Part shown: positions 1 through 64,000 of the stretch, one piece after another | How positions within the stretch are numbered: the first letter of the stretch is position 1 | Layout of the letters: each line of letters opens with the position of its first letter | DNA from: Ulota crispa | Taxonomy: Eukaryota > Streptophyta > Bryopsida > Orthotrichales > Orthotrichaceae | Direction of reading: 5' to 3' | DNA length: 64,000 nt | Assembly: GCA_963920765.1 (NCBI GenBank) | Contig: OY987248.1 | Location: forward strand, 2,981,001 to 3,045,000 | Notes under the pieces: generated by a model | Seen by the model: only the letters and a program-made list of their open reading frames with translations | Told to the model about the DNA's origin: nothing | Database searches by the model: none | Program-made: the position numbers and the translations under genes

Positions 1-369
1 AATCTCACACAACAACATACATCAATTTCCACAATCCAACTTGAATTCAAAATTTTCAAGTTAAACACAACACTCAAAATCTTCCACAATTATAATTTTC
101 TATTAACAAGAAAATTGCACAAAACAAAAAAATAGCCACTTGGCTGGACTCTACGCTCTCTCTAGCAATAGGTCATTTTCTTTCTTCCTTTTTCCAATTT
201 GTAACCTCTCCAACACCCATTCAGTTTCTTTACTTGTCTTTTCATGAAACATGTTGACTCTTGACCTAATTGTAGCTTTTTAAATCTCTATTTGTGACCT
301 TTTGTCTTCCAATTAGCACTTAGATTGCTGAAAAGTAGGAACTTAACACCTATTTGTCTAATTTAAAGT

Positions 370-560
370 TTTTACACCAACTAGGCATTCTACAGTGAGG
401 ATCACAAGGAGACGAAAAGGTGAGAGCATATTAATAAATAATGTATGAGTACAAAGTATCCAACTTTATAGAAGGGCAAGGACACCTCTTGGGCTAATCA
501 AGAGATGTGACTCTATATGATGTAACTACCTAATCTAAGTTACAATTAGACTAACTAACA
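370..560 (-). repeat. Probable 3' LTR part of a Copia retrotransposon
   Basis: On the minus strand, downstream of the Copia RNase H remnant, a purine run AAGGAGCG is followed directly by TGTTAGTTAG. This is the usual polypurine tract plus LTR start (TG) layout. A TATAAAG and an AT-rich stretch follow. The far LTR end and a target duplication were not found, so the lower boundary is approximate. No 5' LTR is in the window. Confidence 0.45.
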
Positions 561-686
561 CGCTCCTTCCAGCTATAAAGCTGATTTGATTTACAAAAAG
601 TTGATTTAAGAGGCAATTAAACTTTGAAGTATCTAAAGGAGAATCATTTTCAAAATATGCTCCCTTGCTACAAAGAAGTGGAAGGG

Positions 687-1865
687 TCAGCCTTGAAGGC
701 ATGCGTAATGCTTGATCTTGGGAAGTGACTTGGTTAAAATATCGGCCTGCATGGTTGCTGTGGAAGTAAATTCTAGTTGAAGAAGCTTAGCTTGAAGTTT
801 TTCTCGTAAGAAGTGATATTTGCAAATCAATGTGCTTTGAGCAATCATGAAGCTTGGGATTCTCACTAAGTGAGATACATGATTGATTGTTGCAATAAAG
901 AATACTGGGAAGAGACAATTGGTAACCAAGCTTAGTGGTAATTGTTTGAAGCCACAAGAGTTCTTTTGTTGCCGTGGTTGCTGCAACATATTTTGCTTCG
1001 ATGGAAGAGAGAGCTATGATGGATTGCTTTCGGCTTTGCCAGAATAGTATACATGATGAGTCAATTTGAAATATGTAATTAGAGGTAGATCAGCGTGTGT
1101 CGGGATCACTAGCCCAGTCCGCATCACTCTAGCCACAAAGCGTATTAAGTGGACGGGAATCATTACTAGCACCACTGTATACTAGGCCTTTCATAGAAGT
1201 TCCTCAAAGATAGCAAAAAAGTCATTTCACTCCCAGCCAATGAACTAGAGCAGGGCTTTGTATGAATTGGGCCAAGTGGTTGACTGCAAAGGCTAAGTCC
1301 CAATTTGTGCAGGTGACAAGATATTGGAGGCTACCAAGCACTTGTTTATAGGGAGCCTGATCCATGATTAAGGTGTTGTTCATCATTCGTCAAATTTTCA
1401 GCCTCATGTCAAAAATAGCGGATGCTTGCTTAGATAGGCTTTGCAATAGCATCAGCTATAGACATTTGAAATTTGAGTAAAAAATCAGTGATATACTTTT
1501 TTTGCGTTAATTTCAATGTTTTGTTGAGGCGATTTTGTTGAATTTGAACATCAAGTATATACTCAATTTCTTGGTTATCCATCATAGAGAAATGCTGAGA
1601 AATGAGTGCTTTGGTGGCATATAATAACTAAAAGTTGTCAGAAATTAAAATAAGGTCGTCAATGTAAGATTAAAAGTGAAGTAGATAATCGTTTAAGTTA
1701 AACATTTTGATCAAATTGACATTTTGTAAAGCCTTGGTTTGAGAGAAAAGTATCAAAAGTTTCATACAAGACACAAGGTGCCTGCTTTAGTCTGTATAAG
1801 GATTTTAACAATTGACAAACCTTATGTTTGGTGCCATCTAGAGATGGTGAAATTTCAAGTGTAAA
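687..1865 (-). pseudogene. Copia retrotransposon reverse transcriptase/RNase H remnant
   Basis: Minus-strand fragments follow the order of the C-terminal part of a Copia polyprotein. Near 1640-1670 there is SYIDDLILIS, the reverse transcriptase active-site motif (Y-x-D-D). Further on is the RNase H start SSIEAKYVAATTATKEL (about 950-1010), and then the typical end KYHFLREKLQ ... ADILTKSLPK (about 700-850). Several stop codons and frame changes break it, and the integrase and gag parts are absent from the window. It is a decayed, non-functional copy. The family call is secure from motif order; the exact ends are approximate. Confidence 0.85.
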
Positions 1866-3611
1866 TAGCACTTCAAAGAATGTTTTAGGGCAAACTTATT
1901 CTAGTAATTAGAATTAGAAAACCATTAAAAAAATGACAATGATAAAATCTCAAAGAATTCACACTAAAGTTTTGAGCCTAATCTAGCAAGTACAAAGATT
2001 GTGACATGTCCACCTACCTCAAAAACAATTTGTATCAATTTATAGATTAGGTGTTAATTGTACACATCTAGAATTTTAAACCAAAATAGACTTCAAAGAA
2101 CATATACACAACACACATGCTATAGTGCTTTTGGATATGAATCAAGAAATTGACATGCAACCATAGTATTCACAACTTTTTTGTATTTACCATAATTGCT
2201 TTCTTGATACTTCTCAAGCATTTGCCATCTCAATCTTATACAACATTGCACTTTTAAGAAACACTAAATTCCAAATTAAAATGCTTGCCACAACATAATT
2301 CTTGGTATCCGCATCAATTGTGCAATAAAAGTTTAACAACACATTTGCATCTTCAGTTCTCAAACAATCTAGCAAAAGCAATTCTAGAAGCAATAAAGTA
2401 ACAAAATAAGTTTTTGGCAAAGCAAAAGATTCTAAAACAAGTTTTTGAAAATAAAAAATGAAACCCTATATACCAATATAAGGAGGAAAAATATCTTTTT
2501 ATTTTTCAAAGCAATATAGAAAAAAACTCAAACTCAAAAGCACTAGTGATTGTATGTAAAAAAACAAAATAACTGCCAAAGTGTAGCAAGGTATCCTAAA
2601 ATTTAGAAAATGACTTGAACTCTAAAGTCTCTCTGGATTTTTTTGGCAGCCAAGGAAAAGATGATTTTCAATGAGACTCATAATATTTAGCAACAATTGC
2701 TCCACAGAGCTCCATACAAATGAATAGAAAGAGGCACCTAAGTCCTAAACCAACATATTCAATATTTTAAAAATAAACTAAAAGAATTGAAAATCAAACT
2801 TACAATACACAAGGCAAAAACATTTTATTGCAGCAACTTTGTCTTTTCTTTGTACTTCCTCTTGTATATCTTCTTTCTTTGGAACATCTTTTAAAATCCT
2901 CCAAGCATGAATGTAAGCTAAACCAGTCCCTTTTTATGACTTCATTTTGTAGAGTTCCAAAGCACATAATAGGACACCTTCCAAACTTGTTCAAAACTCC
3001 TTCAATTTGTATATGCTCTCGTAAAAGCCTATAAATTTTGCTATATTTTATTTGATGTTTGACTGCTTGGTCTCAAATAATCTCTCCAGCTGGTACCCTC
3101 CATCTTTTGGCTTATTTCCACTACAATGTTATGTGATGCGTTTTTGAAATTCAAACTCTATTATTCAATCCCATGCCATAGGTCTTGCAAAATGTGCAAA
3201 AAAAAACAACACAACTACTTTTGCTCATCCTCGCAAAAATTCTTCTTCTTCACATGCCCTCCGCTCACCTCCACTACATCCACATTAACTTCCACAAAGG
3301 CCTTAGTTAAAGTTGACCAAATTAGCATGAATGCAAAATTGCCCTCTACAAAAACCTTCTCTTGCCAAGCAAATGTAAAAGTGATGGGAGGAACAATAGA
3401 AGTTATATTGTGACACGCTATTGGTTTGGAGCCATTTGGTGCAAATGGAGCTAAGCAAGCCCAGACTATTGTGATTGTGGCCATTGAGCCCATCTAGTGG
3501 TGGTGTTCTAATGTAGAAATAATGTCTTTTAGACACTAAAAATTAACATCTAAACAATCTTGTTTTTTTAAATTAAAAAGAAACAAACATTTTACATTCA
3601 AAAGTGTCTAC
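1866..3611. other. AT-rich intergenic stretch, nothing recognised
   Basis: Only short overlapping reading frames with simple-sequence composition occur here. I see no conserved motif, no clear inverted-repeat ends and no RNA gene. It may include further decayed retrotransposon DNA beyond the reverse transcriptase remnant. Confidence 0.5.
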
Positions 3612-3615
3612 CATA

Positions 3616-4662
3616 AATGCAGTATTTGTTAATTTGGGAAGAAACCTTGATTTTGAGAGTTAACCCCTAAATCCCTGGGGCCTTTATTTTGTCAAAAGGC
3701 ACCCAAAATTATGAACTCTATTGTGAAGAGTAAAAAAGTTTGAAAATTGGTCCTTTTGTTTATCTAGCCATAGGATCTTGTACTAGACTTGTATAAGAAT
3801 GTGCACACAAAAATCCATAAACTTTGATTGCACAAATTGCAAGATATTTGCATTTGAATTGTAAAAAACAAGCTTCTTTGCACCTTGCATGACTAGATTA
3901 TTTGACTTTGAGCTTTTTTAACTTAAACTTTTTGCACTACAGAGTTTTGAGGTTTATTTTTTTATGGTGGGAAATTGAGTTAAAATCTTCTAAAAAAACC
4001 AAAACCAAAAACACCTAACTTTCATTCTTAAAAAATCATTAGGCGAATGAAGGTTTCAGATTGAACAAAAACTTAAATTGTTAATAACCTTGCAAATGGA
4101 ATTGAAACGCAATAATCCCAACGGTGAGATTGTTCTAAAAATCAAACTTCACCCTCTTCAACAATTTTTTTTGAAAATACGTTAAACTTGCATTCAGAAA
4201 TGAAGTTTATAAGTTATTTTTTCAAAAAGATGCTTGAATTGCCCAAAAAACAAGATTGTCCATAACTTTCTCATAACTTGTCCAAATGAAATGAATCAAA
4301 GCTTCAAATGTATACAAAACTATAACCTATGAGAAGAAAAAAATTTAAAAAAAATTCAAATTTTTGTAATTTTTTTTGCTACCGATCTCCATAATTTTTT
4401 GCTTATCTAGGCATAACTTTTGCTTTTGGGCATGGATTGGAATAAAAATTATATTCCCCAAAAGTTAATGTGCTATCTTCAAAAAAAGTTTCAAAAAATC
4501 AAAACAAAAATTGAGGCTGTAGGTACTTGCCCAAAATCTCATTTGTCCCCCGAGGAGACACTTTGGGATTTAGGGGTAAGGTGACCACCTTAAACTAAGC
4601 TCGAGGTGTAAGGTGAGTACAACTTGGGAATCTGGTTTTCCCAATTTAATAAATATGGCGTT
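3616..4662. repeat. Family C inverted-repeat element, host of a nested TTAA element
   Basis: The ends are inverted copies related to AACGCCATATTTATTAAATT. A 4-bp direct repeat CATA flanks both sides (3612-3615 and 4663-4666), which supports these exact ends. Removing the nested element at 3664-4576 leaves about 130 bp closely matching the uninterrupted copy at 11460-11591. It has no coding capacity. The superfamily is unassigned: a 4-bp duplication with these ends is not one I recognise. Confidence 0.7.
3664..4576. mobile_element. TTAA element A12, nested in a family C element
   Basis: It starts CCCCTAAATCCC and ends GGGATTTAGGGG. TTAA lies directly left (3660-3663); TAAG lies right, as if one T of the duplicated TTAA was lost. 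The 11460-11591 family C copy has an unbroken TTTAAGGTGACC at the same place, so insertion was into a TTAA. The 913-bp interior has no reading frame of note and no transposase motif. Confidence 0.75.
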
Positions 4663-4666
4663 CATA

Positions 4667-5605
4667 CCTTACTAGCAGCTTTGGCACATAAGTGCTAAAT
4701 AATTAGTTTAAGTGCAAAATTGAGGTTAGGCACCTAAATTAATAATATAAAAATATTGGTCATTTTCAAGAAGAAAAAGAATGTTGTATTTAGGCATTCA
4801 TCCAAGTCAAACACTATAATTATGGTAATTAGCTATTATTGTTTGTTAGTATGAATGAATGATTGATAACTTGAAATGATCTTCATTTTAATGTTCATGG
4901 ATAAAACGACATTCATTAAGAAAATGACAAGTAATATTTTCCTCATGTTGCCTTAATGATTCTTAGACTTGTAAACCAAAAGTTTGCTTGTGTTCTTGTA
5001 TGAGAGTTCTTTTTTGTATGTGAGATTGTGTCTTAGTAAAAGGAAAATCATCAAACAAAGAATAAATATTTCTACAATAGTTGACTTTAACAATTTGAAA
5101 GAATATGTGTTACTTAGTTTTGCAACTTTGAGCACAAAATTTGTGTTATGGTTTTTTTTGTATGTCAACATAACTACAAAACTTATTTGATAAAAATTTG
5201 GCTCTTGTTTTTATACCTTTGAGTTGGTTTTTTTTTTTACCATTTAAAAAAAAAAAAAATCAAATTTGAATAATTACAAAGAAAATTCGTTAAATATTTT
5301 AAAATTATTTTGTACCAAAACTGCTACGAAGGTACGATAATGTTTTTTTGATAAATATTTCTAATTTTCAACAGCGAGAACAATAACATTCCCAACAATA
5401 TATCTTTAAAATATGGGGAAAAGATCAAAGAGATAAAAAATGAAAGTAGTCACCTTTCTTTACATGACATTCACCAACTTGTCACGTCTATTCATCTGAA
5501 TAGCAAAGCCAACTGGGTGCACCTCCTTTCTTTATCTTTTTCTTTTGTTCTTTTTTCCTTTTTTCGTACAGAGAGTGCAGTAGCAAAAAATATATATAAT
5601 AACTC
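4667..5605. other. AT-rich intergenic stretch
   Basis: It contains poly-A and poly-T runs (around 5220-5260) and overlapping short frames on opposite strands at 4953-5190. None shows a conserved motif. Nothing else was recognised. Confidence 0.5.
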
Positions 5606-5804
5606 AAGGTAAGAGGTTCTAATTCCGATCAGCTCTAAGAACATCTGACATTTTACAAGAAATATCTATTTATTATTATCACTGATGGGTTAGGTAGGCT
5701 TAGCAATATGCTAAGCCTACCTAACTCATCAATGACAGTAACAGATATTTCTTGTAAAATGTCAGATGTTCTTAGAGCTGATCAGAATTAGAATCTCTTA
5801 CCTC
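5606..5804. repeat. Near-perfect 199-bp hairpin element (MITE)
   Basis: The two halves are reverse complements with only a few mismatches, from AAGGTAAGAGGTTCTAATTC at the left to its inverse at the right. The centre is the short palindrome around GCTTAGCAATATGCTAAGC near 5700. The terminal AAGGTA is shared with several other small elements in the window (6104, 22532, 36909, 60365). No target duplication could be fixed. A transcript would fold into one long stem. Confidence 0.8.
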
Positions 5805-6103
5805 AGTGGTCATATGTTAGTTTGTTCATGTGTATTTTGGTTAGAAATGATTAGTTTGTGTCTATGTTATATTAAATTCCTAGTCAAAAAACCCCTTTGA
5901 ATCTTTCATGTATAATCAATCCCTCTTCAAAGTAAAAAACTGAATATAATTTAGAAGTTGAGGAAGAGGAACAAAGGTTTTAAAAAGTCAGAAGTGAAGA
6001 TGATCATATATTACTCTACCATATCTTTGACATGTGCCAAGAGTAATATTTTATATTTGAGTATGCCATGTTTGTTGATACTCACGGACAACATTTTGGC
6101 TCT

Positions 6104-6427
6104 AAGGTAAGAGGCTCATAAACCGACCATCTAAGGGCTGAAACTGAATTTTGGGGAGGTGAAACTTCTTGATATTTTTCAGTAAATTTTCCTTGAAAGA
6201 TAAGAAGAATTGGCATCTAACTCAAATTATTTTATATTTTTTAGAGCAATGTGGAATTAGTTATGAAATTTTGAACTGGAAAGGTCATAAGGCTCTAAAA
6301 TTGCCCATCTCCTCAAATGTACGTCTAGTGTACATTTTGAAAGGTTGTGAATAAGGACATGTACCGACGGAGATCATTTGGGGATGAGCGGTTTTAGTGC
6401 CCTAACGGAGTTTGAGCCTCCTGCCTT
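6104..6427. repeat. Family E MITE, copy E1
   Basis: This 324-bp copy begins AAGGTAAGAGGCTCATAAACC and ends with the inverse (GAGCCTCCTGCCTT). The left interior, CTAAGGGCTGAAACTGAATT, recurs at 22532-22857 (inverted), 23406-24121 and 60365-60690. The 61-codon frame inside it is element sequence and not a gene. Confidence 0.75.
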
Positions 6428-7543
6428 AGATTGCTCTTTAAAACTGCACATGCTTGAGTTCAAGCATGTATCTAATCAATTGAGAAATGATTGGTGGCAC
6501 ATTGGTCAAAGCCTTGTTGTAACTTTAGAAGCCTTCTAAAAATGATTTGAATTTACTATTTTGAAATTATGTTAAAACCACTTCTTTTTATTTGATACTT
6601 TTCAGATTCTACATGTTTTTGTCTCCGGCATTCTCATCTTTCAGAATATGTAGTTAGTTTTGGACTTTTGGATTCGGTAGAGAATAGAGTAAATGGAGAA
6701 GGGCTTGAGGGAAGAATCAACCTTTTTGTCTCTAACACTACATTCATGTGAAATCAAGTAATTTCATCCAATTTCTTGTAAAAAATGATCGCTCACTAGC
6801 AATACAATTCTTAATTTTTGGTCCATTTACATATACAAATCATACTTAGCTCCTGTGAGAGCCAGCTTCCACGCACAATATGAGATATATGAAATGGACA
6901 ATATACATCCAATAATGCTGAGAAAGCAACAATTTCCATTTCTTCAACTATGTGACTAGCTTGATTATTAGGTGTTAACTTTGGTGAATTTTGTGCAAGG
7001 CTCTGAATTAATCTATAAAAAGATAGAAGAAGAGAAAAAAAAACCTCACAAAATGAAGACCTTTTGTGTAGAATTTTTTTCACCATAATTTTGAATTTTT
7101 TTCAAAAGCTTCTAAATACCCTTTGGAGTTAACTAATGCAATTTGAAACTATCCCTTCAAATTTAATTGATTTGTGAATACTTAATCTTACCCCTTCACA
7201 TATGACTGATTTGTGAACACCAATGTCATATTCTTTTGAGAATTATACAAACCCTTGAATTTGGGAGATTTGCACTAAATATTATAACCATAACCTCCAT
7301 TAGCTGAAAGAGTGAAAGGGACCAAGTGAAACTAGAGCTTAGATTTAAATGTCCTAAACTTTATTTTGTGAACACTACGCAAATAATGATATTTAGTGTT
7401 GATAACAACTATTACAAAGTGTAACACTAAATGTCAACATAAGCACTATTTGTCAACTAAATTTCCAATAAAATTCTTAAATTAGTTCCATAATAGTTTA
7501 GCTTGCACTAAAGTAATGTTCAACATCAACACTAATTATCAGC
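6428..7543. other. Intergenic stretch, nothing recognised
   Basis: AT-rich DNA. Around 7375-7560 the words AACACTAAATGTCAAC and related forms repeat loosely, suggesting an old, decayed repeat. No gene or clear element ends were seen. Confidence 0.45.
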
Positions 7544-7547
7544 ATGG

Positions 7548-8720
7548 AATGTGTTATTTATTAATTTGGGAAAACAATGGGTACCATTTTGTGCCTTGCT
7601 TTAATCCAAAATTGCCATCTTGATTTAAATTAAGGAAATCACATGTAACCTAGTTAATGAACTTTTGTCCAAATTTTCACAAATTAACCCTTTAGCGACT
7701 GTCAACCATTTGGGGGGCACCTCAATTTTCACTATACGGTCTGTAAAACACATTCAAGGACAAAATCTGTGGTTCTAATATCAAATCGGACTAGACATAT
7801 CAAAGCTATAAACTTTGGCAACATGAATATAAAAAAAAAGTTTGATCTATTGGAACAATTCCACGCAAGGATTGTGAGAAGCTTGATGATCCAAAAAAAA
7901 TTGTTGTGCAAAAACGTGAAACACTCTAACTAATTAGAGTCAATTGTGCAATTGAAACTTTTGATAGTGGTGAAATTTGTAAAGGCTATTGCCCCATTCT
8001 AGGTTATTGCACTTCTAAAAAAATACAAAATTTGAGTCAATATGTGCATTTCAGAGCATGATTTGTGAAATTGAGCATTGGAAGAATACAAACGTGGCCA
8101 CACATATACGGTTGAATACATCATGCATGGAACATGTTTCCACAAAATCCAATTGGTCAATATCATCTACATTGGGTGTCCTTTGAGGTACAAGGTCCCA
8201 CATTTAGCATTGCAAACCTTTGGAGCCTAAGATTTCATGGAATACGCAATGTTGTAGCTAAAATACGCCACAAGTAGGACTTCTAAATAAACCATGCATC
8301 TTTTGCACAACTAGTAGAGAGCTAGCACCAGAGACTTTGGATGCAATATGTGGGCTTTGGGGCCACATCCCGGTTGCATTGAATTAGTATTTCATTTGTT
8401 ATACCCGTATGAGATTTCCGGCTTCATATGTAAAACACGCATAGGCGGCATAGCTACCATGTTTTTTTATGTCTTGCTTTGAAATTTGTTCTAGTATGAG
8501 CACAAGTTGAGACCCCAACTCCGTTACATTATGTGTTTTTGCAAATTAAATAGAACAAAGATGACAAGAACCATGGAGTACCAAAATCAACCCAAAAGTG
8601 GTCAATTGGTCATGAAAGGGTTAATAACTTTTTGTCCAAAAAGAGTGTATTTCTCGAGGATGTATATCTCATTTCATTGGAAAAGAGTCAATGGATTCCC
8701 AATTCAATGAATATGATGTT
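7548..8720. repeat. Family C element C2 with nested TTAA element
   Basis: The outer ends (AATGTGTTATTTATTAATTT at the left, inverse CCAATTCAATGAATATGATG at the right) match the family C ends at 3616-4662 and 10345-11346. No 4-bp duplication remains. A TTAA-bounded element occupies 7688-8620. Confidence 0.6.
7688..8620. mobile_element. TTAA element A13
   Basis: TTAA flanks both sides (7684-7687 and 8621-8624). The ends are CCCTTTAGCGACTG and, inverted at the right, CATGAAAGGG, so only the first few bases are shared with the main CCCCTAAAGG type. The 933-bp interior is non-coding. It is a divergent member or a separate TTAA-inserting family. Confidence 0.6.
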
Positions 8721-9467
8721 CTTTGAAAAAGAAAAAATTAGAGGTCCCCCTTTGTAAGTTTATCTCCAAATTAACGAATAATGTGTTATGTACAATAATT
8801 ATTAATTAAATGAGAATTAGAGTGAGGTAAATAATAATGTAAATAACACTATAAAGTATTATAACACCAGTATCATTATTAGTGTAATGTCTGTAATAAG
8901 GGATATCGCCCCCTCCCCCAAAATAAAATTAAAAAAAAAAAATGACCAATATAGAAAGATCTGGTGTGCGATACTGACATACTCGTGGTCACTGAGATCA
9001 GGCGACAACAAACAAACAGTTCGAAAATGCATGTAAGAGTTCTGTACGACTGGTCTCTGCAGGACTGCAGAAGCCCTTTGGGAAAAGAATCCCGAATCAT
9101 GGTTGCCTTTTTGCATAGAAAAAGAAGCACCCTGAATGATTGCTTGGAAATGGGAGCAATTATTGAGACGAATCTATCTTCTTCTTCACCTAATCACCCC
9201 CTTCTAAGTTACACCTCTCCAAATTGGCACTCTGGCTTAAGTTGAATGTTTCAGAAACAGAAATCGGTGTATTTGCCTGGTCTTCGGGACGGAGGAGCGT
9301 CTGAACACCTCACACCGTTCCTTCTAATTAGGAGGTTAACATTGTTCTTATTATAAGAGATCTTTATTAAAGTACCCGCCCACTCTATAACACCTGGAAA
9401 AACTTGCTACTGTAGGAATATGGTGAGAGCTACACCACCTGACATGCGACAGGGGCATTCCTCACTC
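8721..9467. other. Intergenic stretch
   Basis: It shifts from AT-rich to moderately GC-rich near 8960-9300. Overlapping frames on both strands (8859-9245) have no recognisable domain. Nothing firm was identified. Confidence 0.4.
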
Positions 9468-9470
9468 ACT

Positions 9471-9786
9471 GAGGTATGTACACCCATAAGCACCACTTTC
9501 CCCATAACCGTCACCTCTGAAATCTTGGAAAATCTATAAAAGTGAATAGATGTAATCACAAGAATGTACAACATGTGGACATGAAATCTTAATAGTGGTT
9601 ATGGGTGCAATGGCTGTTTGCTCTTTAAAAATTCACAGATTTTTCTCACAATATCCAGATTATACATTTGAAAATGCAAACTCATTATTTTTTTGTTCCT
9701 AATAGGATCCTATAGTTTGCTAGCTGTTTATTGATATTCATCATGTTCAAAACCCTTAGTTTGAAGCTTATGGGTGTGCATACCTT
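9471..9786. repeat. Family D MITE, copy D1
   Basis: This 316-bp element has inverted ends GAGGTATGTACACCCATAAG and, at the right, CTTATGGGTGTGCATACCTT. A 3-bp direct repeat ACT flanks it (9468-9470 and 9787-9789). Close copies lie at 30910-31218 (opposite orientation) and 36909-37224. It is non-coding. Confidence 0.8.
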
Positions 9787-9833
9787 ACTTTCAAATTTCA
9801 ATCAGTTTTAAGTTTCAACCAGTGTGCTGGGAA

Positions 9834-10196
9834 GACTAGCCAGGGTGAACTGACCCCCTCATTGCCCTTTGCCTGGATGCATGGGGCTTGGAGCTCAGTG
9901 AAGTGCTTTATGAGTTTGTGGGGCCAAACATTTAAAAAAATTTGAGAATTTGGAAATTTACCACAAGAGATTGAATTTGGAAATTTTAACTATTCAAAGA
10001 TCCATACTTAGTCAGTAACCCTAAAATGAGGATATTACAAAACAATGCCAAGATATGAGGTAAAATTATTATTTTTACTCTTGTAAATTGTGAACTGTTT
10101 CCATCCTGACTATAAAACATGAATGTGCAGTGGACAAAGCTTTGAGGCCCCATTTGTCCAAGCAGGGGCAATGAAGGGTTAGTTCACCCAGCCAAG
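9834..10196. repeat. Inverted-repeat element (MITE-like)
   Basis: The left end, GACTAGCCAGGGTGAACTGA followed by CCCCCTCATTGCCC, is the inverse of AGGGGCAATGAAGGGTTAGT followed by TCACCCAGCCAAG at the right. Weaker complementarity extends outward to about 9800 and 10300, so the true element may be larger. It is non-coding. Confidence 0.6.
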
Positions 10197-10344
10197 AAAA
10201 CTGGCAATTAGGTAGTTTATAGTTAGTTGGTTAAAATGCAAAAAAAAAACTGGTTGAGTTTGAAACAACAATAAAAAAACTGATCGGATTTTTCAAAACT
10301 TGTATAAATATAGTATACATATACTTAGGCAATATCCAGTCTAA

Positions 10345-11346
10345 AACACCATATTAATTAAACTGGAAATAACATGGGTCCCATTTCGTACTCCACCTTA
10401 AACCCAAAGAGTTACCTTAAACCAGATTTGAAAGTATCAGATTCAATCTGAGCCACTAAGATTTTTTCCCTCCCAAATTCCTCCTCTTAGGTGAGGGCAC
10501 ATGTACCAAAAAAAATGCTAGAGCTCGGATTAAGGGGTGATTGCAAGAAACACTTGTACTATTTTTTGTCTCCTTTCACCTCCCGCAAGTGCTTTTTGGC
10601 TTGTAACTTTTGCGTAGCAAGTTCTTTTGAGCTGAAATTTCAGAAGAAGGTACACATCATAGTTATAGACCTTCCATAACTTTTGCAATTTTTTTAAAAG
10701 TATGTTACTATTTTTAAACAGCCCCCAAATAGGTGTATACCTTGGCCATTTTGGGGGTTTTTAGTACTATTTTGGGTCCAAAAAAGCAAATCTCATGCCA
10801 CAAATCAGGGAAGTTGTTCATCATAGAGCATTACATGGATTTATAGAAGGGTTTCATAAAATTCTAAATTCCATGCTGTGCACACACTCTCACAATGGGC
10901 ATCCTTTCTTGAATGATTAGTGAAATAAGAAAAACTTCTTACAAAAACCACTTGCAACATGTGAAGCTACTCAAAGAGGTCAAAAATGGCCATTTTTTTA
11001 TTTATTTTTTTGAATTTTTATACTATTTTCTAAAAAGCAAAAAAGAAATTGTCTTTTTGTTAGTAATTTCTGGCCCTCTATTTGTGTGCATAACTCTTAG
11101 AATAAATTTTTTCTAGGTCTGAATTTTCACAAGTATGCTATTTTAAGTGCTTTGCAAAATTGTCCATATTTTATTTAATTTTTTAAAAAATTATTCCAAA
11201 AGCTCAATAGTACTACTAGTGCTACAAGTACTAAGGGTGTTTGTGACAAACAATGAAGTGTTTCTTGCAACTACCCTAAGGTGATCACCTTAATTTTCAG
11301 AAGTCCCCAAATGTACAGTTTTTCCCAATTTAATTAATATGGTGTT
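10345..11346. repeat. Family C element C3
   Basis: The ends AACACCATATTAATTAAACT and its inverse are flanked by a 4-bp duplication CTAA (10341-10344 and 11347-11350). The 1.0-kb interior starts and ends like the short copy at 11460-11591 (CACCTTAAACC, AAGGTGATCACCTTAA) but carries extra unrelated AT-rich DNA. That extra part is probably another insertion whose ends I could not fix. Confidence 0.65.
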
Positions 11347-11459
11347 CTAAGTTCGTGAAAAAGTGGGTGAAAATGAGAAATGTCAAATATTAGTATCAAA
11401 AGCGTCAAAACCTTCTTGAACAATGTAATTAAGTGAATCAACCCTCTCTAATGATGCTA

Positions 11460-11591
11460 AACACCATATTCGTTAAATTGAAAAAATCAGATTCCCAAGT
11501 TGTACTCATCTTACATCTAGAGCTCGATTTAAGGTGGTCACCTTAAACCCCCAAAATCAGGGTTTCTTCCCACATTAACGAATATGGCGTT
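11460..11591. repeat. Family C element C4, uninterrupted short copy
   Basis: This 132-bp element starts AACACCATATTCGTTAAATT and ends with the inverse AACGAATATGGCGTT. The flanks are GCTA and ACTA, an imperfect 4-bp duplication. It is the unoccupied counterpart of the 3616-4662 locus, since its inverse complement reads through TTTAAGGTGACC where that copy carries the TTAA element. Confidence 0.75.
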
Positions 11592-14158
11592 ACTACCGTA
11601 AATGTTATTCCAAATGTACAATTAGAAGGTGGTTCATAGCGTGGCCTGCATCCCAACTCTATACGTGCATTTCACTGTTGGATTCCAACTTTGATGAATT
11701 GTAACAGGTAGAGAGAATAAAGTACTAAACATATGATTGTCTGAATAACCTGTAAGGATGTGGCTGAGTTGGCTCCCAAGTCCCAAGTTGAGATTCTTTT
11801 TTCTTGCTAAATGTAATCTTTTAGCTGTAATCTTCCTTCGTGGCACCCCCAAATTTTCAAATAGTGTTGCCAAGTAAACATTTATAAGTGAACTGGGACT
11901 TTAGGTCACAACGTCAATTTATTAGTCCTTTCAACTAGATTTTGAAAATTTAGTGGGACTCGGGACGTATTCTGGACCACCATTTTAAGATATAATATTT
12001 GTGTCATAATGTGTACATATATGATCAACCGACTTTCTCATGTTGAGTTGTGAATGCAGATGTGAAAGTACAAAATAGAAAGCCCGTTTGTCCCCTAAAG
12101 CAACGTCATTAGAGATAGTGGATGTGTACCTTTACCTTCATTGTTTTATGTTACCAAGCAAATTTCATTGACATCCATGATCAAGTGCAAGTGAGAATTA
12201 ATTTTTTAATCACTCATGTTCAAATTGCGGCCAAGGCTAGGTGAATCCCTTTGAACATTGTATGCAAATGTCATAAGAGCTCAAGCTCAAATAGTACATT
12301 TTTTTTGTTCTAGTTTTGATGACTGTGCAAAAAGTATCTACTGATTGGGCAAGTGCGTAATTGGAACCATCTGATCCTTCCATAGCCCTACCACTTCTAC
12401 CAATTCTACATATATAAAATGTGGCCTTGGTGGGCAATCATCCACCTGTCGTAGACTTGACAAGACAAAACAATCTGGCTGCTGCTCACTGACAGTTGGA
12501 AGCCCAAGTCAAAAGAACTGCAGCTTTCTAGACATATGTACAAGAGAGAGAAGCTGATTCCAGGGTAGTGACGAAACACGTGATTCCTCAGAGATGCTCA
12601 AACTGTTCTCACTCACGAGTGACATGATTCACACCACGACTGCCGGCGTGGTTATGACTACTCTTCAGGTCAAAATGTCAAATTGTTTTGATGGAATGTC
12701 AGGGAAGAAGAAGCGGTACACATTGGTCGACGTCTCCAGGAAGTGCTTGCGAGTTGGAGCTTCGTACAGATTGGGGCATGTGCAGCACTAGTATATAACG
12801 CATGAGTAGGTTAAAAGCTGTGTCTTTTACATCACTGTTGAGTAGGACCGACTTCTGAATTATTCATCAACGTAATAGGGGCTGCGCAACTGTAGTGAGG
12901 GCAGAACAACTGTCATAAGCAAGAAAAAATAGAAAACTGATGTATAAATTATAATGAACAGCACCAAGTCGTTCTTCTATTCAACTACCAGGGATTTCGG
13001 CTACTTGTGTGGACACAACTCCCATGAGGAATCTCTCCACCTGCACAAATCTCCAACATCCACACTTTGAGGAACCCCTAAAAATGCATACTTTCTTCTG
13101 CTTGTCGACGTCGTGTCTGAAATTAGCCGTTCATTATTGGAAACATCTCGTTTCGACGCGAGAAAGCTTTTCTCAAATAGCATGAAAAGAGACTCATCTG
13201 GGATTTTGTCCAACCAATTCCACATAGTCACTTCGTGCTCTTGGCGGTGCTATAAAAAGAGCCTACAGATATACTTGCACACGAAGTTTCTATATAAGCT
13301 CATTTGCTGAGATTGCAAATCCCATATATAACGCAATACCAAGCGATTATGGAGGTAGGAGAACGTAATTTTTTACACTGACTTAATTGCAACACTACCA
13401 TAATTTAGTTGCGGAATACAATGGCACCATAATTTCAAAATCGAAAGGATGAAGCCTGTTAAGATCGAGGCAATTAGGTCAGGAAGTTCTAAAGCATTAA
13501 TTTCATAAAAGGTGGAAGGACCTTGAATCAAACTAGCACCGTCAGCAGATCACGAAGCAAGGAATGTATATTAAGACACTGAAACACTCACCAGTGCACA
13601 ATCTCAACACCCATTTGCACCTGCCTTACGAAGTGTTCACAGGAATTCCAACAATATCCAGGCTTGTGAGAGTTTGAATGCAGATGGTCAAGTGCGATTG
13701 TAATTGACAATGAAGATAGTAAAACTGAATGAGTCACAAGCTCTAAGTTCGATGTCTCATAATATTGAATCCGAATTAATCATAGGAAAAAGAACAGAGA
13801 AGTACTCCGAATGGTATGATTTGTAAGTATTTACTCTGTGGAAGGGTAGAGATCGGAAACCGTTGAGCGGGCTTGAGATAAAATGAACTGGCCCACTGAT
13901 TTCACACTAATAATAGAACCCATTCCACAACTCTTCCCAGCCATGTACCAACTAAGAGTGCTCCCCGTGTAGTCCATCCACCAGAGCTCAAAACTGTCAT
14001 CTACCGTATACTATACACCTCAAGGGATAACGGCACCTGCCAACGCAGGGGAGCCATTTCCCAAAGAATGAAAAGAAGTATCCACCGGTCCGACCTCTTC
14101 AGCCAATTTGCTGTCGATTGTTCATCCAAATCTAATATAGACACACATGCACTCCCTA
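11592..14158. other. Downstream flank of the COBRA-like gene, no gene recognised
   Basis: From about 12400 the composition becomes more GC-balanced, as in the adjoining gene. The short frames at 11634-11873, 12237-12437, 12594-12791 and 13001-13310 lack domains and overlap on opposite strands. The part nearest 14158 should hold the 3' untranslated region of the minus-strand gene. I cannot place its polyadenylation site. Confidence 0.5.
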
Positions 14159-17100
14159 TCACAACCTCAACATAAAAATTCCGAACAGAAGCCATAAAGT
14201 TAACAGCACTGACGGTGCCAGTCGGAAGGAAGCGTTCGTCGGTTGGTAATCCGGCATCACACACTCGTCTCCGTTGAACCAGACTCTCGATGGAAAGCCA
14301 TCGCCCAGAGGAACCTGGATCCCGGGCGTCGGTTGCTTGGTGAACGAGATGACGGACTGGATCTTCCCCGAGGTGAAATTCTCAGCGGCCTCCAAGTAGT
14401 CGTTATACATCTTCATTCCAGTGATAACAAAACTGTTGTTCAGATACGGATCACCCAAACTGTCGTTCAGAAGCGGCAATCTGGTGGTGTTCATGGAGTA
14501 CCCTTCCTGCAACCCCTGCGCAGCATTCGGCATCTCCATCACGGAGTACCAGTCGGGGTACGTGATGTTCGACCAGTCTAACAAGGTTAGCCGTGCACTC
14601 CAGCCTTTCTTGAAGTCGGAGACAACGTGCCAGTTCAGGTTAACTGCACAGTAGTCCGTGCACGGGAGCGGACTCGGGATGCGCTTGTGATTCAGAGTAG
14701 CCCAGGCCGTGATCTTCTTTGTTCGATTTATCGGGGCCAGCGTGAGAGCACCGTAAGGTAGCAACATTGCTCCAGCATCGGCATCACACGTGGGCGCTGC
14801 ATCGCCGTAGAGAAGCGGTGGCTTGGCCGGGTGGCCGCACGCCCCGTTCCTGCACGGTATTACCGACTCATTGTAGTATGCTGAGAATGAAACGCAGCAC
14901 TTGGGCGTTCTCACAACTCCCGCAGTAATGTTGCACGTCACCTGAATCCCATACATTCCAGGAATTACAAAACATTGTTAAGTATGATCAACTGATAAAA
15001 AGGAAGGTAACCTTCGAGAACCATCCAGAATCTAGGATAAATTAGGCTATGAGACAAGATGACGAATCGTTCTACTACGTCAAGGACGTACGTGTGAGCA
15101 TTTTTCAGTGTCTGATTGCACTGTCGTCTCACAATGAGAATGACTCTGACTTCTGGCGAAGAGTGACAAAATAGACTCATAACTTGGTCTCGCCATTGAG
15201 GAACCCTAAATTCCTTGAAATATTTTCTCACTTGCTAAAAAACTAGTATTAGCAAGGTTATGAAAAACAACATCCAGGCTTCTGGGCTCTCTCACACGGT
15301 CACACCATCCCAACATCAAATTTAAAACACATCTTGACCCGGGTAACAGTAGGGATTTCGGCATGTCGAATAGACCAAGCTCTCAAATGCAAGCATCATA
15401 ATTCAATCAGCTGTAGACCACAAACTCTAAACAAAACTATTATGAAACTCAAATCATCAAAACCAACTGCCAATATTAGTACCCGACTAGACCAACACAA
15501 AGATCGATGCTTTACAGTCCATGGTGAAAATTTGAAGAGCAAGGGACAGCAAGTTAAAATTACCTGCCAAGTTTTCACAGCTGAGGTGCTGTGGATGAGA
15601 CTGTCCCAGGGATCTGGATACACGGTGGGTACAATCAGACGGGGCTTGCCACAAGTATAGAACCCGTCGGTGGTGTTGTCGCCATCACCAATTTTAAAAT
15701 CCTGAGGAGGTATCACGTAAGTCATGTCCGTGTTGGCAGGAATAACTTTGTAGACAGTCATCAAGAAAGCAGCCTTGGTCTTGTGCGGATCAATAATGGC
15801 TGGATAAATTGTGCCGTTCTTACAACAGTTCTTAATACCACCAATGTTTGTATCATTAGTTCTGTCTGTGGGCAAATCTAAAATCACTGGGCTCAGTGAA
15901 CAGCACGCAGCCTTATTCACATCCGGACCTAACGGATAACTCCTCCCTGCCAGGCCATTCACACAGACTTTGACATCTGAGTCGTATGTTTGAGCGCCCA
16001 TTATTGTATTGATAAACTCACTCTGTTGCCATGTCCAGGAGAGGTTCCAGTGGTCAATGCGTGTCACAGGCATGTTGTTGGTAATCGACACCTGCACGAA
16101 TCCGTGCGCATCACTACATGAATCAGCATGAAATAAGAGACACAAACCTCAGAATAGAGAAGTACCCTAGCCTGACTGATTTCTCCGGGTCCCTAGATTT
16201 TTCATTAGTGCATCCGCATCGAGACGTGTCATTGCAAGTTGCATAATAAAAAGCATAATTGTAACAACCGAGTGAATTTTGAATATTCGCACAAGAAAGG
16301 CTTCGGTGAGCGGATTCGACAATAAATACACACTAACCTGAGCCGTATAGTATTCTTCGTAAGCCTGAGTGACATCGTACAAGATAGTAATGTTTCCAAT
16401 CTCCGAAGGCAGATAATTCTCACTGTCATCGGTCAGAGTGATGTTCCTATTTTTCTCAAGGCAGCAGGTATACATTGTATTGTCTGCATAAAAAACAAGC
16501 ATGCTTGTTAAATCATAAGGACAAGAACTAGGTCCTTGTAAGAACAAAACGTAGATTTTTTAATACGTGATCGCAACCGAAACTCTAGAGTTGAGAGTGA
16601 CCACACTTCTAGTGGCAACTTGGGCGTAGATCTAGCACATTAACTTACTTCCTTTCATTGTGGGAATGTTGCACATGTAATTCTTGTCCGTAATATTAAT
16701 AGAGGACGGCATAGGATCTGTTTTGACACCGAACTCGGTGCCCGTGAGCTTAATAACTCTCTGGATAAACGTAAGGTTACCAGCTGTCTCAATAGCATTC
16801 TTAAGATCATCCGGGACCTTCGCCGTTATAATGGTACCATTGGACACGTCCACGGGAAACTGTTGCCCGTCTAGTAACACAGCATCTGCAGCAGTGACTA
16901 AGATCTGCAGAGAAAGGAGTGCAAGATAATTCAAGGTCAGAAGGGAGGAGATGAAACTGTGAATTCAGGAAAGGATCTCGAACTGCCGCTTGATCCTCAA
17001 ACAGAACTACCTCCCATGTTTAAAAAAACGCTCGTCACAATTGTTCCTTCGTATTCATACACCCAACATCTCGATACGAGAGTGACTGGGACCTGAAGTC

Positions 17101-18007
17101 AATGAGGGGCATCTCAAAATTCCATTTTGTGCAGAAGATTCCAGAACTGGTGGTAACTAGATGCTGTTTCCTAACTAGAGAAGGCTGTGTCCAGACATTA
17201 TCTTCATCAGCGTAAGTCGATCAGATTGGCATTACCTGCAACTAGATTTAAACAACCTTCGTATCCATACCACCTAAATAGTTAATTTTCCCTGGCTTCA
17301 GATTGTCAGGGCTAAAAACAACTGTATAGGAGACAGGGTGATCATCCAAACCAAGGCCGGAGAGCAACTATAGACTTCGACAATCTACGATGACACGATC
17401 ACACAGGAACATGTGAAACATCGAATATCAAACACCTCTGAATTCGGTCAAAACAGTTCAAGGCAGCTCGTTTTCGAAGTGAGCATTGTTTGCAGTGAAA
17501 TTGTCTGATGATCAGCAGCCTCACCTCGTCATGCTGGAACAAGATCCCCATTGCCCAGTTCTCAAGCGTGGAGTAACCCATATTCGTTAACGTGGCTGTC
17601 GCCTGAAACATGTACGGCTGAATCCAAAGCGTGTCATTGAGAAACGGGTAAATCTTCTTAGTGAAGGTCGATTCGTACACAACAAGCACACCTTGACACG
17701 GAGGGAACAGGTCCTCCATGCCTGGCGCCGGCGCTGGCGCCATCGGTAGCGGAAGGCCAGCAGGCGACTTCACCGGAGCCACTGTTGGAGCTCTGGTTGG
17801 AGCTTTAGATGGTCCTCTGGTTGGAGCTTTAGATGGAGCTTTGATTGGAGCTTTGGTTGGAGGCTTGACTGGAGCTTTGATTGGAGCTTTGGTTGGAGGC
17901 TTGACAGGTTGACCACCGACACCCTCAGTGACCAGGATCAGAACAAGAGCAATCACCACAGCCCTGCTCCCCATAGCTCGCAACGACACTATGCAATTCC
18001 CTGTCAT
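14159..18007 (-). CDS. COBRA-like protein, COBL7/COBL10-type with N-terminal extension
   Basis: Five exons on the minus strand: 17525-18007, 16649-16904, 16338-16483, 15564-16091, 14159-14941. All junctions are GT-AG and the frame is kept throughout (2196 bp with stop, 731 residues). The second Met at residue 12 (17972-17974) gives a cleaner signal peptide (MGSRAVVIALVLILVTEGV) and may be the true start. In order: signal peptide; Pro/Lys/Thr-rich repeats (about residues 34-85); the domain typical of the longer COBRA-like subgroup (CQGVLVVYE ... LFQHDEILVTAADAVLLDG); the COBRA domain with YYTAQVSITN, IDHWNLSWTW and the Cys-rich CCVSFSAYYNESVIPC; FNGDECVMP; and a hydrophobic C-terminal tail for GPI attachment. 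Many N-x-S/T sites suit a glycosylated, plasma-membrane or wall protein. COBRA proteins act in oriented cellulose deposition; the role here is inferred from family. Nothing is broken. It is the only intact host gene seen, and it is more GC-rich than its surroundings. Confidence 0.93.
17790..17912. repeat. 12-bp periodic repeat coding the KAPxKAP segment of the COBRA-like protein
   Basis: On the plus strand the unit GGAGCTTTGATT/GGAGCTTTGGTT and variants repeats about ten times. On the coding strand this gives repeated Lys/Arg-Ala-Pro-Thr/Ile/Ser. Such a minisatellite in exon 1 may vary in copy number between individuals. Extracellular Pro-rich stretches of this kind are often hydroxylated and glycosylated in plants; that is inference here. 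Confidence 0.85.
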
Positions 18008-18800
18008 CGCAATAATCTCTCATTCAACGAATGCAAGCTAGCGCTTCCACCTCGTCCTCAAGCAGGCGACGTCGTCCTGCTCCTCCAGCCTTCAAGAGCA
18101 CCCATGGAACAACCGCCTACACTTCTTGCTATCGATCAGAAAATCCACCTGATCCAACGGCCATCCATGCCACTTCGAGCAACTATCGCTTCAAAATCGA
18201 CCTTCAGGCGTCACCGTGATCACCACCAGACGAAGAGATCACCATCACAAGGCTATATGCATTCGCACTACAGCTCAACTAAGAGCAAAAAGAAGCCTGT
18301 AAAGCAGATCCAGAAAAGGACGACAGTCCGAAAAATCTTGGAGGAGGAACTGAACGTTGAGATGGTTTGAAATGGAGCTAGAAAGATTAGAGAGCTTTCA
18401 CAACGAAGTGCTAGAAGGCTACTACAGTAGTAGTGTATCGTCTTCAGAAATAACACCATCGCGAGACAGAAGATCCTAAACACCAGGACCAACTGCTGAC
18501 CCGACCGAGCGCTAGATGCTATGAAGGGCTGTTTTCGATTCTCGTCCGGACAGCAAACGTGGATGAATGAGGTAGTCTCCATGAGAAACGAACCCATTCA
18601 TAAATGAATGAAGATGTGTATGATCGCAAGGGGAAGTAGGGGAAGATCCTAGAAAGAGGGGCTCCTGAGGACAAACTCCCAGGTAGAGACATTGGCACCC
18701 GGAGGATGAAGGATGTTATGACGCGTGTATCCGGAGAACCTGACAGCCGCGTGAAACAGGGGTCGATTAAATAACTCGTCGAGTGATAGAGTTAAGTAGG
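18008..18800 (-). promoter_or_regulatory. Upstream region of the COBRA-like gene (5' UTR and promoter)
   Basis: The higher GC content of exon 1 continues to about 18780 and then falls sharply into element A1. The frames here (17909-18370 plus, 18268-18597 minus) have no domain and read like untranslated GC-balanced sequence. No TATA box or start site could be placed with confidence, so the region as a whole is offered as the likely 5' UTR and proximal promoter. Confidence 0.45.
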
Positions 18801-18927
18801 ATACTATTCTTAATTTCTTATAGCACCACAGAGATCGAGCACATAGTAACTTTGGTGGAATGATATCATTGCAAATCTCCGAGTCTTTTCAACATTCGGA
18901 CCTCGCGCTCTTAACCCTAAAGGACCA

Positions 18928-19047
18928 GGCCCCTTTCTCTGTGAAAAACACTGAAAACTGCCACTTTGGCCCCTTTCTCTGTGAAAAACACTGAAAATTG
19001 CCACTTTGGCCCCTTTCTCTGTGAAAAACACTGAAAACTGCCACTTT
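18928..19047. repeat. Three tandem 40-bp units inside the A1 terminus
   Basis: The unit begins GGCCCCTTTCTCTGTGAAAA and ends CTGCCACTTT; three copies lie head to tail and differ at one or two bases. The equivalent place in elements 31372-32522 and 62345-63262 has a single diverged unit, so the triplication is specific to this copy. Confidence 0.9.
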
Positions 19048-19086
19048 TTGGGATGAAAGGAATGGTAATCCTTTTCATTTTTTTAA

Positions 19087-19495
19087 GGGAATTATTACAA
19101 TGACACCCTTAATTGCTGACGGGACACCCCCTCTTAAGATGAAAATGTGATTTTTAATGTTGATTTTGCTAATTTTTTTTATTTGGATAAAAAGATTTGT
19201 TTTACCTTTACAATTCTAAGGCTATACTAAAAAGAAAAAGTGTGCTTAAATTTCAAACTAAAAATATAGGACTCTTGTGTTACTTAAACCAAAAATACAT
19301 CAAAAAATAGTATTGGTGCAATAATATTTCAATTTTTTTTTTTGTATTTTTCATGTTTTCTTTCAAGGAGGTGATAATGTTGTGATTGAATGAATGATGG
19401 ACCACTTCATAGATAAAAAGCAACACTAAATTATCAAATTTCATGCTTAGAGGGGGTGTCCCATTAGCAATTTAGGGTGTCGCTACAGCAATTCC
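19087..19495. mobile_element. Mutator-type MITE nested in A1
   Basis: This 409-bp element has inverted ends of about 50 bp: left GGGAATTATTACAATGACAC, right inverse GGAATTGCTGTAGCGACACC, both continuing to GGGACACCCCCTCTWA. A perfect 9-bp target duplication TTTTTTTAA flanks it (19078-19086 and 19496-19504). A 9-bp duplication is the hallmark of Mutator-like elements. It is non-coding. Confidence 0.82.
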
Positions 19496-20327
19496 TTTTT
19501 TTAATCTAACAATAAGATCTTGCTCTAGACAATATGGGGTACTTGGGTAAAAAATGAGCTTATTTCAAATGAAAAGGAGTGAGATATTTACATGTGAAGT
19601 GAAGAAAAAAGTTTTTTTTTGTACTACCCAAAAAATTCAAAAGCCGTTGACCACTCCTATATCAAAAAATTTGCTCTACACAAAGTTGAGGTTTTTTTTT
19701 CCCATGTAGAAGACCAAGTTAGGTATGTGTGGGAGAATTTCAAATCAATTGAAACTATACAACACATGGGAAAAAATAGTAAGTAAAAAGAAGTAGACAA
19801 TGAGTCAAAACACTAAATTGTTAAGAATTTAAGTACTGAAATGAAAAATGCAAATCCCAATGGTTATAATGTTATGATGAACAATCTACATCCTTGGGTT
19901 TTGTTTTTTTTCCAAAATAATGAAAATTGAGTAAAATAAAGGACTTCAAAGTTTATTTTAGAGTAGAGAATCTAGAATTGCCCGCAAACAAAAACTCCTC
20001 ATAACTTTCATCTCATCTATCAGAATTGAATGATTCAAAGCTCCCCATGTCTATATGAGTCTAAAGAACCTATTTCAAATTTTTATTTGAAAAAAATGAA
20101 ATTTTTAAAGAAGCTTTTGGCTCCCCGGGGAGCAGCTTTTTCTAGATTTTCATGCATAACTTCTTCAATAAATGTTAGAATGAAGAAAAAAAAATATTCC
20201 CAAGTAGATCTTTGAATTCCTCACCTTCAATAAAAGTTTCGAAAAATCATGCAAAGTAGTTTAGCCATAGGTACATGTCCAAAATCCCATTTGTCCCCCA
20301 AAGGGACAATGGTCCTTTAGGGGTTAA

Positions 20328-20568
20328 CCCCTGAGCGCCTAGCCCATATTCATCAAAATCTATACCCACTCACATTCAATCCAACCAAATTGTCATCACA
20401 AACAAGATCCACAAAATCTAACCGTATTGAATGGTAGGTGAGACAAGCTCCAAAGTATAGGGAAAAGGACAAATGGTTTGACCTTACCAATAGAAAGATT
20501 ATAACAAGTCAACCAAGAACTTTTTCATTTCTGAGCGCCGCATTTTGAGGTCTTGGGGCGCTCAAGGG
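20328..20568. mobile_element. TTAA element B1 (CCCCTGAGCG type)
   Basis: The 241-bp element starts CCCCTGAGCGCCTAGCCC and ends GGGGCGCTCAAGGG, with TTAA at 20324-20327 and 20569-20572. The left TTAA is also the right TTAA of A1. The same start recurs at 33270 and, less exactly, at 63862. Confidence 0.7.
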
Positions 20569-21063
20569 TTAACTGCAAACATTGGTAAAATTTTGAACCC
20601 TCCATAAGGCCCTTAAAATTTGACACTCTTAACATTTATTGAGCCTAGGCCGGGTACATTAGAAGCATGTGAGAACTTGTGTGAAGTGTCTCTACCTCGT
20701 ATGACTTTCCTATTGTACACAAAAACTATGAATAGAAAATGGCAATCTAGTACTATGTCACAATTTTTTAATTATTCTCCTACTATTGTACACAATCATA
20801 ACTAATACCCTCACAAGAACTAGGTTGAAGATTTTAATATAGAGAAAAAGGACCATGGTAATATTTACATGTAATTGTGACACCCAATGAAAATTGGACA
20901 TGCCAATGTGAGCCATGATTGCACTCAAAGGCATAGTAGGGTGTAAGGAATTTTTGTTATCCCAAAGTACAAATTAAATCAATTAAGGAGATCCCTTGAA
21001 AGGAGTTGTTAGGGGCCTTGTGGAGGGCTCATATTTTTGCTAATGGTTGCTCCACTGCTTCTT

Positions 21064-21090
21064 GCTTATTGCTTAGTGCTTAGTGCTTAG
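21064..21090. repeat. Short tandem repeat GCTTAGT(GCTTAGT)n
   Basis: The word GCTTATT/GCTTAGT is repeated four times head to tail in about 27 bp. It is a simple tandem array just outside the next element. Confidence 0.8.
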
Positions 21091-21093
21091 TCA

Positions 21094-21745
21094 AGGTTGC
21101 TTTACACTAGGAGTCAAGGCCATGAAAATTTGGGACCATTTTGACCAAAATTTCAGCTTCAAGAATTGTCCCAAGTGCCGATTATAATGTGAATATAATG
21201 GGGTTAACTCTCTGGTGTAAAGATCTGAGGCCAAAAAGTTGAGGTTGCTATAGTAAATTTTGAAAACTTCAGGAGAAGAATGATTAAAAAAATCTATTAA
21301 ACCAGGGAACACCATATTCATTAAATTGGGAATTTATAAACACTTTGGGCATTAACTAGGTTTAAGTTGACCAACTTAAATTGAGTTCCAGGTTTAAGGT
21401 GAAGACAACTTGGGAATTTGATATTGTTGTTGTTTTTACTCCATCCTATATTGTTGAGTATCTCATAAGAATGTTTTTATTCAAAAAAACATATTCTAGC
21501 AAAATCTAACAAGGACCTGGTGGTCAAAAATTGGCTTTGCTTTTTTGGATGACCCAATTTTAGGAATTGGGGTTGTATAAGATCTTGTTTCTTAAATAGT
21601 AAAACACGTTCTCATAAAATAGCCTTGACTAATTGACTACTATTGTAAAAACCTTGAGGTTGTTTTCAAAATATGAACCAATCAAATACCAGTATTAGGC
21701 ATATTAGACTTTGGAAATCAGCCTTGCTCTAGTGTAAAGTGGCCT
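21094..21745. repeat. Harbinger-like MITE G1 with family C insertion
   Basis: The left end, AGGTTGCTTTACACTAGGAG then TCAAGGCCATG, is the inverse of CCTTGCTCTAGTGTAAAGTG then GCCT at the right. The interior matches 42130-42668, which has a clear TAA duplication. A family C left end (AACACCATATTCATTAAATT at 21309) marks an insertion of about 110 bp that is absent from the 42 kb copy. Target duplication is unclear here. Confidence 0.6.
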
Positions 21746-21763
21746 TTAGTATCAGTTACTTAA

Positions 21764-22490
21764 CCCCTAAAGGACCATTGTCCCTTCGAGGGATAAATGG
21801 GATTTTGGGCATGTACTTACGGCTAAACTACTTTGTGTGATTTTTTGAAACTTTTGTGGAAGATGGAGAATTCAAAATCTATGTGGGCATCTAGTTTTTT
21901 CTTCATTCCGACATTTATTGAAGAAGTTAAAAAACAAATTTATGGAAAACAAGGGAGGGCTGGCAGCCCAAAAATTTCTTTAAAATTTCATGTAAAAATA
22001 AACAAAAATACAAGATAGGTTCTTTAGACTTATACATACATGGGGAGCTAACCAGAGTTTTGAATCATTTGATTTTGATTGATGAGATGAAATCTAGGAG
22101 AAATTTTAGTTTGCGGGTAGGTATGGTTTCTCTCAAAACCACACCTACCCGCAACTAAAAATTTCTCATAACTTTCATCTCATCAATCAAAATTGAATGA
22201 TTCAAAGCTCCCCACATATGTGTAAGTCTAATGAATCAATTTATATTTATATTTTAAAAAAATTCAATTTTTAAAGAAGTGTTTGGGATGCCCGCCCTCC
22301 CTTATTTTCTAGAAATTCATTTTTAACTTCTTCAATAAATGTTGGAATGAAGAAAAAACTAGATGCCCACATAGATTTTGAATTCTCCATCTTCCACAAA
22401 AGTTTCAAAAAATCACACGAAGTAGTTTAGTTGTAATTACATGCTCAAAATCCCATTTATCCCCCAAAAGGGCCAACGGTCCTTTTGGGG
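21764..22490. mobile_element. TTAA element A4, long palindrome (foldback)
   Basis: The 727-bp element has TTAA on both sides (21760-21763 and 22491-22494) and ends CCCCTAAAGGACCATTGTCC / inverse CCCCAAAAGGACCGTTGGCC. The two arms of about 350 bp are reverse complements of high identity, with the centre near 22127 (GCGGGTAGGTATGG ... CACACCTACCCGC). Each arm matches the right end of elements A1 and 62345-63262. No coding frame. Confidence 0.88.
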
Positions 22491-22531
22491 TTAAAACTTG
22501 TATGATGAAGCTTTCTGCATGATGTCATACT

Positions 22532-22857
22532 AAGGTAGTTTGCTCATAAACCGTCCACGCATTAACATCGCCCACCTTCTCAAATGTTCCCTTGTTGTAC
22601 ATGCTTTTTTTCAAAGGTTTCCAAACGTACAAAGAGTGTACATTTGAGGAGGTGGGTGGTTTTAGAGACCTATGGCCTTTCCACTTCAAAATTTCATACC
22701 TAATTCCACAAAACTGCAAAAAAATGAAATAACTTGGGTTAAATGTCAATTCTTCTTGTCTTTCAAAGAAAATTTACTAAAAAATAGTTCAAGAAGTTTC
22801 ACCTCCTCAAAATTCAGTTTCAGCCCTTAGATGGACGGTTTATGAGCACACTACCTT
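22532..22857. repeat. Family E MITE, copy E2 (inverted)
   Basis: The left end AAGGTAGTTTGCTCATAAAC and inverse right end GTTTATGAGCACACTACCTT bound 326 bp. The interior is the reverse complement of 6104-6427, including CTTAGATGG near the right end and TTCTTCTTGTCTTTCAAAG. The minus-strand frame at 22525-22749 is element sequence. Confidence 0.75.
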
Positions 22858-22993
22858 ATGGGTCATGGGAATTTACTACAAAACATATGCATGTCACAAT
22901 TATGCTAGTGATAACAAACTGTTGCTTTATTACCGTAAAGTATGATTCAGTAACTTGATCACAAGTCTCAAGCTTTTCAACATTTTGATGCCA

Positions 22994-23300
22994 GGGCCAC
23001 ACAGACTCAAAACCGGCAGTTTGAAACGGATGAGAAGTAACTTGTATTTTTGGAAAATTGGGAGACAGCTACTTTTCCAAGTTTTCATCTACTATTTACC
23101 TAAAGATAACCTCTTCGCCATTCTAGGGCAAGAGGTTTGAGATGGTAGATTGTGAACTCTCAAAATTGGCAGTTTTGTATAGACTAGAAAAAGTGGGCTT
23201 TGAAAAGCCAAAGAATCTGCTTTTTCACAAACATGTAAGAACCACCACCTGTTTTTTACAAACTGCAGGTTTGAACTGGCAGTTTTGGCCTGTGTGGCCC
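22994..23300. repeat. Inverted-repeat element with GGGCCACACAG ends
   Basis: The left end, GGGCCACACAGACTCAAAAC then CGGCAGTTTGAAAC, is the inverse of GTTTGAACTGGCAGTTTTGG then CCTGTGTGGCCC. Length is about 307 bp. No clear target duplication; it is non-coding. Confidence 0.65.
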
Positions 23301-23405
23301 GGCCTTGGGCCTTGCTCGTAACTACAAAGGTGCGCCACTGTGCACCCTACATCCATATGGTTTGTGATATTACTCATGATACTTTATGCATGTTATTGTC
23401 CATAT

Positions 23406-24121
23406 AAGGTTGGAGGTTCATAAACCGTCCAAGCTCTAAATTTGCCCACCCTCTGAAATGCACTCCTTCTATACATGATGTTTTTCATAGGTTTTCAAAA
23501 TGTACAAGTAGTGTATATTTGAGGAGGTGGGAGGTTTTAGAGCCCTATGCTAGTTCAGCTTCAAAATTTCATAACTAATTCCGCAAAACTTCAAAAAATA
23601 TGAAACAATTTGAGTTAGATATCAGTTCTTCTTGTCTTTCAAGGAAAATGTACTAAAGATTATTTCAAGAAGTTCCACCTCCCCAAAACTCAGTTCCAGC
23701 TCTTAGAGCATCACCACCTGTCCTACAAAATGGATGGCCTTCTAGGAAGAGGTCAGCCTACTCCCAAAAAAGAGCCCCACCCAACTCCAAAAATGAATGA
23801 CCTTTTGGAAAGGGTGACCCCAAAACTTGCCATGGCCTCAAAAATTGCCTTGTTTTCAAGCCACCCTCTTGGCCTCCAAAACCTAATGAGACAAGAGGCA
23901 CACCTTTCTCCTCTAATGCGATCTGCTTACAAGTTGTTCTTTTTGAGCATAAAAGAAGGGAGTCAATGGGGGCCAAGACTCCTTGACCTCTCAACATGCC
24001 ATGATGGTGACCCCCGACCTCCAAATCTGATGGCCCCTCCTGTTCCAAGCCCAAAGGTGGCCAATTTTTTGGGGCCTGGTGGTGATGCCCTTAGATGGTC
24101 CATTCACGAGCCTCCTACCTT
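23406..24121. repeat. Family E MITE, copy E3, interrupted
   Basis: The ends AAGGTTGGAGGTTCATAAAC and CGAGCCTCCTACCTT match the other family E copies, but the left-type sequence CAGTTCCAGCTCTTA is split from GATGGTCCATTCACGAGCC by the insertion at 23706-24090. Without it the element is about 328 bp, like its siblings. Confidence 0.75.
23706..24090. mobile_element. Tourist-like MITE nested in E3
   Basis: The 385-bp element has ends GAGCATCACCACC and inverse GGGCATCACCACC. A 3-bp duplication TTA flanks it (23703-23705 and 24091-24093). Copy E2 gives the unoccupied site CCCTTAGATGG. A TTA/TAA duplication with GRGCATC ends fits PIF/Harbinger (Tourist). It is more GC-rich than its host, and the 148-codon frame across it is not a recognisable protein. 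Confidence 0.82.
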
Positions 24122-24379
24122 AGAAAAAGTTTTACTTCCCCATACATGTATTGCTGTGTCGGTTCGATCGGAGTAGGCGTCGGTCGAAGGGCCAAGGTTG
24201 ATGCCAGGTGAAAATATTTTAACTTCTATTTTAACTTTATATCCTTTCTGACAGCCGCAACAGGGAATGTAACGGGGAATGTTCGATTAGCTGGCTCAGG
24301 TTTTTGCCTGAATCAGGTGCAATGGTGCATATGAGTGATAAGTTAGGACTCGATTTTGTTGGTACGTTGAACTTTTTAA

Positions 24380-24997
24380 TCCCTAAAAGCCTGCGGCACC
24401 AAATTTTGGTGTCTGCAATAGAGAAAGTTCAATTAACAGAACTAAGTTATTTTATTTAATAGTTTACATTTTGAATTTATTCTTCGTGAAGTTTAATTTT
24501 AGGATCAACAACTTGATTTTGAAAATGATCAATTATGAGTTTTTTATTCAAGTTTTTGTGCATGGATCTTGATTTTCTTTAGTGTTGAGAGCTCTTGGAA
24601 ATGAGCCTAATATACACTAGATCTTAGAGAAAAATTTACTCAAAAATTTCATTTGAAAAAATTGTAGAAGAAATTTTGAAAAACTATAAAGTGATTGGGA
24701 TTATGTATGTTATTTCCTTTAACCATATATGTTTTTGATGGTCATTTTTTAAGATCCAACATGTGAAAAGAGGATTCAAAGATTTCAAGTCATTTTTGTA
24801 GTTTTAATACCCTTACAATTAAACATTATAATCTTTCAATCCATTAGTGATATTGTTGTGTTTTCTTTTCCTGTGTGACCTTTAACATATCTTGTTTGAA
24901 TTTGTACAATCACAATTCAAAGAAACTTGATATATCTTGTCAAAATGTTGCCTTTTTGTTCAATTTTGCCAAAAAAAAGGCCTCAGACATTTAGGGG
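24380..24997. mobile_element. TTAA element A15
   Basis: It starts TCCCTAAAAGCCTGCGG and ends GGCCTCAGACATTTAGGGG, with TTAA at 24376-24379 and 24998-25001. The 618-bp interior is AT-rich and non-coding and does not match the A1 interior. It is a member of the group by its ends only. Confidence 0.6.
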
Positions 24998-25001
24998 TTA
25001 A

Positions 25002-25863
25002 TGCTAGAGGATCCGTTGGACACAAGATTGATGGTCCGGAGTGTGATGGGGAGTACCAACTTATGAATTGTCATTGCATAAGGTACGTTTGCACTTGGCT
25101 TCGATGGTGGTGGTGAACCCAGTACTTCAGAGTACAAAGGTGCACTGAAATTCATACCTCGGATTTAGCACCCACCCTCAAGACGTGAGAAAATACCTTT
25201 GAGAATAATGTTCTTTTCCTCTGACAATATTTTTTGTAAGTGGGTACACTTGAGTTGCCCACTTGAAAAAGTTGAGTTGTTACTTTAGGCCAGTTTAGGT
25301 TGTTGGATAGCACATGCAAACAGACGAATCGCACAGGCCAACAAATGTGTCAGCTCTTGTTTTTAGGGCAGTTTTAAGGTTTTTGACCTAAATAAGAAAA
25401 AATCAAATCACTATTATTTATTTTTGCTATGTGATATGGTTTTAAATCCACGTGTTGACTTCATGTTAGCAACAACAAGTGTGACCAACATGTACGTAAT
25501 AAGTTTTTTCATCAGTTTTTATCATTTTTTGAAATCAATTATGAGTTGACTACATTGGACAAACATGAGCTCAATCGGACACTCCATGCAGATGGGCAAC
25601 TGGACAGACAGACGGTCCAATATGATAACCATGGAAAAAACCTATATTCATAGTATTCTTAGTATCCAAAAATCTTTGTACTTTGAAATGCTAATTTATA
25701 GATCTCAAATTCTCAAGGGATAATTTGAATAACGCCATATTAAGTAAATTGGGAAAAAATGGAATTTTGAGACTTTTGGAATTTATGTTCTTTATAGATT
25801 ATTCATTGAACACTCTTTAAAAAACATAAAATCCAAAATTCCCAAAATTCCACTCCCAATTTA
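25002..25863. other. Intergenic stretch
   Basis: No gene recognised. Near 25732 there is a family C left end (AACGCCATATTAAGTAAATT), but its partner end was not found with certainty. Confidence 0.4.
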
Positions 25864-26110
25864 CCCCTAAAGGATGTTGCTTACCAAAGGTGTTGGTTGT
25901 ATACTTGTAATCCTACAAGGACCATTTAATACTTGAAGAAATTGTTTCATGAAAAATGTCAAAACTTCCCCAAAAAATCCTAGCTGATTGATAGTATGTT
26001 AATAACTTGGCATAAAATTTTCAGCTCCAATGGGATTCATATGCTACCCTAATACTCCATCCATATACAACTCAGGAAAGCGTATACAATACAGCAACAT
26101 CCTTTAGGGG
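25864..26110. mobile_element. TTAA-group element A11 (short)
   Basis: The 247-bp element starts CCCCTAAAGGATGTTGC and ends CAACATCCTTTAGGGG, giving perfect 16-bp inverted ends. The flanks are TTTA and TTAT, so only TTA is shared; either TTAA has mutated or this copy has a 3-bp duplication. It is non-coding. Confidence 0.65.
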
Positions 26111-26612
26111 TTATCATGTTGAATGCTTTTACAGACATTGTTATAGCATATGGGACCATATACTGTACGTAATTGAAGAATTCATTAGCAAAATCATTTA
26201 TAGAAGTTACAGTCTGGGAAGTTTTTAAAGCTTAATCGGCCAATATCCAACATTCTCTTGGGCCAATCGATTGTATAGAGTATACTCCCGGCTAAGCCTA
26301 TAGAAAATAAAGAATATTTCTTATTTTCCTCTTAAATGGTCAGTTTTTTTCCTAAACTTTTGAATTCAATTCAGCAATTCTCAAAATCAACCGGCTAGCT
26401 TGTAACAAAATGCCGGTACTCCTCGTACTTTGATAGAAGTCTTGCTAAGGGTGTCAGGATGTGAGGTTTAGTGGAATCTAATATTTATATTGAAAAAAAC
26501 AGGTTTTGACCTATCTGTTTGGTAATTCAACCAGTGTTACCTGTTGCCATATGCCATGCCATGCATTTCTGCAGCTGTGACGAAGATCTAACATTTATAA
26601 AAGAAACACGGC
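26111..26612. other. Intergenic stretch
   Basis: AT-rich DNA with no gene, RNA or element ends recognised between A11 and the next Harbinger-like element. Confidence 0.4.
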
Positions 26613-26615
26613 TAA

Positions 26616-27159
26616 GGGCCATTTCACACTATGACCGGCCAAGTCAAGAGGCCATGGGATTGAGTGGCCAAATTTTGGTGAGAGGCCAACAAGATGGATT
26701 AAAAATAAGTAATAAAATATTATTTTTGACACCTTTGGCTCATTTTAGTGCGAAACCTCTAAAGGCCAAGCTCTTGATAATGAGCTTCCACGGCCTGTCA
26801 ACTTGAATGGCCATAGTGTAAAGCCTCCAAAGGCCAAGCCCAAAGTCCAAAGCCATAACATTTACTAGACCTTCTAAATCTAACGGCCAAGATCTTATAA
26901 GCCTTTGATTATTTTATGAACACAATGTGATGGCCTCTCAACCATAGTTTGGGTCTACACTTTTGCTTGATCCAAACTACTGCCGAGAGGTTGTCAACTT
27001 TAGATGATAAAATATTACCATGTAGACATTTGGAGGATGACAGCTTTTGAAGTTTGGTCTCTAATGTGAAGGGTTAAGAGGCCGGACGCTCAATTTCTTG
27101 CAATCTGATTGGTGCATATCAACAGCCTCTCGACCTTTGACCATAGTGTGAAGCCGCCC
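26616..27159. mobile_element. Harbinger-like MITE with TAA duplication
   Basis: The ends GGGCCATTTCACACTATGAC and inverse GGGCGGCTTCACACTATGGT are flanked by TAA (26613-26615 and 27160-27162). The word GGCCATAGTGTAAAGCC recurs inside near 26810. The 544-bp element is non-coding; the 95-codon frame at 26519-26806 crosses its boundary and is not a gene. Confidence 0.78.
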
Positions 27160-27349
27160 TAACGATGGCTGGTGGGCATGGATGGGGGATGGGGGATGGG
27201 CATCTATTGCTCTTTGTTTAGGTTGCTGAAAGGGTTCACCAACTAGTTGTTCATAAAATAGCTCATATTTTCTCTCTTTGTCTCACTCAATAAAAAACGG
27301 AGGGTCAAAAGTTTAAGTTTGAAACTTTGAATGTGCTAATTTTTTTAAT

Positions 27350-27683
27350 GGGAAATTTTTTATGGATACCCCTTAAGTTTGTCATATTTTCATAGATACC
27401 TCTGCTTTTTCAGAAATTTCAGAAGTACCTTTAGACCTAAATTTTTAGGTTTTTGTTTTGTTGTGCATGCTACTTTCCTTCTTCCTCTGCGCACAGCCGC
27501 ACACGCATTACAAGAAAGAAGTAGTGTACGCACAAAGGAAGAAGAGAAGTGGCATGCACAACAAAACGAATACCTGAAAATTTTGGTCAAGGATATTTGT
27601 GAAGTTTCTGAAAAAGCAAGGATATCTATGAAAATATGGCAAACATCCTAGCGGCGAGTTCAAGGGTATCCATGAAAATTTCC
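27350..27683. mobile_element. Mutator-type MITE in a T7AA site
   Basis: The left end GGGAAATTTTTTATGGATAC and inverse right end GGAAATTTTCATGGATACCC bound 334 bp. The flanks carry a direct repeat TTTTTTTAAT (27340-27349 and 27684-27693), the same T7AA target used by the MITE at 19087. The interior is also partly palindromic (TTTTGTTGTGCATG ... CATGCACAACAAAA). The opposed frames at 27379-27651 and 27390-27590 result from this symmetry. Confidence 0.8.
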
Positions 27684-27787
27684 TTTTTTTAATTCAAATG
27701 AAAAGAAAATCATTGTTTTCAATATCTATTTAAAACATTTAGCAAGTTTGAGGCACAATGTCACGCCCTCTAGATACGTCTGATTAA

Positions 27788-27875
27788 CCCTTAAAGGACG
27801 GGTTAGTCACTGCATTTTGGTTGCACAGTGAGTATTTGCCAAGGACGTTTTTTTGTCCTCCTTGTCCATTAAGGG
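27788..27875. mobile_element. TTAA element A10, smallest member (88 bp)
   Basis: TTAA flanks both sides (27784-27787 and 27876-27879). The ends are CCCTTAAAGGACGGG and inverse CCCTTAATGGACAAGG. It keeps only the termini and a few bases between, which shows that the ends alone define the element. Confidence 0.7.
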
Positions 27876-27879
27876 TTAA

Positions 27880-28812
27880 GGACTTTCAATTCCTCAAATA
27901 GGTTAACCGTACTTAATGCAAACATGTGATTTTGCCTTTATATCTGTTGTTGCCATTGTAGCACTTTTTGAAAAAAGAGAAGTGAAGAGCTTGGTTGGCT
28001 ATTTGTGTACTCCACTTATACAATTCAATTTATTTACTTCTAATAGCTCTAAATTGTACCCCTGCATTTACTCTTGGGGCTAGGAAGAAAGATAATGATT
28101 TGTAGGTGTTTATTTGAATTTTTGATGTTTGGTAATAAAGGTTTCGAATGAGGAAGGAAAACAAAAGATTCTGAGCTTGCTAAAAATACCCAAACTCTAG
28201 CCCTCAATTACTATATCTTCCATTTCAACTTCCACTCTTGAGTCTTGACACCCCACAATTTTACCAATCAGTTTATTAGGCAAAGAACATGGTTGTGCCC
28301 ACGACCAAGTACCCACGTAAGGTATGCGCGCCCATAAGCGTGGATATAAGGCTTTTGGAGTAGGTAAAACAATTGATTAACTTTGAAAAAAAATTGTATG
28401 TTAGGAAGTAGAAATCAAAAATATTGGCATCAATTTTAAGGTTTCAATTGCAAGTATTTGTTCATAAATTTTTTTCAAAGTCCAAAATCATTGAAATTGT
28501 AAGAACCATGTGTAAGAGATGCAAAAAAGAAGGTTTGTTGGTTCTTAAATAGTGAGATGGATACTCAAAACTATCATGTTAGTCACCCACAACCATCACT
28601 TCATGACCCATAACTTGTTTTTTTAGTATTTGTTCATTCTGACATGGTCAAATCATGCTTATGAAGACACCCTCGCCTATGGGTGTGACTACCTTAGAGT
28701 ACATTTCTTGGACAAAAGTGTTGCCGCCCCTTTTTACCATTCAAAGTTATAAGTATATTATGGAATACAATTGGCATTTTATTACACTGCATTTATATTT
28801 AATTTTTACTAG
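27880..28812. other. Intergenic stretch
   Basis: No gene recognised. A partial family D-like end (GTAAGGTATGCGCGCCCATAAGC) occurs near 28317 without a visible partner. Otherwise AT-rich DNA. Confidence 0.4.
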
Positions 28813-29450
28813 CAATCCCAATCAAATTTACCAAAATTCAATTCCACAAAATCAAAACCCAATGTTTGATGAATTATTTTAAATACTAATCATGGTTTTA
28901 CATGATGATTGATTAAAGAACAACAGTGATGAATTTTTGAGACTTGATTGCATGGATATTTAGGAAACATTCAGATGTTCATTTTTTCATATTACAAAAC
29001 ATCTTCAAAAAGTTTCAAATTTTTTTACAAAGATTTTACTGTTGGGATGATCATGACCAAATTTAGTAAATAGATATCTATGTTTTTTATTTAGCTTTTG
29101 GCAAAGTAAACACATCATCATGCTCAAAGGTACAAACTTAATCATGATATATGAGTCAAATAACAAAATCTAATTACCATAAAAATATATTTTTTACTAA
29201 ATTTGGCCATGATCACCCCAACATTAAAATATCTATAGAAAGAATTTTGAAACTTTTTGAAGATGTTTTGTGATAAGAAAGATACGTGTATGAATGTTTC
29301 CTAAATATTCATGCAATCAAGTCTCAAAAATTCATCACCATTCTATTTTAATCAATTATCATGTGAAACCATGGATTTTATTTAAAATAATTGACCAAAA
29401 ACAACATTTTGATTTTTAGTAACAAAAATTTGGTTTTCTCGATTGGGATC
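28813..29450. repeat. Foldback element with AATCCCAATC ends
   Basis: The left part (GATGAATTTTTGAGACTTGA, CATATTACAAAACATCTTC, GGATGATCATGACCAAATTT) is the inverse of matching words in the right part (GGCCATGATCACCCC, GAAGATGTTTTGTGATAAG, CAAGTCTCAAAAATTCATC). The outer limits AATCCCAATC and GATTGGGATC are about 640 bp apart. No target duplication was settled, and it is non-coding. Confidence 0.7.
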
Positions 29451-29813
29451 GTATAAGAATCAGATATCAACACTACTAGAACAAAAGGCCAATTATAATT
29501 TTTATTATACAAATTTCTTTGAATACCATAAGGGGTCTCAGGTATACTTTCTTTTTGGTACTGTACAGAATACTTTGGTGAACAGGTCTAAACAGCGTTG
29601 TTCAAAGTTCATTGACCTCTGTCCGTTCGTCAGCAAATATGGGCAGCAAAATGAATCTAGACCAAAGATACCCTTTCTTACAATTTTAAAATCCTTACAA
29701 GCACATTTCCATACATCAATCATGAATGCACCTTGCTAGGTGCATTTCAGAAACTCTTTCCTACCACCACCCCACTAACATCACACCCATGACCACACCT
29801 ACCACCAAGCCTG
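29451..29813. other. Intergenic stretch
   Basis: Opposed frames at 29443-29739 and 29538-29723 have no domain. Nothing recognised. Confidence 0.35.
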
Positions 29814-29816
29814 TTA

Positions 29817-30176
29817 GGGCATCTCGTGCAGCACGCTTTTCAAGCCCTGAAAAAATGAGGTTTCACTGTGAGAATGACTTGGACTTTCACGGCAAGGCTT
29901 GAAGTTCTCCTGCAATCCTAAAGGTTATAAGATTTGCACTTGTTACAACTAATTGTACGAGTACACCTGGCTATGAAGTGGGGTCGCGCGTGAAGAGTGC
30001 TTGATAGGGACCGTGAAGGAGGCCTAGAAAAAGCTTGCATTTGACGGGAAGGAGGTTAAATTTGAAGGCCCCGTGACCTGCACAAGGACGCATCAAATGT
30101 TGTTGGAGACCTGAAACGCGAAAGTTGTTATGGCTACGAAACACAAGGCTGTTTTGACGTGGTGCAGGAGATGCTC
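29817..30176. mobile_element. Tourist-like MITE
   Basis: The 360-bp element has ends GGGCATCTCGTGCAGCA and inverse GAGCATCTCCTGCACCA, with a TTA duplication (29814-29816 and 30177-30179). Like the others of its group it is more GC-rich than the surrounding DNA. The minus frame 29971-30300 runs across its end and is not a gene. Confidence 0.82.
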
Positions 30177-30179
30177 TTA

Positions 30180-30909
30180 ACAGCGCTTGATGGTTGCCAT
30201 GCACACGCGGGCGAATGTGGCCTTGCTGTGGCATTGCAAGCTCATCACCAGAATACCATCCAGAGACTCTCCCAACTTTGCCTAATTTGTAAACAACCAT
30301 GCTCTTCTATCGTGCAGGGAGCCCCGCCATTTTGCTGGATGTACAGAATATACTTAGAAAGAGATCTCTTCAACTGACACAGTTTCACAGTTGGGTACTA
30401 CACCGAATAAATATATACTATGAGTGCATAATTACAGTGGCTTCATAATTATTCTCCTCCATAGTAAATTCGTGAATTTTGTTGTAAGTCACTACGATAA
30501 GCAGGTCCACCAAACAATAAAGCTAACTACACTAGCGGTAGTCACGGTTGGTCCGAGATTTAGATTTCTGTGAAGATTGAGAGAATGTAGAGTGAAATCA
30601 CGAGCCAATAAGATGGGAACAACGCTGCGAGATGAAACCAGAATTATAGTTCTCTCGCAAAAATTTGAAGGAAGTCATTTCTCCACGCCTGGGCAAGGAT
30701 AAAAAATTTCTCAATCTTCATGGAAAACGTCTTGTGCCAGTTGCGGACTGAAGGCCACGTTGATTTCCATGAAGATTGCAAATGAGAAAATTCGAACCGT
30801 GACTACCACTATTGTGAAAGACCGGCAAGTGAATGAAGCATTCGTTTGGAATGGTTCAACTATGTAAGCCTTATGGATGGATTTATATAGCAAATTACAC
30901 CCTTTAGGT
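30180..30909. other. Intergenic stretch, moderate GC
   Basis: No protein domain, RNA gene or element ends recognised. It is less AT-rich than average and could be an old, diverged element. Confidence 0.35.
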
Positions 30910-31218
30910 AAGGTAGGAACACCCATAAGCGTTAGTTTAAGAGTTTTGAACATGATCATTAATAAACATTTAGCAAATTCTAGGATTGCATTAGCAACTG
31001 AAAAACAATGAGTTTGCACTTTTGAATGTATTGTTTGGATACTGGGAGGTAAGTTGTAAATTTTTAAGGAGCAAACTGCCATTGTACCCGTAACCAACAC
31101 TAAGGTTTCATGTTCATATGTTGTACATCCTTGTAATTACATCTATTTACTTCTCTAATTTCCAAGATTTTAGAGGTGACGGTTATGGGAACACTATGCT
31201 TATGGGTGTTCCTACCTC
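30910..31218. repeat. Family D MITE, copy D2 (inverted)
   Basis: The ends AAGGTAGGAACACCCATAAG and CTTATGGGTGTTCCTACCTC bound 309 bp whose interior is the reverse complement of D1 (TTTGAACATGATCATTAATA near the left end; AGGTGACGGTTATGGG near the right). The 129-codon minus frame at 30711-31100 follows the element and is not a gene. Confidence 0.78.
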
Positions 31219-31296
31219 ACACTATTAGTATTGGGTGCCCTCCTAACAATGACATCATGGCGTTACCCTTTACATAAGGTGGTTGTTATAGAACTT

Positions 31297-31369
31297 AAAT
31301 CTAGGTGCACCATAGATAGCTTATTGCCCTTGATCAAATTGATAAGCTATCTATGATGAACCTAGATTT
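31297..31369. repeat. Small hairpin, about 73 bp
   Basis: The arm AAATCTAGGTGCACCATAGA then TAGCTTAT pairs with ATAAGCTATCTATGATGAAC then CTAGATTT, with a loop of about 15 bases. It lies directly left of element A2. Its size resembles a microRNA precursor, but a tiny MITE is at least as likely. Confidence 0.55.
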
Positions 31370-31371
31370 TA

Positions 31372-32522
31372 TCCCTAAAGGACCAAGCCCTTTTTTCTAC
31401 CAAAATCATTGAAAACTGCCACTTCTAGGGGATGAGTAAGAAGGTGGATTCTTTTTTTTTTGGGAAATCCAACTATAGGATCTTGCCTTAGTCTAGGAGA
31501 GGTACTTGTGGGAAAAAAATCAAGTCATTCTAGAAGCAGAGGAGGGAGATATTTACATTTGCAGTGAAGGGATCATTAGAGAAATTTTGAGCCCTCCAAA
31601 AGGCCCCTACAAATGGTGGCGTGGTACATTATGGAGATTTATTATTATTATTATTACTAAAACTACCGTGGCACATGATTTGACATCTTGTAAATGTCAA
31701 AATTTGTTTAAGAAATGGCAGTTTTTTTTTCTATATGCACATCTCTCATGTAATGGTAGGGGCCTTCTAGAGGGCTCAAATTTTCTCTAATAAAGTTTTT
31801 TATCTTTGATGTCACTAAATTTCAAAAGCCTTTGACCACTCTTACATGAAATAAACTACTCTACCCAAAATTGTGCTTTTATTTTTCCATGTAAGAGATC
31901 AAGTTAGGTATACATGGGAGAATTTTCAAATCAATTGGAACTACAAAACACATGGGAAAAAATAGTAAGTAAGAAGAAGTAGGGAATGAGTCAAAACACA
32001 AAATTGTTAAGAATTTAATTATATAAATGAAAAATGAAAATCCTGACAATTATAATGTTGTAATAAACAATCTACTTCCTAGCTTTGGTTTAGTTTTTAT
32101 TTCCAAAATATTGAAAATTGAGTAAAATAAAGGACTTCAAAGTTTATTTTAGAGTAGGGAATCCATAATTGCCCGCAAACAAAAACTCCTCATAACTTTC
32201 ATCTCATTGATTGAAATGGAATGATTCAAAGCTTCCCACATACAAAAAAATCTAAAGAACCAATTTCAAATTTTTATTAAAAAAAAATGAATTTGAAAGA
32301 AGTTTTTTGGTCTGCATGGATGGGAAATCCTCCCCAAATTTTCATAAATTCTTGCATAATTTCTTCGTCGAATGTCAGAATGAGAAAAAATTTAAATGAC
32401 CACGTAGATTTTTGAATTCCCCATCTTTCATAAAGGTTTCAAAAAATCACACAAAGCAATTTAGCCATAGGTACATGCCCAGAATCTCATTTGTCCCCTA
32501 AGGGACAACAGTGCTTCAGGGG
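31372..32522. mobile_element. TTAA-group element A2 (long form)
   Basis: It starts TCCCTAAAGGACCAAGCCC and ends CAACAGTGCTTCAGGGG; the flanks TTTA and CTAA are decayed TTAA sites. The interior closely follows A1 and 62345-63262 (for example AATTGCCCGCAAACAAAAAC near 32167) and lacks the nested MITE. It holds extra sequence near 31500-31790, which produces a 94-codon frame without a domain. Confidence 0.7.
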
Positions 32523-32990
32523 CTAAATGCAATATTCAGTGTATCTTGTATGCACAAATCTACCTGAGTTCTGTTCCTCTTCAGTTTTTACTGCGCAACA
32601 ATAATTAGCATTATCATGCTTTTTAGACATCACCCACGAATGGCCACTCTGTAAAGTTTCATTCTTTATTTGTTCGTATTTTCCAATTAAAGTAAACTGG
32701 TCTAGTGCAATATACAGAAATTAGAACTGCACCACCAAGGCCAAACTTCAAGCGCCAACTGAAGTATTTTTGGATGCAATTGGCCAACGGACCATCTTCG
32801 TAACCCGCCATTGTCATCCTCCAAACATGTCGACACTGCCATTATAGTAAATCTCAATTCAATAAAAACAGTTAGGACTGTATATGTGGAAAGCTTTGCT
32901 AGAAAAAGAAGAAGCCCATATTGAATAAAAAACAAACAAAGGCTTGGTTGTCAGATATGCCAAGGACTATGGTTCTAACTTACTGCTAAG
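32523..32990. other. Intergenic stretch
   Basis: No gene recognised. The minus frame 32702-32935 has no conserved motif. Confidence 0.35.
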
Positions 32991-33265
32991 TTACTTTCAT
33001 TGTGAGGGAAAACTGTCCCGACCTCCTTGCTCCTTCCAGTTCCTCCAGTCCAGTTCCCGCTGCCCACCTCGGCCGCCCTCGCGGTTCGCCCCTCGGCATT
33101 CAGAGAAGCGCGCCGCGATTCTGCTATCTCTGCCCCCATTTCTCTGCTGCTCGTGGGGTCCACTCAGTCTTTGTCGGTGTGGGTACGTCTGGATCCGACG
33201 ATATTCTATTCCTATACATCTCACAACTGGCTTTTCCTCTCCACCTGGAGCTCCTGATTGAGACC
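32991..33265. other. GC-rich island of unknown origin, cut by a TTAA element
   Basis: About 250 bp are strikingly C/G-rich against the AT-rich surroundings (CCGCTGCCCACCTCGGCCGC near 33056). Four overlapping frames (33002-33370, 32944-33261, 33027-33257, 32997-33224) are open because stop codons are rare at this composition; none has a domain I recognise. It stops abruptly at the TTAA of element B2. It could be a relic of a gene start (5' UTR or first exon) or a captured fragment. I cannot choose between these. Confidence 0.4.
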
Positions 33266-33269
33266 TTAA

Positions 33270-33921
33270 CCCCTGAGCGTCCAGCCCATTTTCACCAAAA
33301 TCAGCCTTTTCATAGACCTACAACTTTGGTGCATCATATCTCAGCTAATCAGATGATCCACAAAAAGTGACCATTGAAAACGGTAGAACACTTACTTGGA
33401 AAATGGCTTGTAAATTTTGGGAACAATTGACCATGGGAGATGAGAGATTATAATATTTGATCAAACAACATGTGATGGTAGAATCTCAATTTTTGGCATG
33501 TAGTTGCTATTTATTAACTTTTACAAAATTTTATAAGCCCTTGATTCATCTCAAATTTTGTGAGTAGAAAGATTAGATGTGAATGCACACATATGCAAAT
33601 TATTGAAGATTGTACTTCTTTGAATGCTAAGCTTTAGGGCTTCAACAAAACACATTGCAAAGAAGCTTACAAAGGAATTTGACAAATTGTAACATCTAAG
33701 TGCTACCCTAAACCTCACCTTGTATTGTATTCCATACAATCAAGGCACCCTAGATACTTGTACAACATTTGATTTGACTTGCCATTATTCCACTTGTGTG
33801 GACCACTTGAGTACCTTACTAATTGTAGTTTACAACAAATTCAAAAAAATAGATCATGTCCTACAAAAAGGCTCATTTAAATCAGGAGAGGCCATATTAT
33901 GGCCTTGGGGTTGCTCTGGGG
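33270..33921. mobile_element. TTAA element B2 (CCCCTGAGCG type)
   Basis: It starts CCCCTGAGCGTCCAGCCC, as B1 does, and ends TGGGGTTGCTCTGGGG. TTAA lies on both sides (33266-33269 and 33922-33925). The 652-bp interior is non-coding. It is the first of four TTAA elements in a row. Confidence 0.7.
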
Positions 33922-33932
33922 TTAACCCTTAA

Positions 33933-34843
33933 CCCCTAAAGGCCCAAGGAACCCACTTCGGGCTTTATGAGAACTCAGATAGGTTCTATTGACTGCATAA
34001 TTTGGAAATTTTTCATGAAATTTTTAGGATGGATGCTACTCATCATAATCTACATGTGAAGCTTTATTTCATGTCATTCCAATTAGTATTGCAAAAGTTA
34101 GAAGGTTTTTTCAATTTCAATGTCAACCCGGGTAGCAAAAAATATATTCTAATTTTTTTTAAATTTTTTTATAGAATTGTATAGAATGATACCTACTCAA
34201 AAAAAATTGAATCACTCAATTCCAAATAATGAGGTAAGAGTTACAAGGAGTTTACATTTACAAGCAATGAAGGTAGGAAGAGGGTAGAAAAAACATATAT
34301 AGTTATCTTTTACTCTCAATTTTGAAAGTTTTCAAATGAAAATGAAAATTAGAGTTACAAATTGTCTGTTAGAGCATTCTCACCATTGGGATTAACAATT
34401 TTCAAATTCTTCCAAAACTTATTAGCATATTAGTTATATCTTTCATTCATCAATACCTTTCACTTTACAATTTTTGTAAAAATGAATCCAAAAGTTTTTG
34501 ATTAAATTTGTTTATATATGCTTTCAACCCATTTTCCAACATATTGCAAAAATTGCAAAAGAAATACAACATATGTGTTTTTTTTCTAAAAAGTTTGAAA
34601 ATCAAAACTTCACCTTTTGGAAGGACTAGAAAAGCTTACATTTTGAAGTTTAGGCACATTGATCTTGCAATTGGTGGGGATATTCATTCTGAAATTTTGG
34701 GACAATGTACTTGTGCAAGTCAACCAAAGGAAACTATGGTTGGATTTGTTAAAAAATAAGTTTCAATGAAGATTTTGACCTTGGTTTGGGGACTAGTATT
34801 TCGAAGCAGTTTTGGGCCTCTAAACACAAAAGAATTTTAGGGG
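33933..34843. mobile_element. TTAA element A7
   Basis: It starts CCCCTAAAGGCCCAAGG and ends AAGAATTTTAGGGG, with TTAA at 33929-33932 and 34844-34847. Only CCC separates its left TTAA from that of B2. The 911-bp interior is AT-rich with no domain. Confidence 0.7.
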
Positions 34844-34847
34844 TTAA

Positions 34848-35072
34848 AGGACCGCTCTACATATTGCATAGTAAATACGCTGCCATATTAATGACATTTG
34901 CTACCAATAAAAAGTTTTGATTTGAGATCTTGACTAGCTCTCTAGAATCGCATTGATCTATATTCTAGCTTCTTTGTTGATCTCAAATGTAGTAAAGGTG
35001 TGGATGCATTCCAAATACAAGAAAATATTAAATATTGTATTGGCCACAAAGAGCTCCTTGGTTCTTTAAGGG
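34848..35072. mobile_element. TTAA element A8 (short, left end truncated)
   Basis: It is bounded by TTAA at 34844-34847 and 35073-35076, both shared with its neighbours. The right end CTTGGTTCTTTAAGGG fits the group; the left begins AGGACCGC, as if CCCCTA had been lost. It is 225 bp and non-coding. Confidence 0.5.
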
Positions 35073-35076
35073 TTAA

Positions 35077-36029
35077 CCCCTAACAGACCAGGGGTGTTTT
35101 TGGAGAATAAATCTTAGAAATTGCCAACTTTTAGTGCTTTGTCCAAAATTGAAAATAAAAACCTTTCTTCTCAATTTTAAAAGTACAAAAGTGTGCAAAA
35201 CAGATAAAATAATATGTGCAAAAATATTCAGTCCATTTGACCACATAGATTGTAAAATTATAATGTTTGAAATGAGAAAAATAACTTTTTTTCATTCCTG
35301 TAAAATAAGGTCAGTAGACTTTGACCCTTCCTAGAGTAAATTTTTGCTCTATACAAATTTGAGCTTTTTGACCATTCACAAGTATATGATGTAGGTTCAC
35401 TCATGAAATTTTTCAGATGCAAATATAGAGTCTAGCTTATTCTAAATCACCCTCCAATGCAAGGAGGTTTAGTGAATTGGCAATACATTAGTCATTCTTT
35501 CATGATTTCTTGTGCCATGTGGAAGTCTTTTATTTGAAATCTGAAAGGTGAAAAGTTGGAGACAAACATTTGGAATATGTGAAAAAAAATTTCAAGAGTT
35601 TTGGATTTATAGATTGAAAGATAATAGGGCTGGAAGTTAGAGGAATTTTTTTTTCTTGAAACTACCCAAACATAGTTAACAAGGTTTGACTCCCTTCAAA
35701 GTGTGATGTGAGAACTCATATTTTTTTTTTCTCTTGACAATTTTACACCATGTTTTTTTAGTTACATACTTGCCAAATTTCAAAAGTTGATGAGAGTTTT
35801 AGCATAAGATTCTCCAAAGATGCCCAAGCTGCCCAAGCTGCCCAAATTCTTTTGGGGAACATAACTTTTGAACTGAGCATCCGATTAGGGAAAAAATTAC
35901 ATCTCCACTTACAAGATAAATATTTGCACCTTGTGTAACAATTTTGAGAACATCCAATAAAAATTAACTCCATATGACCCTAGCCAAGTTCTCAAGTGGC
36001 TTTTGAACAGCCACTTGGTCCTTTAGGGG
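35077..36029. mobile_element. TTAA element A9, uninterrupted reference copy of the Y type
   Basis: It starts CCCCTAACAGACCAGGGG and ends CACTTGGTCCTTTAGGGG, with TTAA at 35073-35076 and 36030-36033. The 953-bp sequence is the uninterrupted relative of the two elements at 44240-59640. It keeps both sites that are occupied there: AAGTTGGAGACAAACATTTG (CACTA site) near 35552 and CATAGTTAACAAGG (TTAA site) near 35675. It is non-coding. Confidence 0.8.
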
Positions 36030-36035
36030 TTAAAC

Positions 36036-36692
36036 CAGGCCTCTCTAATTTGTGCATTCTATAAATAGAAGCACAAATTAGCAAATTATCTTCCAAGAGT
36101 ATGCACAAATTAAGCCCACTTTTCCTTTACTAAAAAAGACCTTATTAGCATGTGAGCATAAAAGCCGAGCGTGACACAAATAATGAAGCTAACAAAGACC
36201 TCCCTCTAGTCCTGCCTCACCATCTAGTTTGTCTCCAACCTAGAAATTTGAATTCTATTATCCAGAATTTTTTAGCACAGTTGCAATAGTCATGGGACGA
36301 GCATACCATTGCTAAAATTGAGCAAAATTTTTGTGCCCCCAAGGTTGCTGACTCGAGTGAACTGACTTTGATTGTATCATTGGATGGTTGCAACAACATT
36401 GCAACTTTGTTCCAAGAAACTTGGAAGATTGTTGAAGGTTGCTTTGAGTTACTACACAACTTTTGTGGCGGCTTAACCACCATGTGTCCTAACATGGCCA
36501 CAATTGAATCCAACTTCTTTGTTCTTAAACTTTTGAAGGATGAACATCATAAATCGTTAATTGACCTCTTGCTTGAGGAGGTGTTACAGTACAAGCAATT
36601 CCATGCCTTGTTACAGATAATTTGATATCAAATATGCGCACAACAAAGCTTAGTTTGTTAATTTATGACAATGCACAAATTAGAGAGGCCTG
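36036..36692. mobile_element. Non-autonomous hAT element
   Basis: The perfect inverted ends CAGGCCTCTCTAATTTGTGC (and a few bases more) bound 657 bp. The 8-bp flanks GGTTAAAC and TCTTAAAC agree at 6 positions, as expected for a hAT 8-bp duplication. CAG...CTG ends are common in hAT elements. It carries a remnant of the hAT transposase C-terminus (36290-36625) and abuts the TTAA of A9. Confidence 0.8.
36290..36625 (+). pseudogene. hAT-type transposase C-terminal fragment
   Basis: An open stretch of 111 codons with no ATG start follows a TAG. It contains WKIVEGCFELLHNFCGGLTT, then ATIESNFFVLKLLKDEHHKS and LLEEVLQYKQF. This resembles the end of plant hAT-like transposases, where an ESDFS-x-L-x-W-x-KDE block is followed by LSLEG-(I/V)-L-x-KQ. 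Only this end survives; the catalytic core is missing. The fragment lies inside an element whose ends are also hAT-like, which supports the call. Confidence 0.65.
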
Positions 36693-36747
36693 TCTTAAAC
36701 CCTAAACCCGCTTGGAAGCATTCTTCTCAATACTTTAATCGTGCAGG

Positions 36748-36812
36748 ACTCGCATCAGGACTTGGATCGGATCAAGACTTGGATGAGGACTCGGATCAGG
36801 ACTCGGACCTGG
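36748..36812. repeat. 12-bp tandem repeat (GACTCGGATCAG)n
   Basis: About five degenerate units of GACTTGGATCAG/GACTCGGATCAG lie head to tail. The array is short and produces the apparent repeat at the end of a minus-strand frame (36755-37009) that is not otherwise gene-like. Confidence 0.8.
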
Positions 36813-36908
36813 TTCGATGAATTTTGCTGCCGTAAATGGTGACCGGCCTCAAGCCCTAAACCTTCATTTTCTACCTTCGGCATGCTGAATTTCTCCTTCA
36901 TTTCACTT

Positions 36909-37224
36909 AAGGTAGGAACACCCATAAGCATTAGTTTTCCTGTAACTGTCATCTCTAAAAGTTTGAAAATTTTATGAAAGTGGATAGATGTAATGACAAG
37001 GATGTACAATATGTGAACATGAAATCTTAAAAGTGGTTATGGGTGCAATGGCAGTTTGTTCTTTAAAGATTCACAACTTATTCTCACATTATCCAAATAA
37101 TACATTCAAAAGTGCAAACTCATTAATTTTTTGTTCTTAATAGGATCTTATAATTTAATAGTTGTTTATTAATAGTTGTCATGTTCAAAACCCTTAGTTT
37201 GGCATTTATAGGTGCTCCTACCTT
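36909..37224. repeat. Family D MITE, copy D3
   Basis: The ends AAGGTAGGAACACCCATAAG and inverse (TATAGGTGCTCCTACCTT) bound 316 bp in the same orientation and with nearly the same interior as D1 (TGGATAGATGTAATGACAAG, AGTGGTTATGGGTGCAATGG). No clear target duplication. Confidence 0.78.
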
Positions 37225-37315
37225 ATATCAAACCATGCTTGTGACCATTCATTTTTTTCAAAACCAACCATAACTATGATCATTCATACATGTTTTTTTT
37301 GTTTCAACTTAAGTT

Positions 37316-37520
37316 TCATCTATGTATATATGTATATGTATATATATATATACATACACACATTCATATATTTGTATATTTATATATTTGTATATTTATA
37401 TGTTTGTATACAATATTATTTATTTATGTATGTATGTATTTATTTTAATTTATGTATGTGTGTATGTATTTATTTGGTTTTTTATTTATTTATTTAGTTA
37501 GTTATTTAGTTATTAATTTA
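37316..37520. repeat. Low-complexity TATG/TATA/TTTA tract
   Basis: About 200 bp are made of TATGTATA, TATTTATA and TTTATTTA repeats. The 73-codon Tyr/Ile/Phe-rich frame here is a product of this repeat. Confidence 0.9.
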
Positions 37521-37634
37521 TTCACATATACATAATTAATTGAATGCAATTTCCAAAGTGTCCATTCACCTCATTGTCTAAAATTCTCATTTGTGTGATA
37601 ACCGAGTAGGCTCCATAACTGAATTTTCTATTAT

Positions 37635-38092
37635 GAGCACCTCCACTCGTAGACTCCAGCCGCTCAAGTGGCGAGTTGTTTGGGCACTTTTCAGAATTTT
37701 GACCCCCACCGGTAGGACACCCAAATTATTTTTCCTTGCGGGCTCGTCAAACAGATGTCCAAGGACGGCAGTTTGCTGGTGTTGTTCATATGCGTAGCGT
37801 GCATGAAACCCGTTCAATTCAGCAAATCATAGGCTATTCTGGGATTGTAGGAGGAGTGCGTTAAGGCGAGTGACCCTGCACCCACCCTAAACCATGACCT
37901 GGCCCTGCCTAAGCCGAATCAAAATTGTCCTTTCCGTATGGTCTGCCAGTATAATCTGGTCTCGATTCTCTGCTGAGTCTGCCTCACTTGTAATCGGTGG
38001 GGACTAAAACCAGAAATGCTCAATTTGGCAGTTGCCGCTCTTGGCAAAATTGCTTGGTGAGTTGATAGTATTCCGGACTAGTGGAGGTGCTC
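37635..38092. mobile_element. Tourist-like MITE
   Basis: The 458-bp element has ends GAGCACCTCCACTCG and inverse GAGCACCTCCACTAG. The flanks are TAT and TAA, a slightly imperfect 3-bp duplication. It has moderate GC, and the opposed frames at 37587-37817 are not genes. A hexamer microsatellite starts just past its right end. Confidence 0.72.
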
Positions 38093-38095
38093 TAA

Positions 38096-38155
38096 AACAC
38101 ACACACATAGATATAGATATAGATATAGATATAGATATAGATATAGATATAGATG
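38096..38155. repeat. Microsatellite (AC)n-(AGATAT)n
   Basis: A short AC run is followed by about eight AGATAT units. It is directly adjacent to the Tourist-like element. Confidence 0.95.
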
Positions 38156-38398
38156 TAGTAATTGAATTGCTTTAGGAAAAAGGGGCCATGGGATGGGGGG
38201 CATGGCAAGTGAAAAGTCACTCTTTTTGTGAAAAGTTATTAGAATTTTTCAAATTTGATATTTTAAAGCATTTTGAGTTTAAGGCTCTCAATAACATTGG
38301 GTGTTTCTACCTTTCTCAAATTTTGAAATTCAAGGATGGGGAGGGAGAGGAAAAGGTAGAGAAAAGAAGATAGTTTGCGTGGAAATTCATTTTCTTAA

Positions 38399-39108
38399 CC
38401 CCTAAAGGACCATTGTCCCTTTGGGGGACAAATGGGATTTTGGGCATGTACCTATGGCTAAACTACTTTGCGTGATTTTTTGAAAATTTTATGGATGATG
38501 TAAAATTCAAATATTTACGTGGGCAACTAATTTTTTCTTGATTTTGACGTTTATCGAAGAAGTTAAAAATGGATTTCTGGGAATTGAGCAAGATCAGGTA
38601 GCCCAAAAACTTCTTTAAAAATTGCATTTAAAAAAATAAAAATATGAAATAGGTTCTTTAGACTTATATATACATAGGGAGCTTTGAATCGTTCAATTTT
38701 GATTGATGAGATGAAGGTTACGAGAAGTTTTTATTTGCGGGTAGGTATGGTCAAAACCATACCTACTCGCAAATAAAAACTTCTCGTAACCTTCATCTCA
38801 TCAATCAAAATTGAACGATTCAAAGCTCCCTATGTATATATAAGTCTAAAGAACCTATTTCATATTTTTATTTTTTTAAATGCAATTTTTAAAGAAGTTT
38901 TTGGGCTACCTGATCTTGCTCAATTCCCAGAAATCCATTTTTAACTTCTTCGATAAACGTCAAAATCAAGAAAAAATTAGTTGCCCACGTAAATATTTGA
39001 ATTTTACATCATCCATAAAATTTTCAAAAAATCACGCAAAGTAGTTTAGCCACAGTTACATGCGCAAAATCCCATTTGTCCCCCAAAGGGACAATGATTC
39101 TTTAGGGG
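38399..39108. mobile_element. TTAA element A5, near-perfect palindrome (foldback)
   Basis: The 710-bp element has TTAA on both sides (38395-38398 and 39109-39112) and ends CCCCTAAAGGACCATTGTCC / inverse CCCCTAAAGAATCATTGTCC. The arms of about 350 bp are almost perfect reverse complements, with the centre near 38754. The arm equals the right end of the long A elements and of A4. The very low mismatch between arms suggests recent origin or ongoing gene conversion. Confidence 0.92.
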
Positions 39109-39112
39109 TTAA

Positions 39113-39559
39113 TGTTTGCACTAATGACCTCATGTCATGTACACACAAGAGAATTGGTCCCCATTTTACTCTAATTAGAATTGATGTTTGAGCCGGGTTT
39201 AATTTTTGTTTTTGTCAAGGTAGAGTGACCCACACCCCATAATTTGGCTAAAATTGGAACAAATGAATGATACATAAAAATTCATCCAAAAACTTGCTAA
39301 TATGAGTTACTTTCTTCCAAAATATGGCAAATTGGGATTTTGTTCTAAGAAGGATTTGGCAATTTTCATCCAATATTCAAATAGTTTTTTTGGTGTAATT
39401 GTCACGAGCAAACTTTTGGGACAAAATTTAGGCAAAAATGTGCCAAGAAATTAAACCCTGGCTTGAGGTTGTTCTTGAGACCATTTAAGCTTATGTTGAA
39501 ATTTTAGTTGGAATGACCCCAAGTTTTCATGGCCTTGACTCCTAATGGCCTTTAGGCTT
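39113..39559. other. Intergenic stretch, partly a Harbinger-like relic
   Basis: Around 39500-39545 the words AAGTTTTCATGGCCTTGACTCC match (inverted) the end of the 42130-42668 element. Beyond 40482, TGGTGTAAAGTGGCCCTAA resembles the other end. A6 therefore probably sits inside an older element of that type. No gene seen. Confidence 0.45.
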
Positions 39560-39563
39560 TTAA

Positions 39564-40478
39564 CCCCTAAAGGACCAGACCCGCTTTTTTAGAAACATAA
39601 CAATTTTGGGCAAGTACTTGTGATTGGAGTTTTTCATATTTTAGGTTGAAATTTTAACAAAATGTGGGGACGAGGTTTATCTTTCATACAGACTAAATTT
39701 CATGGCATTTGGAATTATATGTAAAAAGTTATAGCCTAATATTTTGTTTTTTTACTTTCGGCGGGCAGCTTGGGCAGGTTTCTAAAATTTACTTTTTTCA
39801 AAAACAAAAATTTTAAATGGGTTTAGGAGATTCATGTGAATGTAGGAAGCTTTGAATCATTCCGTCTGGATTAACAAGATGAAAGTTATGAAGATTTTTT
39901 GTTTGCAGGTAGTTATAGATTCTCTAATCCAAAATAAACTTTGAAGTCCTTTATTTTACTCAATTTTCAACATTTTGGAAAAAGAACAAAACCAAAAGAT
40001 GAATATTGTTTATGACAACATTCTGACCATTGGGATTGGCAATTTTCATTTCCATAATTAAATTCTTAACAATTTAGTGTTTTGAATCATTCTCTACTTC
40101 TTTTTGCTTACTAATTTTTTTCCATATGTTATATAACTCCAAATGATTTGAAACTTTTTTGACATGTACTTTACTTAGGTGGAGTAAGGAATTTAGAGAA
40201 GCACCACCAACATGGCCTTTTTTCCTTAGGAATTTCACCTTTTGAAGGGTAGCTGCCCAAATTTTCACAAGACGTTTTTGAATATTCAAACCATTCTAAT
40301 TTCCAATCCACGTGGTGGAAAGCTCTGAATTTTTTTTCACATCTTCTATAACCATTCTTTTACAAAATCCTATGGTCCCATATGCATAAAAATGTTTTTG
40401 CTTTCAAATTTGGTTGATGCTCTAAAAATGGCAGTTTTGGAAAGTTTTTGGTGAAAACCTTGCTTGTTCCTTCAGGGG
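39564..40478. mobile_element. TTAA element A6
   Basis: TTAA flanks both sides (39560-39563 and 40479-40482). The ends are CCCCTAAAGGACCAGACCC and TGCTTGTTCCTTCAGGGG. Parts of the 915-bp interior are the reverse complement of A1 (TTTGAAGTCCTTTATTTTAC near 39948), so it is a rearranged relative. It is non-coding. Confidence 0.78.
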
Positions 40479-40766
40479 TTAACCTTTGGTGTAAAGTGGC
40501 CCTAACTTACAACAGGACACATGAGTCCTTTTTCCAACCGACCTTTGCCAAGGCAAAGGCCACGCGCTGCAACAATCGATTCTCCTTTGAAAATGTAAGA
40601 AAAGTGAGAAGCTTTTTTGCAGTGATGTCACCTGACATTTGTTAGAAAAAAGCTTTTGCGCAACAAATGCTTCGTGACAAAACTCGACGTCAGCGGTAGG
40701 TGGAGCCGACTCTGAAGGGCCACAACCAATCGCCTCCCCACCCACGCTCCTACACTTTCGTCCACT

Positions 40767-41188
40767 AAGGTAGAAGCACCCAAAAGCGACACTTACCCTC
40801 AGATGTGGAAATTGGGAGGGTCTCTTTGGAAAGTAATAATAGCATTTGCTTGTTAGGAAATGGGTACAAATTCAAGCAAAATTGTTTTCGGAATTTTCTG
40901 AGATTGTAGGAATAAATTATGATTTGTTGAAGGTAACTCCCTAGATTGACCTATTATGGATACTAGACCCCTAAAAAAGTGACAACAAAAATATCATGTC
41001 ATGACAACAAAAAGGCCATGTCACACCCAATCATAAACCGTCACCTACACAATTTATGTATCCTTATGTCAATTTGTGTGTCTGGTTTGGGTGCATGCAT
41101 GTCTTGTTTGCATGCAAGAGTGCTTACTTTTAGGTTTAACTTTAGATGTTGCTAAACGGCTAGTGTCGCTTATGGATGCTTCTACCTT
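40767..41188. repeat. MITE with AAGGTAGAAGC ends
   Basis: The left end AAGGTAGAAGCACCCAAAAG then CGACAC is the inverse of the right end (GTGTCGCTTATGGATGCTTC then TACCTT). Length is 422 bp. The ends resemble family D but the interior differs. The flanks ACT/AGT form part of an outer palindrome, so a duplication cannot be read. Confidence 0.65.
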
Positions 41189-41492
41189 AGTACCAAAGAT
41201 GGTGCCCCCATCAACATATTTCTACTACTATAGTAAGACCTCCCTAAACTAATATGGTTGGGACTCCAAGAATCATATTAATTAGTTTAAGTAAGTTATT
41301 AGTTAACTTTGTGGAAGTGTAAATGAAGTAACCTTGAAGTTATGCCAAGATAGCATTATAGATAGCTTGGGGGTTTTTTATATTATGGCCTTGACATTGA
41401 GATTTGTGTTATGCATTAGTTTATAGAGCATATTAGTTTAGAGAGGTATTAGTTTAGGGAGGTTCTACTATACAGCTCTGGAACTTTGTACC
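41189..41492. other. Short intergenic stretch
   Basis: Loose repeats of TTAGTTTA(G)GGAGG-type words occur around 41230-41470. No gene or clear element ends. Confidence 0.35.
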
Positions 41493-41495
41493 TAA

Positions 41496-42048
41496 AAGCA
41501 TCTCCACCGGACCGAGCAAATCTAGACTCGCAAAAGAAGGTTGCCAGGACCCAAGGAGGCAAATGTGGCCAAGCCTGCATTCCAATCTCCCCCATCAACA
41601 TATTTCTACTAAAGCTCTAGAACTTTGTACCTAAGAGTATCTCCACTAGACTGGGCAAATCTAAACTTGCTAGAGCAGGTTGTCATGGCTCGAGGAGGCA
41701 AATGTGGCCAGGTTGCGTTCCAATCTCCACCAGTGCCACACATGCCAAACCTTGGTTTCTGAGAAAGCATCTCTTTGATGCCATGCAAGCACTGTGCCCT
41801 TGAGCAGCCAAGCCAAATTAGGGTTGAGGGGCCCGATGCAAGAAGAGAAGACACAAATATAGATGACAATGAGTTGAATCTCAGCTTGCTACAAAACTTC
41901 ATAACCCTAGGAGCTCCTCGTCCCCAGACCCCTGCTTGGCAAGACTGGTGAAGCAAACCATAGGGCGGGGAATCGGTGGATATCTGATATAGTAAAAGTT
42001 TCTTTAGGCCTCGCCATTGCTTGCTAGAGTAAGCTGGTGGAGATGCTC
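41496..42048. mobile_element. Tourist-like MITE with internal duplication
   Basis: The 553-bp element has ends AAGCATCTCCACCGG and inverse GAGCATCTCCACCAG, with TAA on both sides (41493-41495 and 42049-42051). A second copy of its left end together with the host flank (AACTTTGTACCTAAGAGTAT) begins near 41622. A segment of roughly 145 bp spanning flank and end was therefore duplicated in tandem after insertion. The minus frame 41609-41956 has no domain. Confidence 0.78.
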
Positions 42049-42129
42049 TAAACTATACCAAAGCAAACAACCAAAAAAAAATCCTTACTTTTGTTAGTCC
42101 CCCATGCTGGCTTGGTTTACTGCACATAA

Positions 42130-42668
42130 GGGCCACTGTACACTAGGAGTCAAGGCCATGAAAACTCAGGACCATTTTGGTCAAATTTACAGCCCAAATG
42201 GCCTCAAGAACATCCCCAAGTGCTTATTATAGTATGAATATAATGGGGGCTAGTTCTCTTGTTTGTAAAGGCTTTGAGGCCAAAAAGTTGAAGCCAATAG
42301 AGTAAATTTTGAAAGTTCCAAGAGAAAATGGATTAAAAAAGAGATCAAAGATAATCGTTGATATTTTTACTCCATCCTACGGTGTTGAGTATCTCAAAAT
42401 AATGTTTTTAATTCAAAAAATAATATTTTAATAAAATATAACAATGGTCTCAAGGCCGAGAATTAGCTACACATTTATAGAAGACCCAATTTTTGAAGTT
42501 GGGGCCATGTGAGATCTTGTTTAAAAAAATTTAAAATATGTTTTGAAAAAATAACCTTGACTTATAGTGTAAAGGCTTGAAGCCGTTTTCATAATATGAA
42601 CCAATTAGATTATGGTATTGGGCGTATTAGGCTGGAAACCAGCCTTGACTCATAGTATAAAGCTGCTC
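42130..42668. mobile_element. Harbinger-like MITE G2
   Basis: The ends GGGCCACTGTACACTAGGAG then TCAAGG, and inverse GAGCAGCTTTATACTATGAG then TCAAGG, are flanked by TAA (42127-42129 and 42669-42671). The 539-bp interior matches 21094-21745. It is non-coding. Confidence 0.8.
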
Positions 42669-42760
42669 TAAGTTGATGTGGGAGCCAAGATGGAATATTT
42701 CATCTTCTCTTACAAATAAGGGCAAAACTAATGATATGTCCTCTATTTTGGAATTGCCAA

Positions 42761-43135
42761 CCCCTGAATGTTGAAGGGAATGCTTTTTTGTCCCTTGTTC
42801 ACCGATAAAACATAATATACTAGAAAAAAGGCTATTTTTTAAAATCTAAAGTCTTTTTAAAGGTGATCATAGACACATGGTGTATCATGGAAGGCAAGAA
42901 ATAATTTCATCAAATGTACTCATTTGTTTAGGTAACTCAAATTGTGAAAATTCAAAAACACAGTGTTAGGTCCCATGCTATCCCACTTACAATTTTCATG
43001 AAGTTAGTAGATATTGTTGACTTTTGCAACTTTTAGAAACAATATTATAATGGGTGGGCACTTGCTATACCATTGTAAAGTACTATAGAGCTATTGTAGA
43101 GGGACAATCATGGTGACCACTCAAGCGTTCAAGGG
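42761..43135. mobile_element. TTAA-group element A16 (divergent)
   Basis: It starts CCCCTGAATGTTGAAGGG and ends CTCAAGCGTTCAAGGG; TTAA is present on the right (43136-43139), CCAA on the left. It is 375 bp and AT-rich. Assignment rests on the ends alone. Confidence 0.45.
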
Positions 43136-43139
43136 TTAA

Positions 43140-43919
43140 ATTGTATCCTCCTCCAAGGTTCTACACTAAATGAGGTTCTTTGAATCCAAATGCAAATTCC
43201 ATATTCCCTAATTCAATCTACTGATGGTAAATATCTACACTCTTACATACACTCTTACAGTTTTTGGCGGGTGAAATTCAAAGTTTTTCTACCTTAGCCC
43301 CACAATAACGTAAGTGTAAGCAAACCAAGCCCCCCTTGCCTATGTTTGTATAATGATGAGGAAGAATTGCCATCTAAAATAATAAGAGAGTGAACAAATG
43401 AAAATGATCTCAAATAACCAGTTAGGTTTTGAGATTGAATGATGTAAACTTCAATGAAAGTATTGGAAAGGAGCAAGAAGCAACGGAGAGAGAGATCTTG
43501 TATGTTTTTATGTATTTTCGAATAACTGAAAGTGAGTGCAAACAAGTCCACATGATGAAAAGGATGTTTAGGTTATATCCTCCCAAAATGGTGACAATGC
43601 ATTGATTTGCCTCTTATAAATTTAGTACCAAACTCAACTCATCGCTTCTTTGACTGGTAATTCAAATTTAGCCCCACTTTTAAATTCAGATCTTATTATC
43701 ATTTATGTTATTATTTTTAACTTTTGGAAAGCCATCCGCTTCCTGTAAGGTTATGTGCCCTCGAGTATGAGTGCCTTAACTTTACAATAACTTTATCATA
43801 ATGGTGGGTTTTAGCTTGTTCTCTTTGACTAAAGCTAGGTATTTGAATGCTACTTCAAAGTAGTTACTTTGGATACTTTGAGCTTACGTGGGTTTAAGTC
43901 CGACATGAGGTTACACTCC
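43140..43919. other. Intergenic stretch
   Basis: No gene recognised. The minus frame 43294-43551 lacks a domain. Confidence 0.35.
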
Positions 43920-43922
43920 TAA

Positions 43923-44236
43923 GGGCATCTCCATCGGTCCAGGCTCGCTCAAAGTTTTTCATGTGGTTTGGCGAGGCATGAAGGCTCTCAATCTCTATCC
44001 ATGCTTTTTGAAAAGGTGACCTTACACTCCAACACACCCCATAAATAAGTAATTGACTACTTATCTAAGGCAGTAGAGAATAAAGCTTATTAAACTTAAG
44101 GTGAATAGTGCATGAATAGTGGCTTGAAGAGTGGCTTACTAAACTTGCTAAATAAGAGAGTTTGAGAGGGTTTTGAGAGGGGCCTGGACACTTTTCATCC
44201 ACTTTGAGCGAGCCCGAGCCACCAGTGGAGATGCCC
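43923..44236. mobile_element. Tourist-like MITE inserted at the left TTAA of element Y1
   Basis: The 314-bp element has ends GGGCATCTCCATCGGTCCAG and inverse GGGCATCTCCACTGGTGGCT, both leading into GGCTCGCTCAAAG. TAA flanks it (43920-43922 and 44237-44239). The right TAA is directly followed by CCCCTAAAGC, the start of element Y1, so the MITE used the flanking (T/C)TAA of Y1 as its target. Confidence 0.85.
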
Positions 44237-44739
44237 TAACCCCTAAAGCACAAAGAGGTTTTTTCAAGAAACATTGTCAAAACTTGCATTATTTTGGTAT
44301 GTTGATCAATAATGCAAATCAAAAAATTTATGGAACTTCAACCATACAAAACTATAATGAAACAATTTTCCAATATATGGTAAAAATTTCATCCCATTTG
44401 ACCTCGTAGATTGTAAGATTATAATGTTTGAAGTGAGAAAAACAACTTTTTTTCATTCTTGCAAAATAAGGTTAGCAAACTTCAACCCCTCCTAAAGTAA
44501 ATTTGTTGCTCTACACAAAAACATTAACATTTTTGACCGTTCATAAGTATATGAAGTTAGGTTCACTCATGAAAAATTTCAGAAGCAAACATAGAATCTA
44601 GCTTATTCTAAATCACCTTTATAATGCAAGGAGGTTCAATGAATTAGCAATATGCTAGTAATTGTTTTATGATTTTTAGTGCAATGAAGAAGTTTTTTGT
44701 TTGAAATCTGAACAATGAGAAGTTAGAGCTCTACTAGAA

Positions 44740-46120
44740 GAGGGGGTTCATATCACTACGTTGATACGACTCTCAGTTCACAGTAACTGCCACTACTCTC
44801 TGCGCACACTGTACTCACAGTCTGTCATACGATTACGACTGTCAGTCATTTCTACAGTACAAACTGATATACCCTTCGTATATGGGTCTTGGGTTCTAGA
44901 AGTTCGCATTGTAGGAACGACGAGGGAAAGTTCAGGGTGGGTTTAGGGTCCTGTAATACAGGTCGACGTCACAAATGCCTGCAGTCGTCAACGTCAAGCA
45001 CATTTTTCTGGTTTGCTCTATTCCATTTTCTTGGGCAGTCCTACACTTGGGCACTTACCTCTTGGAACAATTCCATGAACACCTCATTGACGAACTCAGT
45101 GGCTTTGCTGAAAATTAATCTTCGGTTTAGGTGGGTTCATGGCCATTATAACTTCTCCAATTAGGGTCTCGCATTTTGTAGCGTCCCTCACACAAACTAG
45201 ATTATAGCACTGTCATTTCCATTCACAGTTTAGGCCTAGATGCTTCGCGGGTAAGAGATGGCATGAGCAACAAAGGAAACATCAAAACAGAAAAATTTGA
45301 TGACAAAAGTGTGCACTTCAGACTCAAAATTCCAAAACAACCATCACGAATAGCTTTTCCCTTGCAACTTTTTTAACAATAATTCCCATTCTAATTTTGA
45401 GTCTGCGCCTGAACGCTGTGACTGCACTGCTGTCAGCGGTGCTTCAAGACTCATCACATTTTGCGTTTCCAAAGACTATTGCTGCAATTGCCGGTAGATT
45501 ACACCTTCATCATGCTCAGTGTGACTATCAACTATTGCACACCTACTGCATTGCCAACCATTATGTGCATTAATATTACGTCACTGTTTCGGTCGGGGCC
45601 TCTATGCTCTGGAGGGTTTAGGGTACTCTAATTTCTCTCGCGCCACTAAAAGATGCCCGCCGTTTTAGGGTTCCTCAATCACCTTCGATTTCATACCCGC
45701 CAGACTCCTGCATACCGTTGTCCTCGCGTTGGAGTTGATCTACTGCTCTTGCCACTTCGTCTGCTCCACCTCTATTGCTTCTGCTGACACATCTGTCACA
45801 TTCTGTTTGGCTCCACTTGCATCTTCATTTATTCCGGAGGCTTGCAGACCTTGAAAATCCGCGGTCCGGCCTAGGAAAATGCAGTTTACTGCGGTGGTCT
45901 CCTAGTTCCTTGAAATGTTTCGAGCTCCTCGTGGCTCTTTGCGTACTTTTGTTCTCCACCTTGGCTTTGCCAAGTCCGTTGTGAAGAATACTTGCTCAAC
46001 ATGTAAAGGGAAAGCGAAAGACTGAGGCGATCATGGAAGTAGCCTATCAAAATTTACGCTCGTAAATCCATGAAAATCTCGCGTCATCGTCGCATTGTCC
46101 TCCTTCACATTTGCAACAAC
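44740..46120. other. Left subterminal region of the CACTA element
   Basis: Moderate GC, with short repeated words such as GACTGTCAGTC and CAGTAACTGCCACTAC near the end, as expected for transposase-binding subterminal repeats. Short plus-strand frames (44889-45164, 45775-45984) lack domains. Part of it may be the 3' end of the transposase gene. Confidence 0.5.
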
Positions 46121-49100
46121 CTAGTTGCAATAAAGCACAACTACCTCAAACTTCCCATAGTGCACGGACAAAATCTCCTCCACCCACCCAACGTATTCCA
46201 TATTTGCTTCAACTAGATTTCTGTCAGTTGCTCCCGCACAACAGATTTGCTTGAAAGTAGCCGCAACTTTAGAGTCCATTGTGGTGAGGTGCTTCTCTGA
46301 TCCAAAAGTGCAGATATGGTTCCCAAAAGCTAACATGGCTTTCTAGGACTTTGCTTTGTTTGAAGGAGGCAACATCAGTGCACGCACATCACTGTCCTCC
46401 TTAACATCTCCGCTCTCTATAGCGCATAAAACTACCTCCAAAAACCACGCGTGGAAAGGTTCCTTGCGCATCTTTGGCGGGTATTGTAGTCGACTCCGTC
46501 ATCTCCTTTGTTTGTACTAAAGACGCTGCTCCTTGCAAGTTGTCATCTCGTCCTTGTGTTTCATACGCAATCACCACCGTCACGTACCGTTATCCTTTTT
46601 TGCCAGTTCTCCTTATTTTGTTTAGGGTTTTGTGACAACACAAAATCTCTAGAGCAATACCAAACAAGTAGAACGTGTGTTTCCTTGGCAACCGCTACGT
46701 TACTGCGCTTTTACAAGTGACTCACAGAATTCATCTTCAAATACTGTTATCACTCTCTTTAGTCATCCGCATCTATGAGTCTGAGAAGGCCTAACTGACT
46801 GAAGCAATAACGCCAACTGGACTTTGCTTTAGGATACAAACATATGAGGATCAGTAGCGCTGGGTTAAGAGTGCTTACCTTCTCTATTCCTCAAGTGCTG
46901 TTGCGTTGTTCACCACAAACTCATGAACCCACTTCCAAAAGTCTGCTCCAAGGTGTCTAGATTCACCTTTTCCTTGTAGGATCTTGTTGTACACGCTTGG
47001 ATCCTCTTTATTGTCCCAAACTCTTCTCAATGTGACCCTGTAATCCTGCATGTATTTGGTACAGAATCCGAGAGCTTCGACAATTGCATAACCTTCTGCC
47101 ATACTGCCCTTCGGCTCTGCTCAATTACAAACATACAACTTCAATGTCTTGAGGTACCGCTCAATAGGGTACATCCACCTGGTATGTACTAGTCCGCAGA
47201 TCTCCACTTCTTCAACTAGATGCAGAAGAAGGTGGCTCATAACATCAAAGAAAGAAGGGGGAATTCCTTTTCAAACATACACAATGTCAGAACTACATCG
47301 GATTGCAAGTTGGCAACATCCTCCACACTTACCTCATTTGCACAAATTCTTCTAAATACCCTGGACATCATTATGATGACAATTTGAATGTTCTTCTTCA
47401 TCAAAGTCCTCACAGACAATGGAAGCACTAGCTGAATGAGCACGTGGTAGTCGTGAGATTTCAAACCCCTCATACTCCCATCCATGTGTATTTGTTTTTT
47501 TAAATGACCAACATATTGGGTGGGTGTTTTGAGTGACCTCACTTGCTCCACAAACTTCCTTGTCTCCTCTTTACTTAGAACATAGGATGATTGTAGCAAG
47601 ATAGCTGTGCCCATTTTCCTACCACAAACCGGCCAAAGGCTCTGCCTTATGTTCACCTCCTTCATATCCAATCTAGCACTAACTATGTCCTTCTCCCCAA
47701 AAATAGTTTTTATTATGTTTTTTGAGATATTTTTCTCACAATGCATGATGTCTAGCATATGCCAAATTAGTAGATCCTGCAAAATTCAAAGTTGTTGTCT
47801 GTTAGAAATCAAGCAGCATAAGAACCTTTAATCCATGACAACTTCCTTACATGCCGTATGATGAATAAATTTACATTTAAAAAACCAACATGTATAATAA
47901 CGTGCAGCTGTCCTCATGAACTTGTGATGTTGGTTCCTTCCATCACATGACTACTGTCAATTTTGCCCGAGGGAGGAATCAACTTCTTGGAATCATGAAC
48001 CCTACATGTATCACTTCCACCGCTTCCACTGTTCATGTTCGTTACAAGGTTGGGGTGGACGGTTGCAGCATTCCTTCTTCGATCACCTATTGGGCGGGCA
48101 TTCCAAACCTATAAGTGTAAATTGATGTGCAGTTCTAACTCTCCCATGAGTTACATTTGCAATGAAATGAGGGACCCAAACTTGAAATTGGCAACTGACC
48201 TTCCAATACGGAAGGTAGTAAAGACAGGATTTACGTTTAACCCCATGCTTGTGTATCGGATCTGGTACCCCTCCATGTCCGTGTCCTAAATGCTAGGCTT
48301 CCACTCTTCCCTCTCAATTGCGTGTTGTAAATGCTTTGTCCCGGTCATTCTTTGCAAGGGTGGTCTGAACTTTGTCTTACCGTCAAAGCTAGCGCAATGT
48401 CCTCTCCAGTAGTGGTCCATATCCAGGTGTCGACAATGTCCAACGTATATACTTTTTTTCAATGCTTTTGATATCCGTGTGCATACATTTGGGCCACAAA
48501 CGGGGCAAACCCGATGACCTTTAGTCACTTATCCAGAAATAAGACCATACGCGGGAAAGTCATTTACTGTCCACAACAGGAGAGCTCGCAATTTGAACGA
48601 CCTTTTACTATAATTGTCGTTTGATGCGTTCAGGCAAGGCACGCCCTTCCAAAGAAGCTGCAACTCCTCCAATAATTGTGCCATGTAGACATCTATATTT
48701 CTGTCCACCATGCTCTCTTTGCTTGGTATGACCAACATAAGCATTAAGAAAAAGTTTTTGGTAACTAACCATGGTGGTAGATTGTAGTTCATGAAGACTA
48801 CTGGCCACGTCAAGTGGCTCAGATTTTGATTATGGAAAGGATTCACCCCATCCAGCGCAAGACCTAGCCGGACACTTTGTTCCTCCTTTGCAAAATCAGG
48901 TCATTTCAAGTCCACGTGACTCTAGGCCTTCGAATCTGCAACAGACCTCATCACCTTATCTGTGCTCCTTCCCTCCGTGTGCTAGGTCATGAGCTTTGCC
49001 AAGTTCCTGCAACTATACATTCTTTGCAAGCGCGGAATCAAAGGAAAGTGCCTGAGAACTTTCACTGGAACGATTTTGGAGTTGGGAATGTAACAATAAT

Positions 49101-49679
49101 TCTTGCAAACAGGGCATTCTTTGGCAGCTTGGAGCTCTTTTTTGAACAGGCAGCACCCCTCTCGGCATGCATAATGGAGTTGTAAGATAGACCAAGCCAC
49201 ATTAACATGGACTTTGCCTCGTAGAACAACTTCGGCATGGTGTTTTCCATTGGAAGCAACGTCCCCTTAATTAACTTGAGCAATTCTTCAATGAAGCTAT
49301 TGGATACCCCATATGTGGTGCAGCACACTAGCAAAGTGAGAGTAGAAGTTAACTAGTTTGCTTTGCTTCCTACAAAAAGTGGCGTGTTTGCCTCCCAAAG
49401 TAGCATTTGAAGGTCCGCTCTAGAGTGCTCTTCCATATTATGTGTGGAACCAGCGACGTCCATGTCATTTAGTCCCCCATTGTCTTGCGGTAGTCCATCT
49501 GCACTGTGTATGTTGTTCTCTCTTTCCATAGTAGCAGGGGAGGCAATTTTGTTTGTGTCGTTCATGTTTTCTTGCAAATGTTCGTCCTCGTGGTGTAAGC
49601 CATTGTATTTGTTGAAGCATTTCACGACCATGCACAACACGTCCACTTCAGTCGCTTCTGCCCTTTTCTCTAAGGACAA
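46121..49679 (-). pseudogene. CACTA transposase (Transposase_21 type), decayed
   Basis: Blocks in family order on the minus strand, from the N-terminal side: LLWEANTPLFVGSKAN (about 49360), then after an in-frame TAG CCTTYGVSNSFIEELLKL (49260-49320); MPKLFYEAKSMLMWLGL; after a frameshift near 49170, CCLFKKELQAAKECPVC and VPVKVLRHFPLIPRLQRMY (48990-49160); VRLGLALDGVNPFHNQ and WPVVFMNYNLPPWLV (48750-48890); CPVCGPN ... YVGHCRHLDMDHYWRG (48380-48520); DLLIWHMLDIMHCEKNISKN (about 47720-47780); RGLKSHDYHVLIQLVLPLSV (about 47420-47480); MAEGYAIVEALGFCTKYM (about 47050-47100); and near the 3' end MEYVGWVEEILSVHYGKFEV (46140-46210), as in DUF4216. This is the DDE-type transposase of plant CACTA elements. 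Frameshifts, stops and probable introns leave no intact product. Confidence 0.88.
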
Positions 49680-50533
49680 AGAGTGCTATGCCTCCAAATT
49701 CACTATATTTGCCTCTTTACGCTACCTTCTCTGGGCTAGTAGTAAGAGGTTGACTTCAGCATCCTCATCCTACAGTATTCATGAAGGCAGACGTAAGTGA
49801 GAGCACACCCTGCCTAGTAGAGGATTTTTTGAATGTTGTTTGTTGCTTTCACAAGTTTGTTGATCAAGTCATAGTTCCAATGAGTGACTATCAATTGTCA
49901 TTTCACCTGCAAAACAACACTCTTTCTAGTGGCACAAAGGTTGCAAATTAACCCTATTCAATTATTCTCTAGTTCTTAGTTTCTTTCCACTGGAAACTGA
50001 AAAACTGCAATTTTGGGCATTGGTTCAAGGAGTTCACGTTTGCACCTCATTCTGAAGTTGCATTTCAAATACAAAATGTACTCAAAATTCCTTTTCCCTA
50101 AAAGAACAACAACAATACGGAGTATGACTAGAGAAATATGAAATTGAAAAGATAAAACGCCAGACTTGAAATTCAATCATTGAGATACGGGTGCTTTAAT
50201 ACCTTCCCTATTTCCTACGACGGCTAAAGTCGCAAATACATATATTGTACTCATAATTTCATTGAAATTGTAGTGTCATATGAAGTGCTATAACAACCAA
50301 GTCTGCCCTTAATTGCAAACATTCCCAGCTATTTTATTTCTTTTCTCAATATTGTGAATTCAATGTCGAGGGTATTGTAGGATTTGTTGTAGGACTCCTC
50401 AAAATTTGTCATGTGACACTTCAAGCATTACTTTTCCTTACTCTCTTTGCATTCACTAAAATTAAAAATCACATAGGAGAAAAGGTTTTACTTCCTTGCA
50501 AATGTAACTGACACTTGCTTGCTGCGTGCAGGT

Positions 50534-50842
50534 TTATTTCAAGGAGTAGTGGGCAAACAACTCCTCTCCAAACTCGATGTCCCTCTTTGCTACAATCATG
50601 ACATATCCCCATTCCAATTGCTTCCATGGTTTTGGACACATTCGGTACTTCCACAGGACATTCCTGATTTCTTCCCGACCTATCAAACTATTAATGAATC
50701 CGGCGACATTACCTCCACAAACATCGCCATCCAAAAAGGAATCAACCTCTACTTCCATTGCATAGGACTATACTCTAGGGTTGCTCTCCTTCAATATCTC
50801 GTATTCTTGCAAAGTAAATTCTGGCCTACGAATGGCAGCAAG
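50534..50842 (-). pseudogene. Captured SET-domain (histone methyltransferase-like) gene fragment
   Basis: On the minus strand one frame reads AIRRPEFTLQEYEILKESNP, then a TAG (50768-50770), then SYAMEVEVDSFLDGDVCGGN, VAGFINSLIG, MCPKPWKQLEWGYVMIVAKR and DIEFGEELFAHYS. The pattern (G)NVAGFIN-x(n)-V...V-x-A-x-RDI-x-x-GEELF-x-x-Y is the C-terminal half of a SET domain (equivalents of the N-H-S/C-x-P-N and GEEL-x-x-DY motifs), where AdoMet and substrate bind. The N-terminal half (GxG, YxG) is not visible nearby. The single stop suggests recent decay. It lies between the two transposon genes, so it is probably host DNA picked up by the element; it could also be an ancestral accessory gene of this CACTA lineage. 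Confidence 0.7.
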
Positions 50843-50884
50843 TCATCACCTTCCTTTACTTGTTCCTTGGCAAAGAGATTCTAG

Positions 50885-52934
50885 CCCATGAATGGGTATG
50901 TTGAGACTTTTACTTCCCATGTTCAGTTTGCGTACCAGAAATTGGTTAATTTAGGAATTGCACCTCCAGTCCATTGACTGTCATAGATCCCTAACCTCCA
51001 TTGAGTTAGGGCAATTGCTTTCGAGGAGACTAAAATGGGAGGGTGTGGCCTTGGTAGGGATCGTTCAGGAGAGTGCGCAATGAATCAACACTCGCCATCT
51101 CCACAAACGTTTTCTGCGGAGCCCACACAACCCTAAACCCTATGATTATTGGCTCTCATGTGTACCACATTTACCAAATTCTGATTTCAGGTTTTTGGGG
51201 AATTACACGTACCAATATGGAAGATGTAAACGATGGGTTGCGCTTCCGATTACCCAGATGTTTACAAATGCTAGCATAATCAAGCACTCTGTCGCCCACG
51301 CATTCACAGCAAGGGTAAGAGTATCTCTGCAGCTGCAGTGCGTCCGTTTGAATCTCCTCCGTCTGCCATAGCCTAAGATTTGCTAAGCTCTAGCAATCCT
51401 CCACTTCCATCCCTGACAACAGTACCTACGGACACAAGATTTACCATGACATCCATTAGGCACTGGCATTGTGTACAACTACACAGAAATGTTAGGAAAT
51501 GTCAGAGCCTCACCATTTTAGACAATGTGTGTGCTACCTCGCCTTGCTTCTTGAAGAGTAAATTGTGACACTAGCGCACTATAACTACCCTAGGACTGAC
51601 AATTTCAAATATGACTCGATTGAGTTGTTTCAAAACGGAGCTTCGTAGATACTAACGGTTTTCAAGTCTGGCCTCATAATCCTAGTACCATTAATATCAG
51701 TATTTATTGCTGCGCCATGAGAACCACCATCCCTTTGCCTGCAACAACACATGTCACCGCAGCCACTGTTTTTACATCCTTGTCAAATCTGATCACCACT
51801 CATTGCAATATGATTGGAATTTTGGGATATACGCTACGAGGAACTGGTGTTACTCACTAAATTGGGGAATACTGAAAACGGTGGCGTTGTGCTTACCAAA
51901 CCTCTTTGCAAGATGGTACTACCAAAACCAACCGATTATGAACTACTGCAACAAAATAGAATTGAAGAGAACAACGCCAAGCTGTGAGACCTCAGGCTAC
52001 CTGAACTAGCATTGGACTTGAAGACACAAACAAGTAGGAGGTTAGGCACTCACCTTCATTGTGTTGTTTCAAGCTCTCAAATGTCTTCAAGTTAGTCGAA
52101 GTCATCGCCATGTTCCACATTCATTAGCCGCGGTCATCGCAAGAGGTGGTTTTTATCTCAGAAAACACTGTAAGTAGGCGTTTCAAGGAGGTGATATGCA
52201 GCTCCATCACCCGAGTTGTGGTATCCGCCCGTAGTTCAATCTGACTTTCACAATTGAATAGTGTTGGTGGTCACAGCTCAGTCTCTAAGCGATTTCAGTC
52301 AAAGTTACATTCTTTGGGGACAAATGTCCTTCATTCTTATAGTAGAATTGGCGCATGGTAGGAAAGATTTTCGCATAGGATGCGAGGTAATTACAAGGTT
52401 ATAGAAATCAGTGGAGCTACAATGGAGTAATAATGTGTGAAATGTTGTGGCTTCTAACGGTAAGTTTCTGAAGATTGTCGACGGACATGTTGGTGCACAA
52501 GGATGTTGTGAAGTCTATGTTGCACGACCTAAGAGGATCAAAGTAATGCAATTTCCCTTGTGAAGACCGGTTCTGATTAGAACAGCAGTGCCGAAAATTC
52601 TGACAGTAGTAGCTGTGTTGATTGTCCTGCATGTCTTCTGAAAACCTCCCACTGACTTTGTACATGCTGATGCTTCATCGTTAGTAGGGCATGTTTGCCT
52701 AAGTTTGCGTAGAGTCTCGCACTTTTGAAATTATGTCATAAACCTTTAGTGGGTTTGTGATATTTGAATGCAATTCACCGGCCATTGATTCCTGGCACTT
52801 ACTCCCTTCTCTCACTTGTTGCACTAAAATGCGATGAGTGGGACACTTGAGCTTGCTTCCCCATTTCTGATGAATGTGTTTACCGCTGAGGTACGTTGGT
52901 GTTGCGACATTGCAGTCATGAATTATAACAATTT
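50885..52934. other. CACTA interior between SET fragment and second gene
   Basis: Moderate GC with many short frames (51073-51279, 51380-51568, 51707-52009, 52417-52665). None matches a family I recognise. It may include exons of the captured gene and the promoter region between the divergent transposon genes. Confidence 0.4.
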
Positions 52935-55900
52935 ATGCCAAAATCTAGAAATGTAAAGAATAAGAAAAGCAATCTTAAGGAATGTGTGACTCTTACGTGT
53001 TGCACTCAGTGTGACTTGTTGTCGTACATCTGCTGCATTTGCAGCAGTCACTGTCAAGTCTCATTGGAGAGCGGTCTATTAGTATTTCACTATGTGTTAG
53101 TGTCATCTCCTTGCTTTGGGTGGAAGCCCTCTTTCTGGTTTGGGTTCTTAGTATGTGCACCTTCTCTTCTAAGCTCAGTTACTGGAAGAGTCAGCATACA
53201 ACAAGAGCGTTTTTGTCTTAGGTATTTTAGAATGAAGAATGACATGACTACTATCGCAAGAACCATAGCAAACTTACCTGACAATGCGCAAGTGGAGCTT
53301 TTCCAAGTTTTTGTTAAGTTCCCTGCAATATCTAAACCTCTGCTGGAGAGAGTGGCCGCTAATCTTGCAGAGGTGTTTGAGAGTAGCTTGAACATGCCAC
53401 CGTTGCATTGTCAAATACAAGAGCAAGAAAATTGCGTTGTAGAGCGGAGACAGACTAGGCAGTGCTCAAGGATGGTAGAGAGGAAGGAGGAGTTGAAGGA
53501 CCCATTGTACAGAAGCGACAACAATGCAAAGGGCAACAGAAACGAGGAAGAGGTTTTGCACGGGGAGAATTCTACCAAAAGAGACTCCGGGTTGGAGGTT
53601 TCATGTACCCTAAACCCGATCCGCCAATGTGTTAATATCATTACGGATCATTATGTATTGAATGAAGCACTTGGGCATGAAGAGGTTTATGAAGTACCCC
53701 TAAAATTGTATTGGTTTAATGTCTAATTTCATGCTGGATTGTAGGAAGACCAGGAGAAGGCCTTGGCATGTGAAGACAACGGCGGAGGGGATGAGGCAAA
53801 CGAACCAACCACCCCGACAATTTGAAAGGCGTTGGAAGAGAAAGGGAGGGGATTTTTGGGTACCCACGGCAATGGCAAAGAGGAGAACGACGGCCACAAG
53901 ATGCAGGTGGAGAAGAACGATTTCTTGGATGAGCTGGAGCTCCAAGAGGTCAGTGTCCTCAAGAGGATGGCGGAGAAAGGTAAATTCCCTAGGAATGTGC
54001 TCCAGCAGGGCAGAAAGTGGAACGAGGTTGGTAACTTGAAGGATGAATGCAATGGGTCAGGATGTAGTGAACCTACTGCAGGTATTCCAAGGGCAGTTCA
54101 CAATTCCTCCATCCACAGAGTCATGGAAGAGTACAGGCAAGCGGGTGCAATATCGAAGCAAGTTGACTGGGTGCAGCTGGACAAGGATGGTGTACCACGT
54201 GGTGAACATCAAGCTAAATTCTTGAGGAAGCTACGTGGATTTGCATGGGATCTGGACTGGAGCAATTACAACTTCAATCAGTAGTGAAGGACCTTGTTGC
54301 TAGCAATCAAGGGACGCATGGGTGACATCTTCCACTACAAGGGAGGCCCGGTTGACATTCCCAAGGGGATCTTCTTTGAGATTCTCAAGAAGCAAATGAG
54401 AACAAAGCGGTCTAATGTCAAAAGATGCTTGAATAAGGGAGCACCGCAGCCGCCTAATGTGAAGAAGGCCTATTTAGAGAACTTCAAAAAAGTTATTGTG
54501 TGGGAGGACAAGATCGCGGAGGCTTTGTGGATGCAAGCCGCGAGTAGGGCAAATCAGTCTTTGTCAACCTCAGGGAGGTCGGAGGGATCGGTTAGGTCAA
54601 GGCTGGTAAGCCCACTCACATGGCCTCCAGCATCTTCATGAATTAGTGACAAAATGTTTGTTTTGGCTAGTGAGCATGCATAACTTAGCACCCCCTGGGA
54701 ATACAATAGCACAGAGTTTCCTACGCAAATAGAATTCCCTGTACGTAATGAAAAAATCTTTAGTCAATGCGGGTATCCAATCGTGTTGTAATGAGCCGCT
54801 CAATATTTCCTTCAAATTATTTGAATTACTGCGTCGGAGTTGTATGCTTCACACTTGTAGTATTTTTTGTTGCAGGCAGTGGAGCTGACGCAATCGAGGG
54901 GTGGTGTGGAGGAGAAAACGACATTCAATACTCCGAAAGGGTTGCAACCAACGGCGGTACATTCTTCAAGATGGAATTCTGCCACCACTCGGGGAACCTC
55001 AGAAGTCCACGACGTCCGCCTAGAGCTAAAGGAACTCAAGGAGGATATGAAGTCACAGAGCACCCACTTCTCAGCTCTTGTTGCTCAAATCCTGAAGGAG
55101 GTTCAAGGAGCGGGTTCACATACAATGCACCCTCTATGTACTCCCGCATCAGCGGCAAAAGGGAAGGAGAAGGTGGTGTGCCGCTCTGAAGACGCCATGC
55201 AATCTTCTTCGGTACCTGTGGGCATTGCCACTGCAAGCAACCCCAACAAAGCATCCCATGAGGTAGAGGATGGACGTAGCACTGATGTAAGCAAGCCGGC
55301 AGAGGACGACCAAAACCCAATGGAGATTTTGTCGGATTTGCTGGGAAATCAAGCACTACATGTGCTAGGTCTGACAATGCAGACTTCTAATGGCGATTTG
55401 GATTTTGCAAACGCCATAGCACAGTCCTCGGAAAAACTAGGGAGGGAGGATAGTACCATACAAAAGCATTGTCAGCTCCAGAGAGCCGCAAGCGCAAAGA
55501 GGAGGCTATTGGCAGAATTGAAGGGCAAGCCCAAAACCGCTCAAGTATGCTTTGTGGTGTTGAGGATTTCTTAAAAACTCAAACTGAAGTAAGTGAGAGG
55601 AACCCGTATACTGAAGTAATTTGAGTACAAAGACTGTAGTATATCTTTAATTTTGTAACGCATCTTTACATTAACAACAGGAGGCAAGTTTGTGATCTTG
55701 GCTATGGATGAATGTTGTGAAGCAAAAGCAAAAGGCAAGATGTAATTGAAAGGCATGGTCTTTGTAAGAGGACATTGGAGGCCCTAGAACCATTGGAGAA
55801 AGTGACATTGACATGGACTTTATAGTAAAGATTCAGTAAAGGCAATTCACACATTGTAGGGGTTGGCACCCTTAACCCAGCGGCAAAGCAAGACATAAGA

Positions 55901-57132
55901 ACATAAGCATATGGAGAAGTCAATGTTGTACTTAGGATTAGTTGGTCCTGAACTCATTGAATGCAGAGGGGGTTGATAACAAACTTGGAGGAGCTCGTGG
56001 CAATGGCTACCTCTGAGCCGATGGAATCGCCGCTGAGGAAACGCGTGCGCCGGAAGAACAGTACCAGAATCAGCTCGTTGTTGAAGGCAAGGACCTCTTT
56101 GTCCAGTGCCTCGTTCCTACCAATCAATGTCTCCGCGGACACGTGCTATAAGATACTTGTATTGAATGTTGTTGGACTCCTCTATGAAATCTGACCACTG
56201 CAAGAAACAATCGATTAGGGACGGAAACTCCCTATGCTCTCTTTGAAAGAGCACGGCGTGGCGGTGAAGCACAAGAGTAGCTGCGTTGAATTTTTGAAAG
56301 CAATGCAGGGCTGCTTTGATGTGGGTGTGTGGTCACCACTGCAAGACCCTCTTCTTTAGAGGGTGGTGGAATTTGTTGGAGCAAAGTCCAAAATGAAGTG
56401 GTGCTTCACTTGGGGGAATGTAGTTGGGGAGAATAACCAAGACTTGCAGGAGTTCCTCGCGGCATTGGTGAACCCGCTACATGGCATGTCTCAAACTTTG
56501 CAAGTTGATTGGGACAGGAAGGCCACATTCTGGACACCTCCCACAAACCTACTAAATGTCAAGAAGTAGAACTCGTTGGAAACGGATGATACTTTCCTCA
56601 AGAACCTCATTTGCCCCCTAATCGATGTCGCGGAAAGCAGATCTGACGTTCAGTATTGCGTGGCAAGGCTGGAGAGGGATGTTTTGGCGGCTCAAGAAGC
56701 AGTGGTATCTCTAATTATGTCATTCCTCAAAACTGTAGCACTTTATTTGCACATTGTTGCTTTTGTGTGGAAATTGGACAGGACACAAGGCGGCTTCCTC
56801 AGCATCCGGTTCTGCCAATCATGGGAGATTGTGAAGGAGGGGCAAGTGTGTCTATCGGGACAAAAGTGAAGGTTTATGACCTGGATGACGACCTCAATGC
56901 TATGGAGACTATGGTAGCGCATGGAATAGTTGTCAATGTTGGAAGCGGGTCACTGCATGGGAAAAGAATCAAATTAGGTAAAGTAACTGTCGCTATATCT
57001 TATATCATTCTCGGCAAAGAAGGCATCCTCCTATACAAAGCTAATAAGAACGACAACCCACCCATGGAGCAACTAGCAGATGCATTAGGCTTCGTCACCC
57101 TGTGGACAGTGGAGGTGATTGCGCCACTTTAG
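52935..57132 (+). pseudogene. Second CACTA gene (Tnp1/En/Spm-type accessory protein), decayed
   Basis: Plus-strand exon-like blocks run 52935-53726, 53832-54641, 54867-55574 and 56363-57132. They include a charged, coiled-coil-like part (LDELELQEVSVLKRMAEKGK), a basic part (RMGDIFHYKGGPVDIPKGIF, FEILKKQMRTKRSNVKRC) and an end (56860-57132) with VSIGTKVKVYDL ... PPMEQLADALGFVTLW. That end resembles the short C-terminal domain common to plant En/Spm proteins (Pfam Transposase_23). In En/Spm the second protein binds subterminal repeats; the same role here is inference. Stops at 54282-54287 and a frame change at about 54285-54310 break it. Confidence 0.6.
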
Positions 57133-58276
57133 TGGCTTCAATTTTCAATGTCCAATGTTAGGGGGAGAGGATGAATCAAGGCCACTGGCTGGACAAGTCC
57201 TCTGTGACGGCGCTACTATTTGGTTTTCTCAAGACAAGCTGGATTGTGTTTCCATATGTTCCCTACAAGGTTTTGGTTGTTTGTGTCCATGCATTTGGAA
57301 GACTAGGATGCAATTTTGGGAAGCATCAGGGTACAGGAGGTGATTCAAAAGGCATAGGGTCACCAATGTCGTTGTAATTGGGAACACTGCGGGACCCCAT
57401 ACTGCATATGAAATGAATGAACATTGCAAACCAATATTGTGTAATGCTTTTAGTGTTGCAGAGTTTGCGTGTGTGGTTTTGTGGGTGTCTGGGATCCTTA
57501 AACAAAAACTTTCAATCTTGTAGTGGAATCTAAACCACAAAATTTGAGAATAGGAAGTCAAGATTGCAAGCGTGGCTGTGGATGAGTACATCTAAATTGT
57601 AATTGTAGTTGCATAGAGGGGCACACCCTTAACTGATGGTAAATTTAAAAGTAATGTGTCCATCACTGCCTTTAGTTACAAACGTGGACCCTAGTCCACA
57701 GTGTCACTCCAATAGAGCGAATCAGCATTTCCAAATATACAGCTGTCATTGAGTGATTTCTACCATAAACTGGGATCAGAGTCCGACGTGTCATTCCAAC
57801 TAAGCATTCTAGCAATTCCACTTGTGCACCCGTCATAGCATGCCAAGAAATCAAAGCAACCCTGCAGCAATACATGCGAGCGTTCTACGTCATCACTGCC
57901 TGCAAAGCTGTCAAATAATTTTGGCAAAGATAGAGGCCAACCCTGACAAGTCAGAAATCATCAATGGCAAGAGAGTCCATTCATTGACTGTGGTAGTCAC
58001 TACAGGGGCCTAACAACCTACTCTTAGGTCCGGTAATTTAAATTCTCTGACAGCGTATACGGTGGGGAAGGTCGAACATACCGAGGGAGAACAAAGCCAG
58101 TATATAACTCCCGGTATAACTCTTGACAAATACGACAAAAAGTAAACTACATTTTCTAGTCCTCTCTGCCTGGATACAACTCTAAGAGGGCAGAGTCGCA
58201 TTTTGTCTCATACAACTGATGAAATGAGTGGATGTAGTTGCTTTTGTGAGTGATTTATGCCCCCTTTTCTAGTAGT
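57133..58276. other. Right subterminal region of the CACTA element
   Basis: Short frames only (57171-57377, 57229-57591, 57822-58013), none with a domain. GC content stays above that of the flanking host repeat up to 58277. It presumably includes the 3' untranslated part of the plus-strand gene and subterminal binding sites. Confidence 0.45.
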
Positions 58277-58402
58277 CAAGGCAAACATTTGGAATATGTA
58301 AAAAAAAGTTTCAAGAACTTTATACTTATGGAATACAAGATAATAGGGCTTGAAGTTAGAAGAAACTATTTTTTCTTGAAACCACCCAAACGTTGTTATT
58401 AA

Positions 58403-58699
58403 ACCTTTAAACCTCAAATGTTTGTTCAAAGTGCAGTTGAAAGTTTGGGTAGGTTTGTATGAAGTTAACTTTTGGTGGATGCTTTTGAAATTTGAAGACA
58501 AGATGTACACAATGAATACCTTTGTGCAAAAAAATAAATAAAACTCCAAATTGGATGCTCGAATAAAAAATTATGCTACCCAAAAGAATTTAGGCACCTT
58601 GGGCTATTTGACATCTTTGGAGAATCTTATGCTTGAACTCTCATCAACTTTTGAAACTTGGCATGTATGTTACTAATAAAATATGGTATACACTTGTCC

Positions 58700-58730
<31 letters not shown>

Positions 58731-59366
58731 CTAAACCACTATCTAAGAGGAGTCAAACTTTGTTAACTATGCTTGAGTGGTTTCAAGAAAAATAGTTTCT
58801 TCTAATTTCAAGCCCTATTATCTTGTATTCCATAAGTTCAAAGTTCTTGAAACTTTTTTTTACATATTCCAAATGTTTTCCTCTAACTTCTCATTGTTCA
58901 GATTTCAAACAAAAAACTTCTTCATTGCACAAGAAATCATAAAACAATTACTAGCGTATTGCCAATTCATTGAACCTCCTTGCATTACAGGGTGATTTAG
59001 AATAAGCTAGATTCTATGTTTGCTTTTGAAATTTTTCATGAGTGAACCTAACTTCATATACTTGTGAACGGTCAAAAATGTTAATGTTTTTGTGTAGAGA
59101 AACAAATTTACTTTAGGAGGGGTTGAAGTCTACAGACCTTATTTTGCAAGAATGAAAAAAAGTTGTTTTTCTCAATTCAAACACAAAATCTTCCAATCTA
59201 CAAGGTCAAATGGGCTGAAATTTTTCTTACACATTGCTTTATTTTTATATTACACTTTTGTACGATTGAAACTCAGAAAAAGATTTTGATTCTGAATTAT
59301 AAATAAATCATCAAAAAATGACAGTTTTGGTCTTATTTTTTTTGCAACACCCTTAGGGCTTTAGGG
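58403..59366. mobile_element. TTAA element Y2, inserted inverted into Y1
   Basis: TTAA lies on both sides (58399-58402 and 59367-59370). Read on the minus strand it begins CCCTAAAGCCCTAAGGG and follows Y1 and element 35077-36029. It keeps an intact CATAGTTAACAAAGTTTGAC where Y1 carries Y2 itself. It also keeps, inverted, the unoccupied CACTA target. It contains the poly-A run at 58700-58727. It is non-coding. Confidence 0.75.
58700..58727. repeat. Poly-A run of 28
   Basis: There are 28 consecutive A. It lies within Y2 where the sibling copies have shorter T/A runs, so slippage expansion is likelier than a retroposition tail. Confidence 0.9.
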
Positions 59367-59958
59367 TTAACAAAGATTGACTCCTCTTGGATTGTGCTTT
59401 GTGAGCTCAAACATGTGTTTTTTGACAATTGTATACCATATTTTATTAGGTACATACATGCCAAGTTTCAAAGGTTGATGAGATTTTTTAATTTTTTAAT
59501 TTTTTTTTTCCACGTACACAAAGGCATTCATTGTGTACATCTTGTTTCCATATTTCAGAAAACATCAGCCAAAAATTGGCTTCCTAGGAACCTACCCAAG
59601 CTTTCAACTAGTTATTGAACAAACAATTGTGGTTTAGGGATTAACCAATCATAATATATAAAAAGCTAAAAGTAGTATATTATAGTGTAAATAATATCCA
59701 ATGTAATCTAGCAAAAAATTGGTTGAATATGAAAAATACTGGATTTTAGCTGGTGAAGTTGATCAAAAAAATTTCTAGGAGCGGTTAAAAGAGGATGAAA
59801 TTGGTGACAATTTCAGGGAAAACAGTATATTTTGTGAAAGGAGGAGAATTACAAGGTACTTTTAAAAGCTCCCCAAATTCTGGATCCCATTGGCAAAATT
59901 TGATTCTCATTGGGGAACTCATCTAGATCAACTTTGAAATAGGTGGACATCCAACGAT

Positions 59959-60098
59959 AAGATAACCCCACCCATAACCGACCATTTAACAAACTTGACT
60001 CCTATGTATCCAAGGTTTACATTTTAGTTTTGAAATGAAAAGCCTAGGTACACAGGGGTCGGATTTGTTACACGGTCAAGAATGGGTGGGGTTACCTT
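59959..60098. repeat. Hairpin MITE of 140 bp
   Basis: The left AAGATAACCCCACCCATAAC then CGACC is the inverse of GGTCAAGAATGGGTGGGGTT then ACCTT; inner words (ACTCCTATGTATCC / GGTACACAGGGGTC) also pair. The ends AAGRTA resemble the other AAGGTA elements. Confidence 0.7.
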
Positions 60099-60364
60099 AG
60101 TCCTTTAGCAAATCACTGACCATCATTGTCGCTGATTTTCTATTTTTCTAGATTTAGAAGAACTCAAGTACTTTGAGATTTTTTTGTTAAATAGTAAACA
60201 GAAAATCAAATTATTTCTCACAATTTGAGGGCAAATATCACCCACAAATAGCTTTTTTTAGGAAACTCCAAAATTCTAAAATTTTAAAATCTTGAATTAT
60301 GAATTTTTTGAGATTCTACAAAAGGTTGTTTTTGAGGTATTCAAGGGACGGCAATCACGGCATT

Positions 60365-60690
60365 AAGGTAGAAGGCTCGAAAACCAACCATCTAAGGGCT
60401 GAAACTGAATTTTGGGGAGGTAGAACTTATTGAAATAATTTTCAGTCAAATTTCCCAAAACACAAGAAGAATTGACATCTAACCCAAGTTATTTCATATT
60501 TTTTGGAGTTTTGTAGAATTAGTTGTGAAATTTTGAAGTGGAAAGGTCATAGGGCTCTAAAATGGTGCACCTCCTCAAATGTACATGTGCTGTACATTAT
60601 ACAAATCTATGAAAAACACATGTACAGAATAAGAACATTTTGGAGGGTGAGCGATTTTTGAGCCTAGACAGTTTTTGAGCCTTCTACCTT
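60365..60690. repeat. Family E MITE, copy E4
   Basis: The 326-bp copy begins AAGGTAGAAGGCTCGAAAAC and ends GTTTTTGAGCCTTCTACCTT, so its terminal inverted repeat is nearly perfect. The interior follows 6104-6427 (CATCTAAGGGCTGAAACTGA, GGAAAGGTCATAGGGCTCTA). It is the best-preserved copy for defining the family ends. Confidence 0.8.
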
Positions 60691-61670
60691 AGTTCCTGTG
60701 ACAAAATGCATCTCGCTTTGTTCTTGATTGCAAAAGAAGTACTTATGATTGAATGTGATTGACATTTTTTATTTTTTATTTAAAAGTGTTATATGACTGC
60801 CTTTTTTTAAAAGTTTTCATTGTACTACACAGATGCTTTCATTTAGTGCAAGACTTTGAGTAATTCAAAATTCTTTCAGACTAATTTGAATGAAATGTTC
60901 ATTAGGTTTTACTACTCTTAAAATGAGACATGTCTCTTGCCTTTACTCTATAAGTAGGACTTTTTCACAAATTTTCATGTCCCTATAAATGTATTTTTAT
61001 CTAATTTTGATAAATTTCCTTGTAAAAAAAAAAATTGTGACAAGTAACTCTTCTAGGACTTAATGTGTTAAATTAGGTTAACTTTTTATGATAGTATGAA
61101 ATGAGGTAATTAGACGATTTATATAGCTAATAAAATTTGGTGTAGGACAAATTGACCAAACTAGCAAAATTACTTAACAACTATTATAACTTGAAGGGCG
61201 AACAACTTATATGATTGTTTTCTATTTGTGCTTTCCTTTGAGCTTTTAGTGATTACTTGTCTCCTTGTCAATTTGTACTTATGTTTTCCTTTATATAATA
61301 TTTCAATTTGATAATTCATCTTTGTGCTTTTGTATATGACAATGATTGGCATTTTTTTTTCTTGATTGAGTCAAGTTGCCAAGAATTAGCATAAGGTTTT
61401 CATATAAATGTGTGAGTGATGGATTGGTAAATGGACTTCTGTGTGTCAAAGAGTTTGCTACTAAATGACAATATTAGTTATGAAGACAGTAAAAACTTGT
61501 GATAAATTTTGTAATACGAACCATTTAGTGGTAAGGGAGATTTTTTTAAAGAGCTAGTGATTGGCTGAGTCAAATGGTTGAGAGTTGAGACCAATAGGCA
61601 CTAACAAAGTTTAGCAAACCAAGTATATTGTTTAGTGAAATGAATTGTGTTGAACTGTTGAAGTCTATTT
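60691..61670. other. Intergenic stretch
   Basis: AT-rich DNA with no gene, RNA or element ends recognised. Confidence 0.4.
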
Positions 61671-62014
61671 GGGGGTGTCAAACCTTTGATTTTGGGATAA
61701 CTTTATCTTGAAATTCACTTGAAGTTATGGGTGGTTGCTCATATTCAAGGCAATCCTAGAAGTTATCACCCTTGCAAAGCTTCATAAATCACTTGATAAT
61801 TATGGTTGCTTTCTCCACATAATTCCTTCCCCTTTTCACTAGATGCACAATGGAGTGAATTGTTACAAAAATCTTCAAAATTTTCTCATTAAAAGTAGCT
61901 TTTGGCACTAGCTATTTTGCGCATTCACCATTAGCAATTTATTAGGATTTTTGTATATTAAGTCAAATGCAAACTAAAAATTTCAATAAGTTTTCAAATT
62001 GAATCTATGTGATA

Positions 62015-62275
62015 ATATCACAAAGAGTGAATATGTGATATTATAGAGGTGAGGATGTGATATTAAAGAGGGAGAATGCGATATTAAATATAGAGAATGT
62101 GATATTAAAGAGGAAGAATGTGATATTATAGAGGTGAGGATGTGATATCATAGAGTTGAGGATGTGATATTACAAAGATCAAAATGTGAAATTACAAAGG
62201 TCAAGATGTGATATTACAAATGTCACTATGATTGTATTCATATTATCATAGAAAATGGAGATGTGATATGATAGA
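62015..62275. repeat. Degenerate tandem repeat of GATGTGATATTA units
   Basis: About eleven units of roughly 20-24 bp, AGAGGNGAGGATGTGATATTA-like, lie head to tail. Inverted units (CTCTTTAATATCACATTC) continue at 63262-63335 on the other side of A3. The array thus forms the arms of a larger palindrome split by A3. Confidence 0.85.
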
Positions 62276-62344
62276 GGTAATTGTGATTTTAGTAATATGA
62301 TGTTGCTACTAATCATACCATTAAAAGCACAATTACCTCTTTAA

Positions 62345-63262
62345 TCCCTAAAAGACCAAGCCATTTTTTCTGCAAAAAACACAAAAAATTGCCACTTTTG
62401 AGGAAGCAAGTACAATGGTAAGGAAACAAGTTTTTACAAGAATTCAACTATAAGATCTTATAGTAGACTACAAGAGGTACACGTGGTAAAAAATTCAGCT
62501 CAATCTACACAAAAATGAGTGAGGTATTTACATTTGAATTGCAAAAAAACGTTTTTTTTTGCTGCTGCCCAAAAATTTTAGAAGGCTTTGACCACTCTTA
62601 AATTAAAAAATTACTCTACACAAAGTTGAGGTTTATTTTTCTCATATAGGAGACCAAGTTAGGTATGTGTGGGAGAATTTCAAATCAATTGAAACTATAG
62701 AACACATGGGAAAAAATAGTAAGTAAAAAGAAGTAGAGAATGAGTCAAAACACTAAATTGTTAAGAATTTAATTACTGAAATGAAAAATGCAAATCCCAA
62801 TAGTCATAATGTTGTGATAAACATTCTACATCCTTGGGTTTTGTTTTTTTTCCAAAATAATGAAAGTTGAGTAAAATAAAGGACTTCAAAGTTTATTTTA
62901 GAGTAGAGAATCTAGAACTGCCCGCAAACAAAAACTCCTCATAACTTTCATCTCATCTATCAGAATTGAATGATTCAAAGCTCCAACATTTATATAAGTC
63001 TAAAGAACCTATTTCAGATTTTTATTTGAAAAAAATGAAGTTTTCAAAAAAAATTTGGCTGCCTGGGAAGCAGCATTTTTCATATTTTTTGTGCATAACT
63101 TCTTCAATAAATGTCAAAATGAAGAAAAAATTACATTCCCACGTAGATCTTTGAATTCCTCACCTTCAATAAAAGTTTCAAAAAACCACGCAAAGTAGTT
63201 TAGCCATAAGTACATGCCCAAAATTCCAAATGTCCCTTGAACTGTTAATGGTCCTTTAGGGG
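62345..63262. mobile_element. TTAA element A3 (long form)
   Basis: It starts TCCCTAAAAGACCAAGCC and ends ATGGTCCTTTAGGGG. TTAA is on the left (62341-62344); on the right the sequence passes directly to TATCAC. The repeat unit around it reads CTCTTTAATATCAC, so the unoccupied site contained TTAA. The 918-bp interior closely follows A1 without the nested MITE. It is non-coding. Confidence 0.75.
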
Positions 63263-63407
63263 TATCACATCCTGAACTCTTTAATATCACATTCTCCCTC
63301 TTTAGTATCACATTCTTACCTCTTTAAGATCACATAACCATTGATTAGCTTGCTAGAAGATAGTTACAAGATCGTTTGATAACTTTTATAAAAATGGGCC
63401 ATAACTT

Positions 63408-63450
63408 TATAACTCTATCACCCACCTCTAGAGGTGGGTAATAGAGTTAT
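63408..63450. repeat. Short perfect hairpin
   Basis: TAACTCTATCACCCACCTCT pairs with AGAGGTGGGTAATAGAGTTA with almost no loop. It sits in the right arm of the 61671-63537 element. Confidence 0.85.
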
Positions 63451-63861
63451 CACACATGATAACTGCAAAAAACAATAAAGTTATGGGCAAAATCACCAAA
63501 AGTTATCACGTGAAAAAACAAGGGGTTTGACACCCTCTATTAGCCTGAGAGTGACAATTTGAGTGTGAAATCCAATAGGCAACTATTGACTTAGATGCAG
63601 CAATAACAAATAGTTTGAAAAATAAAATTATGGATTAATACTTAATAGGTTGTGAGAATTGAAATATAACAAAACGGTTTTTGTTTGTTAAATTCTTATT
63701 TAAAATAGATAAAATTGATCAAATAAGGGTTGTTACTATTTTTAGAAATTGAATTGTTTTGTTGAATGTCTATGTGCTTTGATTAAAATTGTGAACTTGC
63801 TGACTAGCGTATTTGCAACTCAAGGACTAGTTTTACAAAGTGTGCATTGCGGATGCCCTAA

Positions 63862-64000
63862 CCCCTAAGCGCCTAATCAACCATTTTCTGGTTGCTACCT
63901 ATTTTTTTGGGTTGCCCAAGATGAAAGATAACTTTTTTCAAAAAAAACATTTTTTTTCTTAGTAGAAAATCAAATCTACTTTCCAACTTAACTTGAATCA
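63862..64000. mobile_element. TTAA-group element, left end only (cut by window edge)
   Basis: CCCCTAAGCGCCTAATCAACC follows CTAA at 63858-63861 and resembles the CCCCTGAGCG type (20328, 33270). The bases just left, GCGGATGCCC then TAA, look like the right end of a Tourist-like MITE, repeating the arrangement at 44236. The rest lies outside the window. Confidence 0.5.

Follow-up and report, generated by a model that had tools for sequence, protein, structure and literature searches.

Findings

The window analysed here, a stretch of 64,000 nucleotides from the moss Ulota crispa, carries many short elements with inverted tips. A reading made from the sequence alone had listed about 18 of them, mostly bordered by TTAA, 88 bp to 1.4 kb in size and amounting to 13-14 kb. 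We set borders for the 18 listed starts (Y1 and Y2, described below, being counted as one) and found an exact TTAA on both sides in 12 and altered flanks in five; the last, at 42761, has CCAA on its left and no recognisable right end, and was removed as an element. Without it, the bordered elements total about 13.5 kb over the same range of sizes, and the inventory holds.

The elements with TTAA on both sides include one of 933 bp at 7688..8620, whose tip, CCCTTTAGCGAC, resembles the right tip (CCCTTTAGCGACC) near a transposase locus of the same genome (L043), and two neighbours, at 18915..20323 (1409 bp, with an internal 40-bp tandem repeat in three copies) and 20328..20568 (241 bp, tip CCCCTGAGCGCC), which have the TTAA at 20324-20327 in common. 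Two are palindromic: a snap-back element of 727 bp at 21764..22490, and one of 710 bp at 38399..39108 whose arms are about 98% complementary. The others lie at 24380..24997 (618 bp), 27788..27875 (88 bp, the shortest), 33270..33921 (652 bp, tip CCCCTGAGCGTCC), 33933..34843 (911 bp), 35077..36029 (953 bp) and 39564..40478 (915 bp), together with a unit of 225 bp at 34848..35072 that stands between two TTAA and has a defective left tip, AGGACC, without CCC.

Altered flanks are found at 3664..4576 (913 bp, tip CCCCTAAATCCC, flanks TTAA and TAAG), 25864..26110 (247 bp, TTTA and TTAT), 31372..32522 (1151 bp, TTTA and CTAA) and 62345..63262 (918 bp, TTAA and TATC), and in the compound region at 44240-59640. 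In the latter, as had been read from the sequence, Y1 harbours Y2 and is also interrupted by a stretch of about 13.5 kb with a fragment of a tnp2-type transposase: the left piece of Y1 (44240..44728) has the left flank CTAA, an inner piece lies at about 58279-58398, the right piece (59371..59640) is followed by TTAA, and Y2 (58403..59366) sits between TTAA at 58399-58402 and at 59367-59370.

The body of 35077..36029 is related to those of Y1 and Y2 and to the stretches L009, L010, L017, L024, L041 and L045. Taken together, the elements fall into several body groups under one kind of tip, so that they do not form a single family. The window gave no Rfam match at gathering score.

Allowing one mismatch, the window contains 25 matches to CCCCTAAAGG; 100 shuffled versions have 3.42 on average and never more than 9. 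A looser 17-base tip with up to five mismatches occurs 47 times (mean 14.5, maximum 25 in 20 Markov sequences), so that weak single tips should not be taken as evidence.

The same tips across the genome

The 274.8-Mb assembly is that of a moss: its partial LEAFY agrees with PDB 4bhk, a P. patens structure, at 104 of 106 residues. In this assembly, TTAACCCCTAAAGGACC has 20,140 matches with at most one mismatch, as opposed to a single match for the backwards control. The exact sequence CCCCTAAAGGACCA occurs 8,876 times, and TTAA directly precedes it in 7,555 cases (85%). When 30 tips were sampled and an inverted partner was sought with at most two mismatches in 13, TTAA forming no part of the criterion, 20 had such a partner 491-955 bp away, and 18 of these 20 partners were then followed by TTAA; in reversed sequence only one tip in 30 had a partner. 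With TTAA in the criterion the figures are 21/30 and 2/30, respectively, which leaves nine or, under the former criterion, ten sampled tips without a partner. Two of the sampled tips (L030 and L031) belong to a single insertion within an inverted duplication, and the sample therefore represents 29 independent places at most. Both the window elements and the genome tips thus have inverted repeats that start with CCC, a feature of the piggyBac superfamily.

Transposases of the piggyBac kind

The sequence-only reading had proposed a search of this genome for a DDE_Tnp_1_7 transposase with the same kind of ends. The corresponding model, PF13843, has 120 matches in the assembly (best E-value 1.3e-73) and none in 14 control genomes; most of the 120 contain stop codons, introns being ignored in this count. 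We read 19 loci with wide flanks, covering 21 of the 120 matches. Eight have both ends, of the TTAACCC type, around the transposase, either by tip search (L039, L040, L045, which has TTGA on the right, L046, E5 and E6) or by comparison with a relative (L068 with L039, L048 with L046, each with one altered tip); in the other 11 one or both ends are missing. L071-L074 show no paired ends, and L071 lies inside L040. Two families of full-length elements of 5.0-5.3 kb, with two copies each, can be delimited: L039 and L068 are 90.5% identical over 5,029 bp, and L046 and L048 match in two pieces at 89 and 93%. In both pairs the similarity begins and ends at TTAACCC-type tips, within one base.

The open reading frame of L043 matches PF13843 (8e-60), the structure 6x67 (4e-20, alignable over query residues 63-369), which like 6x68 is of the piggyBac of Trichoplusia ni, and piggyBat 9c0f (6e-17), from an animal host. 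Its first two D-D-D sites align with 6x67. A loose six-frame motif scan found all three D-D-D contexts in nine of the 19 loci (L039, L040, L042, L043, L045, L067, L068, L069 and E5), though the third D is an N in L043 and in L067, and there are further changes; in the same scan nine further loci have fewer contexts and E8 has none of the patterns. A cysteine spacing pattern, which may mark the C-terminal cysteine-rich domain of the superfamily, is found in 12 of the 19 loci, some with an internal stop or an unchecked frame.

In search of the parent element

It had been expected that an autonomous partner of the window elements exists, or existed, elsewhere. Transposase elements with similar ends are indeed present, but among the 19 loci read we found none with CCCCTAAAGGACC at both ends. 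At eight loci, a search for the MITE tip up to 1.5 kb from the transposase domain had no hit, because the elements extend about 1.4-2.8 kb past the domain; wider loci gave the ends. The best candidate for a parent, with one end read, is L069: 3' of its transposase lies a CCCCTAAAGG tip, and the outer 0.36-0.45 kb beside this tip match one end of a major MITE group at 72-74%, without an inner partner tip. On its 5' side, the sequence examined contains no match to a MITE. The MITE-like end of L069 could thus represent a truncated MITE adjacent to the gene, and the same doubt applies to that of L041. The left tip near L041, tried as an element end, was rejected: it belongs to a separate MITE copy. 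At the other loci, the matches to MITEs fall either beyond the borders of the transposase element or within MITE copies of their own.

These results bear on the possibility that the elements are of piggyBac type, with a mover whose lineage has been lost or has escaped our sampling, the transposase families now present being only its cousins. Such a scenario would be compatible with membership of the superfamily. In its favour, none of the 19 loci read has an element that carries the exact tip at its two ends, and apart from L069 and L041 transposase elements and MITEs have no body in common. However, these 19 loci account for just 21 of the 120 matches, and the MITE-like ends of L069 and L041 are separated from the transposase domain by 1.8-1.9 kb, which falls in the range observed for 3' ends. 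We consider a lost or unsampled mover unlikely.

Element-free sites and the 4-bp duplication

Whether TTAA is duplicated on insertion, or is present once as part of the terminal repeat, had been named as a check on the piggyBac link. For the L009 and L024 elements, the two flanks were joined and used as a query; these gave 257 and 290 candidates, respectively, of which 40 each were scored, and in each set 38 rows span the junction and two are the site's own flanks. We aligned ten of the 38 in each case. Over these 20 rows, 8 bp at the filled site correspond to 4 bp in 13 relatives, 3 bp in six and 2 bp in one, the shorter sites (7 of 20) adjoining an A-run. The third case is Y2 in Y1, where TTAA occurs twice at the filled site and once in six of eight relatives, with an additional net difference of 3 bp. 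The element-free sites of the L009 and L024 sets do not read TTAA: they have CCAA in 10 of 10 rows of one set and begin with TC (8) or TA (2) in the ten rows of the other, so that the copy that received the insertion must first have acquired a TTAA. The target is thus TTAA with 4 bp duplicated, with variant letters in the relatives of two of the three sets, and these comparisons of related sequences support a 4-bp duplication for two insertions and for a third case inside the window.

According to a review (PMC10004981), plants commonly contain Harbinger MITEs with TAA/TTA duplications and mariner MITEs with TA duplications, but the idea that our elements come from another cut-and-paste superfamily that targets AT-rich sites (PIF/Harbinger, 3 bp, TTA or TAA; Tc1/mariner, TA), part of the TTAA belonging to the terminal repeat, is very hard to reconcile with the 4 extra bp in 13 of 20 aligned rows, with the doubled TTAA around Y2 against a single one in its relatives, and with large elements that carry PF13843 between TTAACCC-type ends.

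Discussion

We conclude that the window elements are non-autonomous miniature transposons (MITEs) which belong, in this moss, to the piggyBac superfamily, and put the probability of this superfamily membership at roughly 0.93; most likely they are piggyBac-superfamily MITEs of several body families. The link to piggyBac first drawn from the TTAA duplication and the CCC tips is strengthened by the genome's own PF13843 elements, whose ends are similar. The larger elements would supply, in trans, a DDE_Tnp_1_7 (D-D-D) transposase working by cut and paste, and it would be this enzyme that moved these very MITEs: having bound their inverted tips (TTAA-CCC[C/T]T...), it would cut beside CCC and join the element into TTAA, leaving TTAA on both sides. 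If conservation of the tips alone is enough, as we infer, this would account for several bodies under one tip.

In their TTAA target and CCC tips, as in the transposase alignment, the moss elements are like piggyBac of T. ni; they differ from it in size, since those with both ends measure 5.0-5.7 kb against about 2.5 kb for the type element (PMC10813416). They also differ in their tips (CCC[C/T]T..), in the thousands of MITE tips and in the moss host. PiggyBat has an alignable transposase as well, but other bodies and tips.

The statement that there is no established piggyBac family in land plants was too strong. In the literature, a fern repeat table includes PiggyBac (1,230 matches, 122,417 bp, 0.00%; PMC6890710), a review counts it as one of seven angiosperm MITE superfamilies (PMC10004981), another paper places it among the superfamilies present in all groups studied (PMC4438587), and plants are named among the sources of piggyBac (PMC10813416). 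The fern and angiosperm annotations share the superfamily name with our elements, but in the passages concerned they are labels, without empty sites or transposase elements, whereas the moss offers 20,140 tips and full elements (PMC6890710, PMC10004981). Among the matches listed, judged by title and the start of the abstract, there was no literature about endogenous moss piggyBac elements; "piggybac" in a Niphotrichum paper proved to be the word "piggybacking".

A broader proposal, to which we would give even odds, is that true piggyBac transposons underwent a land-plant radiation in mosses, comprising several autonomous lineages of 5-6 kb and a burst of MITEs amounting to no fewer than about 10,000 copies (at least some 3% of the genome). 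Full-length palindromic copies would have formed repeatedly in the course of this burst, perhaps as a consequence of the hairpin chemistry of piggyBac ends, and could feed small-RNA silencing.

PiggyBac, a standard transposon for footprint-free gene delivery, is regarded chiefly as an animal element. With its full-length elements of this kind and roughly twenty thousand MITE tips, the moss widens the documented range of piggyBac in land plants, and its elements are a possible source of plant-adapted transposases. Two questions become testable: whether piggyBac is present in mosses by descent or by transfer, and what share of moss genomes consists of unrecognised piggyBac MITEs.

Window elements: one kind of tip, several bodies

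With at most one mismatch, the tip CCCCTAAAGG occurs 25 times in the window against 3.4 expected. The sequence-only reading had taken about 18 elements, mostly bordered by TTAA, to be a single group. TTAA indeed stands at both borders of 12 of the 18 listed elements (Y1 and Y2, the second nested in the first, being counted as one row), but in five the flank on one side, or on both, differs from it, and 42761 (elements are named by their start positions) was rejected as a complete element when borders were set, as it has no right end. At 20324-20327, 34844-34847 and 35073-35076 adjoining elements have a single TTAA in common, as if later elements had inserted into the TTAA beside earlier ones.

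The unity of the group holds for the tip but not for the bodies. Comparison within the window relates 18915, 31372, 62345, 39564 and the palindromes 21764 and 38399 to one another in part, and puts 35077, Y1 and Y2 in a second body group; for 24380, 33933, 33270, 20328, 7688, 25864 and 27788 it gives no full-length relative. One kind of tip is thus shared by several body families.

A 22-bp tandem repeat at 62022-62216 and its near reverse complement at 63263-63335 flank element 62345-63262 on both sides. Y1 is split at about 44729-58278 by a stretch of some 13.5 kb, probably a CACTA-type element: it carries a Transposase_21 (tnp2) fragment (48532-48900, 3.7e-38), and its ends, CTACTAGAAGAGGGGG / CCCCCTTTTCTAGTAG, are near-inverted. 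The window also holds a COBRA-like gene at 14162-18016 on the minus strand (PF04833 2.8e-44, PF25079 1.9e-70), with a PT-repeat stretch, below the cut-off at 4.5e-05, on its N-terminal side.

Palindromic copies

Of 16 self-palindromic stretches, drawn from the window and the fetched loci, five are bordered by MITE-type tips; the other eleven have no such tip at the borders listed. The full-length palindromic copies lie at 21764-22490 and 38399-39108 in the window and, elsewhere in the genome, at L012:1505-2204, L016:1505-2244 and L039:434-1151. In four of the five tip-bordered palindromes the tree pairs the two arms with each other (support 0.90-1.00), the exception being L012, whose arms are not closest to each other. 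This suggests that palindromes formed repeatedly from one end, or that their arms were homogenised.

Related empty sites and the 4-bp duplication

Element-free relatives were found for three insertions: the elements at L009 and L024, two places fetched around MITE tips, and Y2. For L009 and L024 the query fused both flanks around a single TTAA. Scoring covered 40 candidates out of 257 for L009 and 40 out of 290 for L024, and each time 38 rows crossed the junction (10 of these were fetched) and two were the site's own flanks. All ten L009 relatives have 4 bp (CCAA) against TTAATTAA in the filled site. At Y2, TTAA stands on both sides of the element and once in six of eight relatives (GTAA and TTGA in the others); Y2's own body is one of these eight. 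The alignment gap here is 8, and a net 3 are left over once the 4 of TTAA and one Y2 base included in the cut are accounted for. At L024, which adjoins an A-run, the relatives' site is 4 bp long in three of ten, 3 bp in six and 2 bp in one, and starts with TC in eight and TA in two. The three insertions support the 4-bp target duplication proposed in the sequence-only reading.

TTAA itself is absent as the relatives' site from both the L009 and L024 sets (10 rows each); therefore either the hit copy had become TTAA beforehand, which fits a TTAA-specific enzyme, or the enzyme used a near-TTAA site.

PiggyBac-type transposase loci

The sequence-only reading expected an autonomous partner to exist, or to have existed, elsewhere, and proposed a search of the same genome for a DDE_Tnp_1_7 transposase; that search gave at least 120 PF13843 matches above cut-off (best 1.3e-73), a lower bound because 116 of 528 candidates were scored; some genes yield two matches. 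There were none in 14 control genomes. An open reading frame at one locus, L043, matches PF13843 (8e-60) and aligns with insect piggyBac (4e-20) and with piggyBat (6e-17).

Nineteen loci, covering 21 of the 120 matches, were read with wide flanks. Both ends are present in eight, and one candidate end or none in the other 11. Tips delimit L039 (1863-6889), L040 (1867-7612), L045 (695-6350, right flank TTGA), L046 (1695-6924), E5 (L057+L005+L058) and E6 (L059+L006+L060); comparing L068 with L039 set its borders at 297-5322 (left TTCA), and comparing L048 with L046 set them at 1801-7108 (right tip CTCC). L039 and L068 are 90.5% identical across 5,029 bp, L046 and L048 align in two pieces at 89 and 93%, and in both pairs the similarity is bounded by the tips, starting and stopping at most one base off.

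A loose motif scan found all three D contexts in nine of the 19 loci, the third D being N in two of the nine, and nothing in locus E8. Many copies contain stops (introns ignored). L042:4317-5480 (minus strand) has a stop-free PF13843 frame of 388 aa with all three D contexts; a search of 10 kb for TTAACCC-type end patterns found none there, and this is an old or possibly domesticated transposase gene.

Candidate parent of the MITEs

Eight of the 19 loci have TTAACCC-type tips at both ends, none of them equal to the MITE tip CCCCTAAAGGACC. The tips of the both-ended elements (CCCCTAAATGCC, CCCCTTGAGGAC, CCC[C/T]TCAT[C/T]GCC, CCCTTTAGGGACC, CCCTTTAAGGACC, CCCTT[G/C]ACCGCC) are similar to it, not identical. 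Any link between the CCCCTAAAGGACC-type tip and one particular transposase is an inference; L069 is the best parent candidate among the loci read. On its 3' side TTAACCCCTAAAGGATTGAGG lies 1.76 kb from the transposase domain, and the 0.36-0.45 kb beside it match one MITE end at 72-74% (L011, L020, L023, L027, L035, L037 and window element 62345). No inner partner tip (at most 6 mismatches in 17) occurs between TTAACCCCTAAAGGATTGAGG and the domain, which is weak evidence because such a loose partner, found within 1.3 kb for 29 of 30 sampled MITE tips, also appears in 6 of 13 element-free window stretches. The 5' side, up to position 7601 of L069+L095, has no match to the MITE's other half. Also on that side, about 0.9 kb from the domain, is an 875-bp palindrome of another kind (L069:4843-5717), without TTAA tip and related to a stretch of L018.

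Locus L041 has a similar MITE-like end of 0.6 kb, 1.9 kb from the domain, with one poor inner tip (6/17 mismatches). The MITE-like stretches of L069 and L041 could be genuine termini of transposase elements, or else truncated MITEs.

Host and genome-wide load

The window (C7:2981001-3045000) belongs to an assembly of 274.8 Mb whose host is a moss. Matches to chlorophyll-binding proteins number 56 in the genome, which also carries a LEAFY gene. In its DNA-binding part this gene shares 104 of 106 residues (E 9e-73) with PDB 4bhk, the P. patens LEAFY; the four other LEAFY chains are less similar (7e-51 and weaker).

Genome-wide, TTAACCCCTAAAGGACC with at most one mismatch occurs at 10,119 + 10,021 places, its backwards reading, as control, at 0 + 1. 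Exact CCCCTAAAGGACCA occurs 8,876 times, with TTAA directly ahead in 7,555 (85%). Pairing was sampled at the first 30 of the forward places; they all lie on contig C1 and were fetched with 1.5 kb flanks. Without requiring TTAA, a partner tip (at most 2 mismatches in 13) lies 491-955 bp away in 20 of 30, against 1 of 30 in reversed sequence; TTAA follows it in 18 of the 20 pairs, and TCAA and TAAC in the remaining two. A looser criterion that includes TTAA pairs 21 of 30, 18 of them at 875-955 bp (reversed, 2 of 30). The joined flanks of L030 (C1:906911) and L031 (C1:913795) are mutual reverse complements; they represent one insertion carried by an inverted duplication, at a distance of about 7 kb from each other. 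As a rough estimate, half of the 20,140 tips gives about 10,000 elements which, at 0.9 kb each, would make up some 9 Mb, or 3%, of this moss genome.
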